DNA from: Vibrio neonatus
GTDB taxonomy: Bacteria; Pseudomonadota; Gammaproteobacteria; Enterobacterales; Vibrionaceae
DNA: 64,000 bases
Assembly (NCBI RefSeq): GCF_024346975.1
Contig: NZ_AP024886.1
Location: 558,001-622,000, forward strand
Direction: 5' to 3'
Positions 1-64,000 of the stretch are shown here, one piece after another. Positions within the stretch are counted from its first letter, which is position 1. The number at the start of each line of letters is the position of its first letter. The notes beneath the pieces are model-generated. The model was given only the letters and a program-made list of their open reading frames with translations. It was not told the DNA's origin and searched no databases. A program made the position numbers and the translations under genes.

Positions 1-190
1 CATTATTCGCGCACTAAACTAGGCACATAAGCTATGCAAATAAGCCATGCAAAAAAGGTGTTAAATAATGAACAACGAAAAAAGATGATGCATCCTAGAC
101 GCAGAATGTTAACTAGTCCACAAAAATCGTATGAATATGTAAGATTGCGAATAAATTGATTGCCAGCGAAGGAGGTTTGTGGTATTGGGG

Positions 191-1255
191 TTACTTTAGT
201 TTGTCGTAAGCTATATTTATTTTTTTCATCATCTCATTACTTCCAGACCTATCAAAGTGGTATATGTTTGAAAGTTTTATATAGTTGCTTTTTATTAATT
301 TTTTATTAGTCTCTCCAAATTTCAATCCAAGTATTTCATATGGAGAATTGTTAGGGCTGGAGTTAATTACTTGTTCTAATTCAGTTATTTTATTTAACAG
401 GTCGTTGATTTCCTTTCCTTTTTCTTTCTCTTTTTTTACAGAGCTTAATTCTAATTCGGTTATTTTATCAGCTAAATAATTAATGGTTTCTTTATGACTT
501 TCAATTTCTGACTTTAATTCAGATACTCGAATATTTGCTTTCCTAATTGTAGCATTAGCAGTTTCTAAAAGTGAACTATTATCTTTATAAGGTAGATCTT
601 TAAGTTGTATATATTCAAACGCTTTATCAAATTCTATTGAGAATAAACAATCTGAATATTTTTTTAATTCTTCGTAGCTAAATTTAAATTTTAATTTTGA
701 ATGTAGTCTATCAATAACATTTTTAATAGCCAATATTGATTGTTTTTTCTTTTTATTTATAATGGCATCTTTTTTAATTGCATATTTATACATCGCATCA
801 ACAAAGATATAACCAAACATGGTAATTAAAAGAAAGTCGTACCAAGACAAGCTATAATCGTTATACTTGAACATAAGTACCATAATAATGGTAGCGACAG
901 AATATACAAAATACCCACTACTTTTAACTAAAAAAACAGATAGCCATTGAGGTAAAGTTTCATTGAAACGCTTATACTCATGCAATGCTTGGCAGTCTAT
1001 TATAACGTTATTAATTAGTTCTTTTCTATTGTTTTTCTTGATGTCTAAAGAAAATAAAAACCTATGTATACCATTTTCATTTAAATATTTAACCGCTGAG
1101 TTTCTATTTTCTTTGTATAAGCTAATATCAGATTTTGAATTTATTAGATCTCTTGTATTTATACATCCATGCTTCAATTCAGTATCAACAAGTTGCTTGT
1201 CGTATTTAGTGTTTGAGGCGAAATCAATTAAAACATTCAAATTTAAAATATTCAT
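191..1255 (-). CDS. membrane protein with coiled coil and C-terminal J-like domain
   Basis: About 354 residues from the ATG at 1255; a TTG 18 nt further upstream keeps the frame open, and neither start has a clear ribosome site. Two hydrophobic segments sit around residues 105-160 (SSGYFVYSVATIIMVLMF, then FLLITMFGYIFVDAMY). A long Glu/Lys-rich coiled coil follows (roughly 225-305). The last ~50 residues resemble a DnaJ domain (YEILGL...IYHFDRSG...INIAYDKL). The canonical HPD tripeptide needed to stimulate Hsp70 reads HFD. J domains at the C-terminus of membrane coiled-coil proteins are usually co-chaperones, but the altered loop makes that uncertain. The gene is AT-rich compared with its neighbours, which suggests transfer. 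Its biological role is unknown. Confidence 0.75.
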   Translation of the reverse strand: MNILNLNVLIDFASNTKYDKQLVDTELKHGCINTRDLINSKSDISLYKENRNSAVKYLNENGIHRFLFSLDIKKNNRKELINNVIIDCQALHEYKRFNETLPQWLSVFLVKSSGYFVYSVATIIMVLMFKYNDYSLSWYDFLLITMFGYIFVDAMYKYAIKKDAIINKKKKQSILAIKNVIDRLHSKLKFKFSYEELKKYSDCLFSIEFDKAFEYIQLKDLPYKDNSSLLETANATIRKANIRVSELKSEIESHKETINYLADKITELELSSVKKEKEKGKEINDLLNKITELEQVINSSPNNSPYEILGLKFGETNKKLIKSNYIKLSNIYHFDRSGSNEMMKKINIAYDKLK

Positions 1256-1446
1256 GATAGTAGCAATAAACAATGGTCATTTCGTGATTATAGCACCACC
1301 TAAATAAAGAAATCTATGTGTATTACTTTATATGAAATAGAGTTAATATTTAATTTTGAAGGATGATTTATATGTTAATAGATGTACGGTATGTGAATTT
1401 CATCTCATATCTTAGTTGAATATATTTTATTGATATAATGCAGGTT

Positions 1447-1490
1447 GAAATTGCGGTCCAAAATTTATTTTCAATCATGACCGCAATTTC
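1447..1490 (-). terminator. hairpin terminator of the SDR gene
   Basis: A perfect 12-bp inverted repeat (GAAATTGCGGTC at 1447-1458, GACCGCAATTTC at 1479-1490) lies 12 bp after the stop codon of the minus-strand SDR gene. The loop is 20 nt and no strong U-run follows, so it may be a weak terminator or an mRNA 3' stabiliser. Confidence 0.55.
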
Positions 1491-1501
1491 TATCAAAAAG
1501 C

Positions 1502-2224
1502 TTACAAACGAGCCGTTGCCATTTCGCCACCGTCGATGTGTAGCACTTCGCCAGAGATGTAGCTGGCTCTTGTAGAAGAGATAAAGACCACGGCGTTCGC
1601 TACTTCTTGTGGGCTTGCTAGGCGACCCATTGGGTGTGCGTCTTCTTTGGCTTTAAATTCTGTTGGTGCTGAGATTCTGTAGCCATCCCAACCGCCGCCA
1701 GGGAAGAGGGTTGAACCGGGTGCGATAGTATTAAAGCGGATTTTTCCTGCGTGCTCTTTTGATAGTGAGTAAACATACTGGGTAAGAGCGGCTTTAATTG
1801 ACGCGTAAGCGCTGGTGCAATCTGTGATAGTGGCGCTAATTGAACCAATGAAAGTAACGGCTGGATTAGGGTTGGTCATTGCTGGAATAACTGCTTCAAT
1901 ATTTTTCACAGTGGCAAGCAGATCAACTTCGATTGAATCTTCCCAGCTGCCGCTTAATGCGCTGACGTTAGGAACAAATACGTCAACAGCACCAATTTCT
2001 GCAATCCATGCTTTAAAATCAGCTTCTTTAGTGACGTCTAATTGTTTAGTGAAAACATTGCTGAAATCTTTTAGATTTTCTAGGGCTAGGTCCAGTTTTT
2101 CTTGGCTGCGACCACAAAAGTACACGTTGGCACCTTCTTCTAGAAAGGTTTTTACCATAGTCGCGCCAATGCCAGTGCTGCCACCGGTAATTACAATGTT
2201 TTTGCCTTTGAAATTCAGATCCAT
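1502..2224 (-). CDS. SDR-family oxidoreductase
   Basis: A 240-residue classical short-chain dehydrogenase/reductase, cytosolic and NAD(P)-dependent. The Rossmann cofactor motif TGGSTGIG is at residues 12-19. The catalytic set is visible as a serine in FIGSISATITD followed by Y-A-S-I-K (Tyr and Lys of YxxxK). The C-terminus has the usual substrate-loop and the GEVLHIDGG ending. Length is normal for the family. The ATG is preceded by AGGA at a good distance. It is a single gene ending in a long hairpin. The substrate cannot be told from sequence; the family covers ketoacyl, steroid and sugar alcohols. Confidence 0.9.
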   Translation of the reverse strand: MDLNFKGKNIVITGGSTGIGATMVKTFLEEGANVYFCGRSQEKLDLALENLKDFSNVFTKQLDVTKEADFKAWIAEIGAVDVFVPNVSALSGSWEDSIEVDLLATVKNIEAVIPAMTNPNPAVTFIGSISATITDCTSAYASIKAALTQYVYSLSKEHAGKIRFNTIAPGSTLFPGGGWDGYRISAPTEFKAKEDAHPMGRLASPQEVANAVVFISSTRASYISGEVLHIDGGEMATARL

Positions 2225-2416
2225 ATCGTCAATATCCTCTTAATTTTTTGATACTTTAGGCTTGCCTGTCACAACCTAATTTTATGAGTCTTATAACAGT
2301 ATATGCTGATCTGCAATAGAAAAGACAAGGTGTTACTTACTTTGTATTTTTCAAGGGTAACAGCCACATAGGGATTATAAATAACAGAGTGGATCTGGCG
2401 TGTTCGAGCGTCAAAT

Positions 2417-2653
2417 TTAGGCTGATGGCGCAGAAGATGAACTCGCTGGGTATTCTATATCATGTTCAATATAATCATCTTCGCTAAACCAAGTTACTGT
2501 GCCCACATAATCATTTTCATTTAGTCGGCTATCGATAAGAGCGGCAAAGCGGGCGGTCATTTTGAATAAGCCATTTTTATTTTCTAGGCCAGAGAGTAGA
2601 TCTGCGGCAATGGCTTGTGCTTTGTCGTCCAGTTGTAAGTTCATGTAGTGCAT
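2417..2653 (-). CDS. small hypothetical protein
   Basis: A 78-residue acidic, soluble protein with no signal peptide or membrane helix; the C-terminus is a low-complexity Ser/Ala tail (ASSSSAPSA). I do not recognise the family. The start may be the first ATG or the Met at position 4 (MNLQLDDK); AGG occurs upstream of both. It stands alone between the SDR and the protease genes. It is kept because it is an uninterrupted frame with normal codon use and fills an otherwise empty 600-bp interval. Confidence 0.5.
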   Translation of the reverse strand: MHYMNLQLDDKAQAIAADLLSGLENKNGLFKMTARFAALIDSRLNENDYVGTVTWFSEDDYIEHDIEYPASSSSAPSA

Positions 2654-2781
2654 ATTTTACCTGTCTATATTTCCTGATCGATATTGCCTAAATGGCAAGA
2701 GTCTTGCTCCAAGCGCCACAGTATGCAGGTTAGTGTCTCAAGTTGTAAGTGAATTCGTTGTAGCGTGAGTTTTTGGAGTGA

Positions 2782-2817
2782 TAAAAAAATGCCGCAAAGC
2801 GTACAAGCAATGCGGCA
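2782..2817 (-). terminator. Rho-independent terminator of the S41 protease gene
   Basis: TGCCGCA (2790-2796) pairs with TGCGGCA (2811-2817); read on the minus strand the stem is followed by TTTTTTTAT. It sits 26 bp after the protease stop codon. Confidence 0.85.
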
Positions 2818-2842
2818 GATTATTTAATTGTTGATTCAGCGC

Positions 2843-5800
2843 TTATTTTTTGGAAAGCAGCTGTTTGACGGCGGTCTCTAGCTGAACATCACGCTGGTTA
2901 GCAATGCTGTCAGGATAGTTATGAACTATCACATCTGGCACTATTTCTTGGTTTTCCAACCAGTCACCGTGTTTATCCTTCACGCCAAGTTGCGGCACGC
3001 CGTAGACTAGCATTGGGTTTTGCTGTTGTTGCCAGTTTACAAAAGTCCCTGTGCCTGGAACGGTATCCCCGACAACTTTACCTAATTTGTTGTCTTGATA
3101 TAGCTGCGCCATCACTGAAGCATCTGAATAACAATAAGAGTTGACCAGCAGTACTGTAGGTTTAGTCCAGCGTCGGATTGGGAATTTCGTTACTTGGAAA
3201 CCGTCACGACTCACAGCGGTGCCGTATTGAACGGCAGATAGTAAGTCTATAATTTGGTCATGCAGATTACCGCCGGTGTTAAAGCGAATATCAATCACTA
3301 CTGCGTCTTTATCTCGGTTTTCACCAAACAGTTTGTCGACTAACTCTTTATAATTGTCTGAGTCCATTTGTGGCACGTGCACATAACCAATTTTGCCTTT
3401 TGATAGGGTGTCAGCCAGTTTTTCGTTTTTAGCGACCCAATATTGATAAGAGAGTTCAAATTCTTGTTTGTTATCAATAGGGAACACCTGCACATTTTGC
3501 ACTTTATCTGAATCGGGCTTAACAACACCAAGGGTGGTTGGTTTGCCGATAAGGTTGCGCAAGTACGGGTAAATATCATCCGATTTTTGGATAGCAGTAC
3601 CGTTAACGGTTTTGATGATGCTACCTGCCACAATGGCAGAGTTAGGCAGGTCGGACGGGCCGTTGTCTAACACTGTTGCAACGCGTACCCCTTCGCCTTG
3701 ATAGCTGTCGTCATAAAATACGCCTAACGCACCGACTTTTTCCCAATCTTGGCCTTGCCCTTCATAAGATGCACCAGTATGTGAAGCGTTTAATTCGCCG
3801 ACCATCTCACTTAGCAGAATCGCAAAGTCTTGATAGGTGTGAATGGCTGGTAAATGACGGGCATAGCTGGCTTTTAGTCCAGCCCAATCAACATTGTGTA
3901 ACTCGGCGTTGTAAAAACGTTGCTCTGATAAGCGCCATACGTGATTGAAGATGTAATCTCTTTCTTGTGCGAAATCAAATTCAGCTTGCAGATCAAATGC
4001 TTGAGTTTTGGATTGATGAGTCGCAAGACTGTAATTTTCGATAGTGCCATTGCCTAGCATAATCACAGTGCTGCCATCATTACTTAACTGAATTTGTGAT
4101 ACCGCTGCCGCTGGGCGCGTAAATAACGGTGTGAACTCTTGGGTTGCGACTGAGAAAGTAGCAAATACAAGGTTCTCTTTTTGATTGTAAGCGACCAGTA
4201 CATCTTTGTTGTCTGGCGATAGCGCCGCAAACTGTAAATTAAGTGACAGTGGCGTTAAGCGATGTATGCGCTGAGCAAGCCCTTTTTCATCGACTTTTGT
4301 TTTAGGTGCCAAGGCTTGTTGTTCAGCTTGTTTTTTCGCCTTGCTGTCATCTTTATCTTTAGAATTGTCTTCATCACTTGCCGCTGTGAGTGGCACGGCA
4401 TCTTGATGTTTAAACCAGTTATATTCTGTGAATTTATTCAAAGAAACACCATAAACATCAAGCTGTGTTGGAGAACCATCTAGCTTAGTCACGCCATCTT
4501 TAGTTGTCAGCCAATACGCCACTTGACCATCGTTTGAGAACACAGGTGATAATTTACTAAAACCACCTTGGCTTAACACAATGCGTTTATCTTGCTTGGT
4601 GGTATCAAACATCAAAATTTTGTTTGCGCCAAACAAACTGCCAGTGCGAGATAGCACATACTGACTGTCTGGTGACCAACTGTAGCTCCAGTCGCCTCTC
4701 GCATACGAATAAAGCTCAGTGGATTTAACCAGTGGCATAATCGATTTATCGGCAAGGTTTTCAACAACTAAGTTATTAATATCAACGCGGTAGGCGATTT
4801 TTTTGTTGTCAGGTGATAGAACAGGTTGGTATTCATCTTGCGGAGTTTGCGTGACCGCTGTCTCGGTGATAGATGTTGAACCAATAAAGCCTTGGTCGGT
4901 CGCATTCACTTGACTGCGGTAGATATCCCAATTGCCGTTGCGCTCAGAACTGTAGTACAGAGACTTGCCATCATTAGAGAAAGACACGTCTTTTTCTTGT
5001 TGTCCGGTGTGCGTAACGCGAACTACGCTGCCACTGCTCATAGAGACGACAAAAATATCACCACGAGCCACAATCGCAGCTTCTTTACCCGATGGAGACA
5101 CGGCAAATTCAGTGGCTTGATATTTCAGGTTAACGTTACGCTCACTCGCTTGCAGATCTTGCTTGCGGATATGAATCGCCACTTTATGACTTTTCGCGTC
5201 TTGGTTTGGTTTGATCCAGATATCGCCATCATAGCTAAACACGAGATCGTTTTGATTACTCACTGACAATGAACGCAGTGGGAATGTATCAAAAAACGTT
5301 TGTTGTTCTGGTTTAGCAGAAGGGTCGTTAATATCTTTACGCCATACGTTAAATGAGCCTGAACGTTCAGATAAATAGTACATAGCGTTGTCATCGGCTG
5401 ACCAATGCGCGTCCCTGTCTTCGCCTTTGAAGTAGGTTAGCTGTAGGTGTTTGCCACCTTTGTACAGCCAGATATCACGCGCCGATGCTGAGGTATGATG
5501 TTTACGCCATTCTTGCTCGATGGAAGGCTTATCTGTGTATAAAAAACCTTGCGCGGTGTGTGCGCTATCAAAACTGCTGACCGCATTGCCTAGCTCTAAG
5601 TGTTCTCGTCCGCCATTGGCATTGACAGAATATAAGTAGAAGCCAGCGCCAAATAGGCCATTGCCCATGTTCGCTTTGTCGTTACCAATGCGGCGACTTG
5701 CAAAATAAACTGTGCTGCCATCAGAGCTGTAAGAGTAAGGAACGTCTTTGCTTGGATGATAAGTTAAACGCTGCGATTGTCCGCTATTTACATCCATGGT

Positions 5801-6103
5801 AAAGACATCACCAGTGCCGAAACGGTTCGAGCTAAAGGCAATAGATTTGCCATTAGGAGACCATACCGGATGACTGCTAAATACTGACTCACTGGTTAGT
5901 GGAAGTGCGTCTCCTCCAGTGCTTGGTACAAGCCAAAGTTGCCCTGCATAGCGAAAGACAATTTGTGAACCATCGGGTGATACTGCGGCATCGCGATACC
6001 AGTTTGCAGAATTGGCAGTGTCAGTTTGCTGTACTGGGGCGGCAATAACCACCGAAGTAGAAACCGCTAACAGGCCAAGTGTTTGAGTCAGGCGTTTAAA
6101 CAC
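2843..6103 (-). CDS. tricorn-like S41 periplasmic protease
   Basis: About 1,086 residues. I prefer the GTG at 6103 (frame extends to an ATG at 6124 with no ribosome site) because GGGA lies 7 nt upstream and it gives a clean signal peptide (KRLTQTLGLLAVSTSVVIAAP). The N-terminal two thirds carry PD40/WD-like propeller repeats with recurring SPDGSQIVF, SPNGKSIAF, SNDGKSLYY and SPDNKKIAY cores. A C-terminal tricorn C1 segment, a PDZ domain (GVFYDDSYQGEGVRVATVL...) and an S41 catalytic core follow, with the nucleophile serine in NSYCYSDASVM. A charged Asp/Lys/Gln insert near residue 600 links the halves. The family degrades peptides; here the signal sequence places it in the periplasm. It is monocistronic with its own terminator. 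Confidence 0.88.
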   Translation of the reverse strand: MFKRLTQTLGLLAVSTSVVIAAPVQQTDTANSANWYRDAAVSPDGSQIVFRYAGQLWLVPSTGGDALPLTSESVFSSHPVWSPNGKSIAFSSNRFGTGDVFTMDVNSGQSQRLTYHPSKDVPYSYSSDGSTVYFASRRIGNDKANMGNGLFGAGFYLYSVNANGGREHLELGNAVSSFDSAHTAQGFLYTDKPSIEQEWRKHHTSASARDIWLYKGGKHLQLTYFKGEDRDAHWSADDNAMYYLSERSGSFNVWRKDINDPSAKPEQQTFFDTFPLRSLSVSNQNDLVFSYDGDIWIKPNQDAKSHKVAIHIRKQDLQASERNVNLKYQATEFAVSPSGKEAAIVARGDIFVVSMSSGSVVRVTHTGQQEKDVSFSNDGKSLYYSSERNGNWDIYRSQVNATDQGFIGSTSITETAVTQTPQDEYQPVLSPDNKKIAYRVDINNLVVENLADKSIMPLVKSTELYSYARGDWSYSWSPDSQYVLSRTGSLFGANKILMFDTTKQDKRIVLSQGGFSKLSPVFSNDGQVAYWLTTKDGVTKLDGSPTQLDVYGVSLNKFTEYNWFKHQDAVPLTAASDEDNSKDKDDSKAKKQAEQQALAPKTKVDEKGLAQRIHRLTPLSLNLQFAALSPDNKDVLVAYNQKENLVFATFSVATQEFTPLFTRPAAAVSQIQLSNDGSTVIMLGNGTIENYSLATHQSKTQAFDLQAEFDFAQERDYIFNHVWRLSEQRFYNAELHNVDWAGLKASYARHLPAIHTYQDFAILLSEMVGELNASHTGASYEGQGQDWEKVGALGVFYDDSYQGEGVRVATVLDNGPSDLPNSAIVAGSIIKTVNGTAIQKSDDIYPYLRNLIGKPTTLGVVKPDSDKVQNVQVFPIDNKQEFELSYQYWVAKNEKLADTLSKGKIGYVHVPQMDSDNYKELVDKLFGENRDKDAVVIDIRFNTGGNLHDQIIDLLSAVQYGTAVSRDGFQVTKFPIRRWTKPTVLLVNSYCYSDASVMAQLYQDNKLGKVVGDTVPGTGTFVNWQQQQNPMLVYGVPQLGVKDKHGDWLENQEIVPDVIVHNYPDSIANQRDVQLETAVKQLLSKK

Positions 6104-6256
6104 GAAATATTCCCATCTAGACAAAAGATAAACGGTAGCAAATTGCGCCTTAGCTTTGGGTTATATTATCGGTAAATTAGCTTTCAATAACCGTGCTAAG
6201 TCTTTGCTAAGCAAAGAATAAGGATAGTTGAGAGCGTGGTGATTTTAAAATAAATA

Positions 6257-6298
6257 GGGCTAAACCTCATCAAAGCTATGTTTGATGTGATTTAGCCC
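6257..6298 (-). terminator. terminator of the PafA-like phosphatase gene
   Basis: GGGCTAAA (6257-6264) pairs with TTTAGCCC (6291-6298), with an inner stem CATCAAA/TTTGATG. On the minus strand the stem is followed by TATTTATTTTAAAA. It lies between the phosphatase stop and the protease promoter region. Confidence 0.75.
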
Positions 6299-6330
6299 GA
6301 TAAAACAGTCAGCGTGAAATGAATAAAGCG

Positions 6331-8040
6331 TTATTTTTTGCTTACGGTATTGGTGACTTCATTGAGTACATTACCGGTCGCGCCGCTGGGTAGGGTAATG
6401 CCTAATAAGTTAGATAAAGTGGGCGCAATATCATAAGGGGTGATTGCAGTGGTGACTTTTTGCGCGCTGATGTTATGCCCAGCAAAAATGACAGGCACAT
6501 GCGTATCATAACGCCATGGCGAGCCATGAGTGGAAGCTACGGTTAGGCCATCCATATCATTAATATAGGTTCTTGGCTTGAATACCAAATAGACATCACC
6601 GGAGCGGTTTGCATGATAATTGTTGCTGATCATGGTATTGAGATAACTATCGGCTAATCGCCCTGTTGCGATATCGTCACTGGTGACTGCATTCGCAACG
6701 CCTTTTATTTTCATCGCTTCCTCGGCAATAACCGCTTGTAATTGCGCAAGGTTGATGGATTTTTGTTTGATTAACTCGTGATTCAAATAGACATAAGGCT
6801 GAGCATATAGCCTTATGATCTCTTCATTAACCGCAAACTCTGTGGCAAGTCGTTGTTTGAGGTTGTCGGTGAGTAAATTAGATTTATCAAAATACTGGGC
6901 TTGTTTTAACCCAAGTGAAGCGGCCACAGGGGAGGCCTCAGGCGCGCCATGATCGGCGGACAATACCATCACGGTATTGTCTAAACCAATGCGCTTATTT
7001 ATCTCAGCAAACAATCCTTGCAAGGTTCTATCTAAACGAATCAAGTTATCCTCAGCTTCAAGGCTTGATGGCCCATAAAGATGCAGCACATAGTCATTGG
7101 ATGAAAAGCTGATCGCTAGAAAATCGGTGACACTGCGACGCCCAAGTTGCTCTTCTTCGAGTAAGGTTTTGGCAAAATCTGCGGTGATTTCATCGCCTGC
7201 TGGGCTGATGGTGAGCATGGTCGAATAATACGGGAAACTTTCTGGCCCATAAGGGTGGGGAAAGGTTCTTTGAAAGCCGGCTAGATCGAATTTGTGCTGC
7301 TGTGAGACTTCTTCAAGTGTGTATTTGTCCCTTGCCAGAGCAAGCTCCCAACGCTTACCTGAATATTGTGAGGGTACGTTCTTTTTATTCCACGCCTCGA
7401 CCCAGTTCGGATAGCGGGTGTAGTAATAATCACTGGTGACAAACTCAGCAGTGGCTTTGGAAAACCAAAAAGCTTTGCCTGTGTGGCCGGCTAGCGCAAT
7501 GGCGCCGCGATCTTTAGTGGATACGGCAAATACTTTTGAGCGACCATTGTTTGAAATCGTTAGCTCATCACCAAAAGTGGAGACTAGCATTGGCGCAGGC
7601 GAGCGGCCATCTTGCTTGGCGGTGCGTTGGGTCGGATCAATTTCTGTAGATTGATCAACCCCTGCTTGTTGAGTGAGCATTTGGTAGTCGCCATCTTCAA
7701 CGTTATACACCAAGCGTTGCTGAGCGCGGTCATACCAAACATTGCCGACCATGCCGTGCACCGAAGGAGGCGCACCGGTGGCAAGTGAGGCGTGACCGAC
7801 AATGGTTTCGGTGTTGGCGTGTTGATAATGAGCATTGCGGTAATAGATGCCGTTATCCATCAGGTAACGAAAACCGCCATCGGTGAAATTGTGCTTATAA
7901 CGCTCTAGAAGATCTCCGCGCAGTCCATCGACTGTGATTTGCAATACCAACTTAGGTTGGGTGTCTTGCGCGAAAGCAAAAGCATTAAACAGCCCCATAC
8001 TGGCAAAGCCTAAGCCCAGTGCAATTAATTGTTTTTTCAT
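6331..8040 (-). CDS. PafA-like alkaline phosphatase (phosphate monoesterase)
   Basis: A 569-residue periplasmic enzyme of the alkaline phosphatase superfamily with a signal peptide (cleavage near AFAFAQ-D). Residues match PafA closely, even in numbering: Asp38 (TVDG), nucleophile Thr79 (NTETIVGHA), Asn100 (VGNVWYD), Lys176 and Arg178 (STKDRGA), Asp316/His320 (NDYVLH), Asp363/His364 (SADHG) and a C-terminal His in STHGSP or YDTHVP. The Lys/Arg/Asn set is known to mark monoesterases, in contrast to diesterase NPPs. There is no Cys/Ser-x-Pro-x-Arg, so it is not a formylglycine sulfatase. It lies 38 bp after the SUMF1-like lipoprotein gene, probably in one transcript. Confidence 0.87.
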   Translation of the reverse strand: MKKQLIALGLGFASMGLFNAFAFAQDTQPKLVLQITVDGLRGDLLERYKHNFTDGGFRYLMDNGIYYRNAHYQHANTETIVGHASLATGAPPSVHGMVGNVWYDRAQQRLVYNVEDGDYQMLTQQAGVDQSTEIDPTQRTAKQDGRSPAPMLVSTFGDELTISNNGRSKVFAVSTKDRGAIALAGHTGKAFWFSKATAEFVTSDYYYTRYPNWVEAWNKKNVPSQYSGKRWELALARDKYTLEEVSQQHKFDLAGFQRTFPHPYGPESFPYYSTMLTISPAGDEITADFAKTLLEEEQLGRRSVTDFLAISFSSNDYVLHLYGPSSLEAEDNLIRLDRTLQGLFAEINKRIGLDNTVMVLSADHGAPEASPVAASLGLKQAQYFDKSNLLTDNLKQRLATEFAVNEEIIRLYAQPYVYLNHELIKQKSINLAQLQAVIAEEAMKIKGVANAVTSDDIATGRLADSYLNTMISNNYHANRSGDVYLVFKPRTYINDMDGLTVASTHGSPWRYDTHVPVIFAGHNISAQKVTTAITPYDIAPTLSNLLGITLPSGATGNVLNEVTNTVSKK

Positions 8041-8078
8041 AGAAATGACCTATTTAGACCTGATTTTTAAAACGCACA

Positions 8079-8864
8079 CTAATGTGCACTGCGCACTAAC
8101 CGTAATCCCATATCCGACATGGTGATGGACTGACTGGCGAAGTCGCGTCGAAAGTTCTCCGATTGCTCAGCACTATAAGCAAAACTGCCACCGCGCACGG
8201 ATTTATGGGCAAGTTTGATGTCAGTGTGTTGGGCGTTATTTGGGTTATCTTGTGGTGAGTTGCGGTAATAGGTTTCTTCAAAAGCATCGATGGTAAATTC
8301 GCCAACATTGCCCGTCATATCATACAGTCCGAGCTCGTTGGGCTTTTTCTGACCAACGCGGTGCGCTTGATTGTTGGCATTGCCTGCATGCCACGCTACC
8401 TCATCAATATTGTTGGAACCGCTGTAAGTGTAACCTTGAGAATAATTACCTCCCTTGGCGGCAAATTCCCATTCCGCTTCGGTAGGCAAGCGATAGTTTT
8501 GCCCAGTGACTTCGTTTAAGCGCTGCACAAAAAAGTACGCTTGTTGCCAACTCAAGTTATTTACTGGCACTTGCGGGTCTTGGAAAAAGCTTCGAGAGTG
8601 TCCCATCACTTCTTCAAACAAAGCCTGAGTCACTTCATATTTGGCGATATAAAAGCTATTCACTCGCACGGTATGCGCCGGCTTTTCTGCTGCGTGTGCG
8701 GAAGGCGAGTCTGAGCCCATGACAAATGTGCCACCTTCTACAAGCACCATATCCGCTTCTATTTTCGTGGTAAGAGGGTGAGGTTCTACAAGAGAACATC
8801 CTGTCGTTGTTAACACTAGCGTCCATGCTAAGAGGGAGTAAGAGTTTTTCAAAGGCAGGTTCAT
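8079..8864 (-). CDS. FGE-like (SUMF1 family) lipoprotein without catalytic cysteines
   Basis: About 261 residues from the ATG at 8864 (AGAGA upstream); an ATG 27 nt earlier gives a less typical signal. The lipobox is LTTTGC, so the protein is membrane-anchored. The FGE-sulfatase fold is plain: GGTFVMGS, YEVTQALFEEVMG, RLPTEAEWEFAAKGG, NELGLYDMTGNVGEFT, VRGGSFAYS and a final MGLRLVRS. True formylglycine-generating enzymes use two cysteines in the RGGSF-to-GFR stretch; here that segment (RRDFASQSITMSDMG) has none and the mature protein has no other Cys beyond the lipid-modified one. It therefore probably does not make formylglycine. It is cotranscribed with the PafA-like phosphatase gene, suggesting a partner or scaffold role. 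Confidence 0.85.
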   Translation of the reverse strand: MNLPLKNSYSLLAWTLVLTTTGCSLVEPHPLTTKIEADMVLVEGGTFVMGSDSPSAHAAEKPAHTVRVNSFYIAKYEVTQALFEEVMGHSRSFFQDPQVPVNNLSWQQAYFFVQRLNEVTGQNYRLPTEAEWEFAAKGGNYSQGYTYSGSNNIDEVAWHAGNANNQAHRVGQKKPNELGLYDMTGNVGEFTIDAFEETYYRNSPQDNPNNAQHTDIKLAHKSVRGGSFAYSAEQSENFRRDFASQSITMSDMGLRLVRSAH

Positions 8865-8919
8865 GCTTAGTCTCTTTAGAAATAAAAACATAAGCTTATC
8901 AAGGAGCGACTTTCCAAAT

Positions 8920-8954
8920 GGTTATAAGCGCAATAACAAGCCTTTTGTATAACC
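8920..8954. promoter_or_regulatory. inverted repeat in divergent promoter region
   Basis: GGTTATA (8920-8926) and TATAACC (8948-8954) form a dyad in the 138-bp gap between the divergent SUMF1-like and anSME genes. It could be an operator for a shared regulator or simply a hairpin; no regulator gene is adjacent. Confidence 0.35.
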
Positions 8955-9002
8955 AAAAGTTAAAATTAGGCTGTTTTTGGCAACCAAAATAACGGTATCG
9001 AT

Positions 9003-10361
9003 ATGTTGTTGACTCAAGGCCCACAGTTTAATGGTCACCCTTCTAAAAGAATGCACGTCATGGCAAAGCCAATTGGCGCGGCGTGTAATATTGATTGTAA
9101 TTATTGCTACTACCTAAGTAAGCAAGACCTTTTACAGTACAAAAAAGGTTGTTCACCACAGATGAGTGATGACGATCTTGAGTTGTATATCAAACACTAT
9201 ATTGAGGCGCAAAATACCCCAGAGATCATTTTCTCTTGGCAAGGGGGCGAGCCAACGTTATTGGGGTTAGCCTATTTTGAAAAGATTGTTGAGTTGCAGA
9301 AAAAGTATCAGCCACAAGGCGTGAGTATTGCCAACGATCTGCAAACCAACGGCACCTTGTTAAACGCTAAGTGGTGTCAGTTTTTAAAAGAGAACAACTT
9401 TTTAGTGGGGCTAAGTATCGATGGCCCTGCGATGTACCACGATGCTTACCGCACCAATAGAGCAGGGCGCGGCACTCATAAACAAGTGATGGAAGCGGTA
9501 AAACTGCTGCATGAGTATGAAGTACGTTTTGCCACACTCACTTGCATCAACAACCTAACCAGTCGTAATCCGTTAGAGGTGTACCGTTTTTTGCGCGACG
9601 AAGTGAAATCGCCGCAAATGCAGTTTATTCCGATTGTGGAACAAAAGACGTTTCGTGATACGGCGCCGCAAACTTGGGCGGCAAATGATCAACCTCGTCA
9701 AGGTGATAAACGCTTGATTCCAGGTGCAAAAAACTCGGTGATGGAATCATGGTGCGTATCAGATGAAGCGTGGGGCAATTTTTTGATCGCCGTATTTGAT
9801 GAATGGGCCACTCACGATATCGGCACAGTGTTTGTGCAATATTTTGAAGCCTTTATTGAAACTTGGATGGGGCGCAAGAACCCGCTTTGTACCTTGAGTG
9901 AATTTTGTGGAAAGGGCTTAGCGATGGAGCCAAATGGCGACGTATTTGCTTGCGATCACTATGTGTACCCTGAATACAAAATCGGTAACTTGCATACGGA
10001 TAAATTAGATGAAATGGCATTTTCGAGTCAGCAACAACGTTTTGGCTTTTCTAAAACTCGCAATTTAACCGAGCAGTGTAAGCAATGCGATTACCAGTTT
10101 GCTTGCTTTGGTGAGTGTCCTAAAAAACGCTTTATTCGCACTCGTCAAGGTGAGCCTGGCCTTAACTATTTGTGCGCGGGCTGGCATAAGTTTTATAAGC
10201 ATGCAGATCGCTCTTTAGCACATATATTGCGCGTGATGGGTTACCCAGTCGCGCATGGTAAATACAGTGATTCGGTAATGCGTCAGGCTATGGCACTGCA
10301 ACAGCCAAAGCCGATAAAGAACAACATGTTCAATAAAAACGTATTCGGGGCTAAGTTTTGA
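9003..10361 (+). CDS. anaerobic sulfatase-maturase-like radical SAM/SPASM enzyme
   Basis: A 452-residue cytosolic enzyme. The radical SAM cluster motif is CNIDCNYCYY (CxxxCxxC) near residue 28. IIFSWQGGEPTLLG is the SAM-binding GGEP. C-terminal SPASM-type cysteines for two auxiliary Fe-S clusters are present (CTLSEFCGKG, GDVFACDHYVYPE, CKQCDYQFACFGECPKKR, YLCAGWHKF). This full set is typical of anSMEs, which oxidise an active-site Ser or Cys of sulfatases to formylglycine. No sulfatase with a CxPxR or SxPxR site lies in the window. Its neighbours are a Thr-nucleophile phosphatase and a cysteine-less FGE homologue, so the substrate is open. It overlaps the downstream TPR gene by one base (TGATG), implying coupled translation. 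Confidence 0.9.
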   Translation: MLLTQGPQFNGHPSKRMHVMAKPIGAACNIDCNYCYYLSKQDLLQYKKGCSPQMSDDDLELYIKHYIEAQNTPEIIFSWQGGEPTLLGLAYFEKIVELQKKYQPQGVSIANDLQTNGTLLNAKWCQFLKENNFLVGLSIDGPAMYHDAYRTNRAGRGTHKQVMEAVKLLHEYEVRFATLTCINNLTSRNPLEVYRFLRDEVKSPQMQFIPIVEQKTFRDTAPQTWAANDQPRQGDKRLIPGAKNSVMESWCVSDEAWGNFLIAVFDEWATHDIGTVFVQYFEAFIETWMGRKNPLCTLSEFCGKGLAMEPNGDVFACDHYVYPEYKIGNLHTDKLDEMAFSSQQQRFGFSKTRNLTEQCKQCDYQFACFGECPKKRFIRTRQGEPGLNYLCAGWHKFYKHADRSLAHILRVMGYPVAHGKYSDSVMRQAMALQQPKPIKNNMFNKNVFGAKF

Positions 10362-11407
10362 TGAATCGTAACTATCTCAATATGAGTCGAATTGTTTTGT
10401 TCCTGACTCTGGCGCTGAGTTTCTCAGTCAATGCCCGTTTAAGTGCTGGTGGAGAAACAGCGGTTACAAGCCATAACCAGAATAGCCATTCGTCAGCTGA
10501 GCAGCTTTCGTATATTGCGCAAGACAGAAATAACTCAATTGCAACACGCATTGATGCGCTACATCAATTGGCGCAGCACCCAAGCCAAAGTGCGCTTATT
10601 GCCGTGGCAAGAGGGCTAAAAGATCTCTCTTATGAAATAAGAGCGGCATCGGTGAGCGCAACAGAGCCTTATCAGTTTGCGCATCGCTGGCGATTATTAG
10701 CGCCACTGATGAACGATTTGGTAGTGGATGTGCGAATGGCCGTTGCGCACAATTTAGTGGTTGAATATAGCGAAATGAATGCGCTACAAAAACAGCAGTT
10801 TGCGAGCGTATTTGACGAATGGATAGCAAGGCTTGAGCACGCCTCTGATGAAGAGTCGTTAATTAGCATGGCACTAGCGTATGTGCATGTTGAGCGCTAT
10901 TCACAGGCGAGGCAGGTTTATTTTCAATTAACAGATCAATCACAGCACAACGTTGAAGCTTGGATTGGCATCGCCGAAACTTACCGTTTGGAGCACAATG
11001 ATTTTCAGGCGTTAAATGTATTGCAAGATGCCTTGAATGCCAATCCGCAACAGCCAAAACTGTATTACTCTAAAGCATTGACTTTAGTGCGTTTAGACAG
11101 AAAGCCACAAGCGGCGAAGGCAATGGAAAAGGCCGCAACACTGGCAAAAACCAATGCGCATTACTGGTATGTAAACGGTATTTTGCATGAAGTGTTTAAC
11201 CCTATGGCAGCGCAACATTCACTGCAAAAGGCGTACAACATTTCGCGTAATCCACAACATTTGTATGCGGTGTGCGATTTAAAAATTAGACATGCTGATG
11301 TGGGTGCAAAACAGTGTGTGCTAGAGCTAAAAAGCCTAGCACCCGATGAAGTGACCAACGCATTAATGCGTCGTATTGACCACGGGGATGACATTATTAC
11401 GCACTAA
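10361..11407 (+). CDS. secreted HEAT/TPR-repeat protein
   Basis: About 348 residues from the ATG that overlaps the anSME stop codon (TGATG). A signal peptide (LFLTLALSFSVNA) sends it to the periplasm. Residues ~45-140 look like HEAT-type helical pairs (NSIATRIDALHQLAQHPSQ, DLSYEIRAASVSA, VVDVRMAVAHNLV). Residues ~165-320 are tetratricopeptide repeats (ALAYVHVERYSQARQVYFQL, AWIGIAETYRLEHNDFQALNVLQDAL, YYSKALTLVRLDRKPQAAKAM). It is the second gene of the maturase operon and probably a protein-interaction scaffold for the periplasmic partners across the divergent promoter. Its last 45 bp overlap the convergent Cys-rich gene. Its 3' two thirds are duplicated immediately downstream. Confidence 0.82.
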   Translation: MNRNYLNMSRIVLFLTLALSFSVNARLSAGGETAVTSHNQNSHSSAEQLSYIAQDRNNSIATRIDALHQLAQHPSQSALIAVARGLKDLSYEIRAASVSATEPYQFAHRWRLLAPLMNDLVVDVRMAVAHNLVVEYSEMNALQKQQFASVFDEWIARLEHASDEESLISMALAYVHVERYSQARQVYFQLTDQSQHNVEAWIGIAETYRLEHNDFQALNVLQDALNANPQQPKLYYSKALTLVRLDRKPQAAKAMEKAATLAKTNAHYWYVNGILHEVFNPMAAQHSLQKAYNISRNPQHLYAVCDLKIRHADVGAKQCVLELKSLAPDEVTNALMRRIDHGDDIITH

Positions 11408-11662
11408 GGCACGTTTTACGTTTTTACACAGCTTGCCAAAGCGTCGAATATCATCAAAGTTTGGCGGCGTACCATCTGAGATGTAGTGCTCCCAATACGA
11501 AAGCTCAGTATCCACTAGCTCCATTAATTTCTTTGGACAACCGACGCAGTTGGTTCCCGTACCGCAGACAAAAGTCTCGTCTTCATAAAGAGGCAATTCG
11601 ATTTTGGCTTGCTCTATCAGATTATGCATTGCGGTGAGTCTATCGGGTTTGCGTTCGGTCAT
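11363..11662 (-). CDS. small Cys-motif protein, copy 1
   Basis: A 99-residue soluble protein with one cysteine cluster, CGTGTNCVGCPKKL, at residues ~33-46, and another Cys near residue 79. The spacing suggests a metal or Fe-S site. I do not recognise the family. It is convergent with the TPR gene and overlaps its 3' end by 45 bp. The protein is identical in the duplicated copy (12607-12906), although the DNA differs at several synonymous positions, which is evidence that both are under purifying selection. The ATG is preceded by AAGGCTCAGCGAA, a modest ribosome site. Confidence 0.7.
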   Translation of the reverse strand: MTERKPDRLTAMHNLIEQAKIELPLYEDETFVCGTGTNCVGCPKKLMELVDTELSYWEHYISDGTPPNFDDIRRFGKLCKNVKRALVRNNVIPVVNTTH

Positions 11663-11871
11663 TTCGCTGAGCCTTGAATTCTAGTTGGGGATATAATAAT
11701 ACAAATAGATCCAATGTATATAGATCGTTTCATTATTAAGAAACGCCCAGATTAAAAGCAAACCTACTAGGTAGATACTTAGGGGAGTATCTGCTTGTTT
11801 AAAGGAAATTGTGATGATGAAGTTGATAATGTTTTGGGTTTTTTCGTAGTTTGTTTTTTGGTTTAGCAAAT

Positions 11872-11985
11872 TGTTGCTACAAAGCGTGCTATCACAAGAT
11901 CATGGATGAATCGTCATTTGTAATGATAGGAATGCATGCAGCATTTTTCTCTTTGCAAAATTCAAGACCTGACCCCATTTATTCA
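11872..11985. repeat. dispersed repeat, copy 1
   Basis: About 114 bp beginning TGTTGCTACAAAGC and ending GACCTGACCCCATTTATTCA. It is nearly identical to the copy at 14612-14724 and related to 13121-13255. It forms the 3' edge of duplication unit 1. The GACCTGACCCC core resembles small mobile cassettes seen in many marine gammaproteobacteria; no transposase is nearby. Confidence 0.8.
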
Positions 11986-11988
11986 GTG

Positions 11989-12651
11989 GCGCACAATTTA
12001 GTGGTTGAATATAGCGAAATGAATGCACTACAAAAACAGCAGTTTGAAAGCGTATTTGACGAATGGATAGCAAGGCTTGAGCAAACCTCTGGTGAAGAGT
12101 CGTTAATTAGCATGGCGCTAGCGTATGTGCATGTTGAGCGCTATTCACAGGCGAGGCAGGTTTATTTTCAATTAACAGATCAATCACAGCACAACGTTGA
12201 AGCTTGGATTGGCATCGCAGAAACTTATCGTTTGGAGCACAATGATTTTCAGGCATTAAATGTGTTGCAAGATGCCCTGCAAGCCAATCCGCAACAGCCA
12301 CAGTTGTATTACTCTAAAGCATTGACTTTAGTGCGTTTAGACAGAAAGCCCCAAGCGGCGCAGGCAATGGAAAAGGCGGCAACACTGGCGAAAACCAATG
12401 CGCATTACTGGTATGTAAACGGTATTTTGCATGAAGTGTTTAACCCTATGGCAGCGCAACAGTCACTGCAAAAAGCGTACAACATTTCGCGTAACCCACA
12501 ACATTTGTATGCGGTGTGCGATTTAAAAATTAGACATGCTGATGTGGGTGCAAAACAGTGTGTGCTAGAGCTAAAAAGCCTAGCGCCTGATGAAGTGATT
12601 AATGGATTAATGCGTCGTATTGACCACGGGGATGACGTTATTACGCACTAA
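11989..12651 (+). pseudogene. truncated duplicate of the TPR protein gene
   Basis: The last ~220 codons of the TPR gene are repeated in frame with only scattered substitutions (for example HASDEES to QTSGEES, DALNAN to DALQAN). The signal peptide and HEAT part are missing. An open frame runs back to 11851, but its first ~46 codons are just the translated dispersed repeat, with no ribosome site. I therefore treat it as a 3' fragment. It may still be translated and would stay in the cytosol. Confidence 0.75.
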
Positions 12652-12906
12652 GGCACGTTTTACGTTTTTACACAGCTTGCCAAAGCGTCGAATATCATCA
12701 AAGTTTGGTGGTGTACCATCTGAGATGTAGTGCTCCCAATACGAAAGCTCAGTATCCACTAGCTCCATTAATTTCTTTGGACAACCGACGCAGTTGGTTC
12801 CCGTACCGCAGACAAAAGTCTCATCTTCATAAAGAGGCAATTCGATTTTGGCTTGCTCTATAAGGTTATGCATTGCAGTGAGTCTATCGGGTTTACGTTC
12901 GGTCAT
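12607..12906 (-). CDS. small Cys-motif protein, copy 2
   Basis: Encodes exactly the same 99 residues as 11363-11662, including CGTGTNCVGCPKKL. The DNA differs at about eight positions, all silent. It is convergent with, and overlaps by 45 bp, the truncated TPR copy, repeating the original arrangement. Function is unknown; retention of an identical protein argues for dosage or recent gene conversion. Confidence 0.68.
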   Translation of the reverse strand: MTERKPDRLTAMHNLIEQAKIELPLYEDETFVCGTGTNCVGCPKKLMELVDTELSYWEHYISDGTPPNFDDIRRFGKLCKNVKRALVRNNVIPVVNTTH

Positions 12907-13120
12907 TTCGCTGAGCCTTGAATTTTAGTCGCGGATATAATAATACAAATAGATTCAATGTATATAGATCGTTTCATTATTAAGAAATGCCCAGATTGAA
13001 AGCAAACCTACTAGGTAGATGCTTAGGGGGAGTGTCTGCTTGTTTAAAGGAAATTGTGATGATGAAGTTGATAACTTTTTGGGGTTTTTCATAGTCCGTT
13101 TTTTGGTTTAGCGGACTTTT

Positions 13121-13255
13121 GTTTCAAAGCTTGCTATCACAAGATCATGGATGATTTATCTCTTGTAGCAAAAGGAACACAGGACGCATTTTTTCTTTGC
13201 AAAATTCAAGACCTGACCCCATTTATTTGCAAAATTCAAGACCTGACCCCATTTA
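13121..13255. repeat. dispersed repeat, diverged copy 2 with doubled end
   Basis: Shares GCTTGCTATCACAAGATCATGG with the other copies, is diverged in the middle, and ends in two tandem TTGCAAAATTCAAGACCTGA units (from 13197 and 13227), each followed by CCCCATTTA. Confidence 0.8.
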
Positions 13256-13260
13256 CTACT

Positions 13261-13371
13261 AGTATTTGAAACCCTGTTAGCAGAGTGTCTTTGTAGTTGC
13301 TCCATTGTAATTAGAAAAGTTTCAATAGTGTGGTTTTTACTTTGAACAAGTGATATTTCGCTAAGTGTAGT
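13261..13371 (-). pseudogene. decayed ParE toxin fragment
   Basis: The stretch matches the 5' part of the intact parE-like gene at 15653-15952. Read on the minus strand it gives HLAKYHLFKVKT, then a frameshift and stop, then LQWSNYKDTLLTGFQIL, compared with NLAQSHLRKVKNYTVEN and LQWSNYKNTLLTGFQML in the intact gene. The rest of the toxin and the antitoxin are missing, and the fragment abuts repeat copy 2. Confidence 0.8.
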
Positions 13372-13384
13372 GGTTCTAATTTGA

Positions 13385-13528
13385 ATTATAAAAAATTTAA
13401 TTCGTCAAAATGTTATTGAACACAACTTAGAAAGAGCAAGTAATATAGATGCAGACCAAATAAGGCGTGATGAGTATGAAGATGCGTGGAACGCATCACA
13501 AATTATTGATGAACAGTTTGGAATATAA
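13385..13528 (+). pseudogene. possible 3' gene fragment
   Basis: A 47-codon frame without an ATG start (ends YEDAWNASQIIDEQFGI, then TAA), directly after a TGA. It has coding-like charged composition but no ribosome site, so it is probably the tail of a lost gene. Not recognised. Confidence 0.3.
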
Positions 13529-13578
13529 CAAGGTATGCTAATCTTATATTAATAGATAATCATTAAGGGAATTAAAAT

Positions 13579-14529
13579 ATGATTAAAAATATTATCATTA
13601 GTTTTTCATTAGGTTTAATTGTTACTGGATGTTCGAGTAAGCCTGAACCCGTAGATCTCACTCAAGCAAGTGATGCTTATAATATGGCATATGGAACGTA
13701 CTTGACGCAACCGTATCGCTTCGGTGGAAGGACTTATCAAAGCCCACTTAAAGACTTCTCTCAAGATGAAGTCGAAACTATTGAGAAAGAATTTAACAAG
13801 CCAAATGGCGGAAACGCATCTGTATTTTTTGGTGCAGTTTCCATCTTAACAGGCAACTTTACGGGTGTGATCGATGTTGTAGGTGGTACAGCCGCTAACA
13901 TAGCATCATCTAAACATCCAAGCTCGAGCTCTGGTTGGATTGTCAGTGTTGATGCAACACAAGCAAGTGATGGCGTACAAGCAAAAGAGGTAGCAACCAG
14001 AATAATTCAAACTAAAACTATTGAATTACTTGAAAGCAAAGGTAATAAAATAGAAAAAGTAACCTTAAAAGATAAAACGAAAAAAGTATCAGAAACAACA
14101 GCGTATCAAATAAACGATAAAGCTATTTTTGGCATGGTTATTGACCATTATTATGATAATAAAAACGGCTTTGAATTAAATAGTGACAAAACACAGTATG
14201 TGATAACTGGTGATACAAACTGGTGGGGAGTACAGATTGCTAATTTTATGGTGTTCGATAAAAACTATGTTAAAGGTTATAAAGGACTTGATGGATACGA
14301 GCAATTTTTAAAAGATCTTACTGCATCACTTCCAGAAAATTACAAATACTATTCATCTACTTTTCCAAGAACTCAGTTTATGGAAAATACTGATAATTCA
14401 GCATGGAATTGTAATTGTTTCGATAAATCAATATATAGCTTATATTCACATATAGTACCATCTGTATATTTTAAAGGAACGCGATACGATTTTATTAAAC
14501 CTGAAGAACAGGATACAGTTGAGAGGTAA
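13579..14529 (+). CDS. hypothetical lipoprotein
   Basis: A 316-residue protein with a lipoprotein signal (lipobox LIVTGC, cysteine at residue 18) and AAGGGA upstream of the ATG. After the lipidated Cys it is soluble, rich in Lys/Asn/Tyr, and has a glycine/serine-rich stretch near residues 75-115 (GNASVFFGAVSILTGNFTGVIDVVGGTAANI). I do not recognise a domain. A CNCF pair occurs near residue 282. It is AT-rich, flanked by repeats and TA genes, and likely horizontally acquired. Probably an envelope lipoprotein of unknown role. Confidence 0.7.
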   Translation: MIKNIIISFSLGLIVTGCSSKPEPVDLTQASDAYNMAYGTYLTQPYRFGGRTYQSPLKDFSQDEVETIEKEFNKPNGGNASVFFGAVSILTGNFTGVIDVVGGTAANIASSKHPSSSSGWIVSVDATQASDGVQAKEVATRIIQTKTIELLESKGNKIEKVTLKDKTKKVSETTAYQINDKAIFGMVIDHYYDNKNGFELNSDKTQYVITGDTNWWGVQIANFMVFDKNYVKGYKGLDGYEQFLKDLTASLPENYKYYSSTFPRTQFMENTDNSAWNCNCFDKSIYSLYSHIVPSVYFKGTRYDFIKPEEQDTVER

Positions 14530-14891
14530 TGTTATGCAGGTTGAAAAAGCATTAGACTTACTAAGTAGTCAAAATCTAATCTACTTATTATGTGCATTAC
14601 TTATGCAAAACTGTTGCTACAAAGCTTGCTATCACAAGATCATGGATGAATTGTCATTTGTAATGATAGGAATGCAGGAAGTATTTTCTCTTTGCAAAAT
14701 TCAAGACCTGACCCCATTTATTCACGCGTTTTTATGTAGAGGTAGAATGCAAAATGTGAAGTCTAAGCATTATATTTCAGTGACTTATGGTAGATTGAGT
14801 GAAGTTTAAGCAAGTAGGAATACGGACTAATCTGTTATAATTACAAGTCAAACTCAGCGCAAATAACGAAAAAATTAAATTAGAGATTTAT
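14530..14891. other. intergenic stretch, mostly repeat
   Basis: Holds dispersed-repeat copy 3. A 96-codon frame (14519-14809) runs through it, but its middle is just the translated repeat, so I do not call it a gene. Confidence 0.6.
14612..14724. repeat. dispersed repeat, copy 3
   Basis: About 113 bp, differing from copy 1 (11872-11985) at only about half a dozen positions, with the same ends (TGTTGCTACAAAGC ... CCCCATTTATTCA). Confidence 0.85.
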
Positions 14892-15461
14892 ATGGAAATT
14901 TGGAGCTCCTTTGCAACAATTTTAGGTCTAATTTCTGCATATAAAGCGGAAGGACGTGCTCGTGATGGTGATGATTACAATGAACTCATTAAATGGTTAT
15001 CTGAAAAGCGGCACAAAGCTCTTATCGAAGAGTTGAATAATAATCAGATTCTATCGTTGCAAGTTAAGAAACTATTAAATCGTAATCATGATGAGCTTAT
15101 GGATGGTTTAAATAATTTAGATAGCCTCATCATGCAACTAGCGAGTCAACTGGATGATTTTAAAGGTATCGCAAGCGCAATAGAACCTTCAGTTCAGTTA
15201 TCTGAACAAGCAATTGACATTTTGCGTCAATTTGATAAATCAGGGGCTTCTCAGTTTCTGGAGGTTAAGACTTCGGCAGGCTCTAACTATTTGTTTTTAG
15301 ATACGCAAGGTAAACTCAATATCAATGAGCCGCGTTTTGTTCATGATGATCTAACCCAACTCCTCAAACTAGGTCTGTTGGAGCTAGACTTTAACAAACA
15401 AGGTTGTCGTATTTTTAAGATTACAAGGTTGATGGTTTCCTATTTAACTAATGTGAAGTAG
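14892..15461 (+). CDS. hypothetical protein with N-terminal hydrophobic anchor
   Basis: A 189-residue protein. The first ~17 residues are mildly hydrophobic (MEIWSSFATILGLISAY) and could be a membrane anchor or a small helix. Residues 25-115 are helical and charged, with heptad-like Leu spacing (NNLDSLIMQLASQLDDFKGI). The C-terminal ~70 residues look like a small winged-helix-like or alpha/beta domain (FVHDDLTQLLKLGLLELDFNKQGCRIFKITRL). I do not recognise the family. It sits in the accessory region beside a TA pair and could belong to a defence or plasmid-like module; that is only inference from position. Confidence 0.65.
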   Translation: MEIWSSFATILGLISAYKAEGRARDGDDYNELIKWLSEKRHKALIEELNNNQILSLQVKKLLNRNHDELMDGLNNLDSLIMQLASQLDDFKGIASAIEPSVQLSEQAIDILRQFDKSGASQFLEVKTSAGSNYLFLDTQGKLNINEPRFVHDDLTQLLKLGLLELDFNKQGCRIFKITRLMVSYLTNVK

Positions 15462-15652
15462 TAGTTATAACAAATAAGGATAGATGTCGCTCAGCCGACA
15501 CCTTATCTGGTTATTGAGCAAGTCCAGTGCTACTTTAGTATGTAAATTGTATGATGGATTTTGAAGCAGACTTCACCTTGACACTTTTTTCAAGGTGTTA
15601 TTTTACATGAATAAACTAACTCCCCAGCTATGACTCTAGGGTGAATGTCGTG

Positions 15653-15952
15653 TTATTTCAGGTGATTCTGGGGTAGCTGTGATTGACCTAAGACAGCCAC
15701 GACTAAGATAAAGTCATCTTCTTTGGTGAAATAAGCTGTGTGTTTTCCAATCGGGAAATAAAAGCCATTTGGGTATATCTCGTCACAGCTTCTTCCTAAA
15801 CCGGGGTTATCAGCTAACATTTGAAACCCAGTTAACAGAGTGTTTTTGTAGTTGCTCCACTGTAATTCAGAAAAGTTTTCAACCGTGTAGTTTTTTACTT
15901 TGCGCAAGTGAGATTGCGCTAAGTTACTTAGCTTGTATTTGTTCTTTTGCAT
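15653..15952 (-). CDS. parE: RelE/ParE-family toxin
   Basis: A 99-residue basic protein with the ParE-like fold: helical N-terminal half (SNLAQSHLRKVKNYTVENFS, WSNYKNTLLTGFQMLADNPGLGRSCDEI) and beta-strand C-terminal half (GFYFPIGKHTAYFTKEDDFILVVAVLGQ). Family members inhibit gyrase (ParE) or cut ribosome-bound mRNA (RelE); the length and sequence style suggest ParE. It follows the antitoxin gene by 7 bp on the same strand. A decayed 5' fragment of a related toxin gene is at 13261-13371. Confidence 0.85.
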   Translation of the reverse strand: MQKNKYKLSNLAQSHLRKVKNYTVENFSELQWSNYKNTLLTGFQMLADNPGLGRSCDEIYPNGFYFPIGKHTAYFTKEDDFILVVAVLGQSQLPQNHLK

Positions 15953-15959
15953 AAGTTAG

Positions 15960-16202
15960 TTACAGCGAATTCAGAAAGCTTTCGCCATCAACTGCGTTTC
16001 CATTGTTCAAGTCTTCTTTAGCTGATTTAAAGCAGTGTTTGAGGTATTCAACTTTCATAGCTTCTAGCTCTTCAAAGTCACGAATGGACATGACAACGAC
16101 AGCATCCTTACTGTTTTTGCTGATTTTTATTGGCTCGCGTTGTGCGTTTAGAAGTAGCTCGCCGAAATTTCGTTTGGCATCATTCGCTGTTAATGTATGC
16201 AT
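15960..16202 (-). CDS. Phd/YefM-family antitoxin
   Basis: An 80-residue antitoxin. The N-terminal Phd/YefM DNA-binding fold is clear (LTANDAKRNFGELLLNAQREPIKISKNSKDAVVVMSIRDFEELE). The acidic C-terminal tail (ESFLNSL) should wrap the toxin. It is the first gene of the TA operon. The pair presumably autoregulates through the AT-rich region just upstream (16210-16290), which contains a GCATGAAATGTGC / GATTCATGCGG imperfect repeat. Confidence 0.88.
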   Translation of the reverse strand: MHTLTANDAKRNFGELLLNAQREPIKISKNSKDAVVVMSIRDFEELEAMKVEYLKHCFKSAKEDLNNGNAVDGESFLNSL

Positions 16203-16321
16203 GGTCAGTTCCCATTAGAGTTTACAGTTAGATTATAATATACCGCATGAAATGTGCAATTTAATTAAATCGTGCGATTCATGCGGAATGCAAGTTAACA
16301 AAACTGTACATTAGGGATTGA

Positions 16322-16483
16322 ATGACAATGAGCTTCTTTGTATATAGCGCGGCATCATTTCTCAGTTTGTTGAGTGCTCTTGCCCAAGAATGTGCACTAC
16401 CACAAGTTTCAATACCCATATACACGAGTGGCGTATTTGCTGTTGTAGTCAGTAGTTTAGCTAGGTCGATACAGCAGAAATGA
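16322..16483 (+). CDS. small putative membrane protein (53 aa)
   Basis: Starts MTMSFFVYSAASFLSLLSAL and has a second hydrophobic stretch, YTSGVFAVVVSSLA. Two short membrane helices are likely. Only a weak ribosome site (AGGGA) precedes the ATG, so it may be a chance frame. Confidence 0.35.
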   Translation: MTMSFFVYSAASFLSLLSALAQECALPQVSIPIYTSGVFAVVVSSLARSIQQK

Positions 16484-16612
16484 GGTTTTTATCCCTCAAT
16501 AGACTCTAACTTTTTTGAAAACCATCGCTACCCAACAAAAATTACCTTCTGTCTTATCTAACTTATCAGCGGTTTGATAGAGTTATGATTCGATGTGCAA
16601 GGAGAGTTTGAG

Positions 16613-16747
16613 ATGGGAACTATAATAGGATTGGTCATTTTAGCTGGGGTAGATTGGTATCTTGTTCGGAAAACAGGACTCCATATACCTCAACTAATTT
16701 CTAAAAAGTATGCCGAGTATTTACGTGGCAAAGAACATCATAAATAA
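16613..16747 (+). CDS. small single-span membrane protein (44 aa)
   Basis: The sequence begins MGTIIGLVILAGVDWYLVRK, one membrane helix followed by a basic, His-rich cytoplasmic tail ending KEHHK. A strong AAGGAGAG lies 8 nt before the ATG. Not recognised; the ribosome site and membrane character make it a likely real small gene. Confidence 0.55.
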   Translation: MGTIIGLVILAGVDWYLVRKTGLHIPQLISKKYAEYLRGKEHHK

Positions 16748-16965
16748 GACTTTTTAGGCAATAGCTTCATCATTTTCTTATTAAATCTGCTTTTTCCGCT
16801 ACTTCGGTCGAGTGAAGCCAATACCGTTCATTTTATGCTGATAGCATGGGCAAGAGCGAGTTACTTCAATTTTTACTTTAGGTTCAACGTTTGGGCGTTG
16901 GCGAAATAACCCGATATAAACTCAGTTTATGGAGGGTCAATTTGCTGTTTTTGTATATTGCTAAG

Positions 16966-17046
16966 CTAGCCATTTAGTCTGACGACTAAGAAGAAAAAGA
17001 AGGCTAAGTAACCCACAAATATCATGCAGACAGGTAAATATTTCAT
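16966..17046 (-). CDS. very small membrane peptide (26 aa)
   Basis: Reads MKYLPVCMIFVGYLAFFFFL plus VVRLNG: a single helix of membrane length. GAGGA lies 7 nt before the ATG on the minus strand. Such short hydrophobic peptides are common and hard to confirm; peptide detection or ribosome profiling would decide. Confidence 0.4.
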   Translation of the reverse strand: MKYLPVCMIFVGYLAFFFFLVVRLNG

Positions 17047-17101
17047 GCTCAATCCTCACGTTAGAGGGTTGATTATGGGTAGTGTTGTGAATATGAAATA
17101 G

Positions 17102-17116
17102 GAATTAGAGAAATTC
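17102..17116. promoter_or_regulatory. GAATT-N5-AATTC operator 1
   Basis: GAATTAGAGAAATTC, identical to the site at 27540 and the reverse complement of 30620-30634. It lies 120 bp upstream of the alpha/beta-hydrolase start. Confidence 0.65.
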
Positions 17117-17143
17117 ATTCTTGAATAAGAAATAGACAAATTT

Positions 17144-17158
17144 GAATTACTGTAATTC
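17144..17158. promoter_or_regulatory. GAATT-N5-AATTC operator 2
   Basis: GAATTACTGTAATTC, a perfect 15-bp palindrome 78 bp upstream of the hydrolase ATG and 28 bp after site 1. Confidence 0.7.
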
Positions 17159-17235
17159 ATCGTCAGTGTCCAATTTTGCGCGAATAATAGCCGTACTTAA
17201 TTAATAACGGCTTACACGCTCAAACTGGATTACCG

Positions 17236-18279
17236 ATGAAAAAGAAACTATTACGCACATTTGTCTCTACCTTATTTATTGGCTTATCAACTAGCACAGC
17301 TTTTGCATCTATGACTATGGGTGAGCGAACAATTCCTACTCCGGTAGGGGTTTCGCCAGAGTTTGCTCAAATTATAGAAAACAGAACGGTTGCACCTCCA
17401 TTGTCAGTGCCGACGAATACAGAAGAGTGGTCAGCGCTACAAGCTCAGTTTGATGCCCCTGGAATCGAAGTGACTCGTCAAGCGCTAGAGCGTTTGCAAG
17501 TCACTTATGAAGCCAAGCAGTTTGCAGGGGTCGATACCTTCTTTGTCACGCCAAAGCATATTGCCCCTGAGTATAAAGATAAGTGGCTAGTCCACATTCA
17601 TGGTGGTGCGTTTGTTTTCGGTGGTGGTGAATCAGCGTTGCGAGAAGCTATTTGGGTTGCTAACGGGATTGGTGCTCAGGTCATTTCTATTGATTATCGT
17701 CAGCCGCCACTGCACCCATTCCCTGCGGCCATTGATGATGCTGTGGCAGTATGGAAAGAGCTAATAAAAACACAATCCCCGGAGTCAACCGCGATTTTTG
17801 GTACATCTGCAGGCGGTAACTTAACCTTAGCGACAACTCTTAAACTGCAACAACTCGATCTTCCTGCGCCCGGCGCATTGTTTGTTGGTACGCCAGCGGT
17901 CGATCTTAAAGAGACATCGGATTCTTGGTTAACACTGCAGGGCTTAGATCCTCTAGGTCAGCGCGAAGGGTTAATTGAGAGTACTTTTGATGTGTATGCT
18001 GGTGGAGAAGCGCGCGATAATCCTCTTATTTCACCGATATACGCTGACATTGATGAATTCCCACCAACAGTTTTCATTTCGGGAACTCGTGATCTGTTAC
18101 TCAGTGACACGGTTCGAATGCATCGACTTTTGCGTAGTGCAGGTGTAGATACGGATCTGCATATCTATGATGCTCAATCTCATGGCGATTATTTGAATAA
18201 CCTTTTATTTGACATGCCAGAGTCAGAAGACGCACTTAATGAACTAAAAATGTTCTTTAATCAGCACATTAATAAATAA
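17236..18279 (+). CDS. secreted alpha/beta-hydrolase (HSL-type esterase)
   Basis: A 347-residue enzyme with a signal peptide (LLRTFVSTLFIGLSTSTAFA), so periplasmic or secreted. The hormone-sensitive-lipase family oxyanion motif is HGGAFVFGGG, and the nucleophile elbow is GTSAGGN, with Ser in place of the usual GDSAGG context. The acid and base lie in SGTRDLLLSD and QSHGDYL near the C-terminus. Family members hydrolyse short-chain esters. Two GAATT-N5-AATTC sites precede it. A coupled small ORF and mscS follow, probably in one transcript, which places an esterase in an envelope-stress setting. Confidence 0.87.
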   Translation: MKKKLLRTFVSTLFIGLSTSTAFASMTMGERTIPTPVGVSPEFAQIIENRTVAPPLSVPTNTEEWSALQAQFDAPGIEVTRQALERLQVTYEAKQFAGVDTFFVTPKHIAPEYKDKWLVHIHGGAFVFGGGESALREAIWVANGIGAQVISIDYRQPPLHPFPAAIDDAVAVWKELIKTQSPESTAIFGTSAGGNLTLATTLKLQQLDLPAPGALFVGTPAVDLKETSDSWLTLQGLDPLGQREGLIESTFDVYAGGEARDNPLISPIYADIDEFPPTVFISGTRDLLLSDTVRMHRLLRSAGVDTDLHIYDAQSHGDYLNNLLFDMPESEDALNELKMFFNQHINK

Positions 18280-18340
18280 AAATAGGGATGTTAATAGATA
18301 ATTGTTCACAGGGATGTGGCTTCTTATATAGGAGGCTATT

Positions 18341-18493
18341 ATGACCAAGATTTTTGCTTCTATTTTTAGATGTAGCGCTTCGTTATTGCGAGCGAACTAC
18401 CATTACTCTCAACATCAATCCATCTTTGAACATTCATATTCAACCACTCCTATGCTGGAATTTCCCCATGTAACGGGCGGGAGAGTACGGTGA
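18341..18493 (+). CDS. small ORF translationally coupled to mscS (50 aa)
   Basis: A strong AGGAGG 5 nt before the ATG drives a 50-codon frame (MTKIFASIFRCSASLLRANY...) whose TGA overlaps the GTG start of the MscS gene (GTGA). This geometry is typical of translational coupling. The peptide is basic with no clear domain. It may be a leader whose translation opens the mscS start. Confidence 0.6.
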   Translation: MTKIFASIFRCSASLLRANYHYSQHQSIFEHSYSTTPMLEFPHVTGGRVR

Positions 18494-20286
18494 TTCGAGT
18501 GATATTCAAAACACTACTTGGCTGGTATTTATTGATATTCAGTTCAGTAGCGGTTTCAAGCACAAGCCTTGGGCTATCGGATACCTCTAGCCCAAGTCAA
18601 ACCTTAGCCAGTTTCATGCGAGACTCCAGTATTGTTATTGAGCACTGGCAGCAAGAAACCTTGTATTTAAAAGAAGCCCAGTACGCCTATTCCCAAGTTC
18701 AACGCACCATGGATCTCTCAATGGTGCCAAATCGTAGTAGAACTGTGGTTGTGATGGAAAAAGTCATTCTACTAAGAGAGTTACTTGAGCGAATAGACCC
18801 AAAGATTCATCAACTTGCTCCTAGCCATAAACAAGTTGTAGAGCGCGGGATTGAGCATTGGCGATTTGGAAATACGGAAATTGTCATTTCGCGTCAATTG
18901 GAGGGTGAGCGTAGCGACCAGTTTTTATTTAGCTCTAGTACCATTCAAAGTTTGCCACGTTGGTATCGCACGATGTCAGCGTCTCCTTATGATAAAGAAC
19001 AACGTCATGATTATTATCAAGAGTTTCTGATTAGCCCTGGACCACTATTTTCTAAGCAGTTCATCTTATCTCTGCCTAAATCATTTAATCAGCTTCTTGG
19101 CCCATTACCTTTATGGCAATGGTTGGCATTTGGTGGTGTCCTTATCATGTGCCGGTTATTGATGAAAATCAGTTTTCATTTGGGGGCACGTTGGGATCAG
19201 CGCTGGGAAAGCAGAGGCATAAAGTGGCGGGCAGGCAGGTTGTTCTCATTAGTTGGGGTGGTGAACTTATTGCTTGTTGCAAGATGGGTAATTGATGATG
19301 GTGTCTGGATCACAGGAAGTATCTATCAACTGTTTACCACCTTATTTTTACTGGCTCAGTTCTTCTTTGTCTCATGGCTCATCATGGCCATTTTTAATTA
19401 CTTTGCGAACATTTATACCTTTAAAAAGCACAACGGAAAACATGTTGATTCATCATTGATTACCGTGCTTGCCCGTATCTTTGGTGGCCTTACTATTGTC
19501 ATTCTTGGCGTTTATGTCATTGAGTTCATGGGTTTTTCAATCTCACCTATTCTTGCGGGTCTGGGTGTGGGTGGTCTAGCGGTCGCGTTGGCGGTTCGAC
19601 CTATCCTAGAAAACGTTATCAATGGACTCACACTCTATGCTGACGGCGGGGTTAAGCTGGGCGAGTTCTGTCGTTATGGGGATAAACTGGGAACTATAGA
19701 GAGTATTGGCTTACGCTCAACGCGTGTTCGAACTCTAGAGCGCTCTTTGATTACCATCCCCAACTCTGAGTTTGCCAATATGGAGATTGATAACTTAGAG
19801 CGACGTGATAAACGACGTATGGATCATATTATTCGGCTTCGTTCAGAAACGACACTCGATCAGCTGCGGGTACTGATTGTCAATATTCGTCGCTTGTTAT
19901 TGCAACATCCTATGATTGAAGAAGAACCGGTGCGGGTTCGATTGATGGGAGTAGGGGAATACTCAATTAATATCAATATGATGGCTTACATTAGTTGTCG
20001 CGATAATGAAGAGTTTATGGCGGTGCAAGAAGATATTCTGTTTTCAATGCTGACTCAGGTCGATAGCGTTGGGGCGAAGATTGCGCATTCCACGCAGTAC
20101 CAATTGTTCAATAAAGTATCATCGGATAACCAAGAACAGAAACGCAAAGCGGAGCAAGTGGTCGCACAGTGGCATGAAGAGCAAGCGTTCCCGTTTCCTG
20201 ATTTTAGTTACGAATATAAATTTGAAATTAAAGACTCAATTATGTACCCAGCAGCAACGTCTGCAGTGCGTCCGTCTTCTACTTAA
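18490..20286 (+). CDS. MscS-family mechanosensitive channel
   Basis: A 598-residue protein beginning with GTG (GGGAG upstream). It has a signal-like N-terminus, a ~170-residue periplasmic helical domain, then several membrane helices from about residue 205 to 380. The pore-lining TM3 is recognisable: SPILAGLGVGGLAVALAVRP, followed by the beta-domain start DGGVKLGEFCRYGDKLGTIESIGLRSTRVRT and IPNSEFANMEIDNLERRDKRR. The C-terminal domain is typical of mid-size MscS paralogues (YbdG/YnaI-like size). The protein releases solutes on hypo-osmotic shock. It is third in the operon starting with the hydrolase gene. Confidence 0.9.
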   Translation: MIRVIFKTLLGWYLLIFSSVAVSSTSLGLSDTSSPSQTLASFMRDSSIVIEHWQQETLYLKEAQYAYSQVQRTMDLSMVPNRSRTVVVMEKVILLRELLERIDPKIHQLAPSHKQVVERGIEHWRFGNTEIVISRQLEGERSDQFLFSSSTIQSLPRWYRTMSASPYDKEQRHDYYQEFLISPGPLFSKQFILSLPKSFNQLLGPLPLWQWLAFGGVLIMCRLLMKISFHLGARWDQRWESRGIKWRAGRLFSLVGVVNLLLVARWVIDDGVWITGSIYQLFTTLFLLAQFFFVSWLIMAIFNYFANIYTFKKHNGKHVDSSLITVLARIFGGLTIVILGVYVIEFMGFSISPILAGLGVGGLAVALAVRPILENVINGLTLYADGGVKLGEFCRYGDKLGTIESIGLRSTRVRTLERSLITIPNSEFANMEIDNLERRDKRRMDHIIRLRSETTLDQLRVLIVNIRRLLLQHPMIEEEPVRVRLMGVGEYSININMMAYISCRDNEEFMAVQEDILFSMLTQVDSVGAKIAHSTQYQLFNKVSSDNQEQKRKAEQVVAQWHEEQAFPFPDFSYEYKFEIKDSIMYPAATSAVRPSST

Positions 20287-20337
20287 AACGAAGCCAATTA
20301 ATACGTACTCAGCTCCTTCATACCTTCAAGTATCATG

Positions 20338-20366
20338 CCCTAAAGCGATCCATTATCGCTTTAGGG
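20338..20366 (+). terminator. terminator after mscS
   Basis: CCCTAAAGCGAT (20338-20349) pairs perfectly with ATCGCTTTAGGG (20355-20366). It lies between the convergent mscS and LysR genes and may serve both, although neither side has a long U-run. Confidence 0.65.
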
Positions 20367-20424
20367 ACTTGAGTTTGGCTGGTGGTTTTTATTTGAGAGC
20401 AGAAGCCAGAAAGCGGGCGTATTA

Positions 20425-21354
20425 TCAACTGTCTGGTTGAACTACGCTGTCAAAGTAACTCTGCATAGTTTGATGCAACAGTTGATGAAGCGGAAAGCCT
20501 CGCTTGGATTGAAGATAGCCACCCTCTACAACAATTTGGCGCATTTCTTTTGGCAAGTTGGGTAATGGGTAACAGCTGAGATCCGGATCATTGGCGGTCA
20601 TAAAGCTGCTACCAAAAGAGAAAGCATCTGAATTTTTCAGCTTACTGCGTAATACAGTCAGACTATGTGTCGCTAACACAACATTTGCGGTGTAGCCTTT
20701 TGATATATAAAGATCTTCGATTGGCGCTCGTTTGGTGTTGATGCCATCAATCAGGATTCTTGTGATCGGTAGATGATGAATATCTTCCCATTCACTGCTC
20801 CTACTTAGTACCGGATGCTCTTTGCGCGCAATAAGGCTCAACTTTACTTCGGTAAGTTTATGTTGGTAGATATCTTGAGGTAATGGGATGCCGGAAAGTT
20901 GCAACAAGTAATCGACTTGTCCATTTAGTACTTCTGCTAAGCTTTTGTCTTGCCAGTAGACCAATTTAAAGTTCGCTTGTGGAAGTGCCTCATGTAGAAC
21001 CTTAAAAATCCCTTCTCCGTATTGTTCAATTAGAAATATGTTCAAAGCGATGGTGACTTCACCGGTAAACATTTTTGGATCAAAGTTGTGGTAGGACTCA
21101 ACCACCTTAATCAAAGGAGAGTACATTTCATCGGCCGCTTCGGCGAGTTTCTCTGCCAGTTCTGAAGGCTCAACGCCGTGTGCTTTGCGAAGAAAAAGTT
21201 GGTCGCCAAAAGTCTCTCTTAACTTCGCCATTCCTCTGCTGACACTGGTTTGCGATATACCCAGCTTGTCTGCTGCCGCGTGAGTATTACGAGTCTCCAC
21301 AACCGCTTTAAGTAACTTGAGCAGATTTAGGTCTAAGTCTTGAAGTTCTTTCAT
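20425..21354 (-). CDS. LysR-family transcriptional regulator (candidate regulator of the GAATT-N5-AATTC sites)
   Basis: A 309-residue LTTR. The N-terminal winged helix reads LDLNLLKLLKAVVETRNTHAAADKLGISQTSVSRGMAKLRETFGDQLF, in the style of the NodD/LeuO branch. The effector domain covers residues ~95-300. Its own upstream region (21394-21408) has GAATAAGGGAAATTA, a two-mismatch version of the dyad found in front of the neighbouring operons, suggesting autoregulation. It is central among the genes carrying these sites. That it controls them is inference from position and site type. Confidence 0.85.
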   Translation of the reverse strand: MKELQDLDLNLLKLLKAVVETRNTHAAADKLGISQTSVSRGMAKLRETFGDQLFLRKAHGVEPSELAEKLAEAADEMYSPLIKVVESYHNFDPKMFTGEVTIALNIFLIEQYGEGIFKVLHEALPQANFKLVYWQDKSLAEVLNGQVDYLLQLSGIPLPQDIYQHKLTEVKLSLIARKEHPVLSRSSEWEDIHHLPITRILIDGINTKRAPIEDLYISKGYTANVVLATHSLTVLRSKLKNSDAFSFGSSFMTANDPDLSCYPLPNLPKEMRQIVVEGGYLQSKRGFPLHQLLHQTMQSYFDSVVQPDS

Positions 21355-21393
21355 GGGTTCCCTTGTGGCAATGAAGTTCTATACATCATTTAA

Positions 21394-21408
21394 GAATAAG
21401 GGAAATTA
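21394..21408. promoter_or_regulatory. weak GAATT-N5-AATTC site before the LysR gene
   Basis: GAATAAGGGAAATTA matches 8 of the 10 fixed positions and lies 40 bp upstream of the LysR ATG. Confidence 0.45.
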
Positions 21409-21641
21409 GCGTTTCTTCAATAGCTTAGGAATGAAATGTGTTGAATAATGTTTGCTACGATTCGCAGGAATGTACTATGAGCAAAATGAGCGTTCAACCA
21501 AAGGTATTTTATGTCGTAAGGGCTGGCAACATCCGTGTTACAAAGGGCTGGTAAAGAGTTGATGTGAAATAACAAGAGCCTAAGTTAGAGTGTATCGAAT
21601 TAGCTTAAGCACGCAGAAGCACTAAAAATGCATAAATACAG

Positions 21642-22343
21642 TTAAAACGCATACGCGTAGTTAAGGCCAAGTTTGTTGTCTGACTGATCATAGATGCCAT
21701 AGTTAATGGAAACATTTTGATTATCTGCGATTCGATAGGAGAAGCTAGTTTCCCAGTCTAACGTATTGATTTTAAGTGTCTGGTCACTCAAAGACATCGT
21801 ATAGATGGGTGCGATCATTATTGAGGTTTGTTCTGTAATAGTAATCACACTGTATAATTGTGCCATGGCAATAGGGACATTTTTATCAAGATTATTGCTG
21901 GAGATGATGCCCGCGCCAATAACGGGTGCGATAATGAGTCGTTCATGCAGTGGCAAGACTTGCATCGCGTTCAATACGACAGTGTGTGTGTCGTTGCGAT
22001 CATCATATAAGTAGTCGCCCATCACGCCGCTACCAAAATGGGTGCTGAGTGCCGCAGCTCTAACTCTATATGTGTCAAAGTTATTCAAAGCCTGAGCAAA
22101 TATCAGAGCAGCCCAATTGTCGGAGATAGTTCTCGCATAACCAAATCCGGTATCAAAGCCTTCGCTGTTGTAGCCTAACTGAAGAGAACTATAAGCTGCG
22201 GTCGGATCGGTGAAATCAATAGGGGATGTTTCTATGGTCGCTTCTGTAAATTCTTCTACAGCGGATTCAAAGTCGAGAGTATTTTCATTGGCGATTGAAT
22301 AGGCGCTTATTACACAACTCAGCAATAATAGTTTATTTTTCAA
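21642..22343 (-). CDS. outer-membrane beta-barrel protein, paralogue 1
   Basis: A 233-residue protein with a signal peptide (LLLLSCVISAYSIA) and alternating beta-strand pattern ending in phenylalanine (LGLNYAYAF), the sorting signal for the BAM complex. It shares a core with the gene at 22590 (YSSLQLGYNSEGFDTGFGYA versus YSGFNIGYGSNDFDMGIQYA), so they are paralogues. The mature N-terminus is acidic (FESAVEEFTEATIETSP). Eight to ten strands would fit its size, so it is more likely a small barrel than a trimeric porin. Function is unknown. A MITE-like element lies just upstream. Confidence 0.75.
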   Translation of the reverse strand: MKNKLLLLSCVISAYSIANENTLDFESAVEEFTEATIETSPIDFTDPTAAYSSLQLGYNSEGFDTGFGYARTISDNWAALIFAQALNNFDTYRVRAAALSTHFGSGVMGDYLYDDRNDTHTVVLNAMQVLPLHERLIIAPVIGAGIISSNNLDKNVPIAMAQLYSVITITEQTSIMIAPIYTMSLSDQTLKINTLDWETSFSYRIADNQNVSINYGIYDQSDNKLGLNYAYAF

Positions 22344-22389
22344 AGTGGCTCACTTATTATCTGAAATAGGGAATATCTATGGTTAGGTG

Positions 22390-22552
22390 TTATACCAATC
22401 GTATTAAATTACGGGGCATTCTAGCTTGTTAAAATACTCGATAATTGCGTCACAAATTGATTGTAGAATAACTACTTGTCGAAAAGTTCTGCTTTGTTCT
22501 AGAACATTTTGCCTACGCTGTTTTTGCTCACTTACTTAGTGTGATTGGAATT
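22390..22552. mobile_element. MITE-like inverted-repeat element A
   Basis: Starts ATACCAATCGTATTAAATTA and ends CTTACTTAGTGTGATTGGAAT; the ends are imperfect inverted repeats. The ends match the shorter elements at 35630 and 36468; this copy carries about 90 bp of extra internal sequence. Confidence 0.65.
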
Positions 22553-22557
22553 AAAAG

Positions 22558-22582
22558 ATGAGCTGCCAAAAATTGGCAGCTC
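22558..22582 (-). terminator. terminator of the beta-barrel gene at 22590
   Basis: GAGCTGCCAA (22560-22569) pairs with TTGGCAGCTC (22573-22582). On the minus strand ATCTTTTAATT follows. Confidence 0.75.
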
Positions 22583-22589
22583 TAATAAT

Positions 22590-23267
22590 TTAGAAAGAAT
22601 GTTTAAATGAGAATAATGAGAGGTTATTACCATCATCATATTGGTAGCTATACACGAATGCGTTTGTACTATTCAATTGATAACCCAATTCTGCCTTGTA
22701 ATCCCAATCTCTCAGCTTTGATTGGTTGCCATTCTTTTCTTTCACTTTACCTAAGCTGTAAGTGTATTCGGGTGTGAAGCCCATCCACAGGCTATCGTTT
22801 AGGCTATAGGTCATATCAAGTGATGCACTGGTGTAGTAGACACTACTGCTCATCTGTTGGTGCTTTAGATTACCCAGTGTCACCTGAGGTATCACAGAAA
22901 ACGATTCATTAGCCATATTCGCTTTATACAGGCTGAAGCTATAGTCATTCGCACGTAAATTATCTGATTGGTAGTTGGTATCATGCACATATTCAAAAAC
23001 AAGCCCTAAGCCATTGTTTCTTTGAAAATCAAATGCAAATTCGTGGTGATTGAAATTATCGTCACTGCTATATGAACTTAACAAGTTCCAGTCGTTATTG
23101 AGTGATTTGGCATATTGAATGCCCATATCAAAGTCATTGCTTCCGTAACCAATATTAAAACCTGAGTAGTGTTGTTTAGATTCAGAGAAATTAACATTGG
23201 AATCTGCAATGACTAAAGGCGAAGAAATAAGTGATGCAATTAATAGTGAAGTTTTCGTTAGTTTCAT
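22590..23267 (-). CDS. outer-membrane beta-barrel protein, paralogue 2
   Basis: A 225-residue protein with a signal peptide (SLLIASLISSPLVIA-D) and a C-terminal aromatic ending (LFSFKHSF). It is rich in Tyr, Ser and Asn with amphipathic strands, and is paralogous to 21642-22343 through the N-terminal strand pair. The GAATT-N5-AATTC-type palindrome lies 65 bp upstream of its ATG, in a promoter position. It has its own terminator, so it is monocistronic. Probably a small envelope barrel induced with the other site-bearing genes; the substrate, if any, is unknown. Confidence 0.75.
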   Translation of the reverse strand: MKLTKTSLLIASLISSPLVIADSNVNFSESKQHYSGFNIGYGSNDFDMGIQYAKSLNNDWNLLSSYSSDDNFNHHEFAFDFQRNNGLGLVFEYVHDTNYQSDNLRANDYSFSLYKANMANESFSVIPQVTLGNLKHQQMSSSVYYTSASLDMTYSLNDSLWMGFTPEYTYSLGKVKEKNGNQSKLRDWDYKAELGYQLNSTNAFVYSYQYDDGNNLSLFSFKHSF

Positions 23268-23331
23268 AAATATAATCCTACTTGTGTTTGTTTATGCCTC
23301 CATTTTATTTATCGACTTAGTTATTGACTAT

Positions 23332-23346
23332 GAATTACAGTGATTC
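23332..23346. promoter_or_regulatory. GAATT-N5-AATTC-type operator before the beta-barrel gene
   Basis: GAATTACAGTGATTC has one mismatch to the dyad and is very close to the perfect site at 17144. It is 65 bp upstream of the start at 23267. Confidence 0.65.
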
Positions 23347-23365
23347 ATATTTGACAGGTATATAG

Positions 23366-23396
23366 ACAAAAAAGCCCCGACTTAATAGTCGAGGCT
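23366..23396 (-). terminator. terminator of marC
   Basis: AGCCCCGACT (23373-23382) pairs with AGTCGAGGCT (23387-23396), with TTTTTTGTC following on the minus strand. A T-run on the other side would let it work in both directions. Confidence 0.85.
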
Positions 23397-23423
23397 CGAT
23401 TCTTTTTTAGGAGGGGTATTAAT

Positions 23424-24074
23424 TTATAAAAGCTCATTGATCTCAAGAACAATCTCTTGAATCCCTAGAGTGAAAAACTGCACTCCCATACAGATCAATA
23501 GGAAGCCCATAATGCGGGTAAATGCATTGATACCATTTTGACCAAGTGCTTTGAGCAGAGGGTACGACATGGTTAATGTGAAGGTGGCAATAAGTGCGAC
23601 CAGAGCAAGCCCTGCCACTACACCACCATAGACGCTAGTCATACTGGTGTGGTTTTCATAGGTAGCAATTTGAGCGGCTAAGCTAATGATCATCGCCATA
23701 GAGCCGGGGCCACATAGTGAAGGAATGGTCAAAGGCACGAGTGCGATTGAATCTTGTCCAGAAGGGGCTGCGCCATTATCGGAGCGAGGAAACAGCATAT
23801 TGAAGCCAATCGCGACAATGATGATGCCACCGCCTAAACGCAAGCTCGGTATTGAAATACTGAAGAGCTCGAGTACTGATGCACCAATGAAGAAGGTGAT
23901 GCACAAGGCAATGAAAAGATAGACTCCTGTCGTTTTGGCTTGCGACACAATGTAGCTCTTATCTCGCCCTTTACTCAAACCGAGTAAAACCGTTGCGGCT
24001 GCGGGCGGGTTCATTATGGGTAATAGGCCAAGAACTGTGAGTGTCATATAGGTGAACAATGTTTCTAAATGCAT
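23424..24074 (-). CDS. MarC-family integral membrane protein
   Basis: A 216-residue, six-helix protein of the MarC/SNARE-like (NAAT) family. Signature parts include LLPIMNPPAAATVLLGLSKG in the first loop and a GAAPSGQDSIALVPLTIPSLCGPGSMAMIISLA repeat half. AAGGA precedes the ATG. The family was once linked to multiple antibiotic resistance but its transport role is unsettled. It is the last gene of the chaA-dedA-mgtE-marC string (36 bp after mgtE) and is followed by a strong terminator. Confidence 0.88.
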   Translation of the reverse strand: MHLETLFTYMTLTVLGLLPIMNPPAAATVLLGLSKGRDKSYIVSQAKTTGVYLFIALCITFFIGASVLELFSISIPSLRLGGGIIIVAIGFNMLFPRSDNGAAPSGQDSIALVPLTIPSLCGPGSMAMIISLAAQIATYENHTSMTSVYGGVVAGLALVALIATFTLTMSYPLLKALGQNGINAFTRIMGFLLICMGVQFFTLGIQEIVLEINELL

Positions 24075-24110
24075 AGGAATCCTTATTTTGTGGTGGCAAA
24101 GAAAGTTAAA

Positions 24111-25502
24111 TCAAAGTAAAAAAGTGTGCGCTAAATACAGAATACTGAAGAACGAAATCGCGTCGGTTAAGGTGGTCAGCATTGGGCTTGATAGCATGGC
24201 TGGATCGAAGTTGAGCCGCTTTAGTAGTAAGGGCAATGTCCCCCCGATCACGACGGCAAGCGTGGAAGAAAGTGTGTAAGCGATGGCGATAACCAATGGC
24301 AATCCAGAGTGCTCCCCGCCAAGCGTGAACAGCGTCAGCAGAGCCAATACACCACCAATTAGCATTCCATTAATCGCGCCGATGGGGATCTCTTTTGCCA
24401 CCACATACAGCAGATCTTTGGCTGAGATCTGCCCCGTGGATAATTCACGTATCGACACGGCAACGGATTGATTCCCTGCAGCGCCAGAAAGGTTGGCGAC
24501 CAGCGGTAACACAGCCGCTAAGACGGCAATCTGTTCAATAATGGGTTCGTAAAGGGCAATGATTGAAATTGCGGCATAACTTAAGGCGACAGAAGGCAGT
24601 AAAAAGGCGAGTCGACGCAGATTGCGTTTTAGTATTGACATGCTGCGAGACTCATCCCCACCAAATACACCAGATTGCTCTAGCATTTGCTGTTTCGAGC
24701 GTTGGTATAACGCTTCATTGAGATGTTTAAAACCGACGATGCCTATTTGGAAACCTTGTTCATCAACGATGGGAACAACGGGATGTAAAGTGTTATCCAG
24801 TGTACTTTTAATTGTATTTAGATTCGTATCAGGGCCAATAGTAGGCACTGTGGTATCTATGTATTCCTTTAATAACGTCCCGCGTGGTAGCAAGAGTACA
24901 TCACGGATTTTCAGCCCGCCTAAATAGCTGCCGTCATTGTTATGCAAGTAAACATAGCGCCACTCTAGCCGATCTAGGTTGTGTTCTTGTGCGCTTAATA
25001 TTGCGCTCAAACTGTCTATGGTAGCGTCTGCGGGGAGTTTGAGGACTTCGCTTTTACAGATCCCTCCGGCAGAGTCTTGTGGGTAGATCAAGGCAGCACG
25101 CTCTTCGTCTTTCCATGCTGACGGTAGGGCTTGCCTGAGTCGTTTTTGTAGATCGCGTGGCAGTTCATTGAGTAGCAGTCTGCGGTCTGCGGAATGCAAA
25201 TATTGAAATAGCACTATGGTGCTGTTTTCAGGTAGTTGACTGATCAATCGTAGCAGTTCGGGATTGGATAAGTGATCAAGTAAGTTGGCCGCAAGGCTTG
25301 GGTTTACTTCGCTTAATAGCGCCCAAGTGGCGATACGTTGCGGATCAGAAAGCTTTCTTAATACTGAAGGCAATTCGACAGGTTCAGCCTTTAGAAGTGT
25401 TTGATTCAGTCGTTTAGCCTTTCTTAGAGTAAGGCTCTCCAGTATTTTGAGGTACAGCTTTTGCGCACCTTCTGATGGAAAAGCTAATGTTATTAATGTC
25501 AT
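24111..25502 (-). CDS. mgtE: MgtE magnesium transporter
   Basis: A 463-residue protein with the MgtE order: cytoplasmic N domain of helical repeats (residues ~40-135), two CBS domains (~140-265), a connecting helix, and five membrane helices. The pore signatures are LPLVANLSGAAGNQSVAVSIREL and the last-helix LNFDPAMLSSPMLTTLTDAISF. The N and CBS domains close the channel when cytosolic Mg2+ is high. It lies 45 bp after dedA and 36 bp before marC in one apparent operon. Confidence 0.93.
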   Translation of the reverse strand: MTLITLAFPSEGAQKLYLKILESLTLRKAKRLNQTLLKAEPVELPSVLRKLSDPQRIATWALLSEVNPSLAANLLDHLSNPELLRLISQLPENSTIVLFQYLHSADRRLLLNELPRDLQKRLRQALPSAWKDEERAALIYPQDSAGGICKSEVLKLPADATIDSLSAILSAQEHNLDRLEWRYVYLHNNDGSYLGGLKIRDVLLLPRGTLLKEYIDTTVPTIGPDTNLNTIKSTLDNTLHPVVPIVDEQGFQIGIVGFKHLNEALYQRSKQQMLEQSGVFGGDESRSMSILKRNLRRLAFLLPSVALSYAAISIIALYEPIIEQIAVLAAVLPLVANLSGAAGNQSVAVSIRELSTGQISAKDLLYVVAKEIPIGAINGMLIGGVLALLTLFTLGGEHSGLPLVIAIAYTLSSTLAVVIGGTLPLLLKRLNFDPAMLSSPMLTTLTDAISFFSILYLAHTFLL

Positions 25503-25547
25503 ATGTTAGACCTTTGACAACAAGTGAAAATGCGATTGAAGCGATTT

Positions 25548-26204
25548 TTATTCGGATGTTTGTGGTTGTCGTTTCTTGGTCGTAAGCCGAATAAAGAGGG
25601 CGACAAATGCGGTGACCATCAGGAGTAAACTGCTGATTAAGAACCACTTTGTAATCAACTCTTGATATTGAGAGACGAATGGATGTCGCATGATCCACTT
25701 TCCTATCAGCAATAAACTGAACACCCAGGTAATTGAGCTGGTGAAGCTAACAATAAGCGTTCTAATTGCGCTGAGTTGTGCAATGCCCATTAACATCGGG
25801 GTCAGCACGCGAACAAATGGCACAAATCGTGATACGAACAGGGATAGAAATCCGAATCGATTCAATAGCGTTTTTGCTTTGGGTAACGATTCATCGGGCA
25901 GCGTTCGCTCTGCTTTACGCATGAATTGGGTATTGTGTAGCCAGCGTCCTTGGACATACGCCACAATACTGCCAAAAAAAGCGGCACTGGTTAGAAGCCA
26001 TAGTGCACTTGAAAACTCAATCAATCCTAAACCAATCATGCCCCCAACAAACAACACTAGGCCATCTCCGGGCAGTGGTAAGAAAACAAAACTCGACTCA
26101 AGGAAAAGTACAATACCGAGTAATAGCAATAAAACGTGCAGTGAATTCAATTCAAGAAGGGCATCAAAGTCTTGTAGCCAAATAGCAGAAATAATGTCTA
26201 ACAT
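25548..26204 (-). CDS. DedA-family membrane protein
   Basis: A 218-residue protein of the DedA/SNARE-associated (VTT) family. It has the re-entrant-loop pattern: an acidic residue in the first half (LFLESSFVFLPLPGDGLVLFVGG) and the conserved arginine pair in FVSRFVPFVRVLTPMLMG. DedA proteins flip undecaprenyl phosphate or other lipids and support membrane potential. GGAG precedes the ATG. It sits in the chaA-mgtE neighbourhood, consistent with envelope and ion homeostasis. Confidence 0.9.
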   Translation of the reverse strand: MLDIISAIWLQDFDALLELNSLHVLLLLLGIVLFLESSFVFLPLPGDGLVLFVGGMIGLGLIEFSSALWLLTSAAFFGSIVAYVQGRWLHNTQFMRKAERTLPDESLPKAKTLLNRFGFLSLFVSRFVPFVRVLTPMLMGIAQLSAIRTLIVSFTSSITWVFSLLLIGKWIMRHPFVSQYQELITKWFLISSLLLMVTAFVALFIRLTTKKRQPQTSE

Positions 26205-26225
26205 GGGAACTCCAGATTATTGTTA

Positions 26226-26251
26226 GGCTCTAGCGGGTGATAGCTAGAGCC
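26226..26251 (-). terminator. hairpin between chaA and dedA
   Basis: GGCTCTAGC (26226-26234) pairs with GCTAGAGCC (26243-26251), without a U-run. It may attenuate or process the transcript between chaA and dedA rather than end it. Confidence 0.5.
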
Positions 26252-26261
26252 GCACTATCTT

Positions 26262-27353
26262 TTAATCAAACATCAAGATGATGTAGGCAAAGAACAAAAT
26301 GAGATGGGTAGCACCGTTGAGAAAGTTTGTTCTTCCACTGCTAAAGCTCACGCTAGTCATTAATAGTGTCGCACCCAATAACACCATTTCAGCGGGGGCG
26401 AGGCCGAGCTGGATGGGTTCGTTCATTACTCCAGAAATCAGCAACACGGCCGGAACGGTGAGTGCAATCGTTGCGAGAACCGAACCAAAGAACAGATTCA
26501 TCGCGCGCTGTAATTGATTGGTCACGGCGGCTTTGACGGCGCCCACCGCTTCAGGGGCGAGAATAATCAAGGCAACAATTAAACCACCTAGAGCCGCAGG
26601 AGCGCCCATTTCTGTGATGCCATCGTTAATTGGAATCGCCAGACTTTTCGCTAACAAAATCACCACCATCAAATAACTCACCAGCATAATGGTGTGGAAT
26701 ATATTGCTGTGCAGAGGGCCATGATGTTCGTGGTGATCTTCATTATCACCATCAATGAAGTAGTCGGTATGGCTACGTGTTTGGATGAACAGGAATACGG
26801 CATACAATGCGATTGAAGCGAGCACTAATGTCCATGTTAGGCTAGTCGACATGTTACCTAGCGAATCCATACTGGTGAAATTAGGCAGTACTAAACACAG
26901 TAATGAGAGTGGAATAATGGCCACCAAGTACGCTTTTATTCCATCAAGGTTGTAGGTTTGGGTATGGTATTTAATACCACCGATTAGCAAGGTGATGCCG
27001 ACAAAGCCATTGAGCACCGCCATCACAACAGCAAACATGGTGTCACGCGCTAGGAAAGGGTTAGATTCTCCTGTCAGCATTACGGACGAGACCATAATGA
27101 CTTCGAGCAAGACAACAGACAGCGTTAATATGAGAGTGCCGTATGGGTCGCCAAGTTTTATCGCCAGCGCATCTGAGTGACGAACAACAGAAAAAATGGC
27201 GCTCATTACCGCGTAAAACAGTACCGCAGTAACCAAAATGTAGGCGAATTGAGATAATTCTCCTGTAAGTAAGTTGTCGCCGAACAGTTTAAAAAACAGC
27301 ACGGCAACAATGCCAAGAGGCAGTTTGTATTCTTGTTTGAGAGCGTTGAGCAT
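26262..27353 (-). CDS. chaA: ChaA-like calcium/cation:proton antiporter
   Basis: A 363-residue, ~11-helix CaCA-superfamily antiporter, close to the 366-residue ChaA length. The two alpha repeats are visible (GTLILTLSVVLLEVIMVSSVM and GGLIVALIILAPEAVGAVKAA, each with the key Glu). A His/Asp/Glu-rich cytoplasmic loop (DGDNEDHHEHHGP) between the halves may sense metal. It exports Ca2+ or Na+/K+ at alkaline pH. The start codon sits next to a hairpin that covers the AAGG ribosome site, and a GAATT-N5-AATTC site lies 187 bp upstream. Confidence 0.88.
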   Translation of the reverse strand: MLNALKQEYKLPLGIVAVLFFKLFGDNLLTGELSQFAYILVTAVLFYAVMSAIFSVVRHSDALAIKLGDPYGTLILTLSVVLLEVIMVSSVMLTGESNPFLARDTMFAVVMAVLNGFVGITLLIGGIKYHTQTYNLDGIKAYLVAIIPLSLLCLVLPNFTSMDSLGNMSTSLTWTLVLASIALYAVFLFIQTRSHTDYFIDGDNEDHHEHHGPLHSNIFHTIMLVSYLMVVILLAKSLAIPINDGITEMGAPAALGGLIVALIILAPEAVGAVKAAVTNQLQRAMNLFFGSVLATIALTVPAVLLISGVMNEPIQLGLAPAEMVLLGATLLMTSVSFSSGRTNFLNGATHLILFFAYIILMFD

Positions 27354-27383
27354 GTTGAGCCTTTATTGAGTAACCGAAGGCTC
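27351..27383 (-). promoter_or_regulatory. hairpin masking the chaA ribosome binding site
   Basis: In the chaA leader, GAGCCTT pairs with AAGGCTC (27377-27383 with 27357-27363 in window coordinates). The AAGG is the only ribosome site, 6-7 nt before the ATG, so translation would depend on melting this stem. Confidence 0.5.
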
Positions 27384-27539
27384 GCTAATGTCCTTTAACG
27401 AGAGTAAATCGGGTGAATACTGCAATTTCCTGTGCAGCAGACGGTTCGTTTCAAATTATGTGTTTAAGCTTTTACGTTTAAAGCGATCTGCGCGCCTAAC
27501 CATGCAGCTAACTTAAAGTGAACCGAGGATTCAGGCCAT

Positions 27540-27554
27540 GAATTAGAGAAATTC
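27540..27554. promoter_or_regulatory. GAATT-N5-AATTC operator before chaA
   Basis: GAATTAGAGAAATTC, identical to the site at 17102. It lies between chaA and the upstream secF gene. Confidence 0.65.
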
Positions 27555-27623
27555 TTTGTTGCTATCAGACGACCAACGGTCGCCTAATAGCGTTCTTAAA
27601 TACGCCGCTAGCTGTGAGCCCTA

Positions 27624-27696
27624 GCAGTAAGCAATAAGAGCAGTAATAAATAAGATCAGTAAGAAATACGAGTAATAAGCGCAGTAAGCAAAAGCT
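27624..27696. repeat. degenerate 16-bp tandem repeat after secF
   Basis: Four to five units of the type GCAGTAAGCAATAAGA lie in tandem immediately downstream of the secF stop codon. There are no spacers or leader, so it is not a CRISPR. Confidence 0.6.
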
Positions 27697-28597
27697 AAGG
27701 CATGCTTTGCAGGGGTTCCTCTTTGTCCAGTTTATAGTGGGAGGGTTTCAAACCCACGCATGTGGGTAAGAGTGTGCCAATAGAGATTGAGGACCATGTA
27801 CCACTGACAATCCCGACGCACAGCGCAATGGCGAAACCTTCTAGTGCACTCCCTCCTAACAACCACAATGCGGAGACTGTGACCAAGGTAGTGCCTGAGG
27901 TGACTAGCGTTCGTGACAAGGTTGATACGATGGACTGATCGAGAAGAGTATCGGTTTCTCCATCTGGCTTGGCGCGAAATACCTCACGGATGCGATCGGA
28001 AATGATGATCGAGTCATTTAGGGAGTAGCCCATCACTGCCAGTAAAGCGGCCAACACAGTTAGGTTGAATTCAATTTGAGTTACCGCAAAAAGCCCTAGC
28101 ACAATGACAATGTCGTAAACCAACGCCGCAATTGAACCTAACGCTAATCGCCATTCAAATCGGTAGCTCAAGTACAGCAAGGTAAGGACGAAACACGCCA
28201 AAATTGCCAAGCCGCCTTGCTCGACCATTTCTAACCCAACCTGAGGACCAATTACACTGCTGTTGGTAATCTGAAAATTACTGTCTACTGGCAACAGTGC
28301 TTGGTTGAGCGTTTTTCGCAAATCGAGGTCGGTATCATTGAAACGCAGCTGCCAATTTCCCTCGTTGCCTGCCGCCGTTACTTGAACATCTTGGCTTAGT
28401 GCTGAATCGAGGTGAGATTTGAGCAGAACTTGAGTGACGTCTGGTTTTGTTTGAATATCGGCGACGACACCTCCGGTAAAGTCGAGCCCCCAATTGAACC
28501 CCTTTGCAACGATGGATGTCATGGAAAGTGTTAATAGAATCAGAGATATTATCGTCATCAATTGACGTATTTTGGTGACGTTAATTGATTTGGTCAT
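27695..28597 (-). CDS. secF: SecF protein-export subunit
   Basis: A 300-residue membrane protein with six helices. The SecF signature near the first helix is WGLDFTGG, and the conserved TM4-5 region reads VMGYSLNDSIIISDRIRE. With SecD it uses proton or sodium flow to complete translocation of proteins through SecYEG. Its ATG overlaps the secD stop by one base (TAATG), so the two are translated together. No yajC or tgt is nearby, which suggests this is a secondary secDF set rather than the housekeeping one. Confidence 0.92.
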   Translation of the reverse strand: MTKSINVTKIRQLMTIISLILLTLSMTSIVAKGFNWGLDFTGGVVADIQTKPDVTQVLLKSHLDSALSQDVQVTAAGNEGNWQLRFNDTDLDLRKTLNQALLPVDSNFQITNSSVIGPQVGLEMVEQGGLAILACFVLTLLYLSYRFEWRLALGSIAALVYDIVIVLGLFAVTQIEFNLTVLAALLAVMGYSLNDSIIISDRIREVFRAKPDGETDTLLDQSIVSTLSRTLVTSGTTLVTVSALWLLGGSALEGFAIALCVGIVSGTWSSISIGTLLPTCVGLKPSHYKLDKEEPLQSMP

Positions 28598-30384
28598 TAC
28601 AGTTTCACCTCATGTGAGGTGTTTCTTCCCCACAAATAATTGATAAGAATTCGAGACGCAAATACGCCGGTAAATAAGCTAGTCAGTAGTCCTAATCCGA
28701 GTGTGATAGCAAAACCTTGAATTGGGCCGTTACCTATTGCATACAAAGCGATGGCAACGATCATGGTGGTGAGGTTGGCATCGAAAATAGAAGAGAATGC
28801 ACTATCGAAGCCTCTATCTATGGCTTGGGAAAAGTTTCTGCCTTCTCGCATTTTGTCTTTGATACGTTCAAAGATAAGTACGTTGGTATCAACAGCCATC
28901 CCCACGGTGAGTACGAGTCCAGCGATGCCTGGAAGTGTTAGTACAGCGCCAGGGATGAGTGCCAACAGGCCAAACAGACACACTAAGTTGATCGTCAGCG
29001 CAGCATTCGCAACCCAACCAAGGCGTCGATACCAACAGGCGATAAACACCAGTGTAAAACCAAGCCCCAAGGCGAGTGCAGCAAAGCCATTTTTGACGTT
29101 TTCAGCCCCAAGAGTGGGTCCGATGGTGCGTTCTTCTACAATGGTGACAGGAGCGGTGAGTGAGCCAGCTCTTAATAGAAGTGCAAGGTTTTGCGCGTCA
29201 GCCATTGACCCTGTGCCGGTGATGCGAAAACGGTTCCCTAGCGTGGATTGAATGGTCGCGACGCTGATCACTTCGCTTTGTTCAATGGATTGCCCGGTTT
29301 CCGTCTGACTGTATTCACTGTACACAGTTGCCATCAGGTTTCCGATATTGCTACGCGAGTGATTGCTTATCAGCCGTCCACCCGTGTTATCAAGCGTGAT
29401 GTTAACTTCGGGTATTCCCATCTCCCCTAGGCTAGCGCGTGCATCGACAATATGTTCGCCCCCCAAGATACTGTTTCTATGCAAAATGACAGGTCGACCA
29501 TCTTGGTCATTAATGGATTTTGTTCGGGTGTTGGCGTTGGGCTCCATATGGTAAAACGCCAGCGATGCCGTGGCGCCGAGAATGTTTTTTGCAGATGTCG
29601 GGTCTTGTACTCCCGGCAGCTCGATGCGAATTCGATTTTCCCCTTGGCGCTGGACTGCGGCTTCCGTGATCCCTAACTCTTCGATGCGACCTCGCATTGT
29701 TTGAAGATTTTGCGTCACCGTCAGCGTCTGAATTGCGCGTTTTTCGTCCTCATTCATTGAGAAAGTTAAACGTTCACCAGATTGGCTAACAGTCCAATGT
29801 GGATACTGCGTTCTTAAGTGGGTTCGAATATCGCCAAGTAATGCTTCGTTATATCGAGTTATGACCACTTCCCCATGCTCTACACGAGCGCGTAGACGAA
29901 ACGTCTGGCGTAGGTCGTCGACCATAGATTGTGCGTGTGCATCAAAGACAGGGGCGAGATCTACGTCTAACAGAAATTGCACACCACCACGCAGATCTAA
30001 TCCGAACTTAATCGGTTGAAAGCCTAGCGAGGTTAGCCAAGAAGGGGCTGAAGACTCAAGTGCAAGGGCAACGGTCTCCGGTGATTGAACGAATTTGGAC
30101 ATTAATGCTTGTGCGGCGGGCTGTTGTCCGCTTGAAGCAAACGTCACAACTAACCGATCGTTGTTTTCGCTAACACTGTGAACATCAATGTTGTTGTCTA
30201 CAAGATAGCGATATACATCATCCGCGTGTGCCGAATGCGTTTGGTTTGAAATGTGCAAAGCTTCACGTTCACCAAAGGTTGAGGGCAGGGCACTGAGTAG
30301 CATCAGTACCACAGACAGCACGAGAACGATGACCTTCCATTTAGCGGAATAATTTATGGGTGCGATTGAGCGCTTTAACTTCAT
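28597..30384 (-). CDS. secD: SecD protein-export subunit
   Basis: A 595-residue membrane protein. TM1 is at ~16-36, then comes the large periplasmic P1 domain with GLDLRGGVQFLLDVD, and five more helices from ~430, including the Asp-containing LTVGMAVDTNVLIFERIKDKMREGR needed for ion coupling. It is the first gene of the secDF pair. The upstream gap has two GAATT-N5-AATTC dyads shared with a divergent gene. In Vibrio alginolyticus the second secDF is preceded by the arrest peptide gene vemP; there is no room for a vemP-size gene here. Confidence 0.92.
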   Translation of the reverse strand: MKLKRSIAPINYSAKWKVIVLVLSVVLMLLSALPSTFGEREALHISNQTHSAHADDVYRYLVDNNIDVHSVSENNDRLVVTFASSGQQPAAQALMSKFVQSPETVALALESSAPSWLTSLGFQPIKFGLDLRGGVQFLLDVDLAPVFDAHAQSMVDDLRQTFRLRARVEHGEVVITRYNEALLGDIRTHLRTQYPHWTVSQSGERLTFSMNEDEKRAIQTLTVTQNLQTMRGRIEELGITEAAVQRQGENRIRIELPGVQDPTSAKNILGATASLAFYHMEPNANTRTKSINDQDGRPVILHRNSILGGEHIVDARASLGEMGIPEVNITLDNTGGRLISNHSRSNIGNLMATVYSEYSQTETGQSIEQSEVISVATIQSTLGNRFRITGTGSMADAQNLALLLRAGSLTAPVTIVEERTIGPTLGAENVKNGFAALALGLGFTLVFIACWYRRLGWVANAALTINLVCLFGLLALIPGAVLTLPGIAGLVLTVGMAVDTNVLIFERIKDKMREGRNFSQAIDRGFDSAFSSIFDANLTTMIVAIALYAIGNGPIQGFAITLGLGLLTSLFTGVFASRILINYLWGRNTSHEVKL

Positions 30385-30575
30385 TTTGGTTGCATCTTAT
30401 TGATTAACGCATACGTAAGTAGCACAGAGTTTATGTATTCAATAAACACAAGTATTAATCAGGTATGAGTTGAAACTAAGGGGTCTGAAGGAGTGTCGAT
30501 GGCACTTTCGCTTGCATCGATAAACCTAACTGTTGGTTACCGAGCCATCTTAGTTTCTTGATTCAATAGAGCTAT

Positions 30576-30590
30576 GGGTTAGAGAAATTC
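30576..30590. promoter_or_regulatory. GAATT-N5-AATTC-type operator, secD-side
   Basis: GGGTTAGAGAAATTC: the right half-site and AGAGA core match the other sites, the left half is degenerate. It is in the secD/30698 divergent gap. Confidence 0.5.
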
Positions 30591-30619
30591 ATATTTGGTT
30601 TGCTCGACTGTTCAGATAT

Positions 30620-30634
30620 GAATTTCTCTAATTC
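30620..30634. promoter_or_regulatory. GAATT-N5-AATTC operator, divergent gap
   Basis: GAATTTCTCTAATTC, the exact reverse complement of the sites at 17102 and 27540. It is 44 bp from the previous site and 64 bp before the ATG at 30698. Confidence 0.65.
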
Positions 30635-30697
30635 CTCGCAGAGATTTGATTTATTCAAAACAATGGAATTTGAATTAATGATTGAGGATAAATCTAC

Positions 30698-31072
30698 ATG
30701 GATTACACAATATATTTAAACGACCGCAAGTATAGAGTTTGCGATATTGGCGAAGGGAGATGCACTCTAGTGCTCAGCTACGCAGAAGGCATAGAGTCTT
30801 TGCATGAGCACTTTAGCCATCCGCTTCTTGAGATAGAAAGAACGATAGTCATTGATATTTCAACCTGTTGGAGCGGAGAAATCGACACACTGTGCGAAAA
30901 CGATCGCTACGAGTTAACCGAAGATGTTCGGTTATTAACGGACATCTTTTGGCTTGATGACTTTGAAATTAAAACGGATCACGGACAAGCCATATTTCAG
31001 GGAATTTCTGAATCCGCTTTGCCGATTGAAAGTAGTATGAGCTGCGCAAGTAGTGGTAATGAGTCATTGTGA
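30698..31072 (+). CDS. hypothetical protein
   Basis: A 124-residue acidic, soluble protein with no signal or membrane helix. The N-terminal half alternates strands (YTIYLNDRKYRVCDIGEGRCTLVLSYAEG). GAGGA lies upstream of the ATG. I do not recognise the family. It is divergent from secD and shares the operator region with it, so it is probably co-regulated with secDF and the next gene. Confidence 0.6.
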   Translation: MDYTIYLNDRKYRVCDIGEGRCTLVLSYAEGIESLHEHFSHPLLEIERTIVIDISTCWSGEIDTLCENDRYELTEDVRLLTDIFWLDDFEIKTDHGQAIFQGISESALPIESSMSCASSGNESL

Positions 31073-31118
31073 TGCGCCAGAATCCAAAGGTGAATTTGAG
31101 TGCTGATTAACCAAATAT

Positions 31119-31133
31119 GACTTTCTCTAATTC
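31119..31133. promoter_or_regulatory. GAATT-N5-AATTC-type operator before the alkylsulfatase-like gene
   Basis: GACTTTCTCTAATTC has one mismatch in the left half-site. It is 87 bp before the ATG at 31220. Confidence 0.6.
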
Positions 31134-31219
31134 ATCGATTTAATCACTGATATTGAGTGTAATGGCGTCATCGAAAGGGGCTAACCCTAAATTATTCCTT
31201 TAACTAGAAGAACGATATT

Positions 31220-32980
31220 ATGCGAAAGATAATTCTCAGCAGTACGCTTTTACTCTCTACTCCATTTGTTGCGGTTGCCGACCAATACAACCTTTCTCTT
31301 CAATATAATCCTATTGTTACGGATAGTGGCATTGTCACTACCAAGCCTGCCGCAACGGTGGATCATTTATGGGACGTAGACGTGCAATCAATCACTCAGA
31401 TAACTGACGGTGTCTATCGTATTGCTGGCTGGGGAATAGGCAACGTTATTGCCGTTGAGGCTCCAGAAGGTTGGATTATCGTTGATACGGGAGACGATGT
31501 AAAAGTAGCGCAAGAGCAACGCAAACAGTTAGAGGAAAAACTGAACAAAGAGATTGATGTTCGCGCTGTTCTTTATACCCATTCACATTATGTGTGGGGC
31601 ACACAGGCTTGGAGTAATGAAAACACCACTATTTATGCTCATGAGTGGATGGAGAAACACCTTTTAGCCGACAATGGCGTGAGCCCTTTAGCGGGAACCT
31701 TTTCTACACGAGTCGCTATTCAATTTGGTTTGTTACACCCAGAAAGCGGGCCCGATGCTTTTCCTAACAAACTCGGTTTTACAATGGACAAGCTAGAGGG
31801 AGAAAAAGGTTACCAATCTCCGACTGTTACTTTTAAGCACAATCAAGTAGAAACTCACACAATAGCGGGGACGGAGGTGATTGTTTTACCTAGCCCTACG
31901 GATGTGACAGACAGTGTTGCCTACTATTTTCCCGAAAAGAGCCTTATGGTGACCAATGCCATGAATGCCGGTTCAATTTTCAATCTCTATACTTTGCGCG
32001 GAGATAGGTACCGTGATCCTATTCGCCTTGTTGATGCTGCAGATTTAGTTCTTTCTTATGACTTTGACCATCACGTTGACATACACGGCGGTGCTAATGT
32101 GACAAAAGAAGCCGCTGAAAATGCCATTTATGAGTTTCGTGACTCGATGCAACTGATACATGACCAAACAATACGCGCAATAAAGCTTGGAAATGACGCT
32201 CAAGGTGCTGCCGAATTTGTGTATATGCCCGCTAACTTGCGAGTGGATAAAGAAACTTATGGGCAAGTTGAAAGCCACGTTAAGCAAGTCTATAACGGTG
32301 TTATGGGGTGGAACGGTTGGGATGTGTACGACATCAACCCTCTCAAGACAAAAACCTTTGCTCATCAATTTATCGAGAGCTTAGGAGGGGTTGAACTGGC
32401 GAATGCACAGGCGAAACAGTCGAATCAGAAACAAACGCTGGAAGGGTGGCAGTGGTCTTTGTATTTAACCTCACAAATACTTGAAATTGATCCTGATAGT
32501 GCCGACGCCAAACATTCTCGTGCAGAAGCTGCCAGAGCACTAGGGCAACGTACTAGTTCAGCCAATGCTCGTGGATTCTATATTTCCGAAGCATTACTTC
32601 ATGAAGGGAAACTTTCATTTGGTGCGCATCATTTGGATAATTATCAAACGCTAACCCAGTTACTCGGCGCAATCACAATGGAAAAGCTAGAGAAATCACC
32701 GATAGAAAATAATGTAGAGTACATCCGTTATTTGGTGGATACACGCAAAGCGGAAGGTTTGTCTTCTCAATTTAACCTAAAGATGAGCGATAGTGAGCAC
32801 GCGTTTGGTATTCAGCTTCGAAATGGCATCATTCAAATTAGCTCTCAATTAAATTCTGGAGTTACCGTTAATTTATCTCACTCGGACTGGAGCGAAGTGT
32901 TACTTGGCAAGACAGAGTTTAAGCAATTAGATAAGTCTCTAGCAGACTTTGATACAGCGCTCATTATTGCTGAGAAATAA
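31220..32980 (+). CDS. alkylsulfatase-like MBL protein with altered zinc motif
   Basis: A 586-residue protein with a signal peptide (LLSTPFVAVA-D). Its order matches SdsA1-type linear alkylsulfatases: metallo-beta-lactamase domain (~60-290), dimerisation domain (~330-450), C-terminal SCP2-like domain (~480-585). The alkylsulfatase block IFNLYTLRG..RDP is present. However, the zinc motif HxHxDH reads H121-S-H123-Y-V125-W126, so Asp and the third His are lost, and the usual Glu before the NLYTLRG block is also not seen (NAMNAGS). It may be a binding protein or use another metal arrangement. A GAATT-N5-AATTC-type site precedes it. Confidence 0.82.
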   Translation: MRKIILSSTLLLSTPFVAVADQYNLSLQYNPIVTDSGIVTTKPAATVDHLWDVDVQSITQITDGVYRIAGWGIGNVIAVEAPEGWIIVDTGDDVKVAQEQRKQLEEKLNKEIDVRAVLYTHSHYVWGTQAWSNENTTIYAHEWMEKHLLADNGVSPLAGTFSTRVAIQFGLLHPESGPDAFPNKLGFTMDKLEGEKGYQSPTVTFKHNQVETHTIAGTEVIVLPSPTDVTDSVAYYFPEKSLMVTNAMNAGSIFNLYTLRGDRYRDPIRLVDAADLVLSYDFDHHVDIHGGANVTKEAAENAIYEFRDSMQLIHDQTIRAIKLGNDAQGAAEFVYMPANLRVDKETYGQVESHVKQVYNGVMGWNGWDVYDINPLKTKTFAHQFIESLGGVELANAQAKQSNQKQTLEGWQWSLYLTSQILEIDPDSADAKHSRAEAARALGQRTSSANARGFYISEALLHEGKLSFGAHHLDNYQTLTQLLGAITMEKLEKSPIENNVEYIRYLVDTRKAEGLSSQFNLKMSDSEHAFGIQLRNGIIQISSQLNSGVTVNLSHSDWSEVLLGKTEFKQLDKSLADFDTALIIAEK

Positions 32981-33056
32981 ATAAGCCTTAGCGTATTTTA
33001 GCATTTTCAATGGTGGTGAATTTCGCCACCGTTGTTGATGTTTTCTTATTTATCCT

Positions 33057-33092
33057 AAGTCGTTTAGGGAATTATCTGTAAACGACTTTTGT
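33057..33092 (+). terminator. terminator after the alkylsulfatase-like gene
   Basis: AAGTCGTTTA (33057-33066) pairs with TAAACGACTT (33079-33088), followed by TTGT. A smaller GGTGG/CCACC stem at 33012-33030 precedes it. The rest of the gap up to 33292 shows nothing else I can support. Confidence 0.65.
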
Positions 33093-33292
33093 CCCAGAGA
33101 CGGGTTAGTGGCCTAGTGCTAATCTGTCTTTGCTCTATTTCTTATCTCTCTATTACGGCAGTGCTTTGACGCTTGCGAATGTCATTGTTGCAATATCACC
33201 CCTAATCTTTTGCCAAAATTCCGGATTATCTCAACGAGAAAATGCGACATCATAGACCTCAGTTACAGATTACAGGCAAATTGGAGAAGAAG

Positions 33293-34201
33293 ATGAGCGC
33301 AACGTTATCAACAGAAATCCCGTCAACAACAAAGTATACACACCAGTACATTGAGGTTTTAGGTTCTAAAATAGCCTATATCGATGTAGGAGAAGGTGAC
33401 CCAATTCTTTTTCTACACGGTCAGCCAACATCGTCGTACTTGTGGCGTAATATCATGCCTCACCTTGAAGGTCAGGGGCGCTTGATTGCACCGGATAACA
33501 TTGGTTTTGGTAAATCTGACCAACCAGATCTAGCGTATACCTTTGAAGACCATTACCGCTATTTTGATGCATTAATGAAGAAACTAGACCTTAATAACAT
33601 TACCCTGGTTGTACACGATTGGGGGTCTGGTCTAGGTCTGCATTACGCACGTCTTAACGAATCAAGAATCAAAGCAATTGTCACGATGGAGGCGCTAATG
33701 GCACCGCTTCTACCGGCTGAAAGCTACGATGCTTACCCAAAGAAAAAGGCTGAGTTTTCTAAGATGGTTCGAGATCCTGTTCAGGGGCGTAAGCTTGTGA
33801 TTGAGGACAATTTCTTTTTGGAAAAAGCATTTCCTGCTGCGATAATTCGTCCACTAGATAAAGAAACTCATGAAGAGTATATGAAGCCATTTCCTACTGA
33901 AAAATCACGCATTCAGGTTTTCCAGTGGCCACGTGAGCTACCCATTGGTGGAGAGCCTGCGGTAACGACTAAAGTTGTTAGCAACTACAACTCATGGCTT
34001 GAAACAACAGAAATTCCTTGGTTATATTTGTATGCGACTCCGGGTTCTCAGAACCCACCAGAGGCGGCGGACTACTGGGAAACTCGTGCAAAAAACATTC
34101 AAATTTCCTACATTGGTGAGGCCATTCACTACGTACAAGAAGATCAGCCATACGCCATTGGTCGTGCTATCTATGATTGGTATCGCCGTATCAATAAATA
34201 G
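33293..34201 (+). CDS. haloalkane dehalogenase (HLD-II-like)
   Basis: A 302-residue alpha/beta-hydrolase from the ATG at 33293 (GGAGAAGA upstream; an in-frame ATG at 33242 has no ribosome site). It resembles LinB: nucleophile Asp109 with Trp110 in VVHDWGS, acid Glu133 in TMEALMAP, and base His279 in EAIHYVQEDQP. The halide-stabilising Asn in HGNPTSS is Gln44 here (HGQPTSSYLWRN). Such enzymes cut carbon-halogen bonds to an alcohol and halide. The Gln change may alter halide binding. It is cytosolic and monocistronic, convergent with a LysR gene. Confidence 0.88.
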   Translation: MSATLSTEIPSTTKYTHQYIEVLGSKIAYIDVGEGDPILFLHGQPTSSYLWRNIMPHLEGQGRLIAPDNIGFGKSDQPDLAYTFEDHYRYFDALMKKLDLNNITLVVHDWGSGLGLHYARLNESRIKAIVTMEALMAPLLPAESYDAYPKKKAEFSKMVRDPVQGRKLVIEDNFFLEKAFPAAIIRPLDKETHEEYMKPFPTEKSRIQVFQWPRELPIGGEPAVTTKVVSNYNSWLETTEIPWLYLYATPGSQNPPEAADYWETRAKNIQISYIGEAIHYVQEDQPYAIGRAIYDWYRRINK

Positions 34202-34243
34202 TTCAACAAGCGGTTGGGGAAATTCATATCGTGCACTAAAGCG

Positions 34244-35191
34244 CTATTTGTAATAATTGGAAAAGTCATCAATGTAACTTTCCCAGACTGGTGTTTCACC
34301 GATAACATCTTTAATTGTTTCTATAAATTTGTTTACCAAAGGTGTCGGGTTACGGTGGGGGTATACGGCATGGATGCTCCCCAGACTATCAGGTAACGTA
34401 TGATCGGTAAGCAGCGGAACGAGTCCAAGCTCTTCGAGATTTCTGTCAAGCATATACGCCCCTAATATGCCGAACCCCAACCCTGATTTAATCGTGTCTA
34501 GGATAAGTTCTGGCTCGTTTACCCGATAGCGTCCCTGAAACTCCCATATTTTGCTAGCTCCTGTTTTTGGATCGAGCCCGATAGGGATTCGGTTTACTAC
34601 CAGTCCGTCATTAGCATAAAAAACAGCGGGGAGTTTAACTAATTCCTCTGGTGTTTTGGGCATGCCATATTCTTCAATAAACGCTTGCGATGCTAATATT
34701 ACGGGCTTATTATCCGCAAGTTTTCTAGCGACTAAATTTGAGTCCTGAGCCTGGCCTATTCGAAACGCGATATCGTATCTGTCTTCTATGATGCTTCTTT
34801 TTTTGTTGTCTAGAATCAACTGGATATGTGCATCCGGATACTTTTTCATAAAGATCTTTACGGCCTGTTGAACGTAGCGTTTGCCAAACAAGGTAGGGCT
34901 GGTTATTCGTAATAAACCTTTAGGCTGATTGTGAAATGATTCAACGATCCGATGAGTGTCAGAGATAGTTTGGCGGACGGATTCGGCTTGTTTCAGAACC
35001 TCTTTGCCAGCTTCTGTCAGCGATAGGGAGCGGGTAGAGCGATTAAGAAGACGAATACCCAGCTCATCCTCCAAAGTCTTTATCTGCTTGGACAGCGATG
35101 ATCTATCCATATGCCTTAAATCGGCAGCCTTGGTATAAGAGCCTTGCTTTACCACGTCGACAAAAAGATCAAGCCGCGTTGCTATGTCCAT
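34244..35191 (-). CDS. LysR-family transcriptional regulator
   Basis: About 315 residues from the ATG at 35191, which follows GGAGAGG; a longer frame to 35233 has no ribosome site. The HTH reads FVDVVKQGSYTKAADLRHMDRSSLSKQIKTLEDELGIRLLNRSTRSLSLTEAG, the CrgA/AaeR-like branch. The effector domain runs from ~90 to 300. It is convergent with the haloalkane dehalogenase gene, with a 42-bp gap. The target is unknown; no dyad of the GAATT type is seen upstream of it. Confidence 0.87.
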   Translation of the reverse strand: MDIATRLDLFVDVVKQGSYTKAADLRHMDRSSLSKQIKTLEDELGIRLLNRSTRSLSLTEAGKEVLKQAESVRQTISDTHRIVESFHNQPKGLLRITSPTLFGKRYVQQAVKIFMKKYPDAHIQLILDNKKRSIIEDRYDIAFRIGQAQDSNLVARKLADNKPVILASQAFIEEYGMPKTPEELVKLPAVFYANDGLVVNRIPIGLDPKTGASKIWEFQGRYRVNEPELILDTIKSGLGFGILGAYMLDRNLEELGLVPLLTDHTLPDSLGSIHAVYPHRNPTPLVNKFIETIKDVIGETPVWESYIDDFSNYYK

Positions 35192-35233
35192 GATGTAAAC
35201 CTCTCCGTTAAACTGCATGGTGAATAAAGACAA

Positions 35234-35905
35234 ACCACCTCAAATAATCACACTTTCATTATACACAAGCGGTTTAGGTATTGAGGGAATAACCTCCACA
35301 ATGATTGGATAAATGCTTCGATTATTAATCCGAGAATTTACGTAACAATAAGCGCTATTAAATCAGTACATCAGCTTAATCTATAGGCGGATATATGAGT
35401 AAAAAATAAAGATAGAATTTGTTTTCGGTGCTGTTTGTCTCTCGTAAGCAATTGGTTATAAGCGTTTAAAGCCGGCTATTTTGGGTCTGAACTTATAAGA
35501 AAAGATCGAGATTGAATGGCATCCGGCCAGCGAAGTCATATAAGTAGAGTTTGAACTAATTAAACATTGATAAACCCCAGCTATGCAGGGATGACTCGCA
35601 TTGGTTTGACCGTGACAACGGTATATGTAATACCAATCGTACTAAATAACTGGTCATTTTTCCTGCGCTAGTTCTGATCACTTACTTAGTGTGATTGGTA
35701 TAACTTCTTTGCTCGACCAAAAGTAAAGAGGACACAACCTTTGCGAGACAATACGAGTCTGTCTCATACCTGATGGGATCGTAAATTGCCTAGCTGGGCA
35801 AAACACGCCTATGCCCTTAAGTATCTAGGTAAGCTCGAAAATGTCATAAATCTAGTCGGCTATTTGCCCTAGTTATTCCAGTGCTGATAAGGTGAATTCA
35901 TTCAG
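35234..35905. other. gene-free stretch with a MITE-like element
   Basis: About 670 bp without a convincing gene. It contains the element at 35630-35701. Short phrases such as CCCCAGCTATGCAGGGATGA at 35577 could be remnants of something mobile, but I cannot identify them. Confidence 0.5.
35630..35701. mobile_element. MITE-like inverted-repeat element B
   Basis: 72 bp with inverted ends ATACCAATC and GATTGGTAT. It is the shortest and cleanest copy of the family. Confidence 0.7.
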
Positions 35906-36256
35906 CTAAACGACCGCTGAACCAAAACGATTGTGTCCATCACTGCCTTTAAAAAAGCCAAGATAAATCAACATCAATAGTGAACCAATCAAAGGCACTA
36001 GGTTGACCACTACCCACCAACCTGTTTTATCAAGGTCGTGTAAGCGTCTTACTTGTGTTGCGATAGACCACCACATCAACAAGATACTCACTATAAAAGT
36101 CACAAACGATGCTAATGGCGAAACATTGTCGGGACTCTGATGAGATAAATTGCTATCAAGTGCGAGACGCATACCTACGCTTATCACTAAACAGATGACG
36201 AACATCAACCAATACGTTTTGCGACTGGCGCGGCCTTGAAATGAAAGAATGCCCAT
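35906..36256 (-). CDS. DUF805-family membrane protein
   Basis: A 116-residue, three-helix inner-membrane protein. The DUF805 core is clear: FQGRASRKTYWLMFV at the start, the RRLHDLDKTGWW motif in the middle, and GSDGHNRFG at the end. The family function is unknown. MITE-like elements lie on both sides (35630 and 36468). Confidence 0.9.
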   Translation of the reverse strand: MGILSFQGRASRKTYWLMFVICLVISVGMRLALDSNLSHQSPDNVSPLASFVTFIVSILLMWWSIATQVRRLHDLDKTGWWVVVNLVPLIGSLLMLIYLGFFKGSDGHNRFGSAVV

Positions 36257-36628
36257 AAATTGACTCCTTTATAGCGATAGAGTTGTTAATTTGACTCAAT
36301 ATAGCACATCCCCAAGTGCGCCTAACTAGACCAAGCTATAGTTTTCGAAACCATTTGTTGCGCTTTTGCATAAACGTTTTTTAGATAGCGGTAATAGCGC
36401 AATTTTCGCAATCTTATACTGCATAGCCATTGTTGACTTTTTAATCATTTACCATAAAGACAGATTTATACCAATTGCAGTAAGTAACTGAGCAGTCTTG
36501 CTGGTTAAAGCACTTAATTACTGTGATTGGGGTTAGACCTGAGTGCTTGATAACGCTGGTGGAATTTATTACCAATAAATTTTCATCGTGAGCAAGAGAC
36601 AAGCGAGGTTAATTTTTAAGGAAACTAA
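36257..36628. other. divergent gap with a MITE-like element
   Basis: 372 bp between divergent membrane-protein genes. It contains element C at 36468-36532 and otherwise AT-rich promoter-like sequence without a clear site. Confidence 0.45.
36468..36532. mobile_element. MITE-like inverted-repeat element C
   Basis: 65 bp from ATACCAATTGCAGTAAGTAA to ATTACTGTGATTGGGG, related in both ends to elements A and B. Confidence 0.65.
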
Positions 36629-37183
36629 GTGAACAGTTATCAGATTTTGTACAAAAAAAAGATTATTTGGGCGGTCAATCTTGGCGGTAACAATGTTGTA
36701 GATCAGATAACCAGTTTAACGGAACAAGGGTATGAAATATTCAGTCGAGTAGTGCAGGCAAGCACTGAGAGTGATGCTATCCGTCAATTTAAAAAACTGT
36801 ATAAACCGGCTAAAGACAGCCATGATGTGACAATGGGTAGTATCTTTTTCTTCAAAACCAACAAGTTACAAAGGCTTCCTTATCTGGCATATTCGATAGC
36901 CAGTTATATTGTCGCTTTAGTCAGCGTATTACTGCTGGCGATGGTCGCACACGAAAGCGATATGGATTACTCAATGTTTTTGTTAATCCCTACTTTCCTA
37001 GGATTGGTATGGTTTATTAGTGCATTATCTATTGCCAGATGGAAAAACTGCGGGCATAAAGTGTGGCAATATGTGGTCGTTGCGTTAATTGTTACTTTGC
37101 TTGATTTATATTTCCTAGGTGCAATGAATGTATTATTGATGTTGTATTTATTTTTTAGACCTCAGTCAAAAAATATAGCCTAA
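36629..37183 (+). CDS. hypothetical multi-span membrane protein
   Basis: A 184-residue protein starting with GTG (AAGGAAA upstream). Residues 1-75 are soluble and include GGNNVVDQITSLTEQGYEIFSRVVQAS. Three to four helices follow (YSIASYIVALVSVLLLAMV, MFLLIPTFLGLVWFISALSI, WQYVVVALIVTLLDLYFLG, MNVLLMLYLFF). The CGHKVWQYV region is faintly DUF805-like (compare its RRLHDLDKTGW). It is divergent from the DUF805 gene and ends in a strong terminator. Function is unknown. Confidence 0.7.
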   Translation: MNSYQILYKKKIIWAVNLGGNNVVDQITSLTEQGYEIFSRVVQASTESDAIRQFKKLYKPAKDSHDVTMGSIFFFKTNKLQRLPYLAYSIASYIVALVSVLLLAMVAHESDMDYSMFLLIPTFLGLVWFISALSIARWKNCGHKVWQYVVVALIVTLLDLYFLGAMNVLLMLYLFFRPQSKNIA

Positions 37184-37204
37184 GAATTAATATAAATGTC
37201 ATAA

Positions 37205-37247
37205 ATAAAGCGTCAGACTATTAATAGTTTGACGCTTTATTTTTTTG
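37205..37247 (+). terminator. Rho-independent terminator
   Basis: An 18-bp stem (ATAAAGCGTCAGACTATT with AATAGTTTGACGCTTTAT) followed by TTTTTTGTG, right after the gene at 36629-37183. Confidence 0.92.
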
Positions 37248-37388
37248 TGAGTTGTTCATTTATTTAACTTGGTGTGAAAATAGAGGAAAGGTGCGTATTA
37301 ACAGCTTTTGTGACACCTGTTTAAATAACTATTTCGATTAACTATTTTAACTTAACTATTCTATTGTGCGGGATAAAGCTTACCAATA

Positions 37389-37625
37389 CTAGGCAAGTAA
37401 AGTCTTATTGGACTTGAGAAGTCTAGTGAGTTGATCCGTTAAGTTCAATCGCTTTGATAGCGTTAGTCGCCCTGCATCGTACAGTCTTACTAGCACACTG
37501 TTATCAGTCAGTTCACATCGATTTTCATAGCGTATTTCTTCTAGAAAAGCGTCCAGTTTATACGGAGATAAACAAAACCTTTCCATTTCACACTCTTGAT
37601 CGCAGTTGTATATAACCACTTCCAT
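37389..37625 (-). CDS. small hypothetical protein
   Basis: A 78-residue soluble protein (MEVVIYNCDQECEMERFCLS...). AGGAGAG lies right before the ATG, a strong reason to accept it. Three cysteines lie in the first 18 residues (C8, C12, C18), which could bind metal. No family is recognised. Confidence 0.6.
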   Translation of the reverse strand: MEVVIYNCDQECEMERFCLSPYKLDAFLEEIRYENRCELTDNSVLVRLYDAGRLTLSKRLNLTDQLTRLLKSNKTLLA

Positions 37626-38062
37626 ACATGCTCTCCTAAGAGTAATTATTTTCGATGGATTTATTATCCTTAAATATTACTTAATAAACTCGTTGCTAAG
37701 TCACATAAAGAGTTTTGGCGCTAGTATGTGCGAGGTTGATCAACAAATTTACTTTCAAATCCTCTTTATCTGAGAAATAGGTCACTATTGTCAGTGCCCT
37801 AAATAAGGATAAAACCTTATATTTATTGCCTTAAATAAAATATGTAACTCGTTAATAAATAGTTAGTTACATAGGTTTGTGATATACGATGCATATAGAT
37901 GTGGATTGATTGTAATGTTTAACTTTGGTTATTGTTAAATTTGGAAAATAAGTAGCAGAAAAAGACATTACTCAATCCATTTCATTATTTGAGTCAAATG
38001 ACTAGAATGATACTGTGAAGCAATATCAATTAGATTCGTTGCTAGAAAGCAAAAGGAAACAT
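37626..38062. other. divergent promoter gap
   Basis: About 430 bp of AT-rich sequence between divergent genes. I see no gene and no clear dyad beyond a short AAGGATAAAACCTTA repeat near 37805. Confidence 0.4.
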
Positions 38063-39913
38063 ATGAACCCGCAAAACTACCTTAACTCTTTAAATAGAGA
38101 TTATCTGAATGTGCATCGTCAAAAAGAAGACCTGTTTTGGACAACTTATATGGGGACGTCAAACGATCAGGCGGGTTCAGCTGCCGCTGAAACCAAGTGG
38201 AACCAGTTTCTAAGTGACCCTGAAAGATTGAGCCAAATTCAGCAACAGCTTGAGCAATTAAATCAATTAGACAGCAATGAAGAAACGCAGTTGGTGAAAC
38301 AAGGTTTGCAAGGCTGGTTAGCGACTTTTAAGGCGCACGCTTTACCTACCGAAGAATCTCGTCAACTAAAAGCCGATTTAATTAAGTTTGAATCGGATCT
38401 GTTTGAGAAAAAACAAAACTACACTCAAGTGTTTATTGATGCTGATGGTAACGAACAACAAGGTTCACTGCCGGTATTGGCGGCAAACATTCGTACCAGT
38501 GATCATGAAGCGGTGCGTAAATCGTCTCACCAAGCCTTGCTAGATGTGGAGCAATGGCTACTGCACAATGGATTTTTAGATCTGGTTAAGCTGCGCAATA
38601 AGTTTGCTCGCTCATTAGGCTTTGATAACTTCTTTGACTATTCCATTGTAAAAACAGAGCAAATGTCGACAGACGAGCTGTTTGCCATTTTAGACGACTT
38701 TGAACAGCGAACTCGCGACAGTAATTTACGCAGTTTGCAGGAGTTGGCGGCAGAAAAAGGCGATAGCGCCGTTGAAGCGCACAACTTTGTATTCTCTTTC
38801 TCTGGCGATGCAATGCGTGATTTGGATCAGTACGTGCCATTTTCACAATCGCTTCGTCGTTGGATTGAGTCGTTTGGTCGCCTTAACATCACCTATGCAA
38901 ATGCGGAATTGACCTTAGATCTTTTGGATCGTAAAGGTAAATACCCTAATGGATTCTGTCATGGTCCAATTCCATCATTTGTCGATGAAAATTCGCAATG
39001 GGTTGCGGCAAAAGTGAATTTCACTAGTAACGCTAAACCCGATCAAGTCGGTAGTGGCTATGACGGAATTAATACATTGTTCCACGAAGGTGGACATGCC
39101 GCGCACTTCTCGAATGTGAAAATGAACGCGCCGTGTTTTGCGCAAGAGTTTGCACCAACTTCAATGGCATACGCTGAAACACAATCGATGTTTTGTGACA
39201 GCTTACTAGGGGACGGTGATTGGCTAAAACTGTACGCGCTGAATGAGAAGGGCGAAGCCATCTCAGATGACGTGATTAAAGCGATGGTGGAAAGCAAACA
39301 GCCGTTTCGCGCTTATGGTGAACGTAGCATCTTAGTGGTGCCGTATTTTGAACGTGCTTTATACCAACTTTCTGAGCAAGAGCTGACGCCTGAAAACGTG
39401 ACTCGCCTTGCTCGTGAAACAGAGCAAAAGATCCAAGGTTTGGCCTGTAGCCCACGACCGCTAATGGCGATCCCGCACTTATTGTCGGATGAATCTGCTT
39501 GTGCGTACCAAGGGTATTTATTGGCGCACATGGCGGTTTATCAAACTCGCGCGTACTTTACCAAGAAGTTTGGCTTCCTTACCGATAACCCTGAAATTGG
39601 TCCGTTGCTAGAGCAGCACTACTGGCGTCAAGGTAATGCGGTCAATCATAATCAGACCATTATTCAACTGACAGGCGAGGGCTTTAATGCCAAATATCTG
39701 GCGGATGAGTGTAACTTAACGTCTGAGCAAGCGTGGGACAACGAACTACAAAAAATTGCGGGTTTAGCGGATCGTGAACGTGCAAGTGTACACGCTTTAG
39801 ACGCTCGCATTAGTATTGTGGATGGCGATAAAGAATTGGCAAACAATGAGCTTAGCGATGAGCAAATGTGCCAAGGTTTTGAACGCTATATCGTAGAGAC
39901 CTACGGACGTTAA
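38063..39913 (+). CDS. M3-family metallopeptidase (oligopeptidase)
   Basis: About 616 residues from the ATG at 38063, which has AAAAGGAAAC upstream; an in-frame GTG at 38015 lacks one. The zinc site is LFHEGGHAAHF (HExxH), with the downstream acidic ligand probably in APTSMAYAETQSMF. No signal peptide, so cytosolic. Family members (thimet oligopeptidase, PepF) trim short peptides. The overall helical layout and length fit. It is monocistronic, ending in a bidirectional terminator shared with fruA. Confidence 0.88.
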   Translation: MNPQNYLNSLNRDYLNVHRQKEDLFWTTYMGTSNDQAGSAAAETKWNQFLSDPERLSQIQQQLEQLNQLDSNEETQLVKQGLQGWLATFKAHALPTEESRQLKADLIKFESDLFEKKQNYTQVFIDADGNEQQGSLPVLAANIRTSDHEAVRKSSHQALLDVEQWLLHNGFLDLVKLRNKFARSLGFDNFFDYSIVKTEQMSTDELFAILDDFEQRTRDSNLRSLQELAAEKGDSAVEAHNFVFSFSGDAMRDLDQYVPFSQSLRRWIESFGRLNITYANAELTLDLLDRKGKYPNGFCHGPIPSFVDENSQWVAAKVNFTSNAKPDQVGSGYDGINTLFHEGGHAAHFSNVKMNAPCFAQEFAPTSMAYAETQSMFCDSLLGDGDWLKLYALNEKGEAISDDVIKAMVESKQPFRAYGERSILVVPYFERALYQLSEQELTPENVTRLARETEQKIQGLACSPRPLMAIPHLLSDESACAYQGYLLAHMAVYQTRAYFTKKFGFLTDNPEIGPLLEQHYWRQGNAVNHNQTIIQLTGEGFNAKYLADECNLTSEQAWDNELQKIAGLADRERASVHALDARISIVDGDKELANNELSDEQMCQGFERYIVETYGR

Positions 39914-39963
39914 TGACGTTGATAGAGCGTTATAGCTAACGCCCTCATTTATACAGACAATAA

Positions 39964-40006
39964 AAAAGGTCGGAATCACTTATGTGACTCCGACCTTTTG
40001 TTTTTT
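39964..40006. terminator. bidirectional terminator
   Basis: A stem AAAAGGTCGGAATCAC with GTGACTCCGACCTTTT and T-runs on either side, between the convergent M3 peptidase gene and fruA. Confidence 0.9.
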
Positions 40007-40012
40007 AGTGTA

Positions 40013-41752
40013 TTACGCTTGCGCTAATACTTTCTGGTCGCTTTTCTTCAAGAAAGCGTAAGTGAAGCCAGTCACCAGTGTACCTGCGGCAATTGCCACT
40101 AAGTACATCACCACTGGTGTAATTGCGTTTGGAATTAACAGTACGAATAAGCCGCCGTGTGGTGCCAGTAACTCTGCGCCAAACAACATACATAGCGCAC
40201 CGGTAATTGCTCCGCCAATCATACATGATGGGATAACACGCATTGGATCTTTAGCTGCAAATGGAATCGCACCTTCTGAGATAAAGCATAAACCTAGTAC
40301 AAAAGAGGCTTTACCTGCTTCACGAGCACTGGATTCAAACTTGTTTTTCGCTAAGAAAGTCGCTAGACCCATACCGAGTGCAGGTACCATACCTGCCGCC
40401 ATAATTGCCGCCATTGGTGCGTATTGTTGTGATGCAAGTAGACCCACACCGAACGCATACGCTGCTTTGTTTACTGGACCGCCTAAGTCAAAGCACATCA
40501 TTGCGCCAAGTAAAATACCTAGCATTACCGCATTACCTGCGCCCATAGTGTTTAGGAAGTTCTCAAGGCCACCCATTGTTGCTGCCACTGGGCTACCGAC
40601 CACGTAAATCATAACTAAACCAGTAAACAGAGTCGCAACAAAAGGAATGATTAAGATGGGTTTAAGTGCTTCCATCGACTGTGGTAAAGAGAGTTTTTCG
40701 GCGATAAATTTTGCGCTGTAACCGGCAATGAAACCTGCCGCTATGCCACCAAGGAAGCCTGCGCCTAATGAACTGGCTAACATGCCACCCACTAGACCGG
40801 GTGCAAGTCCTGGACGGTCAGCGATGGAAAAGGCGATGTAACCAGCAAGCACTGGAATCATCAAGGCAAATGCAGAAGCGCCACCAATCTTCATTAATGA
40901 GGCAGCAAGGGTGCCTTCTTCTTTAAATGCTTCAATACCAAACACGAAGCTAAGAGCAATGATAAGTCCACCTGCAACCACAACCGGTAGCATGTGCGAT
41001 ACACCGGTCATTAAGTGTTGATAGACGCCTTTGCTAGCAGTGTTGCTGTCACTAGAGGTTGCTGCGCCTGTTGCTTTATAGGTAGTTGCTTGGGCAAACG
41101 CATTTTCAATTTCTTGCTTGGTTTTCTTAAGCGCAGGGCCAGTTTTGGTGCGATACAGTAATTTGCCATCAAAACGATCCAGTGGCACATCAATATCAGC
41201 GGCAATAATTACTAAATCCGCGTCTTGGATTTCTTGGTCAGTCAGTTGGTTTTTAGCACCAACCGAACCACGTGTTTCTACTTTTATTTGGTGTCCTTGA
41301 CGTACCGCTTCTGATTCTAGAGCTTCAGCGGCCATAAAGGTATGTGCAACGCCAGTAGGGCAGGCGGTGATTGCCACAATCTTTTTGCTAGCAGAAGCAC
41401 TTGGCGCACTTGCCGCACTTGCTGTTGTCACATCGGCATTGGTTAGCGTCGTTGCATTGTGAATTGCTTTATTTAAGAACTCACTGGCATTGCTTACGGC
41501 ATTTCCAATACTTCCTTGGTAGACACTTTTCCCAACAAAGCGAGAGGTATCAATTGGGGTATCTGCGGCGATGATAATGGCATCGGCGTTATCTATATCG
41601 TGCTGGGTTAATGTATCTCCTTTTACGACTTTAGATTGGCATTCAATTTTCGCACTGATCTGTAGCGATTGAGCGGCTTTTTCTAAAAGTCCCGCAGCGA
41701 TGATGCTGTTCGCAACTCCACTTGGGCAGGCTGTAATAATTGCAATATTCAT
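40013..41752 (-). CDS. fruA: fructose PTS permease, IIB'BC components
   Basis: A 579-residue membrane permease. A degenerate IIB' domain with Cys9 (ITACPSGVAN) is followed by an active IIB domain (AITACPTGVAHTFMAAE), then a IIC domain with ~9-10 helices from about residue 245 (GVSHMLPVVVAGGLIIALSF). It takes up fructose and phosphorylates it to fructose-1-phosphate using phosphate from FruB. It is the last gene of fruBKA, 11 bp after fruK. Controlled by Cra through sites upstream of fruB. Confidence 0.95.
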   Translation of the reverse strand: MNIAIITACPSGVANSIIAAGLLEKAAQSLQISAKIECQSKVVKGDTLTQHDIDNADAIIIAADTPIDTSRFVGKSVYQGSIGNAVSNASEFLNKAIHNATTLTNADVTTASAASAPSASASKKIVAITACPTGVAHTFMAAEALESEAVRQGHQIKVETRGSVGAKNQLTDQEIQDADLVIIAADIDVPLDRFDGKLLYRTKTGPALKKTKQEIENAFAQATTYKATGAATSSDSNTASKGVYQHLMTGVSHMLPVVVAGGLIIALSFVFGIEAFKEEGTLAASLMKIGGASAFALMIPVLAGYIAFSIADRPGLAPGLVGGMLASSLGAGFLGGIAAGFIAGYSAKFIAEKLSLPQSMEALKPILIIPFVATLFTGLVMIYVVGSPVAATMGGLENFLNTMGAGNAVMLGILLGAMMCFDLGGPVNKAAYAFGVGLLASQQYAPMAAIMAAGMVPALGMGLATFLAKNKFESSAREAGKASFVLGLCFISEGAIPFAAKDPMRVIPSCMIGGAITGALCMLFGAELLAPHGGLFVLLIPNAITPVVMYLVAIAAGTLVTGFTYAFLKKSDQKVLAQA

Positions 41753-41763
41753 AGGGAAGACCT

Positions 41764-42738
41764 TTATTTAGTTGTAATAGAGTGTCGTACATCAACTTGA
41801 TTGATGACGCTGTGCAATTGTTCTTTACTGGGTATACCGACTCCAACTTGGGCGACGGCAAGAGCGGATAAACCTGTAGCAAACTGCAACAAGGGTTCTT
41901 TTTCCATGTTTTGCATATGGCCCCAACATAGGCCTGCAACTAATGTGTCACCAGCACCAACGGTGCTAACAACGTTCATTTTCGGTGGTTGGGAAAATAA
42001 CCATTTTCCCTGTTTTAGCCACATTACGCCGTTTGCACCCATCGACACGACGATGTTATCGATGCCTTTATCGGCAAGCTCTAATGCGGCTTGTTGGCAC
42101 TGCTCGGCAGTGCTTAATGAGCGGCCGACAAACTCAGCCAGTTCTTCATCGTTAGGTTTGATAAGCCAAGGCTTCGCGTCCAGTCCAGCACGCAGCGCAT
42201 CGCGACTGCTATCAAACAGGACTTTTTTGCCAAGTTGATGCAGTTTTTCAATCCACGAGGCGCAAAGCTGTGGTGAAATCCCTTTGGGTAAACTACCTGC
42301 TATCACGAAATAGTCATGGTCTTTGGCAAGTGCAAACAGGGTTTCTTCAAAGGCTTTGATATCTGCTTCTGTGACCGCCACGCCAGGGAAGTTGATGTCG
42401 CTGACTCTGCCATCTTCTTCAATCAATTTGACATTAATGCGTGTTGCGCCATCGACTCGAATAAAGGCATCTTTGGCTTTGATATCGTCAAATAGTTGGC
42501 TAAATAACTCTGGGTTATCTTTGCCTAAAAAGCCGGTTACCGTGACCTCTGCGCCAAGTTCACTCAGCACTTTAGCGACGTTGACGCCTTTGCCTGCGGC
42601 GTGTAGTGAGCCTTGTTCAACAAGGTTTACTAAGCCTAAATGTAGCCCCTTTACACTGCCTGTTAGATCTAACGCAGGGTTTAAGGTAACGGTGACTACT
42701 TTGTTGGTTGTTGAAGTCATGTTCTTATCCTTCACCAA
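41764..42738 (-). CDS. fruK: 1-phosphofructokinase
   Basis: A 324-residue PfkB-family kinase converting fructose-1-phosphate to fructose-1,6-bisphosphate with ATP. The N-terminal PfkB region reads LHAAGKGVNVAKVLSELGAEV, and the ATP/anion-hole motif with the catalytic Asp is STVGAGDTLVAGL. Its start overlaps the fruB end by 14 bp. A shorter start at MTSTTNK is possible. The product and FruA/FruB roles complete fructose entry to glycolysis. Confidence 0.95.
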   Translation of the reverse strand: MVKDKNMTSTTNKVVTVTLNPALDLTGSVKGLHLGLVNLVEQGSLHAAGKGVNVAKVLSELGAEVTVTGFLGKDNPELFSQLFDDIKAKDAFIRVDGATRINVKLIEEDGRVSDINFPGVAVTEADIKAFEETLFALAKDHDYFVIAGSLPKGISPQLCASWIEKLHQLGKKVLFDSSRDALRAGLDAKPWLIKPNDEELAEFVGRSLSTAEQCQQAALELADKGIDNIVVSMGANGVMWLKQGKWLFSQPPKMNVVSTVGAGDTLVAGLCWGHMQNMEKEPLLQFATGLSALAVAQVGVGIPSKEQLHSVINQVDVRHSITTK

Positions 42739-43858
42739 GACCAGATTCTATGGCGATTCCGATGGCCTTTAGCGCCGCTTCTGCATCAATACCATCGGCA
42801 GAAAACTGTAATTTGTGACCATGTTTGACGCCCATCGCAATCACCTTCATCAGGCTCTTAGCGTTTACCGGTTTTGCTTCGCCGTCTAAGTTGCACACTT
42901 TGATATCGGATTGGAATTTCTTCGCTTCAGCCACCAACATTGCGCCAGGTCTTGCGTGCAAACCGTGTGCATTTTTGATAGTAAATTGGGCTTGAGCCGC
43001 CGCTTCGCTAGCATCAGCTGCGTCACTATCACTTGAAAACAGAGCAAGCAAGGCTTGTGGTGTGGATTGCAACAGCTCGTTTTGTCTTTGCAAAGCCACA
43101 GTGTTCGTTAAGGTGGTGAGCATAGGTTGATGAGTTGCGTTAGTGGCAGAAAATGCCACTAAACCTTTCACTGGTTGTCCTTGGTACTGGCAGTGGTTTG
43201 CGGTAGTCACAAATGACATAGCAGTGCGCTGACAGCCGACATCACTGGACAGCAACCATAGACCTTGACCTAGATTGGTCGGCGTTTTCGTGACCAAATC
43301 AGCGATAAAGTCATTGTCTACGCTGCCTTGGTTTTTAAGCAAGCCCCCGGCAACGGCGGCCAGTTGCAATACATCGTTAGCTGGGAAGTTAAGCTCGATA
43401 AGGGACTCATTGAAATCGGCATCAAATTGCACGTCACCGTTAAGTAAGCCGACAATCGTTTGCGCCGTTTCTGCATTTTGCAGGGCACTTTCCACACCAT
43501 CAGATGAGAGAACTTTAGTTAACTGTTTTAAAATGCCTAAATGTTCATCAGATTTAGCGGCAATGCCAATCGCTAAATACACTGTATTGCCGTCACCCCA
43601 CGGCACACCGTCGGGAAAGTGATGGATTGCAACGCCGGTGCTTTTTACTAGCGAGCGCGTGTTTACTGTGCCATGGGGGATAGCAATGCCGTTACCCAAA
43701 AAGGTCGAGTTTTGCGATTCACGGTTTAGCATTCCTTGAACATAGCCAGACTCAACAAGTTGTTTGTCCGCTAGACTTTTGGCAATGCTTTGAATCGCTG
43801 TTTTTTTATCAACCGCTTTTTGCTGCAATGTGATGTCTTGTGTCGTAATTGTGAGCAT
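42725..43858 (-). CDS. fruB: fructose PTS diphosphoryl transfer protein (IIA-HPr)
   Basis: A 377-residue cytosolic protein. The N-terminal IIA-Fru domain has its phospho-His in GIAIPHGTV near residue 62, the central linker is of the FruB type, and the C-terminal HPr-like FPr domain has the active His in [11 protein letters not shown]. It carries phosphate from EI to FruA. First gene of the operon; the upstream 375 bp has three Cra-like sites. Confidence 0.95.
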
Positions 43859-43913
43859 GTTCGCCTCTTCCTATTTGGTTTCACTCTCACTTAATTGTTG
43901 CTTTAAGTGGTCT

Positions 43914-43929
43914 GCTTAATCGATTCAGC
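43914..43929. promoter_or_regulatory. Cra/FruR site 1
   Basis: GCTTAATCGATTCAGC, one base from a perfect palindrome and close to the known Cra consensus (GCTGAATCGATTCAGC). It is 56 bp upstream of fruB. Confidence 0.85.
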
Positions 43930-44124
43930 AAATTGAGAAATAAAATGCCCTTTATTTCTAGGGCGACTGCGTTTGTCTATTTCAAAGCAGTGTTTTATTA
44001 CTTAACGCTGTATGAACAAATCATTTTTTGGGGTCAATAAAGTTGTAGTTCAATTGCGTTACTAATGATTAATCGGCAATCTGTTTAACAACGAAATAGT
44101 GACCTTGATCATCTATTTTTATCT

Positions 44125-44140
44125 GCTTAACCGTTTCAGC
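44125..44140. promoter_or_regulatory. Cra/FruR site 2
   Basis: GCTTAACCGTTTCAGC, Cra-like, 94 bp upstream of the cra ATG. Confidence 0.75.
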
Positions 44141-44148
44141 TTTAATAA

Positions 44149-44162
44149 TTAACCGATTCAGC
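44149..44162. promoter_or_regulatory. Cra/FruR site 3
   Basis: TTAACCGATTCAGC, Cra-like, next to site 2; likely autoregulation of cra. Confidence 0.65.
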
Positions 44163-44233
44163 ATATCATTCAAATAAAAGTAGCGATTAATCTAAATAAA
44201 TATGATCTACTGCACAATTTACTAGGAATTGAG

Positions 44234-45223
44234 ATGACCTTAGAAGAAATTGCCAAGCTGGCTGGCGTATCAAAAACCACAGCAAGCTATGTGATAAACG
44301 GTAAAGCGAATAAATATCGCATTAGTGAGAAGACGCAGCGCAAAGTGATGGCGGTTGTGGACGAGCATCACTTTCAACCGGACCACGCGGCATCGTCTTT
44401 ACGAGCGGGTAATAGCCGCTCATTTGGCTTAATCATTCCCGATCTAGAGAACGGCAGTTACGCAAAATTGGCAAAATTGCTGGAGCAAAATTCAAGAAAA
44501 GCCGGCTATCAGATCTTAATTGGTTGCTCTGACGACAACCCAGTGACGGAGCGTGCATTAGCTGAAGCTTTGTTGAGTCGTCGAATAGACGCGCTATTTG
44601 TGGCAACGTCTATGCCTCAAGCAAACGAGTTTTATCAGGCGCTTTTGAACAAAGGGACGCCAGTAATCGCGATAGACCGTTTGTTAGATGATGAAGTGTT
44701 TAGCTGTGTGGTCAGTGAAGATTTTGAAGCGGCGCTGCAACTCACCCAATCCATTATGCATGAAGAGGTGACAAGCCTTGGTATCGTGGGCGCACTGCCA
44801 AATTTACCCGTTTCACGACATCGTCAATCGGGCGTTGAAGCGGCTCTTAAAGGCAGTTCGGTATCAATCAGTTTTGCCTACGGAGAGCACTTCTCAGCAA
44901 ACGAAGGAAGATTGTTAGCTCAGCAGTGGGTGGATAATGATTGTGTTCCTGATGCGATTATCTGTACCTCTTATACCTTGCTCGAAGGGGTGTTGGATGT
45001 GGTGCTGCCGAACCCTGAATTGGTCAAGCGACTGAAAATTGCCACCTTTGGTGATAATCGGTTATTGGACTTTATCCCAATCAAAGTCAACGCCATGGCG
45101 CAGCGTTTTGAAGACATTGCTGACAGTGCATTAGCATTAGCACTAAACGCCAGTGCAAAACGTTATGAACCGGGTGTTGAGTTGATTGAGCGTGCTTTAA
45201 AAGTGCGCAACCAACCAACGTAA
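44234..45223 (+). CDS. cra: Cra/FruR, LacI-family catabolite repressor-activator
   Basis: A 329-residue regulator. The LacI HTH reads TLEEIAKLAGVSKTTASYVINGKANKYRISEKTQRKV, as in Cra, followed by a periplasmic-binding-like effector domain (RSFGLIIPDLENGSYAKLAKLLEQ...). Fructose-1-phosphate releases it from DNA. It is divergent from fruBKA with three Cra-like sites in between, so it represses the fru operon and probably itself. GGAATTGAG precedes the ATG. It ends only 4 bp from the convergent LysR gene. Confidence 0.94.
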   Translation: MTLEEIAKLAGVSKTTASYVINGKANKYRISEKTQRKVMAVVDEHHFQPDHAASSLRAGNSRSFGLIIPDLENGSYAKLAKLLEQNSRKAGYQILIGCSDDNPVTERALAEALLSRRIDALFVATSMPQANEFYQALLNKGTPVIAIDRLLDDEVFSCVVSEDFEAALQLTQSIMHEEVTSLGIVGALPNLPVSRHRQSGVEAALKGSSVSISFAYGEHFSANEGRLLAQQWVDNDCVPDAIICTSYTLLEGVLDVVLPNPELVKRLKIATFGDNRLLDFIPIKVNAMAQRFEDIADSALALALNASAKRYEPGVELIERALKVRNQPT

Positions 45224-45227
45224 TAAC

Positions 45228-46190
45228 TTATTCAACGCAAAATGCCTTGTTTTGTAAGGTATCTATGATGAGCTGTTTCAGCCATTGATGAGCCGCGCTA
45301 TTTAAGGTGCGTTTGTGTTCAATAAGATAAACGCTAATCGCCATTTTAGGCTCATTTTTTAGCTCATAAACCGGCGCTAGGCGCTGCTTAAAATTATCAA
45401 CGCTGCGTAGTGTATGCGTTGATATCAATAGCTTATCTGAGTCTTGCATGGCATCGACTAATGTATTGAGCTGACCACTTTTAAAGACCACATCTCGCTG
45501 TAATCCCTTCGTTTCTAGATAAGTGTCGATGGGGTTGTGCTCACCAAATACTGAACGAATGTCTAAGTTCAAATCAACAAACTGATACTTTAAGCAATTT
45601 TGCAACGTTACTTTTTCTTGCAAGGTTAGAGGGTGATCGAGCATGCCATAAAATACCGCATGGGTATGTCCGATAAGCTCACTGGGAAATTCTTCGGTGT
45701 TGTTGGGTTTTTCAATGTGGATTGAAAAGTCGACTGCTTGCTCTTTAAGTAATGCAGTAGGATCAAGAGACGCTGAGTATTCCACCAGACTGGCGTTTGG
45801 CGCGTGACGCATCAACTCTCTAATTAGCGGTACCGATAATTGTCGGCTCATCAGTGGCGGTAGCGAAAGCCTGAATGTTTGGTTACAGCTTTGCGGAGAA
45901 AACTGAGTGCTATCAATAAGCGAGTTGATAGACAGCAGTATTTCATTGAGCGGCTCTTGCAATGACAGCGCTTTTTCTGTGGGTTGCAATCCGGCTGATT
46001 CACGATAAAAAAGTGGATCATCGAACAAGTCTCGTAACCGTTTTAAGGTTCGGCTCATTGCAGGTTGAGAGAGAAACAGCATCTCTGCCGCTCTAGAAAC
46101 ATTTTTCTCTTTTAATAGCACACTTAAAGAGACTAAGAGGTTTAAATCTAACCGTGATAACTGCTGCTCTAACGTCTTCATGATATCCAC
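45228..46190 (-). CDS. LysR-family transcriptional regulator
   Basis: A 320-residue LTTR with HTH LDLNLLVSLSVLLKEKNVSRAAEMLFLSQPAMSRTLKRLRDLFDDPLFYRESAGLQPTEKA and an effector domain from ~100. The first or the fourth codon (MDIM or MKTLEQQ) may be the start. It is convergent with cra (4-bp gap) and 123 bp downstream of another LysR gene on the same strand. The target is unknown. Confidence 0.86.
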   Translation of the reverse strand: MDIMKTLEQQLSRLDLNLLVSLSVLLKEKNVSRAAEMLFLSQPAMSRTLKRLRDLFDDPLFYRESAGLQPTEKALSLQEPLNEILLSINSLIDSTQFSPQSCNQTFRLSLPPLMSRQLSVPLIRELMRHAPNASLVEYSASLDPTALLKEQAVDFSIHIEKPNNTEEFPSELIGHTHAVFYGMLDHPLTLQEKVTLQNCLKYQFVDLNLDIRSVFGEHNPIDTYLETKGLQRDVVFKSGQLNTLVDAMQDSDKLLISTHTLRSVDNFKQRLAPVYELKNEPKMAISVYLIEHKRTLNSAAHQWLKQLIIDTLQNKAFCVE

Positions 46191-46313
46191 TTAAATCATA
46201 GTAATTAATCATATGGTAACGATCTATGAATATGACTATAGAAGTGTTTTTGACAGTTTGCCTAGTTAATTTCAGGTCAACGACAAAGCGTATTTATACA
46301 TAGAACCAAGCAT

Positions 46314-47216
46314 TTACCATGTTTTTGATTGTTGAATAGACTCTTGTATAAGCGTAATAAACTGCTGATAGCGACTAGGAAGAGGGCGATCTTTTTTTGA
46401 AATCAAATACAGGTCATCTTCCACATTAGTCTTGGCTTGGTGAACATAGAGATCGGGATAAAAAGGCGAGGAGTGCACAGCGCTTAAAGGCAGAACGGTA
46501 AAACCAATCCCTTGTGCGACAGGGTATAAAATTTGGCTTAACTGATTGATATAAGTCACGCGCTTTATAGTCGGTAATGACAGTTCACTCAGCTCTGAGT
46601 TTCCACACTCTTGCAAATACTGCGCTAAATATTGTTCAGCATCAGGGTGTTCAACAAGCCCTAACTTTTGCAATGCGTCGGCATTGATTGGTGCTTGCGC
46701 GTAGCTTTTAGGCAACACCAGACATAAAACTTCAGTGCCAATTTTAGCCACCTCAAATTCAGCTTGGTTTGGCACTTGAGTCACAAGCCCAATCAAAGAA
46801 TGCCCCTGCTGAACATGCTCACAAATTCGTTTGTTAGGCGCAGATTCAACACTGATACTAAGTTGGTCGTATTGGGATTGTAGTGTGATGAACTTAGGAT
46901 AAAGCCACTGCGCCAGCGCACCTGAACAGGCCAGTTTAATACTACCGCTATACGGATCATCGGTTTTTAACGCAGTAAGAAGATGCTGCTGCTGTTCAAT
47001 CAATTGGCAAGCATATTCATACACAGTATTACCTTGCTCAGTCAACTCAAAGCTTTTGCCTTTTTTGATCAAAAGCGGCGCACCGCAAGCTTGCTCTAAT
47101 TTTTGAATATGCTGAGTCACCCCAGGTTGGGTCATAAACAGCGCCTCAGCTGTGCGGGTAAAATGATTCACTTCTACCAAGGTTTTAAAGGTTTTTAGCC
47201 AGCTATTGTTGAGCAT
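46314..47216 (-). CDS. LysR-family transcriptional regulator
   Basis: A 300-residue LTTR: HTH WLKTFKTLVEVNHFTRTAEALFMTQPGVTQHIQKLEQACGAPLLIKKGKSFELTEQG, then effector domain with IKLACSGALAQWLYPKFITLQSQYDQLSISVE. It is in tandem with the LysR gene at 45228 and follows the YcaQ gene on the same strand. The immediate upstream region is AT-rich without a clear dyad. Target unknown. Confidence 0.87.
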   Translation of the reverse strand: MLNNSWLKTFKTLVEVNHFTRTAEALFMTQPGVTQHIQKLEQACGAPLLIKKGKSFELTEQGNTVYEYACQLIEQQQHLLTALKTDDPYSGSIKLACSGALAQWLYPKFITLQSQYDQLSISVESAPNKRICEHVQQGHSLIGLVTQVPNQAEFEVAKIGTEVLCLVLPKSYAQAPINADALQKLGLVEHPDAEQYLAQYLQECGNSELSELSLPTIKRVTYINQLSQILYPVAQGIGFTVLPLSAVHSSPFYPDLYVHQAKTNVEDDLYLISKKDRPLPSRYQQFITLIQESIQQSKTW

Positions 47217-47335
47217 GTTAATAACATTAAGTAATGAATTTGTAGTTAAATCATAATTTAATGTTGAGGGGATGCAAGGCGTGATTGAACTAAATTGTTT
47301 ATTAACTTGTTTATTTATCTATCAGGCCTAAACGC

Positions 47336-48499
47336 TTATTTTAATCTATGAATGGGATAGCTCATATCCGGTTCAACATTATTAAAGGTAGCAAATCTGA
47401 TGAGCTCAGCGTTGAACGCTTCCATAAACTCATCATGTCTTTTTAGTGATGGTTCAATAAATAAGTTGATGACGTTTAAGGTGGATGTTGCTTTGTTGAT
47501 CTTGCAATCGACTCTTGCCACGAGGCGGCCATCCCACAGAACGGGAAGACAAAAGTAACCAAATTGCCTTTTTGTAGCAGGGGTATAGCATTCAAGAGTA
47601 TAGGCGAAGTCAAACAGATGTTTGGCTCTTGCCCTTTGAATGACAAGGTTATCGAATGGTGACAGGATTTTTGCCTGTTTGCGTTTCAACTTATTGTTTA
47701 ATAACTCAAGAGATGAAGATGTCGTGAAATAGCGTTCATTTTTTACTAAAACCTCCACTATCAGGCCTTCTTCTTTCAATTCAACTAGGGCTTTGCTGAC
47801 CTCTTTTTGTACTCCTTTTAGTAGATAGGTGATTTCCTTGAGTTGGCCAATACCATGAGCTTTAAGGAAGTTTAAGATCAAAAATCGGGCATGTTCTTTA
47901 GAGGTTGGTATCGAGGTGTCGATATGTGTAGGAAGCACTCTTTCGGTCAGATCGTACACCTTATGGAAGTTTTTTCGCTCGGTGATCATCAGATCGCCTT
48001 GCATATACAAGTTTTCCAACGCTTGTTTGGTTGGCTTACTTTCCCATCCTGTATGTTTGTTGCAATTGGATTGAAAATCTTTTGCCATCGACGGCCCTTC
48101 ATCTTTGATACGGGCAAGTACCTCTGACATTATTTGCGGGCTTTTCTTGAACCAGTGCGTATGTTTACCCGATTTTATGGCAAGTTTACGTGGTAACGTG
48201 AATCGATAATCTTTCATTGCAAGATAAGACGCGGCATGTGACCAATACTCGAAAACAATCTTTTCTTTGACCATTTGCTGTAAATTATCAAGTTGATAGT
48301 CACTATTACGACTCCAAAGGACATGATGGTGGGCTCGTTGTACAACCGATATGGTATCTATCTGGATATAACTTAAACGCTCTGCAACTTGAACTGATTT
48401 GCTGTAGGCGTTACCGACTAACGGTTGAGCAAGTAATCCCTGCGACAAAAGTGCCAATTTCTGGGCTTGGTGTAGTGACAGTGTTTCCATTGGCCTCAT
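47336..48499 (-). CDS. YcaQ-family winged-helix DNA glycosylase
   Basis: A 387-residue protein of the HTH_42/YcaQ (AlkX/AZL) family. Typical segments are AQKLALLSQGLL, LSYIQIDTISVVQRAHHHVLWSRN, FEYWSHAASYLAM, and LSPFDNLVIQRARAKHLFDFAYTLE toward the C-terminus with VLWDGRLVARVDCKI. YcaQ unhooks interstrand crosslinks by excising alkylated bases; here the residue after the IQ in the catalytic strand is I-D-T. The start may be the ATG at 48499 or 48490 (METLSLH). It is a lone gene. Confidence 0.83.
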   Translation of the reverse strand: MRPMETLSLHQAQKLALLSQGLLAQPLVGNAYSKSVQVAERLSYIQIDTISVVQRAHHHVLWSRNSDYQLDNLQQMVKEKIVFEYWSHAASYLAMKDYRFTLPRKLAIKSGKHTHWFKKSPQIMSEVLARIKDEGPSMAKDFQSNCNKHTGWESKPTKQALENLYMQGDLMITERKNFHKVYDLTERVLPTHIDTSIPTSKEHARFLILNFLKAHGIGQLKEITYLLKGVQKEVSKALVELKEEGLIVEVLVKNERYFTTSSSLELLNNKLKRKQAKILSPFDNLVIQRARAKHLFDFAYTLECYTPATKRQFGYFCLPVLWDGRLVARVDCKINKATSTLNVINLFIEPSLKRHDEFMEAFNAELIRFATFNNVEPDMSYPIHRLK

Positions 48500-49055
48500 T
48501 CACATATTAGGTAAAGGGATGTTCTTCTGAGATTATAAGTAATTTATAAACAAAGAGGGGCAGTGAAATATTATTGGACACCTTGATTGGATATCAAAGC
48601 TCAGGATCCAAGAGACTATATCTTCAATTTTGGTTTGATTTCCGTTTAAAAGGAGCATCTTGCAAATCGTTGTCGCCGCTGTTTTAACTTTGGATATGGT
48701 TGGTGAAACTGGTAGGCAGTCAATTCCTATTTCCTGCGATTCATTTCTCATAGCATGACTCATCTCGATTTCAGATCATAGGAATGATGATTGCTATAAC
48801 TCTATACGCAAATAACAGCAACGCAATAAAGTGCCTGATATGATCAAATTATCAGGCATTACATACACTAATTCACCTTCATTATTTATTAATTTAGCAC
48901 CTTATATAAATTCATTTTTGTGATTGAAGACAAAATAACCATCTATTTAGCTAGATGATTGTCACATTTATAATTTGGTTTAATGTACTTAAAATCTAGT
49001 TTGTGGAAATATTGCGCCATCAGTCAACCAGCTATAAAGAACAAAGGAATTAGAT
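48500..49055. other. intergenic stretch before the leader ORF
   Basis: About 550 bp. An inverted repeat TGCCTGATA/TATCAGGCA lies at 48832-48858. A 76-codon minus-strand frame at 48533-48763 has no ribosome site or recognisable sequence, so I do not call it. Confidence 0.45.
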
Positions 49056-49160
49056 ATGAGTAACAATCTAAAAAACCTAGACCAATTATGGTCAAGCTCT
49101 TTAGCTTGGTACACCAACGACTATAAAATCTCTATTCTTCCTGCATCAATGCACTCCTAA
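49056..49160 (+). CDS. TnaC-like leader peptide (34 aa)
   Basis: A 34-codon ORF with AAAGGAATT before the ATG. The core LAWYTNDYKISILP matches the TnaC arrest peptide pattern: E. coli TnaC has W12-F-N-I-D16-N-K-I with P24. Here W18, D22 (+4), K24 (+6), I25 (+7) and P29 (+11 instead of +12). Five codons (ASMHS) follow the proline, whereas known TnaCs end at or soon after it. TnaC stalls the ribosome in the presence of free tryptophan and prevents Rho termination. The next gene is ridA, not tnaA. This assignment is an inference from pattern. Confidence 0.5.
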   Translation: MSNNLKNLDQLWSSSLAWYTNDYKISILPASMHS

Positions 49161-49168
49161 CTTCTTTG

Positions 49169-49193
49169 ATTAGAAGCTTTCTTAGTTTCTAAT
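49169..49193 (+). promoter_or_regulatory. hairpin between leader ORF and ridA
   Basis: ATTAGAA (49169-49175) pairs with TTCTAAT (49187-49193) eight bases after the leader stop. It could be part of an attenuation or Rho-dependent control region; there is no U-run. Confidence 0.4.
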
Positions 49194-49310
49194 GATCTGT
49201 TTTATACAATCAAAAATATTAATTCATAATCATTGAATCAATTTTTAATAAATTGATGGCTGATTAGTATTAATAAAACTTCTATTCTAAAAACAATAAG
49301 AGAAATAATA

Positions 49311-49694
49311 ATGACCAATATTATTAACACTGAAAAAGCGCCATTGGCGATCGGCCCTTATGTGCAAGGTGTCAACTTTGGCAACCTAGTCATTACCTCG
49401 GGTCAGTTGCCGATTAACCCTGACACGAAAGTGATGCCAGAGGATGTGGCAGAGCAGACTCTACAGTCACTAAATAACGCGCTGGCAATTATCCAAGAGG
49501 CAGGTTTAACTGCGCAAAATATTGTCAAAACCACAGTGTTTGTAAAAGACTTAAACGATTTCCCTATAGTGAATAAAACTTACGGTGAATTCTTTGAGAA
49601 GCACAATGCTAATTTTCCTGCTCGCTCTTGCGTTGAAGTAGCTCGTCTACCTATGGATGCAAAAGTTGAGATAGAAGTAATAGCAACAAAATAA
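49311..49694 (+). CDS. ridA: RidA-family reactive intermediate deaminase
   Basis: A 127-residue member of the RidA (YjgF/YER057c) family. Known residues are present: INTEKAPLAIGPYVQGV at the start, the TSGQLPINP stretch, the active Arg in PARSCVEVARLPMDAKVEIEVIA. It hydrolyses 2-aminoacrylate and similar imines formed by PLP enzymes. It is first in a likely operon with a porin gene and pdxY, and follows the TnaC-like leader. Confidence 0.92.
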   Translation: MTNIINTEKAPLAIGPYVQGVNFGNLVITSGQLPINPDTKVMPEDVAEQTLQSLNNALAIIQEAGLTAQNIVKTTVFVKDLNDFPIVNKTYGEFFEKHNANFPARSCVEVARLPMDAKVEIEVIATK

Positions 49695-49800
49695 ATATAA
49701 TTAATTTACTTCCATTCTTTTTTAAAACGTGAATTTAAACATGGCAGGACATATGAGTCTTTTTGTCATGTTTTTTAATCCCTACATTCTGGAAATTAAA

Positions 49801-50910
49801 ATGAAAAAATATAATAAAATATTATTATTGAGTGCAGGTCTAGTAATGTCTAGCCATGCAATGTCTGCCACTATTTACCAAGATGAAGTTAATAAAGTAG
49901 ATATCTCTGGTGCATTCTTAGCGGATTACTGGCAGCCAGTACACTTCTTGGATCATTACTTTAATACTAGCCGTACTACTATCGGAATTGCTATTGAGCG
50001 TCAAATGGGCAATGGCTGGTCTGGTGATGTGAAATTAGAGTGGGATACACTGCTTAATCCACCATCAAATAAGATTGGTGATACAGGGCACGATCAATTC
50101 CGTAACCGTTTAGGTTATATCACCATTAATAATGAAGACTACGGTAGCCTACGTATCGGTAAACAATATTCGGCTTACCATGATGTTGCAGGTTATATGG
50201 ATAACCTAATCGTGTTTGATCCAGATGCAACGCCACTATTTAGTGACGGCAAAGACGGCGGTTTCCTAGCAACGGCACGTGGTGACAACCTAGTGGTATA
50301 CCGTAAAAGCATCAGCGGCTTAAACCTTTCTGCGCAATACGGTTCTAATAACGTGTCTAACGTGGCTGGTACGCTGGAGCGTGATAGCAACATTGCTGTT
50401 GCTGCTAGCTACGACTTTGAGTTCGGCCTAAGCGTCGGTGCGACTTACATGCAAAACAACATGGATGGCGCATCGGCCGTGCTTAGCGGCGATGATACGC
50501 AGCAATTAACCACATTGGCGGCTAAATATACCCATAAAGGTTTGAAAGTTGCTGCCGCTGTCACTGACGGTAAAAAAGCACACGAAACTGACTTATTAGG
50601 CTATGGCTTTGATGGCACTGCGCCAACGGGTAAAGCGAACGAATATGCCGATGCACTAGGTTACGATATGTACGCTCATTACTACTTCGGTATCGGCATT
50701 CGTCCTTATGTATACCTATCTCACGTAGACTTTGATGATAGCGATGTAAATATTGACGGTGAACGTAGTATCTATTCTTTAGGTTTGAGTTATCATGCTA
50801 CTCCGCAGCTGATTATCTCAGGCGAAGTTAGAAAAACCGAAGAAGATAATCTAGGTGCGGGTAAACAAGAGGATACTCTATCTGGTTTAACAGTTATCTA
50901 CGCATTCTAA
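49801..50910 (+). CDS. Gram-negative porin
   Basis: About 369 residues from the ATG at 49801, which gives a clean signal peptide (LLLSAGLVMSSHAMSA). The frame stays open back to 49729 but those codons do not look like a signal. The mature part alternates beta strands, with NDYGSLRIGKQYS and the typical ending LTVIYAF (terminal Phe). It is a general-porin-type barrel of 16 strands by size. It lies between ridA and pdxY on the same strand (28 bp before pdxY), so it may admit the amino acid or vitamin used by the pathway. Confidence 0.86.
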   Translation: MKKYNKILLLSAGLVMSSHAMSATIYQDEVNKVDISGAFLADYWQPVHFLDHYFNTSRTTIGIAIERQMGNGWSGDVKLEWDTLLNPPSNKIGDTGHDQFRNRLGYITINNEDYGSLRIGKQYSAYHDVAGYMDNLIVFDPDATPLFSDGKDGGFLATARGDNLVVYRKSISGLNLSAQYGSNNVSNVAGTLERDSNIAVAASYDFEFGLSVGATYMQNNMDGASAVLSGDDTQQLTTLAAKYTHKGLKVAAAVTDGKKAHETDLLGYGFDGTAPTGKANEYADALGYDMYAHYYFGIGIRPYVYLSHVDFDDSDVNIDGERSIYSLGLSYHATPQLIISGEVRKTEEDNLGAGKQEDTLSGLTVIYAF

Positions 50911-50937
50911 CTGCGGTTTAAGTAAGGTGTAACAACA

Positions 50938-51795
50938 ATGCAAGGCGTTCTTTCAATACAATCTCATGTTTCTTTTGGTCACGCTGGCAATAGCAGCGCG
51001 GTTTTCCCAATGCAGAGAATGGGATTAGAAGTTTGGCCGATTCATACGGTTCAATTTTCTAATCACACGCAGTATCCCCAAGGTTGGAAGGGGAGTGTGT
51101 TTTCTGCTGATGACATTAGTGATGTCGTCCAAGGGTTGAGTAATATTGGAGCGTTAGAAAAATGCCAAGCGGTGCTGACTGGTTATCAGGGCAGTGCTGA
51201 GCAGTGCAATGCAGTAGCCGATGCTGTTACCCAAACCAAGCTAGCGAATCCTGATGCACTTTACGTCTGCGATCCTGTGATGGGGTCGCCAGAAAAAGGC
51301 TGTATTGTTGCATCAGGTGTGGCAGAGCATTTGTTAACTCGTTTGATGCCTATGGCCGATGTAATCGTACCTAATCAGTTTGAATTAGGGCAATTTGTTG
51401 GCATGGAAATCAATAGCTTGTCAGATGCGGTCAGAGCGTGTCAAAAAGCACTGACCATGGGACCAAAAATAGTATTGGTTAAGCACATTTATTGTGTGTC
51501 TGATGACAAGTTTTCCATGATGTTAGCCTATGAAGGCCAATGCTATTTAGCACAGCGCCCTCAACTTGATTTTGAGCGAGCATTGGTTGGAGCAGGTGAT
51601 TTGATTTCATCTGTTTTCACTGCCGGCTTAGTCAAAGGTTGGCATCCAACAACTGCGTTTAAACATTGTAATGAAGCAGTTTATGGTGTGGTTAAACAGA
51701 CCAAACAAGCCGACGAATGGGAATTGCAAATCATTGCCGCTCAAGATGAGTTTATTACCCCAAGTGAATCGTTTGATTTGATTGAGTGTGATTAA
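50938..51795 (+). CDS. pdxY: pyridoxal kinase
   Basis: A 285-residue ribokinase-family enzyme, the PdxY size. It begins [21 protein letters not shown] as PdxY does, has [22 protein letters not shown] and [11 protein letters not shown], and the catalytic Asp in [11 protein letters not shown]. It makes PLP from pyridoxal in vitamin B6 salvage. Its position after ridA is logical because PLP enzymes create RidA substrates. Confidence 0.9.
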
Positions 51796-52112
51796 TCATA
51801 ATTTCGATAGTGTTTCTATAAATGTGGGGTGTATTTCGCACCGAATAGGAACATTCGAATAGCTCTTGAATAGTGTGAGTTTTTAAGAAGTTATCAATGT
51901 TAGGTTTTGATGGCTTCTTTTTATATGTAGACCAAATGATACTTTTAAAATATGACCACCTGCGTTACCTACAGCATCCATTCAAACGAACAAGATACCC
52001 CATTATATTAGCTCTTATAGAGGTGCACCCTCTGTCAAATTCGAGGCAACGCATCGAGTTTATTTATCAGTTAGGATAATACGTTGGCTTTGTAACGCTT
52101 AGTTCTTAATTT
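51796..52112. other. gene-free gap
   Basis: About 317 bp of AT-rich sequence between the convergent pdxY and SRA-HNH genes; no gene or terminator that I can support. Confidence 0.4.
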
Positions 52113-52988
52113 CTATGTATTTTTGTAATAGTGTTCTCTATGGTACTTAATAAAACGGATATCAACTTTATGAACTTTAACTTGTGTAAGTTCACCAGGT
52201 AATCCTATTAATGTGAAATCATCTGCGATAGTGAATCCGCCATTGTCAAACATAACGTGGTGATTTGGGCACAAACATAAAATATTATGCTCACTATCAG
52301 GGCCATTATGAGGCTCTCCTAGTGGTTTAATATGAGCAGCTTCAGCATAGAGGCCAGCACTAGTTTCTATTGCTAACCCGCAAACCTGACATTTGTATTT
52401 ATGCCAGTTCTTCACATTTAGCGCTTTCTGATAATCACGTACAATCTTGTTAGAGCTCGATGACTTTCTTTTAGGGTCTACATAATCAGCTGGCGGTTCA
52501 TTTACTTCAGTCGTTGGGGCCGATGAATCGAAAGAGACTAATCTGTAGCGCCAAATAATATAGCCAGCTTTACCTACTTCTTTCCAATAATCTTCTACCA
52601 GGTATAAACCTGAGTACTGATACCCAGATTTAGGACTATATTCACTCTTATGATTGTGCCCCCTTACAACTCGGACAGGCAAAGATTCGGTTTTACTTTT
52701 TGCTAGGGAGAGATTTACAGAATCTAAAGTTTGGTCGGCAACTTGTTTCTTTTTAGAGTTTTGGCCTCCAGCCCCAGTGTAAATAATGACATCACCGAAA
52801 TCTTCATCATCCTCATATCCACCGGATAAAACGATTGAATCTGAACCTACATATTTTGAGCCACTTATTCCGGCTACTGTTGGACCGTGAACTCCGGCTT
52901 TTGAGAGTAAATCGCGATTATTAAATTTATCTCCGACCTTCACATCCGGAATATGGCCAAATATTCTTTTTTTCACGGAACCTCCCAA
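52113..52988 (-). CDS. SRA-HNH modification-dependent endonuclease
   Basis: A 291-residue two-domain protein. Residues ~10-155 are an SRA/YDG domain that flips modified cytosine (GVHGPTVAGISG, DSIVLSGGYEDDEDFGDVIIYTG). Residues ~195-285 are an HNH nuclease: C200-x2-C203, AEAAHIKPLG (His219), NILCLCPNHHVMFDNG (His243/244). Such fusions are known type IV restriction enzymes that cut 5mC/5hmC DNA. The start may be the GTG at 52976, which sits 4 nt after GGGAGG; the ATG at 52988 lies in that ribosome site. It is alone, AT-rich and flanked by empty DNA, suggesting horizontal gain. Confidence 0.87.
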   Translation of the reverse strand: MGGSVKKRIFGHIPDVKVGDKFNNRDLLSKAGVHGPTVAGISGSKYVGSDSIVLSGGYEDDEDFGDVIIYTGAGGQNSKKKQVADQTLDSVNLSLAKSKTESLPVRVVRGHNHKSEYSPKSGYQYSGLYLVEDYWKEVGKAGYIIWRYRLVSFDSSAPTTEVNEPPADYVDPKRKSSSSNKIVRDYQKALNVKNWHKYKCQVCGLAIETSAGLYAEAAHIKPLGEPHNGPDSEHNILCLCPNHHVMFDNGGFTIADDFTLIGLPGELTQVKVHKVDIRFIKYHREHYYKNT

Positions 52989-53457
52989 TACAAAACGTTC
53001 TTGATCGTTTCTCTACTTGTTTAATTTTCATTTAAGCTACGATAAATTATTGGAATAAAATGCATATACGTAACATTCAGTTAGCATTGTGTCTTAACAC
53101 AATAATAATCCTGCTTATTATCTTAGAGTAGAATAGCATTAATCTTTTTATTAATAATTACTTACTGTTTATTGAATTGAAAAATGAGATTGGGCCCTAG
53201 ACAAAACATACCATTCTCATACTTAAACTGAATTTAGCCCTAATATGCATGAACCCCCAAATTCTAGAGATTAGAGTGCCAAGCAAATTTGGCCGCATAG
53301 TTCATGGTTGGGTAATTTGGTGTAGTGAAAAGTAAGTCAAATGCCCAGCAGAAGGTTGTGCAGAAAAACTAGCTTAAAACATAATAGCTCAACGACGTGC
53401 TGTGCAAACTCACACCAACACGTCTCTGAGCCCAACCTACCTCGGCGCAATTCCTCG
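52989..53457. other. gene-free gap
   Basis: About 470 bp between the DLH gene's 3' end and the SRA-HNH gene's 5' end (both minus strand). I see no gene. It is very AT-rich near the SRA-HNH promoter. Confidence 0.4.
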
Positions 53458-54366
53458 CTAAGAAAGCTGCTTCGTAAAGAACTCAAGCGTACGGGACCAA
53501 GCTAATTCCGCTTCTTCTTTAGCATATCGGCCGGTTGAATCGTTGTGGAAGCCGTGGTTTACGCCTTCATAGATGTAAGCGGTGTATTCTGCGTTAATCT
53601 TTTTGAGCTCGGCTTCATAGTCCGGCCATGTTGCATTTACGCGTTTGTCGATGCCGGCAAATTGGATCAGTAGCGGTCCTTTTACATTCTTTCTTAAATC
53701 AGGCGCGGCAGGTGTGCCGTAAAAAGGGACACCTGCATTTAGCTCGTCTGGCATTACGGCCGCTAACATATTGACGATATAGCCGCCAAAGCAAAATCCG
53801 ACTGCGCCTAGTTTTCCGCTGCTTTTATCATGAGTTTTCAAAAAGTTGGCAGCGGCGATAAAGTCTTCTTCAATTCGCTCTTTTGATAGAGATTTTTGCA
53901 TCACTCGGCCTTCATCGTCATTGCCTGGATACCCGCCAAGGGAATAAAGTGCATCGGGTGCAAACGCAATAAATCCTGCGGCGGCAAGTCGTCTTGCAAC
54001 GTCTTTGATGTATGGATTTAGGCCTCTATTTTCATGGATAACCAATACAACTGGTAACTTGCCATCGATCTCTTTTGGCACGACTAAGTAACCTTGGCCT
54101 TCTCCATGACCTTTAGGGGATGGGAACTTCTCGTAGGTGGCTTTAATGGATGGGTCGTTAAAAGAGACTTGTTCTGCTTTGGCGTAGTTAGGAATCAGCG
54201 CAGAAGTTAATGTTGTCATGGTTAAGCCAAGTACAGCCAGTCCAGACAGGCGAGCCATAAATTCTCTGCGATCAATTAGGCCGTGTGCATATTCGTCATA
54301 CCAATCAAATGCTTCTTGAGGAATCGTTCTAGTTGCTGTTGATTGAGATTCGGGATTTTGATTCAT
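53458..54366 (-). CDS. Tat-exported dienelactone hydrolase family protein
   Basis: A 302-residue alpha/beta-hydrolase. A twin-arginine signal (DRREFMARLSGLAVLGLTM, residues 32-50) indicates export folded to the periplasm. The DLH triad is visible: Cys192 (GFCFGGY), Asp240 (GIDKRV) and His271 (NHGFHN). HENRGLNPYIKDVARRLA is the family oxyanion region. DLHs open lactone rings, but many bacterial members have unknown substrates. A TetR-type palindrome lies 45 bp upstream, pointing to induction by a small molecule. Confidence 0.88.
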   Translation of the reverse strand: MNQNPESQSTATRTIPQEAFDWYDEYAHGLIDRREFMARLSGLAVLGLTMTTLTSALIPNYAKAEQVSFNDPSIKATYEKFPSPKGHGEGQGYLVVPKEIDGKLPVVLVIHENRGLNPYIKDVARRLAAAGFIAFAPDALYSLGGYPGNDDEGRVMQKSLSKERIEEDFIAAANFLKTHDKSSGKLGAVGFCFGGYIVNMLAAVMPDELNAGVPFYGTPAAPDLRKNVKGPLLIQFAGIDKRVNATWPDYEAELKKINAEYTAYIYEGVNHGFHNDSTGRYAKEEAELAWSRTLEFFTKQLS

Positions 54367-54726
54367 AACCTTTCCTTGTTGTGAGTTGTTAAACCAAATA
54401 ACTATAGTAGATTATTGAACGATCGCTCAATAATATTTTAAAATGTTTGTAACAACAAAGCGCCATATGTCGATGACAGTAAAACAAAACTCTGGCACAG
54501 CGCTTGTGAGGCCTCATGTTTAGGCCCCATGTTTAGGCCTATGTTTCTTGCTGAGTGTATTGGATAGAAGCACCTACAACATCCGCTGTATTGTTACAAA
54601 TCATATACTTGTGATCTGCTTGCTTCTCGCTGATATCTACTTCTGTAAAATGGTTAAACGTCATTAAATTTGTTCGTAAACCACGCCATTGTTACTTGTT
54701 GTTAAACAAATGGAGCTTGATTAACT
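54367..54726. other. divergent promoter gap
   Basis: 360 bp between the divergent DLH and PIN/NYN-like genes. It holds the TetR-like palindrome at 54411-54434; nothing else is supported. Confidence 0.5.
54411..54434. promoter_or_regulatory. TetR-type operator palindrome
   Basis: Half-sites ATTATTGAACGAT and, on the other strand, ATTATTGAGCGAT meet at GATC, with only one mismatch pair. The TTGAACG/CGCTCAA core is typical of TetR-family operators. No TetR gene is in the window, so the regulator is elsewhere. Confidence 0.75.
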
Positions 54727-55332
54727 ATGAAAATGATCTTTGTTGATGCTGAAAATGTTGGATTAAAAGCATTGGAAAAACTTACGGCTTCTGTAGTAGA
54801 TAAGGTGTTCGTTTTTTCTAAATCTCACTCAGTTAAATTGGTGTGTGAAAAGTCGCTGTATTTGTTTTTAGATGATTATCCTAATGGGTCAAATCAAGCG
54901 GATTTTTATATTGTTGCTTATCTATCGAGGGTGTTGTCAGCTCTAGATAAGCGACAATTGGGATCAACTCATTTCGAGTTATACAGCAATGACGAAAGCT
55001 TAATATCTGCGTTTGAATTTCAGTGTGAGCAATTGGGATCAGCATGTAAAAGCATTCGAACTAGAGAGCAAACTGTGGTTCCTATCCTTAAACCACAGCC
55101 ACTGAAGTCTAAGTTGTCAAAGCCCACTCTGGCTATATCTAATCAATCCAAGTCTAATTCGCCTGAAGAAAAGATGCTCAAAGCATTAACCTTTCCCCGC
55201 ACTTTAGATCCAAGCTTGCAGAAGCAATTAGACTTATCTCAATCTGATTTTACTAAAGTGATTAATACACTTCGATCCACGCAAAAAATTAAACGGACCG
55301 AAGAATCGAAGAAAAAGTGGGTACGATGCTAG
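54727..55332 (+). CDS. PIN/NYN-like domain protein
   Basis: A 201-residue cytosolic protein. The N-terminal ~120 residues look like a NYN/PIN-type nuclease fold: MKMIFVDAENVGLKAL at the first strand (acidic D6/E8), NQADFYIVAYLSRVL in the middle and HFELYSNDESLISAFEF with Asp/Glu. The C-terminal ~60 residues are basic and helical (winged-helix-like, LQKQLDLSQSDFTKVINTLRSTQKIKRTEE). PIN domains are ribonucleases, so an RNA-cutting role is possible but not proven. Confidence 0.65.
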   Translation: MKMIFVDAENVGLKALEKLTASVVDKVFVFSKSHSVKLVCEKSLYLFLDDYPNGSNQADFYIVAYLSRVLSALDKRQLGSTHFELYSNDESLISAFEFQCEQLGSACKSIRTREQTVVPILKPQPLKSKLSKPTLAISNQSKSNSPEEKMLKALTFPRTLDPSLQKQLDLSQSDFTKVINTLRSTQKIKRTEESKKKWVRC

Positions 55333-55571
55333 CGTTCATTATCTGAAATCTGGTCCCTTTCGCTTGAGAGTTAAAGACAACTGAATACTTTTTATTACAA
55401 ATAACCACGCGCAGTCGCTGAGCTTATGAGTACACTTTACTTTGTGGACAGACTGCGTATTAACTGCCTTTCTATACTCCATTTTTATCGTTGTATACAT
55501 TGCTATATGACGCACTCAGCATTGATAGCACTATAGTGTTATCAGACATCATTTTATAAAAAGGCAATTAA

Positions 55572-56345
55572 GTGGGAATTTTGGAATTTGTTTTGCTGTT
55601 TATGGCAGGTGTTGTGGGCGGCGTGATGAACTCCATTGCCGGTGGTGGCAGTTTTGTCACTTTTCCTGCGTTAATGCTCAGTGGTGTGCCGCCGATCATG
55701 GCAAACGCCAGTAATACATTGGCGTCGACAGCGGGCTATCTGAGCGGCGCTTATGCTTTTAAAGAAGACATTAAAAAAGATCGCGCCAATTTACCTAAGA
55801 TCGTACTGCTCAGTATTATTGGTGGAGGGTTAGGGGCGTGGTCGCTGATGCGCGTCGAAGAGCACACCTTTTTAAAAGTGATCCCTTGGCTATTATTGTT
55901 TGCCACTGTGCTGTTTATTGTTGGTCCTCAATTTAATCGATTTTTGCAGACGTTAGCCGCTCGATATAAACACGCCTCTAAAATAGGACAAGTTTCGATT
56001 TGGTGTGGGCTATTGATTATTGCTACCTATGGCGGATTTTTTAATGCTGGGCTAGGCATTATTTCTCTGAGTTTTTTGGTGATTGCGGGTTATCGAGACA
56101 TTAACACCATGAATGGCGTTAAGCTGTTGATCTCTTGTGGTGTTTCTTTGACTGCGATTGTCATTTTTATGCTACAAGGCGCGATTGATTGGCCGGCCAC
56201 TATGGTGGTGTTAGTCGGTACCTTGGTGGGAGGATATTATGCGGCGCATATATCAAGGCGTTTACCACAGATATGGGTTAAAAATATTGTGGTGGTGATT
56301 AGCGTGTCTATTACTTGCTACTTTTTCTACAGTACCTATTTGTAA
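55572..56345 (+). CDS. TSUP-family (TauE/SafE) permease
   Basis: A 257-residue, eight-helix membrane protein starting with GTG (AAAAAGGC upstream). Family repeats are plain: VGGVMNSIAGGGSFVTFPALMLSGVPPIMANASNT and YGGFFNAGLGIISLSFLVIAGYRDINTMNGVKL. TSUP proteins export sulfite, sulfoacetate or related organosulfur anions. It is monocistronic; the substrate is unknown. Confidence 0.9.
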   Translation: MGILEFVLLFMAGVVGGVMNSIAGGGSFVTFPALMLSGVPPIMANASNTLASTAGYLSGAYAFKEDIKKDRANLPKIVLLSIIGGGLGAWSLMRVEEHTFLKVIPWLLLFATVLFIVGPQFNRFLQTLAARYKHASKIGQVSIWCGLLIIATYGGFFNAGLGIISLSFLVIAGYRDINTMNGVKLLISCGVSLTAIVIFMLQGAIDWPATMVVLVGTLVGGYYAAHISRRLPQIWVKNIVVVISVSITCYFFYSTYL

Positions 56346-56465
56346 ACAAAGATATAAGCCAACACATAAACAAGCTGGATTTTAATCAGGTTTATCATCA
56401 TCGAAGGTTTTCACCTGAATATGCTAAACTGGCATATGATTAATGGATTAAAGTTATTGCTAATT

Positions 56466-57758
56466 ATGCCAACAATAAGTACTAAAAATACGTTAGTTAT
56501 CTTACTAGCAACCCTATGCTTAATGGCGTGTAATAGTGACGGTGGAAGTGACAGCGGTAGTAGTGAAGACGTTGCCGATCCAGAAGTTCCAACAAGCCCT
56601 GAAACTACTCCTGAAACCAGCCCATCATCAGCACTTAACTTGCCTGAAACTCATTTTAATTACTCTAATATCGAGCTTCCCGAACATTATTTGGTGAACG
56701 ATTTTCCAGCGGGCTTTCAGTTTCAGCGCGCGGCTATCAATATGGATAATCAGCCCGATCACAACTTAACTACGGATGCGGGAGCAACGTTAGGCAGAGT
56801 GTTGTTTTACGACATAAAACTGTCTGCGAATGGAACCGTTTCGTGCGCTTCATGCCATATTCAAGAAAATGGTTTCTCCGATCCTAAAGTATTAAGTGTC
56901 GGTTTTGCTGGCGGTGAAACCAGAAGACACTCTATGGGATTAACCAATGCCACATTTTACTATTCAGGAAAGTTTTTTTGGGATGAAAGGGCGGATTCAT
57001 TAGAAGAACAAGCGTTGATGCCTTTTCAAGATCCTGTAGAAATGGGGCTGGTGTTAGCTGAGTTAGAAGAGATTGTCGGAAATCAGGATTATTATCCTGC
57101 ATTATTTGAAGATGCCTTTGGCGATCCGACCATTTCAAGTGACAGAATCTCACGAGCATTAGCTCAGTTTATTAGGAGCATGGTCAGTACCACGGCAAAG
57201 TATGATATTGCCAGGCAAGATGTAAGCTCACCAATAAGAGATTTCCCTCAATTTACTGAGCAGGAAAATCTGGGTAAAGCGTTATTTTTCTTACCGCAAG
57301 AAACTCGAAATGGCGACATGGTCAATTGCGCAGGATGTCATATATCCGAAGCCTTTGTTGGTGTTGTTCCGCTTGAAAATGAGGTATTAGCGACCACCAT
57401 TGGCACAAATAACGGGCTTGATCTTGTATCAACCGATGATCTGGGTGTTGCTGAAACGACTTTACTAAGAAAGGATGAAGGTAAATTTAAAGTCCCATCT
57501 TTGCGTAATATTTCGGTTAGAGCGCCCTATATGCATGATGGTCGGTTTGCAGATTTGGATGAAGTTATTGAACACTACAGTACCGGTATTCAAAAGCATC
57601 AGAATTTATTGAGCCCATTGTTAGGCAGTGATGATGAACCTATTCGTTTTGATTTTACTGATGAAGAGAAGTTAGCTTTAATTGCGTTTTTAGATACGCT
57701 GACCGATCAAAGCATGTTGAGCGATGAAAAATACAGTAATCCTTTTGTAGAGCAATAA
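56466..57758 (+). CDS. MauG/CcpA-like dihaem cytochrome c peroxidase lipoprotein
   Basis: About 430 residues from the ATG at 56466, giving a lipoprotein signal (lipobox LMAC). A Ser/Pro/Glu-rich linker follows. Two haem-binding CXXCH motifs are present, CASCH and CAGCH, with axial or key residues in the FWDERADSLEEQAL and PSLRNISVRAPYMHDGRF segments. The family reduces peroxide or (MauG) oxidises tryptophan. It is anchored in the envelope. Monocistronic, ending in a bidirectional terminator. Confidence 0.9.
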   Translation: MPTISTKNTLVILLATLCLMACNSDGGSDSGSSEDVADPEVPTSPETTPETSPSSALNLPETHFNYSNIELPEHYLVNDFPAGFQFQRAAINMDNQPDHNLTTDAGATLGRVLFYDIKLSANGTVSCASCHIQENGFSDPKVLSVGFAGGETRRHSMGLTNATFYYSGKFFWDERADSLEEQALMPFQDPVEMGLVLAELEEIVGNQDYYPALFEDAFGDPTISSDRISRALAQFIRSMVSTTAKYDIARQDVSSPIRDFPQFTEQENLGKALFFLPQETRNGDMVNCAGCHISEAFVGVVPLENEVLATTIGTNNGLDLVSTDDLGVAETTLLRKDEGKFKVPSLRNISVRAPYMHDGRFADLDEVIEHYSTGIQKHQNLLSPLLGSDDEPIRFDFTDEEKLALIAFLDTLTDQSMLSDEKYSNPFVEQ

Positions 57759-57814
57759 TATTGGCAGGTATCAGGGGTTCTTATTTTCATTGTTAATTTG
57801 AACGCAATAAAACA

Positions 57815-57841
57815 AAAGGCTTAGTCGCAGACTAAGCCTTT
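57815..57841. terminator. bidirectional terminator
   Basis: AAAGGCTTAGTC (57815-57826) pairs with GACTAAGCCTTT (57830-57841), with a T-run in the minus direction. It lies between convergent genes. Confidence 0.88.
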
Positions 57842-57865
57842 ATAGTATTTGGTTAGCAACAACAG

Positions 57866-58165
57866 TTATGCTTCAGCAGTAGAGAGCATGCTGTTATCTG
57901 TACCACAGTCGTTGGGTACGTAAGCATCAGCTTTAGGATCGTTTTCCCAAATTTCACCGTCAATCAAGTAGCGAAATTGGAATTGTTCATTTTTTGGAAA
58001 ACGAGTTTTAAAGTTGAACGCCTTCTTTGCTTTGCTGTATTTCATGGCAACAGGTTGCCAATCAGTAAAATCACCAGCTATAGCAATAGATTGCTCTGCA
58101 GATTTTGGCCACTCGAACGTTACTTCAACTTCATCCTTAGTCTTGAAAAATCGTTTTTTCAGCAC
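57866..58165 (-). CDS. CBM48 (AMPK-type glycogen-binding) protein
   Basis: A 99-residue single-domain protein starting with GTG (AAGGAAT upstream). The CBM48 core is clear: VEVTFEWPKSAEQSIAIAGDFTDWQP and FQFRYLIDGEIWENDPKAD. Such domains bind glycogen or starch. A stand-alone copy of this size occurs in several marine bacteria; it may regulate glycogen enzymes. Confidence 0.88.
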   Translation of the reverse strand: MLKKRFFKTKDEVEVTFEWPKSAEQSIAIAGDFTDWQPVAMKYSKAKKAFNFKTRFPKNEQFQFRYLIDGEIWENDPKADAYVPNDCGTDNSMLSTAEA

Positions 58166-58666
58166 GGTTGATATTCCTTATATATGTAAATCAATGCTTA
58201 CTCAATTTTCATTGATTAAAATATGAACTTCAAGTTTTTTTGTATTTTTATAAGTTATCTTTAACAATCTGTAACTCGCGGTGACTGTTTTGTAACTGAT
58301 GCTGTCGTTTTGTCATATTTATAAGCGAGAACCGCAAATGCCACGTGCTCATCATCACAGTTTATTTGAGTAACCTTGTATGATGAAAAAGGAGGGCTTC
58401 TTCGGAAAATAGCGCCGTTAAATTGCTAGGGGGCTTGTCGCAAATTTACTTTTTGCAGTGAAATTTAAGTATGCAACTATGCGTCCTATTTTTCGATCTC
58501 AAACAATTACGTATGGTTTATAGTTGCATTGTTAATTTTCTAACAAAACTTTGTCAGTGCCAGTTTATGCCCTTATTACGAAGGGATATGTTCTGTGCTC
58601 AACAGCGAAACGCAACTACAAGGCGCTATCTATATTGTCGCCTTCACCGGTAAATCAGGTAATAGT
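58166..58666. other. divergent gap
   Basis: 500 bp between the CBM48 and DASS genes. A GGAGGGCTTC...GGGGGCTTGTC stretch at 58390-58440 drew attention as a possible RNA element but fits no riboswitch that I know. Confidence 0.35.
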
Positions 58667-60088
58667 ATGACCCGAATAAAAGAATTAATCCCATTAATAA
58701 TAATAGCAATAGTCGCTGTAATTTTATGGCAAGTGCAACCACCAAGTGGATTGAATGTAACGGCGTATCATACGGCAATCGTCTTTATTGCCACCATTGC
58801 AGGTATTATTTGTAACGTATTACCGACAGGGGCAACTGCGCTAGTTGGGCTGACGGCTTTTATTCTACTTGATCCTACAGGTGCGGGCTCTTCTAAAGGT
58901 GCATTGACGATTGCTTTGCGCGATTTCAATCATCCTCTGATTTGGCTTATTGTTATTGCCACTTTACTGGCGAAAGCATTTGCCACTACAGGATTGGGTG
59001 AGCGTATTGCATTGCTGCTTCTGAGTAAGTTTGGTCAATCGACTTTACGAGTAGCATATTGCCTTGGCGTTGCCGATTTCTTAATTGCACCGGGTACACC
59101 CTCAAATACAGCGCGTGCCAGTATCATGGCTCCAATTGCTGATTCTTTGGCAAAAGTCATTGATAAAGACGACAAGAAATTAGGTCAATTTCTAATTTCA
59201 TCATCGTCTGCGATGAATGATGCATCCGCAGTTGGCTTTAGCACGGGTTTTGCGGGCAATGCGGCCTTGGTGGGTATTGCATTGAGCGTAGCGGGTGTGA
59301 CTTTAGATTTTGCCACTTGGTCTGAATATCTATTGGTTCCGGCATTAGCATTATTGATCAGCATTCCTTTTGTTCTGTATAAAACCATTTCTCCTGCAAC
59401 TAAAGAGACGCCAAAAGCGCCTGAGTTTGCTAAACAAGAACTGGCGAAACTAAAAAGCACAACGGCGCCAGAGTGGATCTTGCTCGGCACCTTTATCGCT
59501 ATGATCATTATGTGGGTGACAAAACCATTTGGTATGTACACCACAGTAGCGGCGTTTATTGGTTTGTCAGTATTAATTATTACCAATGTGCTTAGCTGGA
59601 ATGATGTTAAAAATAACTCTGCAGCTTGGGATACGTTCTTTTGGTTTGCCACTCTGATGGGTATGGCGAACAATTTAAAAGGTACTGGATTTTCTACTTG
59701 GGTAGGGCACAGCGTTGCTCATGCATTGAAAACCGGTATGGTGGGTGCGTCACCAACACTATTTTTAATGGCAATGATGGCTCTTTATCTGATTAGTGCG
59801 TACTTATTTGCATCTGGCACTGCAAAAGTAATGGCGTTAGGCCCTGTAGTGATTGGCGCGTTGATGACACTGGGTGTTTCACCAATTATAGCTGTTTTAG
59901 CTGTTGCAGGTATTACAAACGTAGGTTGTAACCTATCTACCTATTCTCACGCTCGTAACCCTATCATGATGGGGTATGGCTATCATACTAGTGCGGAGTG
60001 GATGAAGATTGGTTTGGTGATTGCTATCAGCTCGGCGGTTGTATTCATGTCAACGGGGATGGTTTGGTGGTCAATATTAGGTCTGTAA
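58667..60088 (+). CDS. DASS-family (SLC13/CitT-like) anion transporter
   Basis: About 473 residues from the ATG at 58667; an in-frame start at 58595 adds a non-membrane leader. Eleven to twelve helices. The family signatures are GTPSNTARASIMAPI (SNT motif) and the second repeat FASGTAKVMALGPVVIGALMTLG with NVGCNLSTYSHARNPIMMGYGY. Members exchange or import citrate, succinate, malate or tartrate. It is monocistronic with a terminator. Confidence 0.9.
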   Translation: MTRIKELIPLIIIAIVAVILWQVQPPSGLNVTAYHTAIVFIATIAGIICNVLPTGATALVGLTAFILLDPTGAGSSKGALTIALRDFNHPLIWLIVIATLLAKAFATTGLGERIALLLLSKFGQSTLRVAYCLGVADFLIAPGTPSNTARASIMAPIADSLAKVIDKDDKKLGQFLISSSSAMNDASAVGFSTGFAGNAALVGIALSVAGVTLDFATWSEYLLVPALALLISIPFVLYKTISPATKETPKAPEFAKQELAKLKSTTAPEWILLGTFIAMIIMWVTKPFGMYTTVAAFIGLSVLIITNVLSWNDVKNNSAAWDTFFWFATLMGMANNLKGTGFSTWVGHSVAHALKTGMVGASPTLFLMAMMALYLISAYLFASGTAKVMALGPVVIGALMTLGVSPIIAVLAVAGITNVGCNLSTYSHARNPIMMGYGYHTSAEWMKIGLVIAISSAVVFMSTGMVWWSILGL

Positions 60089-60136
60089 TGGCTTGATCTA
60101 GCCTATAGATTTTATATTTGATGCTCTAAAAACATA

Positions 60137-60175
60137 AAACGCCAGTGGGGGATCACTGGCGTTTAGTTTTTTGAG
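60137..60175 (+). terminator. terminator of the DASS gene
   Basis: AAACGCCAGTG pairs with CACTGGCGTTT (60154-60164), then AGTTTTTT. Confidence 0.9.
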
Positions 60176-60192
60176 CAGTAGTACATTCATTA

Positions 60193-60420
60193 TTACTCAT
60201 ATTCACAATTACATTGATAGGTCGCTCGCCAAACTAAATTTCGCGAGTGCTGCATGGTGTTTAACAGTTCTTTTCCCGTGATCTGTGGGATTGCAAGTAA
60301 CACTCTAAAATCTAGCCCAGAATCATCTGCCTGATAGGCGCGAACATGGGTGAATGTTGTACGCTCATTTTTTTTAAGCATGGCACTATTAATGCAAATG
60401 CCAAATGAGTCTTTATTCAT
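60193..60420 (-). CDS. small hypothetical protein
   Basis: A 75-residue soluble protein (MNKDSFGICINSAMLKKNER...) with a C-terminal CNCEYE. AAAGGAGG lies just before the ATG, a very strong ribosome site. Not recognised. Confidence 0.65.
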   Translation of the reverse strand: MNKDSFGICINSAMLKKNERTTFTHVRAYQADDSGLDFRVLLAIPQITGKELLNTMQHSRNLVWRATYQCNCEYE

Positions 60421-60953
60421 GCCAAAAACCTCCTTTTATGAAGCCGTTGTCATAATACTCCTTACTACTTTTGGGGTATAGTCATTAGTGGCTAATTTTT
60501 GAGCTCGATCAAATCTTTAATTCGACATATTCATCTTATATATTGGATCATAACCTTAACAAATAATATTTTATCTGCTTATGAGTGCTAGTATTTAGAG
60601 TTTTATATCGTCACTTCATATTTTAATTTTACAATATTATGAGTAATAGATTTCTTAAGCATAAAATATTCAATTACATTTGTGACACATTTCCGAGTTG
60701 ATTCCGTAAAACATCACAGTAATTTTTATGCACACAGTGAGTTAAAACGTTACTGCTACGCATATATATGCGAGTAAAGGCTAGTTTTGATGTATCAAAT
60801 AAAAGAAATGTTAAGTAAATGTTTGGTAAAGGGTTTTATATTATCTGTCGATTGTTAAAATGTAATTTAAGAAAGGTGCCGTAACAACTCAGTTGTATTG
60901 TGGAGTACTGCTTCGATGATGGATTACTCGAGCAGAAGACAAGGATGTAGGTT
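60421..60953. other. upstream region of the giant adhesin
   Basis: 533 bp, AT-rich, with no gene. It contains a perfect 14-bp palindrome, CGCATATATATGCG (60759-60772), about 180 bp before the adhesin start, a candidate regulatory site. Confidence 0.45.
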
Positions 60954-63900
60954 ATGAAAGAACAAGTACTGATCACGGACATATCCGTTGTGGAAGCTGT
61001 GGGTAATTCAGTTGTCATTAATGCATCTAGCCCTGCAAAGCCAATTAAGAAAGGCGATACCCTGCAAAAAGGGGATGTTTTGCTGATTGGTGAGGATGCG
61101 AAAGTCATGGTGCAATATGGCGCTAAGGCGGAGATCTTTACTCAAAACTGCGCAGTGTGTGTCGCTAGCGTAGGCCCGGAACAATCATCACTTCTCGCAT
61201 CATCAAATTTAAGCGCTTCTTTAGAGTTGCAAGACCATCCCTCTCAATATAGCGAGCAAGATATTGCAGCAGTGCAACAGGCTATTTCGCGTGGTGCCGA
61301 TCCCTCTGAGGTTTTAGATTTTTTAGCTTCGGGAAATAACAATGTCGATGCGCAAAACTCAGCCAATGGTGGCTTTGTCAGTGTCGAGATGAATCGTGCT
61401 GAAACCCGACCAGAAACTGGATTTGAAACCGATGGAGTAGACATTACTGGGGAAAATCTGGCAGATGACAGTTTAACCATCAATTTTGCGGAAGGGGGCG
61501 GAGAGATCAACACAGCTGTTGTTGAAGGCTCTTTGACTACCAATACCTATCCTCAGACCACCGTAGGCAGTGTGGTAGTTGAGCAAGCCACCTTTGCTTT
61601 AGATCCTGACACGTTTACTGTCGTTCCTTTAGATGTTGATGCGGTGCTTGCAGAGCTAAATGCTCATATTAGCTCCGGCGGTGAAGCGGTGAGCTTTGTC
61701 TATGATGAAGGGTTAAACGCGCTGGTGGGGACGCTTAATGGCCTAGAAGTGATCTCTTTTACCATTGCTGAAACTGTGCTGGATAGTGGTATTGAATTAA
61801 ACGTGACGACCTTAGTTTCACAACCTATCGACCATGTGGATGTGAATGGTCAGTACGTTTCTATTGCCAACGATCAACTCAGCGTGAACTTTGCCATTAC
61901 TGGTGAAGACATCAGTGGCTTTGAACTTATCGACCCTGTGCAGTTTAGTGTAGTGGTATCCGATGGAGACAATGCGGTTATTGATGCGGTTGTTTCAGAC
62001 GAAATAGAATCAAACGGGGCAAGCGTCAATGCTATTTCTGGTGAATTGTATCAACTGGGAAGTGACGGCTTAGACACCATTGTATTTGATGCAGAAAGCT
62101 TGGCCTTATTTGATGGGTTACTGTCGAATAATTCACAAACGCAAGTACAGCTCAGTGACGATGGCACTACCTTGACGGTGGTATTGCGTGACGACCCCTC
62201 GAGCAAAGTGTTTGAAATTACGTTAGATCGCAACGGCGGTTATTCGTTACAAGCTTTTCAAGCCATAGAACAAAACAGTTTAGAAACCTTAAGTGTTGCT
62301 TTGCCGGTTACTGTGACTGACAACGATGGTGACATTACAAAAGGCTTTTTAACTCTAGGTTTAACCGACGGTAATGACTTAACCATCAATAGCGTGATTG
62401 CGCCAACCGCGAATGAGGACGAAATCGGAGCCACTTCGCCATCTTCTTCTGGTGACATTGGTCTTATTCAAGGTAGTGACAACGTTGAGTCCATTACTAT
62501 TGCGCCTTCAGTACTGCTTGATAGCGCATGGAATCAATTAACATCTAATGGAGAAGCAACAGGCTTGCGCCTTGAAGAATCCACGGTTCAACAAAACGGC
62601 GTTGGGGATTTAGTTAAAGATAAGCTGGTGGTGTATCTGGAAAGCGATCCGTCCAGCGTGGTTTTAGAAGTTGTCGTCAACGTAGACGGCACCTATCAAG
62701 TTTATCTAAAACAAGCTCTAGACCAAGATAGCCAAAACCTGACCTCTCTTGATGTCCCTGTGATAGCCGTTGATACCGATGGTGATAGCAAACAAGAAAC
62801 CATCTCTTTGGAGATTGCCGATGGCAGCGATCCAACCGGTCAAGATAGTTTGCTTGATTACATTGAAATCGAAGACGAATTTAGCACCTCTCGCGAGATA
62901 GTATTCACCCAAGGCAGTGACAAAATTGCCGATATTTCTTTTGAAGCGAGTGTGGTGGATGACGCCACCTGGCAAGGTATCGTCAGCAACGGTGAGCAAA
63001 CCTCAGTGACTTTTGTGGATAACAAAACCATTCAAGTCAATACCGTCAATGGCGATCCAGTCTTGCTGGTCACTATTGATAATACCGGTAAATATACGCT
63101 GACTCAGTATCGCGCTATTGAGCAAGATACGGATGTGTTAAATCTGATTATTCCGACCACCGCTACCGATACCGATGGCGACTCAGTGACTCAAAACATC
63201 ACTATTACCGTGCGTGATAACATCAGTCCAACAGGTGATCCAAGCGAGGTGAGTTACACCGAAACGGGCAGTGTTGGGCAAGCCAATCAAGGCCAAATTG
63301 ATTTTTCGGTGTTTAGTGATGCCATCGAAACGGTGCAATTTTTGCCGTCTAGCATTGTGGCACCAATTTGGGCCGATCTGACTTCTAATGGCGAAGAGAC
63401 CAGCGTTAGTTTGTCCAGTGACGGCACAGTGTTAACCGTATCAACCGCCACTCAAGACGTGCTTATTGTCAGCATTGGCGTTGACGGCAGTTACAGTATT
63501 GTGCAAAACGCAGGGCTTGATCACCCAAGTGCCGGTGATCTATCTGATAATTTATTAGTGTTACCCATCAATGTATTAGCCACTGATTATGATGGTGATA
63601 CTGCCTCAAACGTGGTTTCGATTAACATCACGGATGGCGCCGATCCACAGGCTGCCAACAGTAGTATTCAATATATCGAACTTGGCGAAATAGTGAGAAC
63701 CGTTTCGGCGCAAGTGGTGATTACTAAGGGATCGGATGCCATAGATACTGTGGTGATTGACCCAGAAATCATTAATGATCCTGATTGGTTAGGCATTACT
63801 AGCGGTGATTTGGATACCGAGCTTCGCGTCGATGGAAATGCATTGACCGTTTATTATCTCGATGCTGGCAATAATGAAGTGCAAGTGCTGAACGTGAGTA

Positions 63901-64000
63901 TTGCGCTAGACGGCACTTATACCGTGGTGCAGTCCAAACCGATAGACCAAGATCCGACAACCGATTCTATTTTGCTCGACATTCCAGTGCTTGTCACTGA
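60954..64000 (+). CDS. giant T1SS-143-repeat adhesin with retention module (5' part)
   Basis: The frame is open from the ATG at 60954 (AAGGA upstream) to the window end, at least 1,015 codons, and continues beyond. Residues 1-130 are a LapA-type N-terminal retention module (SSPAKPIKKGDTLQKGDVLLI, AAVQQAISRGADPSEVLDFL). Then come repeats of about 130-150 residues with a conserved TDxDGD...ITxxDGxDP end (DGD near 62330, 62780, 63170 and 63590), the T1SS-143/VCBS-like type. Such proteins are exported by a type I system and held at the surface to support biofilm. The LapG-type di-Ala site at the module end reads LASG instead. Confidence 0.9.
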   Translation, partial: MKEQVLITDISVVEAVGNSVVINASSPAKPIKKGDTLQKGDVLLIGEDAKVMVQYGAKAEIFTQNCAVCVASVGPEQSSLLASSNLSASLELQDHPSQYSEQDIAAVQQAISRGADPSEVLDFLASGNNNVDAQNSANGGFVSVEMNRAETRPETGFETDGVDITGENLADDSLTINFAEGGGEINTAVVEGSLTTNTYPQTTVGSVVVEQATFALDPDTFTVVPLDVDAVLAELNAHISSGGEAVSFVYDEGLNALVGTLNGLEVISFTIAETVLDSGIELNVTTLVSQPIDHVDVNGQYVSIANDQLSVNFAITGEDISGFELIDPVQFSVVVSDGDNAVIDAVVSDEIESNGASVNAISGELYQLGSDGLDTIVFDAESLALFDGLLSNNSQTQVQLSDDGTTLTVVLRDDPSSKVFEITLDRNGGYSLQAFQAIEQNSLETLSVALPVTVTDNDGDITKGFLTLGLTDGNDLTINSVIAPTANEDEIGATSPSSSGDIGLIQGSDNVESITIAPSVLLDSAWNQLTSNGEATGLRLEESTVQQNGVGDLVKDKLVVYLESDPSSVVLEVVVNVDGTYQVYLKQALDQDSQNLTSLDVPVIAVDTDGDSKQETISLEIADGSDPTGQDSLLDYIEIEDEFSTSREIVFTQGSDKIADISFEASVVDDATWQGIVSNGEQTSVTFVDNKTIQVNTVNGDPVLLVTIDNTGKYTLTQYRAIEQDTDVLNLIIPTTATDTDGDSVTQNITITVRDNISPTGDPSEVSYTETGSVGQANQGQIDFSVFSDAIETVQFLPSSIVAPIWADLTSNGEETSVSLSSDGTVLTVSTATQDVLIVSIGVDGSYSIVQNAGLDHPSAGDLSDNLLVLPINVLATDYDGDTASNVVSINITDGADPQAANSSIQYIELGEIVRTVSAQVVITKGSDAIDTVVIDPEIINDPDWLGITSGDLDTELRVDGNALTVYYLDAGNNEVQVLNVSIALDGTYTVVQSKPIDQDPTTDSILLDIPVLVT

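What the first reader, a model, noticed from the sequence alone, without database searches (positions are those of the whole stretch)
17102..31133. Local regulon of GAATT-N5-AATTC dyads linking a LysR regulator to envelope, ion and secretion genes
Eight copies of one 15-bp dyad occur in 14 kb: 17102 and 17144 (perfect palindrome), 21394 (weak), 23332, 27540, 30576, 30620, 31119. Each lies in the gap before a transcription unit: hydrolase-smORF-mscS, LysR, beta-barrel, chaA-dedA-mgtE-marC, secDF/30698 and the alkylsulfatase-like gene. The 17102 and 27540 sites are identical and 30620 is their exact reverse complement. I did not see the motif in promoters elsewhere in the window. The LysR at 20425 sits in the middle and has its own weak site. 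Together this reads as an undescribed envelope/osmotic/ion stress system: channel, antiporter, Mg2+ transport, lipid flipping, auxiliary translocase drive and surface barrels under one LTTR.
Basis: partly seen in the sequence, partly recalled or inferred. Interest (0 to 1): 0.8.

Follow-up and report, generated by a model that had tools for sequence, protein, structure and literature searches.

The report
LysR regulon with a promoter code
A stretch of a marine Vibrio-type genome carries a set of envelope, transport and hydrolase genes whose promoters share one DNA element that goes with one neighbouring gene regulator, and the set includes a tiny conserved membrane protein.

Summary
Seven of the eight listed dyads hold; 21394 is not a site. 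In the whole genome all 6 places with at most one mismatch to TGAATTWCTSTAATTCA lie in this locus. Of 227 genomes of the genus, 33 have a LysR at least 60% identical and all 33 have the strict site; 3 others have it too. 113 of 129 sites lie within 25 kb of a LysR of this family. Sites precede the same gene families in differently ordered loci.

In 106 non-redundant sites a -10 box (TATAAT) emerged outside the selected bases at one fixed offset. The dyad centre is thus near -44, abutting a weak -35, often with an inverted partner 41-45 bp upstream. This fits a LysR-type activator.

New parts: a 26-aa membrane microprotein (16966-17046, minus) and a half-size alpha/beta-hydrolase-fold protein (30698-31072).

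A second LysR clade goes with TGAATA instead of TGAATT; residue 25 tracks the switch, on few independent changes.

Binding, sign of regulation and inducer are untested. Osmotic/ion stress is not shown.

The parts
17143..17159 (+). dyad for the hydrolase-mscS unit; -10 AATAAT at 17183-17188, start of transcription inferred near 17195
   Evidence: profile 32.7 bits, -10 score 5.8
17101..17117 (-). inverted partner dyad, 42 bp from 17143; -10 CATAAT at 17077-17072; precedes the microprotein gene
   Evidence: 33.5 bits, -10 score 4.8; spacing
16966..17046 (-). 26-aa predicted single-pass membrane microprotein MKYLPVCMIFVGYLAFFFFLVVRLNG, 71 bases from the first base of the dyad
   Evidence: pN/pS 0.25 over 13 chosen orthologues
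17236..18279 (+). alpha/beta hydrolase (Abhydrolase_3), signal peptide by inspection
18490..20286 (+). MscS-type channel
20425..21354 (-). LysR-type regulator, the proposed reader of the dyads
   Evidence: PF00126 and PF03466; co-occurrence
21642..22343 (-). bb1, barrel-type exported protein by inspection only
   Evidence: no Pfam or NCBIfam match
22590..23267 (-). bb2, barrel-type exported protein by inspection only
   Evidence: no Pfam or NCBIfam match; its family lies behind dyads in 20 of 70 loci
23331..23347 (-). dyad for bb2 (possibly bb2-bb1-lysR); -10 TAAAAT at 23307-23302
   Evidence: 29.2 bits, -10 score 5.5
23424..24074 (-). MarC family protein
   Evidence: terminator-like hairpin behind it at 23397-23372
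24111..25502 (-). MgtE Mg2+ transporter
25548..26204 (-). DedA family protein (VTT domain)
26262..27353 (-). ChaA-like cation/proton antiporter (332.9 bits, below the ChaA cut-off of 505)
27539..27555 (-). dyad for chaA-dedA-mgtE-marC; -10 TAAGTT at 27515-27510 (weak)
   Evidence: 33.4 bits, -10 score 2.1
27695..28597 (-). secF of the regulon's SecDF set
28597..30384 (-). secD of the regulon's SecDF set
30575..30591 (-). dyad for secDF; no clear -10 at the fixed offset
   Evidence: 31.0 bits, -10 score -1.8
30619..30635 (+). inverted partner dyad, 44 bp from 30575; -10 AACAAT at 30659-30664; precedes u124
   Evidence: 36.5 bits, -10 score 4.5
30698..31072 (+). u124: half-size alpha/beta-hydrolase-fold protein without a conserved nucleophile
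31118..31134 (+). dyad for the alkylsulfatase-like gene; -10 TGTAAT at 31158-31163
   Evidence: 36.4 bits, -10 score 2.5
31220..32980 (+). alkylsulfatase-like metallo-beta-lactamase-fold protein
   Evidence: PF14863, PF14864, PF00753

Best explanation
The locus is a self-contained regulon of a LysR-type activator. LysR (20425-21354) binds a 26-bp element, CAAA-(T/A)-(A/T)-TGAATTTCTCTAATTCA-T-(A/C)-G, built on a 17-bp dyad. The dyad centre lies near -44 and its edge abuts a poor -35 hexamer that stands 17 bp from a good -10. LysR bound there would bring RNA polymerase to the weak promoter once an unknown inducer is present. About a third of the promoters have an inverted second copy 41-45 bp upstream (about four helical turns, same face), as expected for a tetramer bridging two dyads; the two such pairs in this window serve divergent genes. 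The targets here are a hydrolase and MscS, a 26-aa membrane microprotein, a barrel-type protein, ChaA-DedA-MgtE-MarC, an extra SecDF set, the half-hydrolase u124 and an alkylsulfatase-like enzyme. Shown by computation: the sites, their distribution, their promoter geometry, the conservation of the microprotein. Inferred: that LysR is the binder, that it activates, that it acts as a tetramer. Guessed: the signal, perhaps a membrane-active or toxic amphiphilic compound, since efflux pumps, esterases and sulfatase-like enzymes recur among the targets of relatives.
For: All 6 places with at most 1 mismatch in 3.84 Mb are in this locus; two places with 2 mismatches lie elsewhere. In 227 genomes the A-type site is in 36, a LysR of 60% identity or more in 33, and all 33 have the site (Fisher 1e-36, not corrected for shared descent). 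113 of 129 sites found by scanning whole genomes, without regard to LysR, lie within 25 kb of a LysR at least 48% identical. Eight genomes (G009, G035, G039, G126, G155, G165, G218, G262) carry both LysR clades, each near its own site type. The same families stand behind the sites in differently ordered loci: u124 in 35, hydrolase 25, chaA 22, bb2 20, RND pump 18 of 70 stretches (two overlapping stretches of G140 are counted apart). In 106 non-redundant sites chosen by the 17-mer alone, TATAAT emerges at +40 to +45 (A 98 and T 94 of 106 at its second and last base); scored with a -10 profile made from these sites, 85 of 106 pass the 95% background level at offset 40, and 0 to 12 at each of the 33 other offsets from 26 to 59. 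Position 2 of the -35 is T in only 6 of 106, as in activator-dependent promoters. Inverted partner half-sites at spacing 40-46: 37 of 106 A sites and 13 of 24 B sites, against 0-7 and 0-2 in control ranges. LysR residue 25, in the helix-turn-helix, is the position of 304 that best tracks site type: His in 54 of 54 readable A-type cases, Ser, Ala or Gln in 21 of 21 readable B-type cases. A plasmid not used for the profile has six hits, each before a hydrolase, the microprotein, secD, chaA or a small unnamed protein in the place of u124.
Against: No binding or expression data. Site and LysR are linked, so co-inheritance inflates the co-occurrence. On a tree the site type changes only 4 times; 2 independent starred pairs go the right way, too few for significance. 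16 of 129 sites are not near a LysR of this family. Three genomes (G021, G056, G158) have A-type sites without a LysR of 60% identity, and 9 genomes have a LysR of 48-59% without an exact B-type site. 21 of 72 named loci around LysR relatives have neither site type at up to one mismatch, one of them (L151) with a LysR of 73%. The secD dyad here lacks a -10 at the fixed offset. The dyad does not fit T-N11-A in its own symmetry register. Other regulators common to the loci were not searched for systematically. A repressor could also sit at -44. The plasmid carries a LysR 85% identical and is close to loci in the set.
Confidence: 0.8

Rival explanations
1. LysR reads the dyads but as a repressor that an inducer removes, or with both signs at different promoters.
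For: A dyad that abuts -35 could block RNA polymerase. BsrA, the LysR protein with the best-scoring NCBIfam model here, represses several of its promoters (passages of PMC8407307).
Against: The -35 is poor in nearly all promoters while the -10 is good and rigidly spaced, the pattern of promoters that need help.
Confidence: 0.17
2. Another transcription factor, linked or global, reads the dyads and LysR is only a neighbour.
For: No binding data. The dyad lacks the T-N11-A register typical of LysR boxes (described in passages). Other regulators were not searched for systematically.
Against: 33 of the 36 genomes with an A-type site have the close LysR, and 181 of 184 genomes without any site lack a LysR of 48% or more. 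Site type follows LysR clade, also in eight genomes that hold both. The pairing extends over several genera (those loci were fetched by LysR).
Confidence: 0.06
3. The repeats are a mobile or repetitive element with no regulatory role.
For: Several copies in a short stretch, some in inverted pairs; the module is patchy in the genus and also on plasmids.
Against: The -10 has fixed spacing to the dyad although the sequence between them varies, and copies lie before genes of the same set even where gene order differs.
Confidence: 0.01
4. The regulon serves osmotic or ion stress, rather than toxic amphiphiles.
For: MscS, ChaA and MgtE are ion- or turgor-related by family; Vibrio SecD2F2 responds to low sodium (passages of PMC11470409).
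Against: Across relatives RND pumps, tannase-type and other esterases, alkylsulfatase-like enzymes, DUF2860 and MipA proteins recur, and chaA, mgtE and mscS are missing from the fetched stretch in several loci with sites, such as L158 and L162-L167.
Confidence: 0.3

Closest known systems
LysR-type transcriptional regulators of the BsrA/YbeF/YidZ/LeuO neighbourhood
   Same: HTH_1 and LysR_substrate domains; best NCBIfam models BsrA, YbeF, YidZ and LeuO; best solved chains are called LysR-type regulatory proteins, such as 5ae4 and 1uth
   Different: Far below every curated cut-off (73.9 bits against 480 for BsrA); its proposed element is a specific 17-bp dyad confined in this genome to one locus, whereas BsrA is reported at hundreds of loose T-N11-A sites (passages)
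Classical LysR operator (RBS near -65 with T-N11-A, ABS at -35/-10; passages)
   Same: Where paired, two sub-sites on one face of the helix upstream of a sigma-70 promoter
   Different: Strong dyad at about -44 that abuts -35; the partner, where present, is an inverted copy 41-45 bp upstream; T-N11-A is not in the symmetry register
Vibrio SecD1F1 and VemP-SecD2F2 (passages of PMC11470409)
   Same: SecDF motor subunits; an extra set under special control
   Different: Five of seven relatives examined have three or more SecD loci; copies other than the regulon one are 45% and 54-63% identical to the window's secD; which of them is SecD2 was not tested. Here no room for a VemP-sized gene (length recalled) between dyad and secD
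Epoxide hydrolase / haloalkane dehalogenase fold, and TT1977 (2dst_A)
   Different: u124 covers only the first half of the fold, up to the strand-turn-helix that holds the nucleophile in hydrolases; no conserved Ser or Asp is seen there, and the second half with the catalytic His is absent
Small single-pass membrane proteins such as AcrZ and MgtS (recalled)
   Same: One hydrophobic helix, gene next to transporter genes
   Different: No sequence relation tested; conserved Tyr-Leu pair and a dyad-preceded gene of its own

Membership tests
LysR-type transcriptional regulator (protein) | N-terminal HTH_1 and C-terminal LysR_substrate domain | tested here: met
   PF00126 58.9 bits and PF03466 34.9 bits, both above cut-off
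LysR-type operator | T-N11-A in the symmetry register of the dyad | tested here: not met
   TGAAT-N7-ATTCA puts A and T, not T and A, at the 13-bp register; T-N11-A occurs only off centre (consensus)
LysR-type operator | binding by the LysR protein | not testable with these tools
   needs EMSA, footprint or DAP-seq
LysR-type operator | two sub-sites on one face of the helix | tested here: inconclusive
   met at a part of the promoters only: 37 of 106 A sites and 13 of 24 B sites
BsrA / LeuO / YidZ equivalogs | NCBIfam curated cut-off | tested here: not met
   73.9 of 480, 56.2 of 262 and 56.4 of 314 bits
Active alpha/beta hydrolase (u124) | conserved nucleophile and catalytic His | tested here: not met
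   no conserved nucleophile in 18 aligned relatives and only the first half of the fold present
VemP-controlled SecD2F2 | vemP gene between promoter and secD | tested here: not met
   about 155 bases between the inferred start and secD in the window (VemP length recalled); in a G006-type locus the gene between is a DUF1214 protein

The most novel reading that the evidence does not exclude
A family of LysR activators stamps the promoters of a portable gene set with one 26-bp element; among the set's most constant companions are two undescribed proteins, a 26-aa membrane microprotein and a half-size hydrolase-fold protein without catalytic residues, which together would act as membrane sensor or modulator of the transporters and SecDF. 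Two LysR clades read two versions of the element, switched by one residue (His25 or Ser25), so the two regulons can live side by side in one cell without cross-talk; eight genomes of the genus hold both.
Probability: 0.3. Interest if true: 0.75.

Novelty: new variant of a known kind. Interest (0 to 1): 0.62.

Why it matters
It gives a ready-made test case for how a LysR protein and its DNA element change together: two clades, two elements, one candidate residue, in eight genomes side by side. The promoter geometry is sharp enough to predict targets, and it led to a conserved membrane microprotein that is not in the feature table of the plasmid I read (that table is incomplete by its own description). 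It also puts an extra SecDF set under its own transcriptional element; if the 54-63% copies in relatives are the VemP-controlled SecD2F2 (not tested), this is a third export motor, and the question is when marine bacteria need it.

Tried and rejected

Sites far from LysR: 9 A-type sites. In 4 of the 9 a family of the regulon follows (hydrolase in G126, marC in G004, mgtE-marC at 401 bases in G056, u124 and DUF1214-secDF in G238), but all four assemblies are drafts of 60-220 contigs, so these may be linked after all. 3 of the 9 (G021, G158, one of two in G238) lie in one conserved stretch without regulon genes, and 2 (G006, G271) before unrelated genes. A sign test of residue 25 against site type failed for lack of independent changes. 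Site labels are per locus, so tandem LysR genes share one label. Two loci with both site types (L080, L189) were left out of the residue count. Loci without a label served as a prediction: L185, L188, L151 and L088 (His25) have TGAATT-type sites as best or second-best and L187 and L089 (Ser25) TGAATA-type, but L186 (His25) has TGAATA in its top site and L088's top site is CGAATC: met mostly, not always.

Paper searches for this regulon or its parts together: no paper; 9 listed; 8 of 30 listed; 1; 1; I saw listings and starts of abstracts, and none of them describes it. The library lacks most subscription journals. Searches were background on LysR operators. Passages were read of PMC6018408, PMC8407307 and PMC11470409; no paper was read whole.

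Rows dropped before counts: sites with under 70 bases before or 100 after their first base, and promoters at least 75% identical downstream to one already taken (167 to 106 A sites, 29 to 24 B sites); LysR proteins identical in their last 200 residues (144 to 103; many loci had been fetched twice) and those above 93% identity (103 to 78); two LysR in pieces (L153, L191) have no residue 25. The script stopped with an error after its counts; the part that failed was redone on 13 chosen orthologues.
Full report
What is in the window. Seven copies of a 17-bp dyad stand before genes between 17101 and 31134. Against a profile built from other loci (the 2 of 106 rows identical to the window removed, close relatives kept) they score 29.2 to 36.5 bits; the next place in 64 kb scores 15.4. 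The genes are an alpha/beta hydrolase and an MscS channel, LysR, two small barrel-type proteins (by inspection), marC-mgtE-dedA-chaA, secDF, a 124-aa protein (u124) and an alkylsulfatase-like enzyme.

More than chance. The bare pattern GAATTN5AATTC has 9 places in the 3.84-Mb genome, and its reversed control has 10; 5 of the 9 are here (binomial 8e-11, with the region chosen after the fact). With TGAATTWCTSTAATTCA, all 6 places with at most one mismatch are here; of the places with two mismatches, two lie elsewhere. Up to three mismatches the counts (37 and 35 on the two strands) are hardly above the control (28 and 32), so the element is not spread over the genome. In 42 loci chosen for this LysR, TGAATT-N5-AATTCA occurs 69 times; 60 arms of the same composition have a mean of 1.32, the true arm included.

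It travels with LysR. In 227 genomes of the genus, a pattern that covers two variants of the element has 129 places in 43 genomes; by my count of the table its reversed control has 12. LysR relatives were found in a separate search. A-type sites are in 36 genomes, LysR of at least 60% identity in 33, and all 33 have sites. B-type sites (TGAATA...TTATTC) are in 14 genomes, 13 of them with a LysR of 48-59% identity; 9 genomes have such a LysR without an exact B-type site. 113 of the 129 places lie within 25 kb of a LysR of this family. The Fisher values are not corrected for descent. Eight genomes hold both clades, each LysR near its own site type. The module is also on plasmids of Vibrio fortis and V. 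alfacsensis.

It stays with the genes. In 70 stretches (two of them, from G140, overlap) I asked which gene family starts within 400 bases of a site and runs away from it: u124 in 35, hydrolase 25, chaA 22, bb2 20, an RND pump (f9, f10) 18, a DUF2860 protein 12, secD 10 and a DUF1214 gene before secD 7, mscS 8, lysR 8, alkylsulfatase-like 6. Gene order differs between lineages, and units keep their own sites. As a test, plasmid pYa108 of V. alfacsensis, not used before (LysR 85% identical; 2 profile rows that occur in it were left out), has six places above 12 bits in 28.9 kb, all above 26, and each lies before a gene of the set: hydrolase, microprotein, a second alpha/beta hydrolase, a small hypothetical protein in the place of u124 (identity not tested), secD and chaA.

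Promoter geometry. From 91 loci I took 167 different sites by the 17-mer alone (at most one mismatch) and reduced them to 106 with different downstream sequence. Outside the selected 17 bases the alignment shows CAAA(T/A)(A/T) before the dyad, T(A/C)G after it, TATAAT at +40 to +45 and a pyrimidine-A at +51/+52. Scored with a -10 profile made from these sites, 85 of 106 pass the 95% background level at offset 40, and 0 to 12 at each of the 33 other offsets from 26 to 59. Counting from the -10, the dyad centre is near -44, and the T at +17 is the first base of a -35 hexamer with a 17-bp spacer. Position 2 of that hexamer is T in only 6 of 106, so the -35 is poor. An inverted partner half-site stands at centre spacing 40-46 in 37 of 106 A sites and 13 of 24 B sites; control ranges give 0-7 and 0-2; the 7 fall at 50-54, about one turn further. 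Both members of a divergent pair are counted, so pairs are fewer than these numbers. In the window six of the seven sites have a -10 score of 2.1 or more at the offset; the secD site has none. This is the layout of an activator that touches RNA polymerase, with a second dimer four turns upstream at a part of the promoters.

How it differs from the textbook LysR operator. Passages in PMC8407307 put the recognition site near -65 with T-N11-A and the activation site at -35 and -10. Here the strong dyad itself is at -44, and T-N11-A is not in its symmetry register.

Which protein reads it. Two LysR clades go with two elements. Of 77 LysR proteins with one site type in their locus, residue 25 is His in 54 of 54 readable A-type cases and Ser, Ala or Gln in 21 of 21 readable B-type cases; by mutual information it is first of 304 positions. 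It lies in the helix-turn-helix domain. On a quick tree built without that column the site type changes 4 times and two independent starred pairs agree, which is too few for a test. In loci without an exact site the best degenerate sites mostly follow the rule, with exceptions told under Tried and rejected. More distant LysR relatives (33-40% identity) mostly stand beside small multidrug resistance type genes; of four such loci scanned, three (L094, L198, L203) have CAAAAATGAATATCTC between the two and L095 a variant, so the family seems to be one of local regulators.

Two undescribed products. (1) The leftward site 17101 has no larger gene, but 71 bases from its first base a 26-aa open frame begins behind GAGGA; 7 of 7 loci chosen for a leftward partner have it. 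A search of all loci by a peptide profile found 36 different peptides of this type; 35 have a site with at most 3 mismatches 40-110 bases upstream, most at 65-84, against 22 of 2000 random positions. The 12 seeds of the profile had been seen next to sites, so the association is partly by design. Thirteen chosen orthologues give pN/pS 0.25 (a first count on 8 peptides gave 0.38); identity is 0.77 in the frame and 0.33 in the 78 bases after it. In several B-type loci it is near the RND pump. A type I toxin-like peptide is a reading that I cannot exclude. (2) u124 belongs to a family with no Pfam name; 82 relatives were found, and the names given by sources are 'hypothetical', 'conserved hypothetical' or 'uncharacterized' protein or merely a place. 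The model (mean pLDDT 82) matches the first half of epoxide hydrolases and haloalkane dehalogenases, up to the place of the nucleophile, where no Ser or Asp is conserved.

SecDF. The window's genome has one other SecD, on the other contig, 46% identical. Of seven relatives, five have three or four SecD loci: one near 45% identity to the window's, one or two at 54-63%, and the regulon copy; two have two loci. The regulon copy is 92-93% identical in G011, G018 and G035 but 47% in G006 and, in two pieces, 58% and 37% in G003, so SecDF may have been drawn into the regulon more than once. In G159 the regulon copy is interrupted.

What is shown and what is not. Shown: sites, distribution, geometry, gene partners, microprotein conservation. 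Inferred: LysR as binder, activation, tetramer. Not shown: inducer and purpose. The gene set suggests defence of the envelope against harmful amphiphiles at least as much as osmotic or ion stress.

Noticed in passing
window 9500-16300: Repeat-rich, low-GC stretch left of the regulon with direct repeats of 113-300 bases, several at about 1245-base spacing, and a 30-base unit in 4 identical copies, next to a ParE/Phd-type toxin-antitoxin pair at 15653-16202.
   Followed up: partly
window 33242-34201: Haloalkane-dehalogenase-type protein (353 bits against a cut-off of 241) beside the regulon but without a dyad.
   Followed up: no
L086, L087, L091-L093 and other B-type loci: RND efflux pump, DUF2860 outer-membrane protein, MipA protein and glutamate symporter recur around the Ser25 LysR clade, in varying combinations.
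   Followed up: partly
L094-L097 and 13 loci among L194-L210: LysR relatives at 33-40% identity stand beside a pair of small multidrug resistance type genes (named by inspection), in three of four scanned with a CAAAAATGAATATCTC element between them.
   Followed up: partly
L085, L114, L128: A perfect A-type site lies in one conserved stretch of three genomes, two of them without a LysR of 60% identity, between a gene that looks like aspartokinase-homoserine dehydrogenase and a small exported protein (both by inspection).
   Followed up: no
G159:C1:1466096-1467854; L078: The regulon secD of G159 is interrupted, and in G039 (L078) lysR, mscS, dedA, secF and secD are matched in pieces.
   Followed up: no
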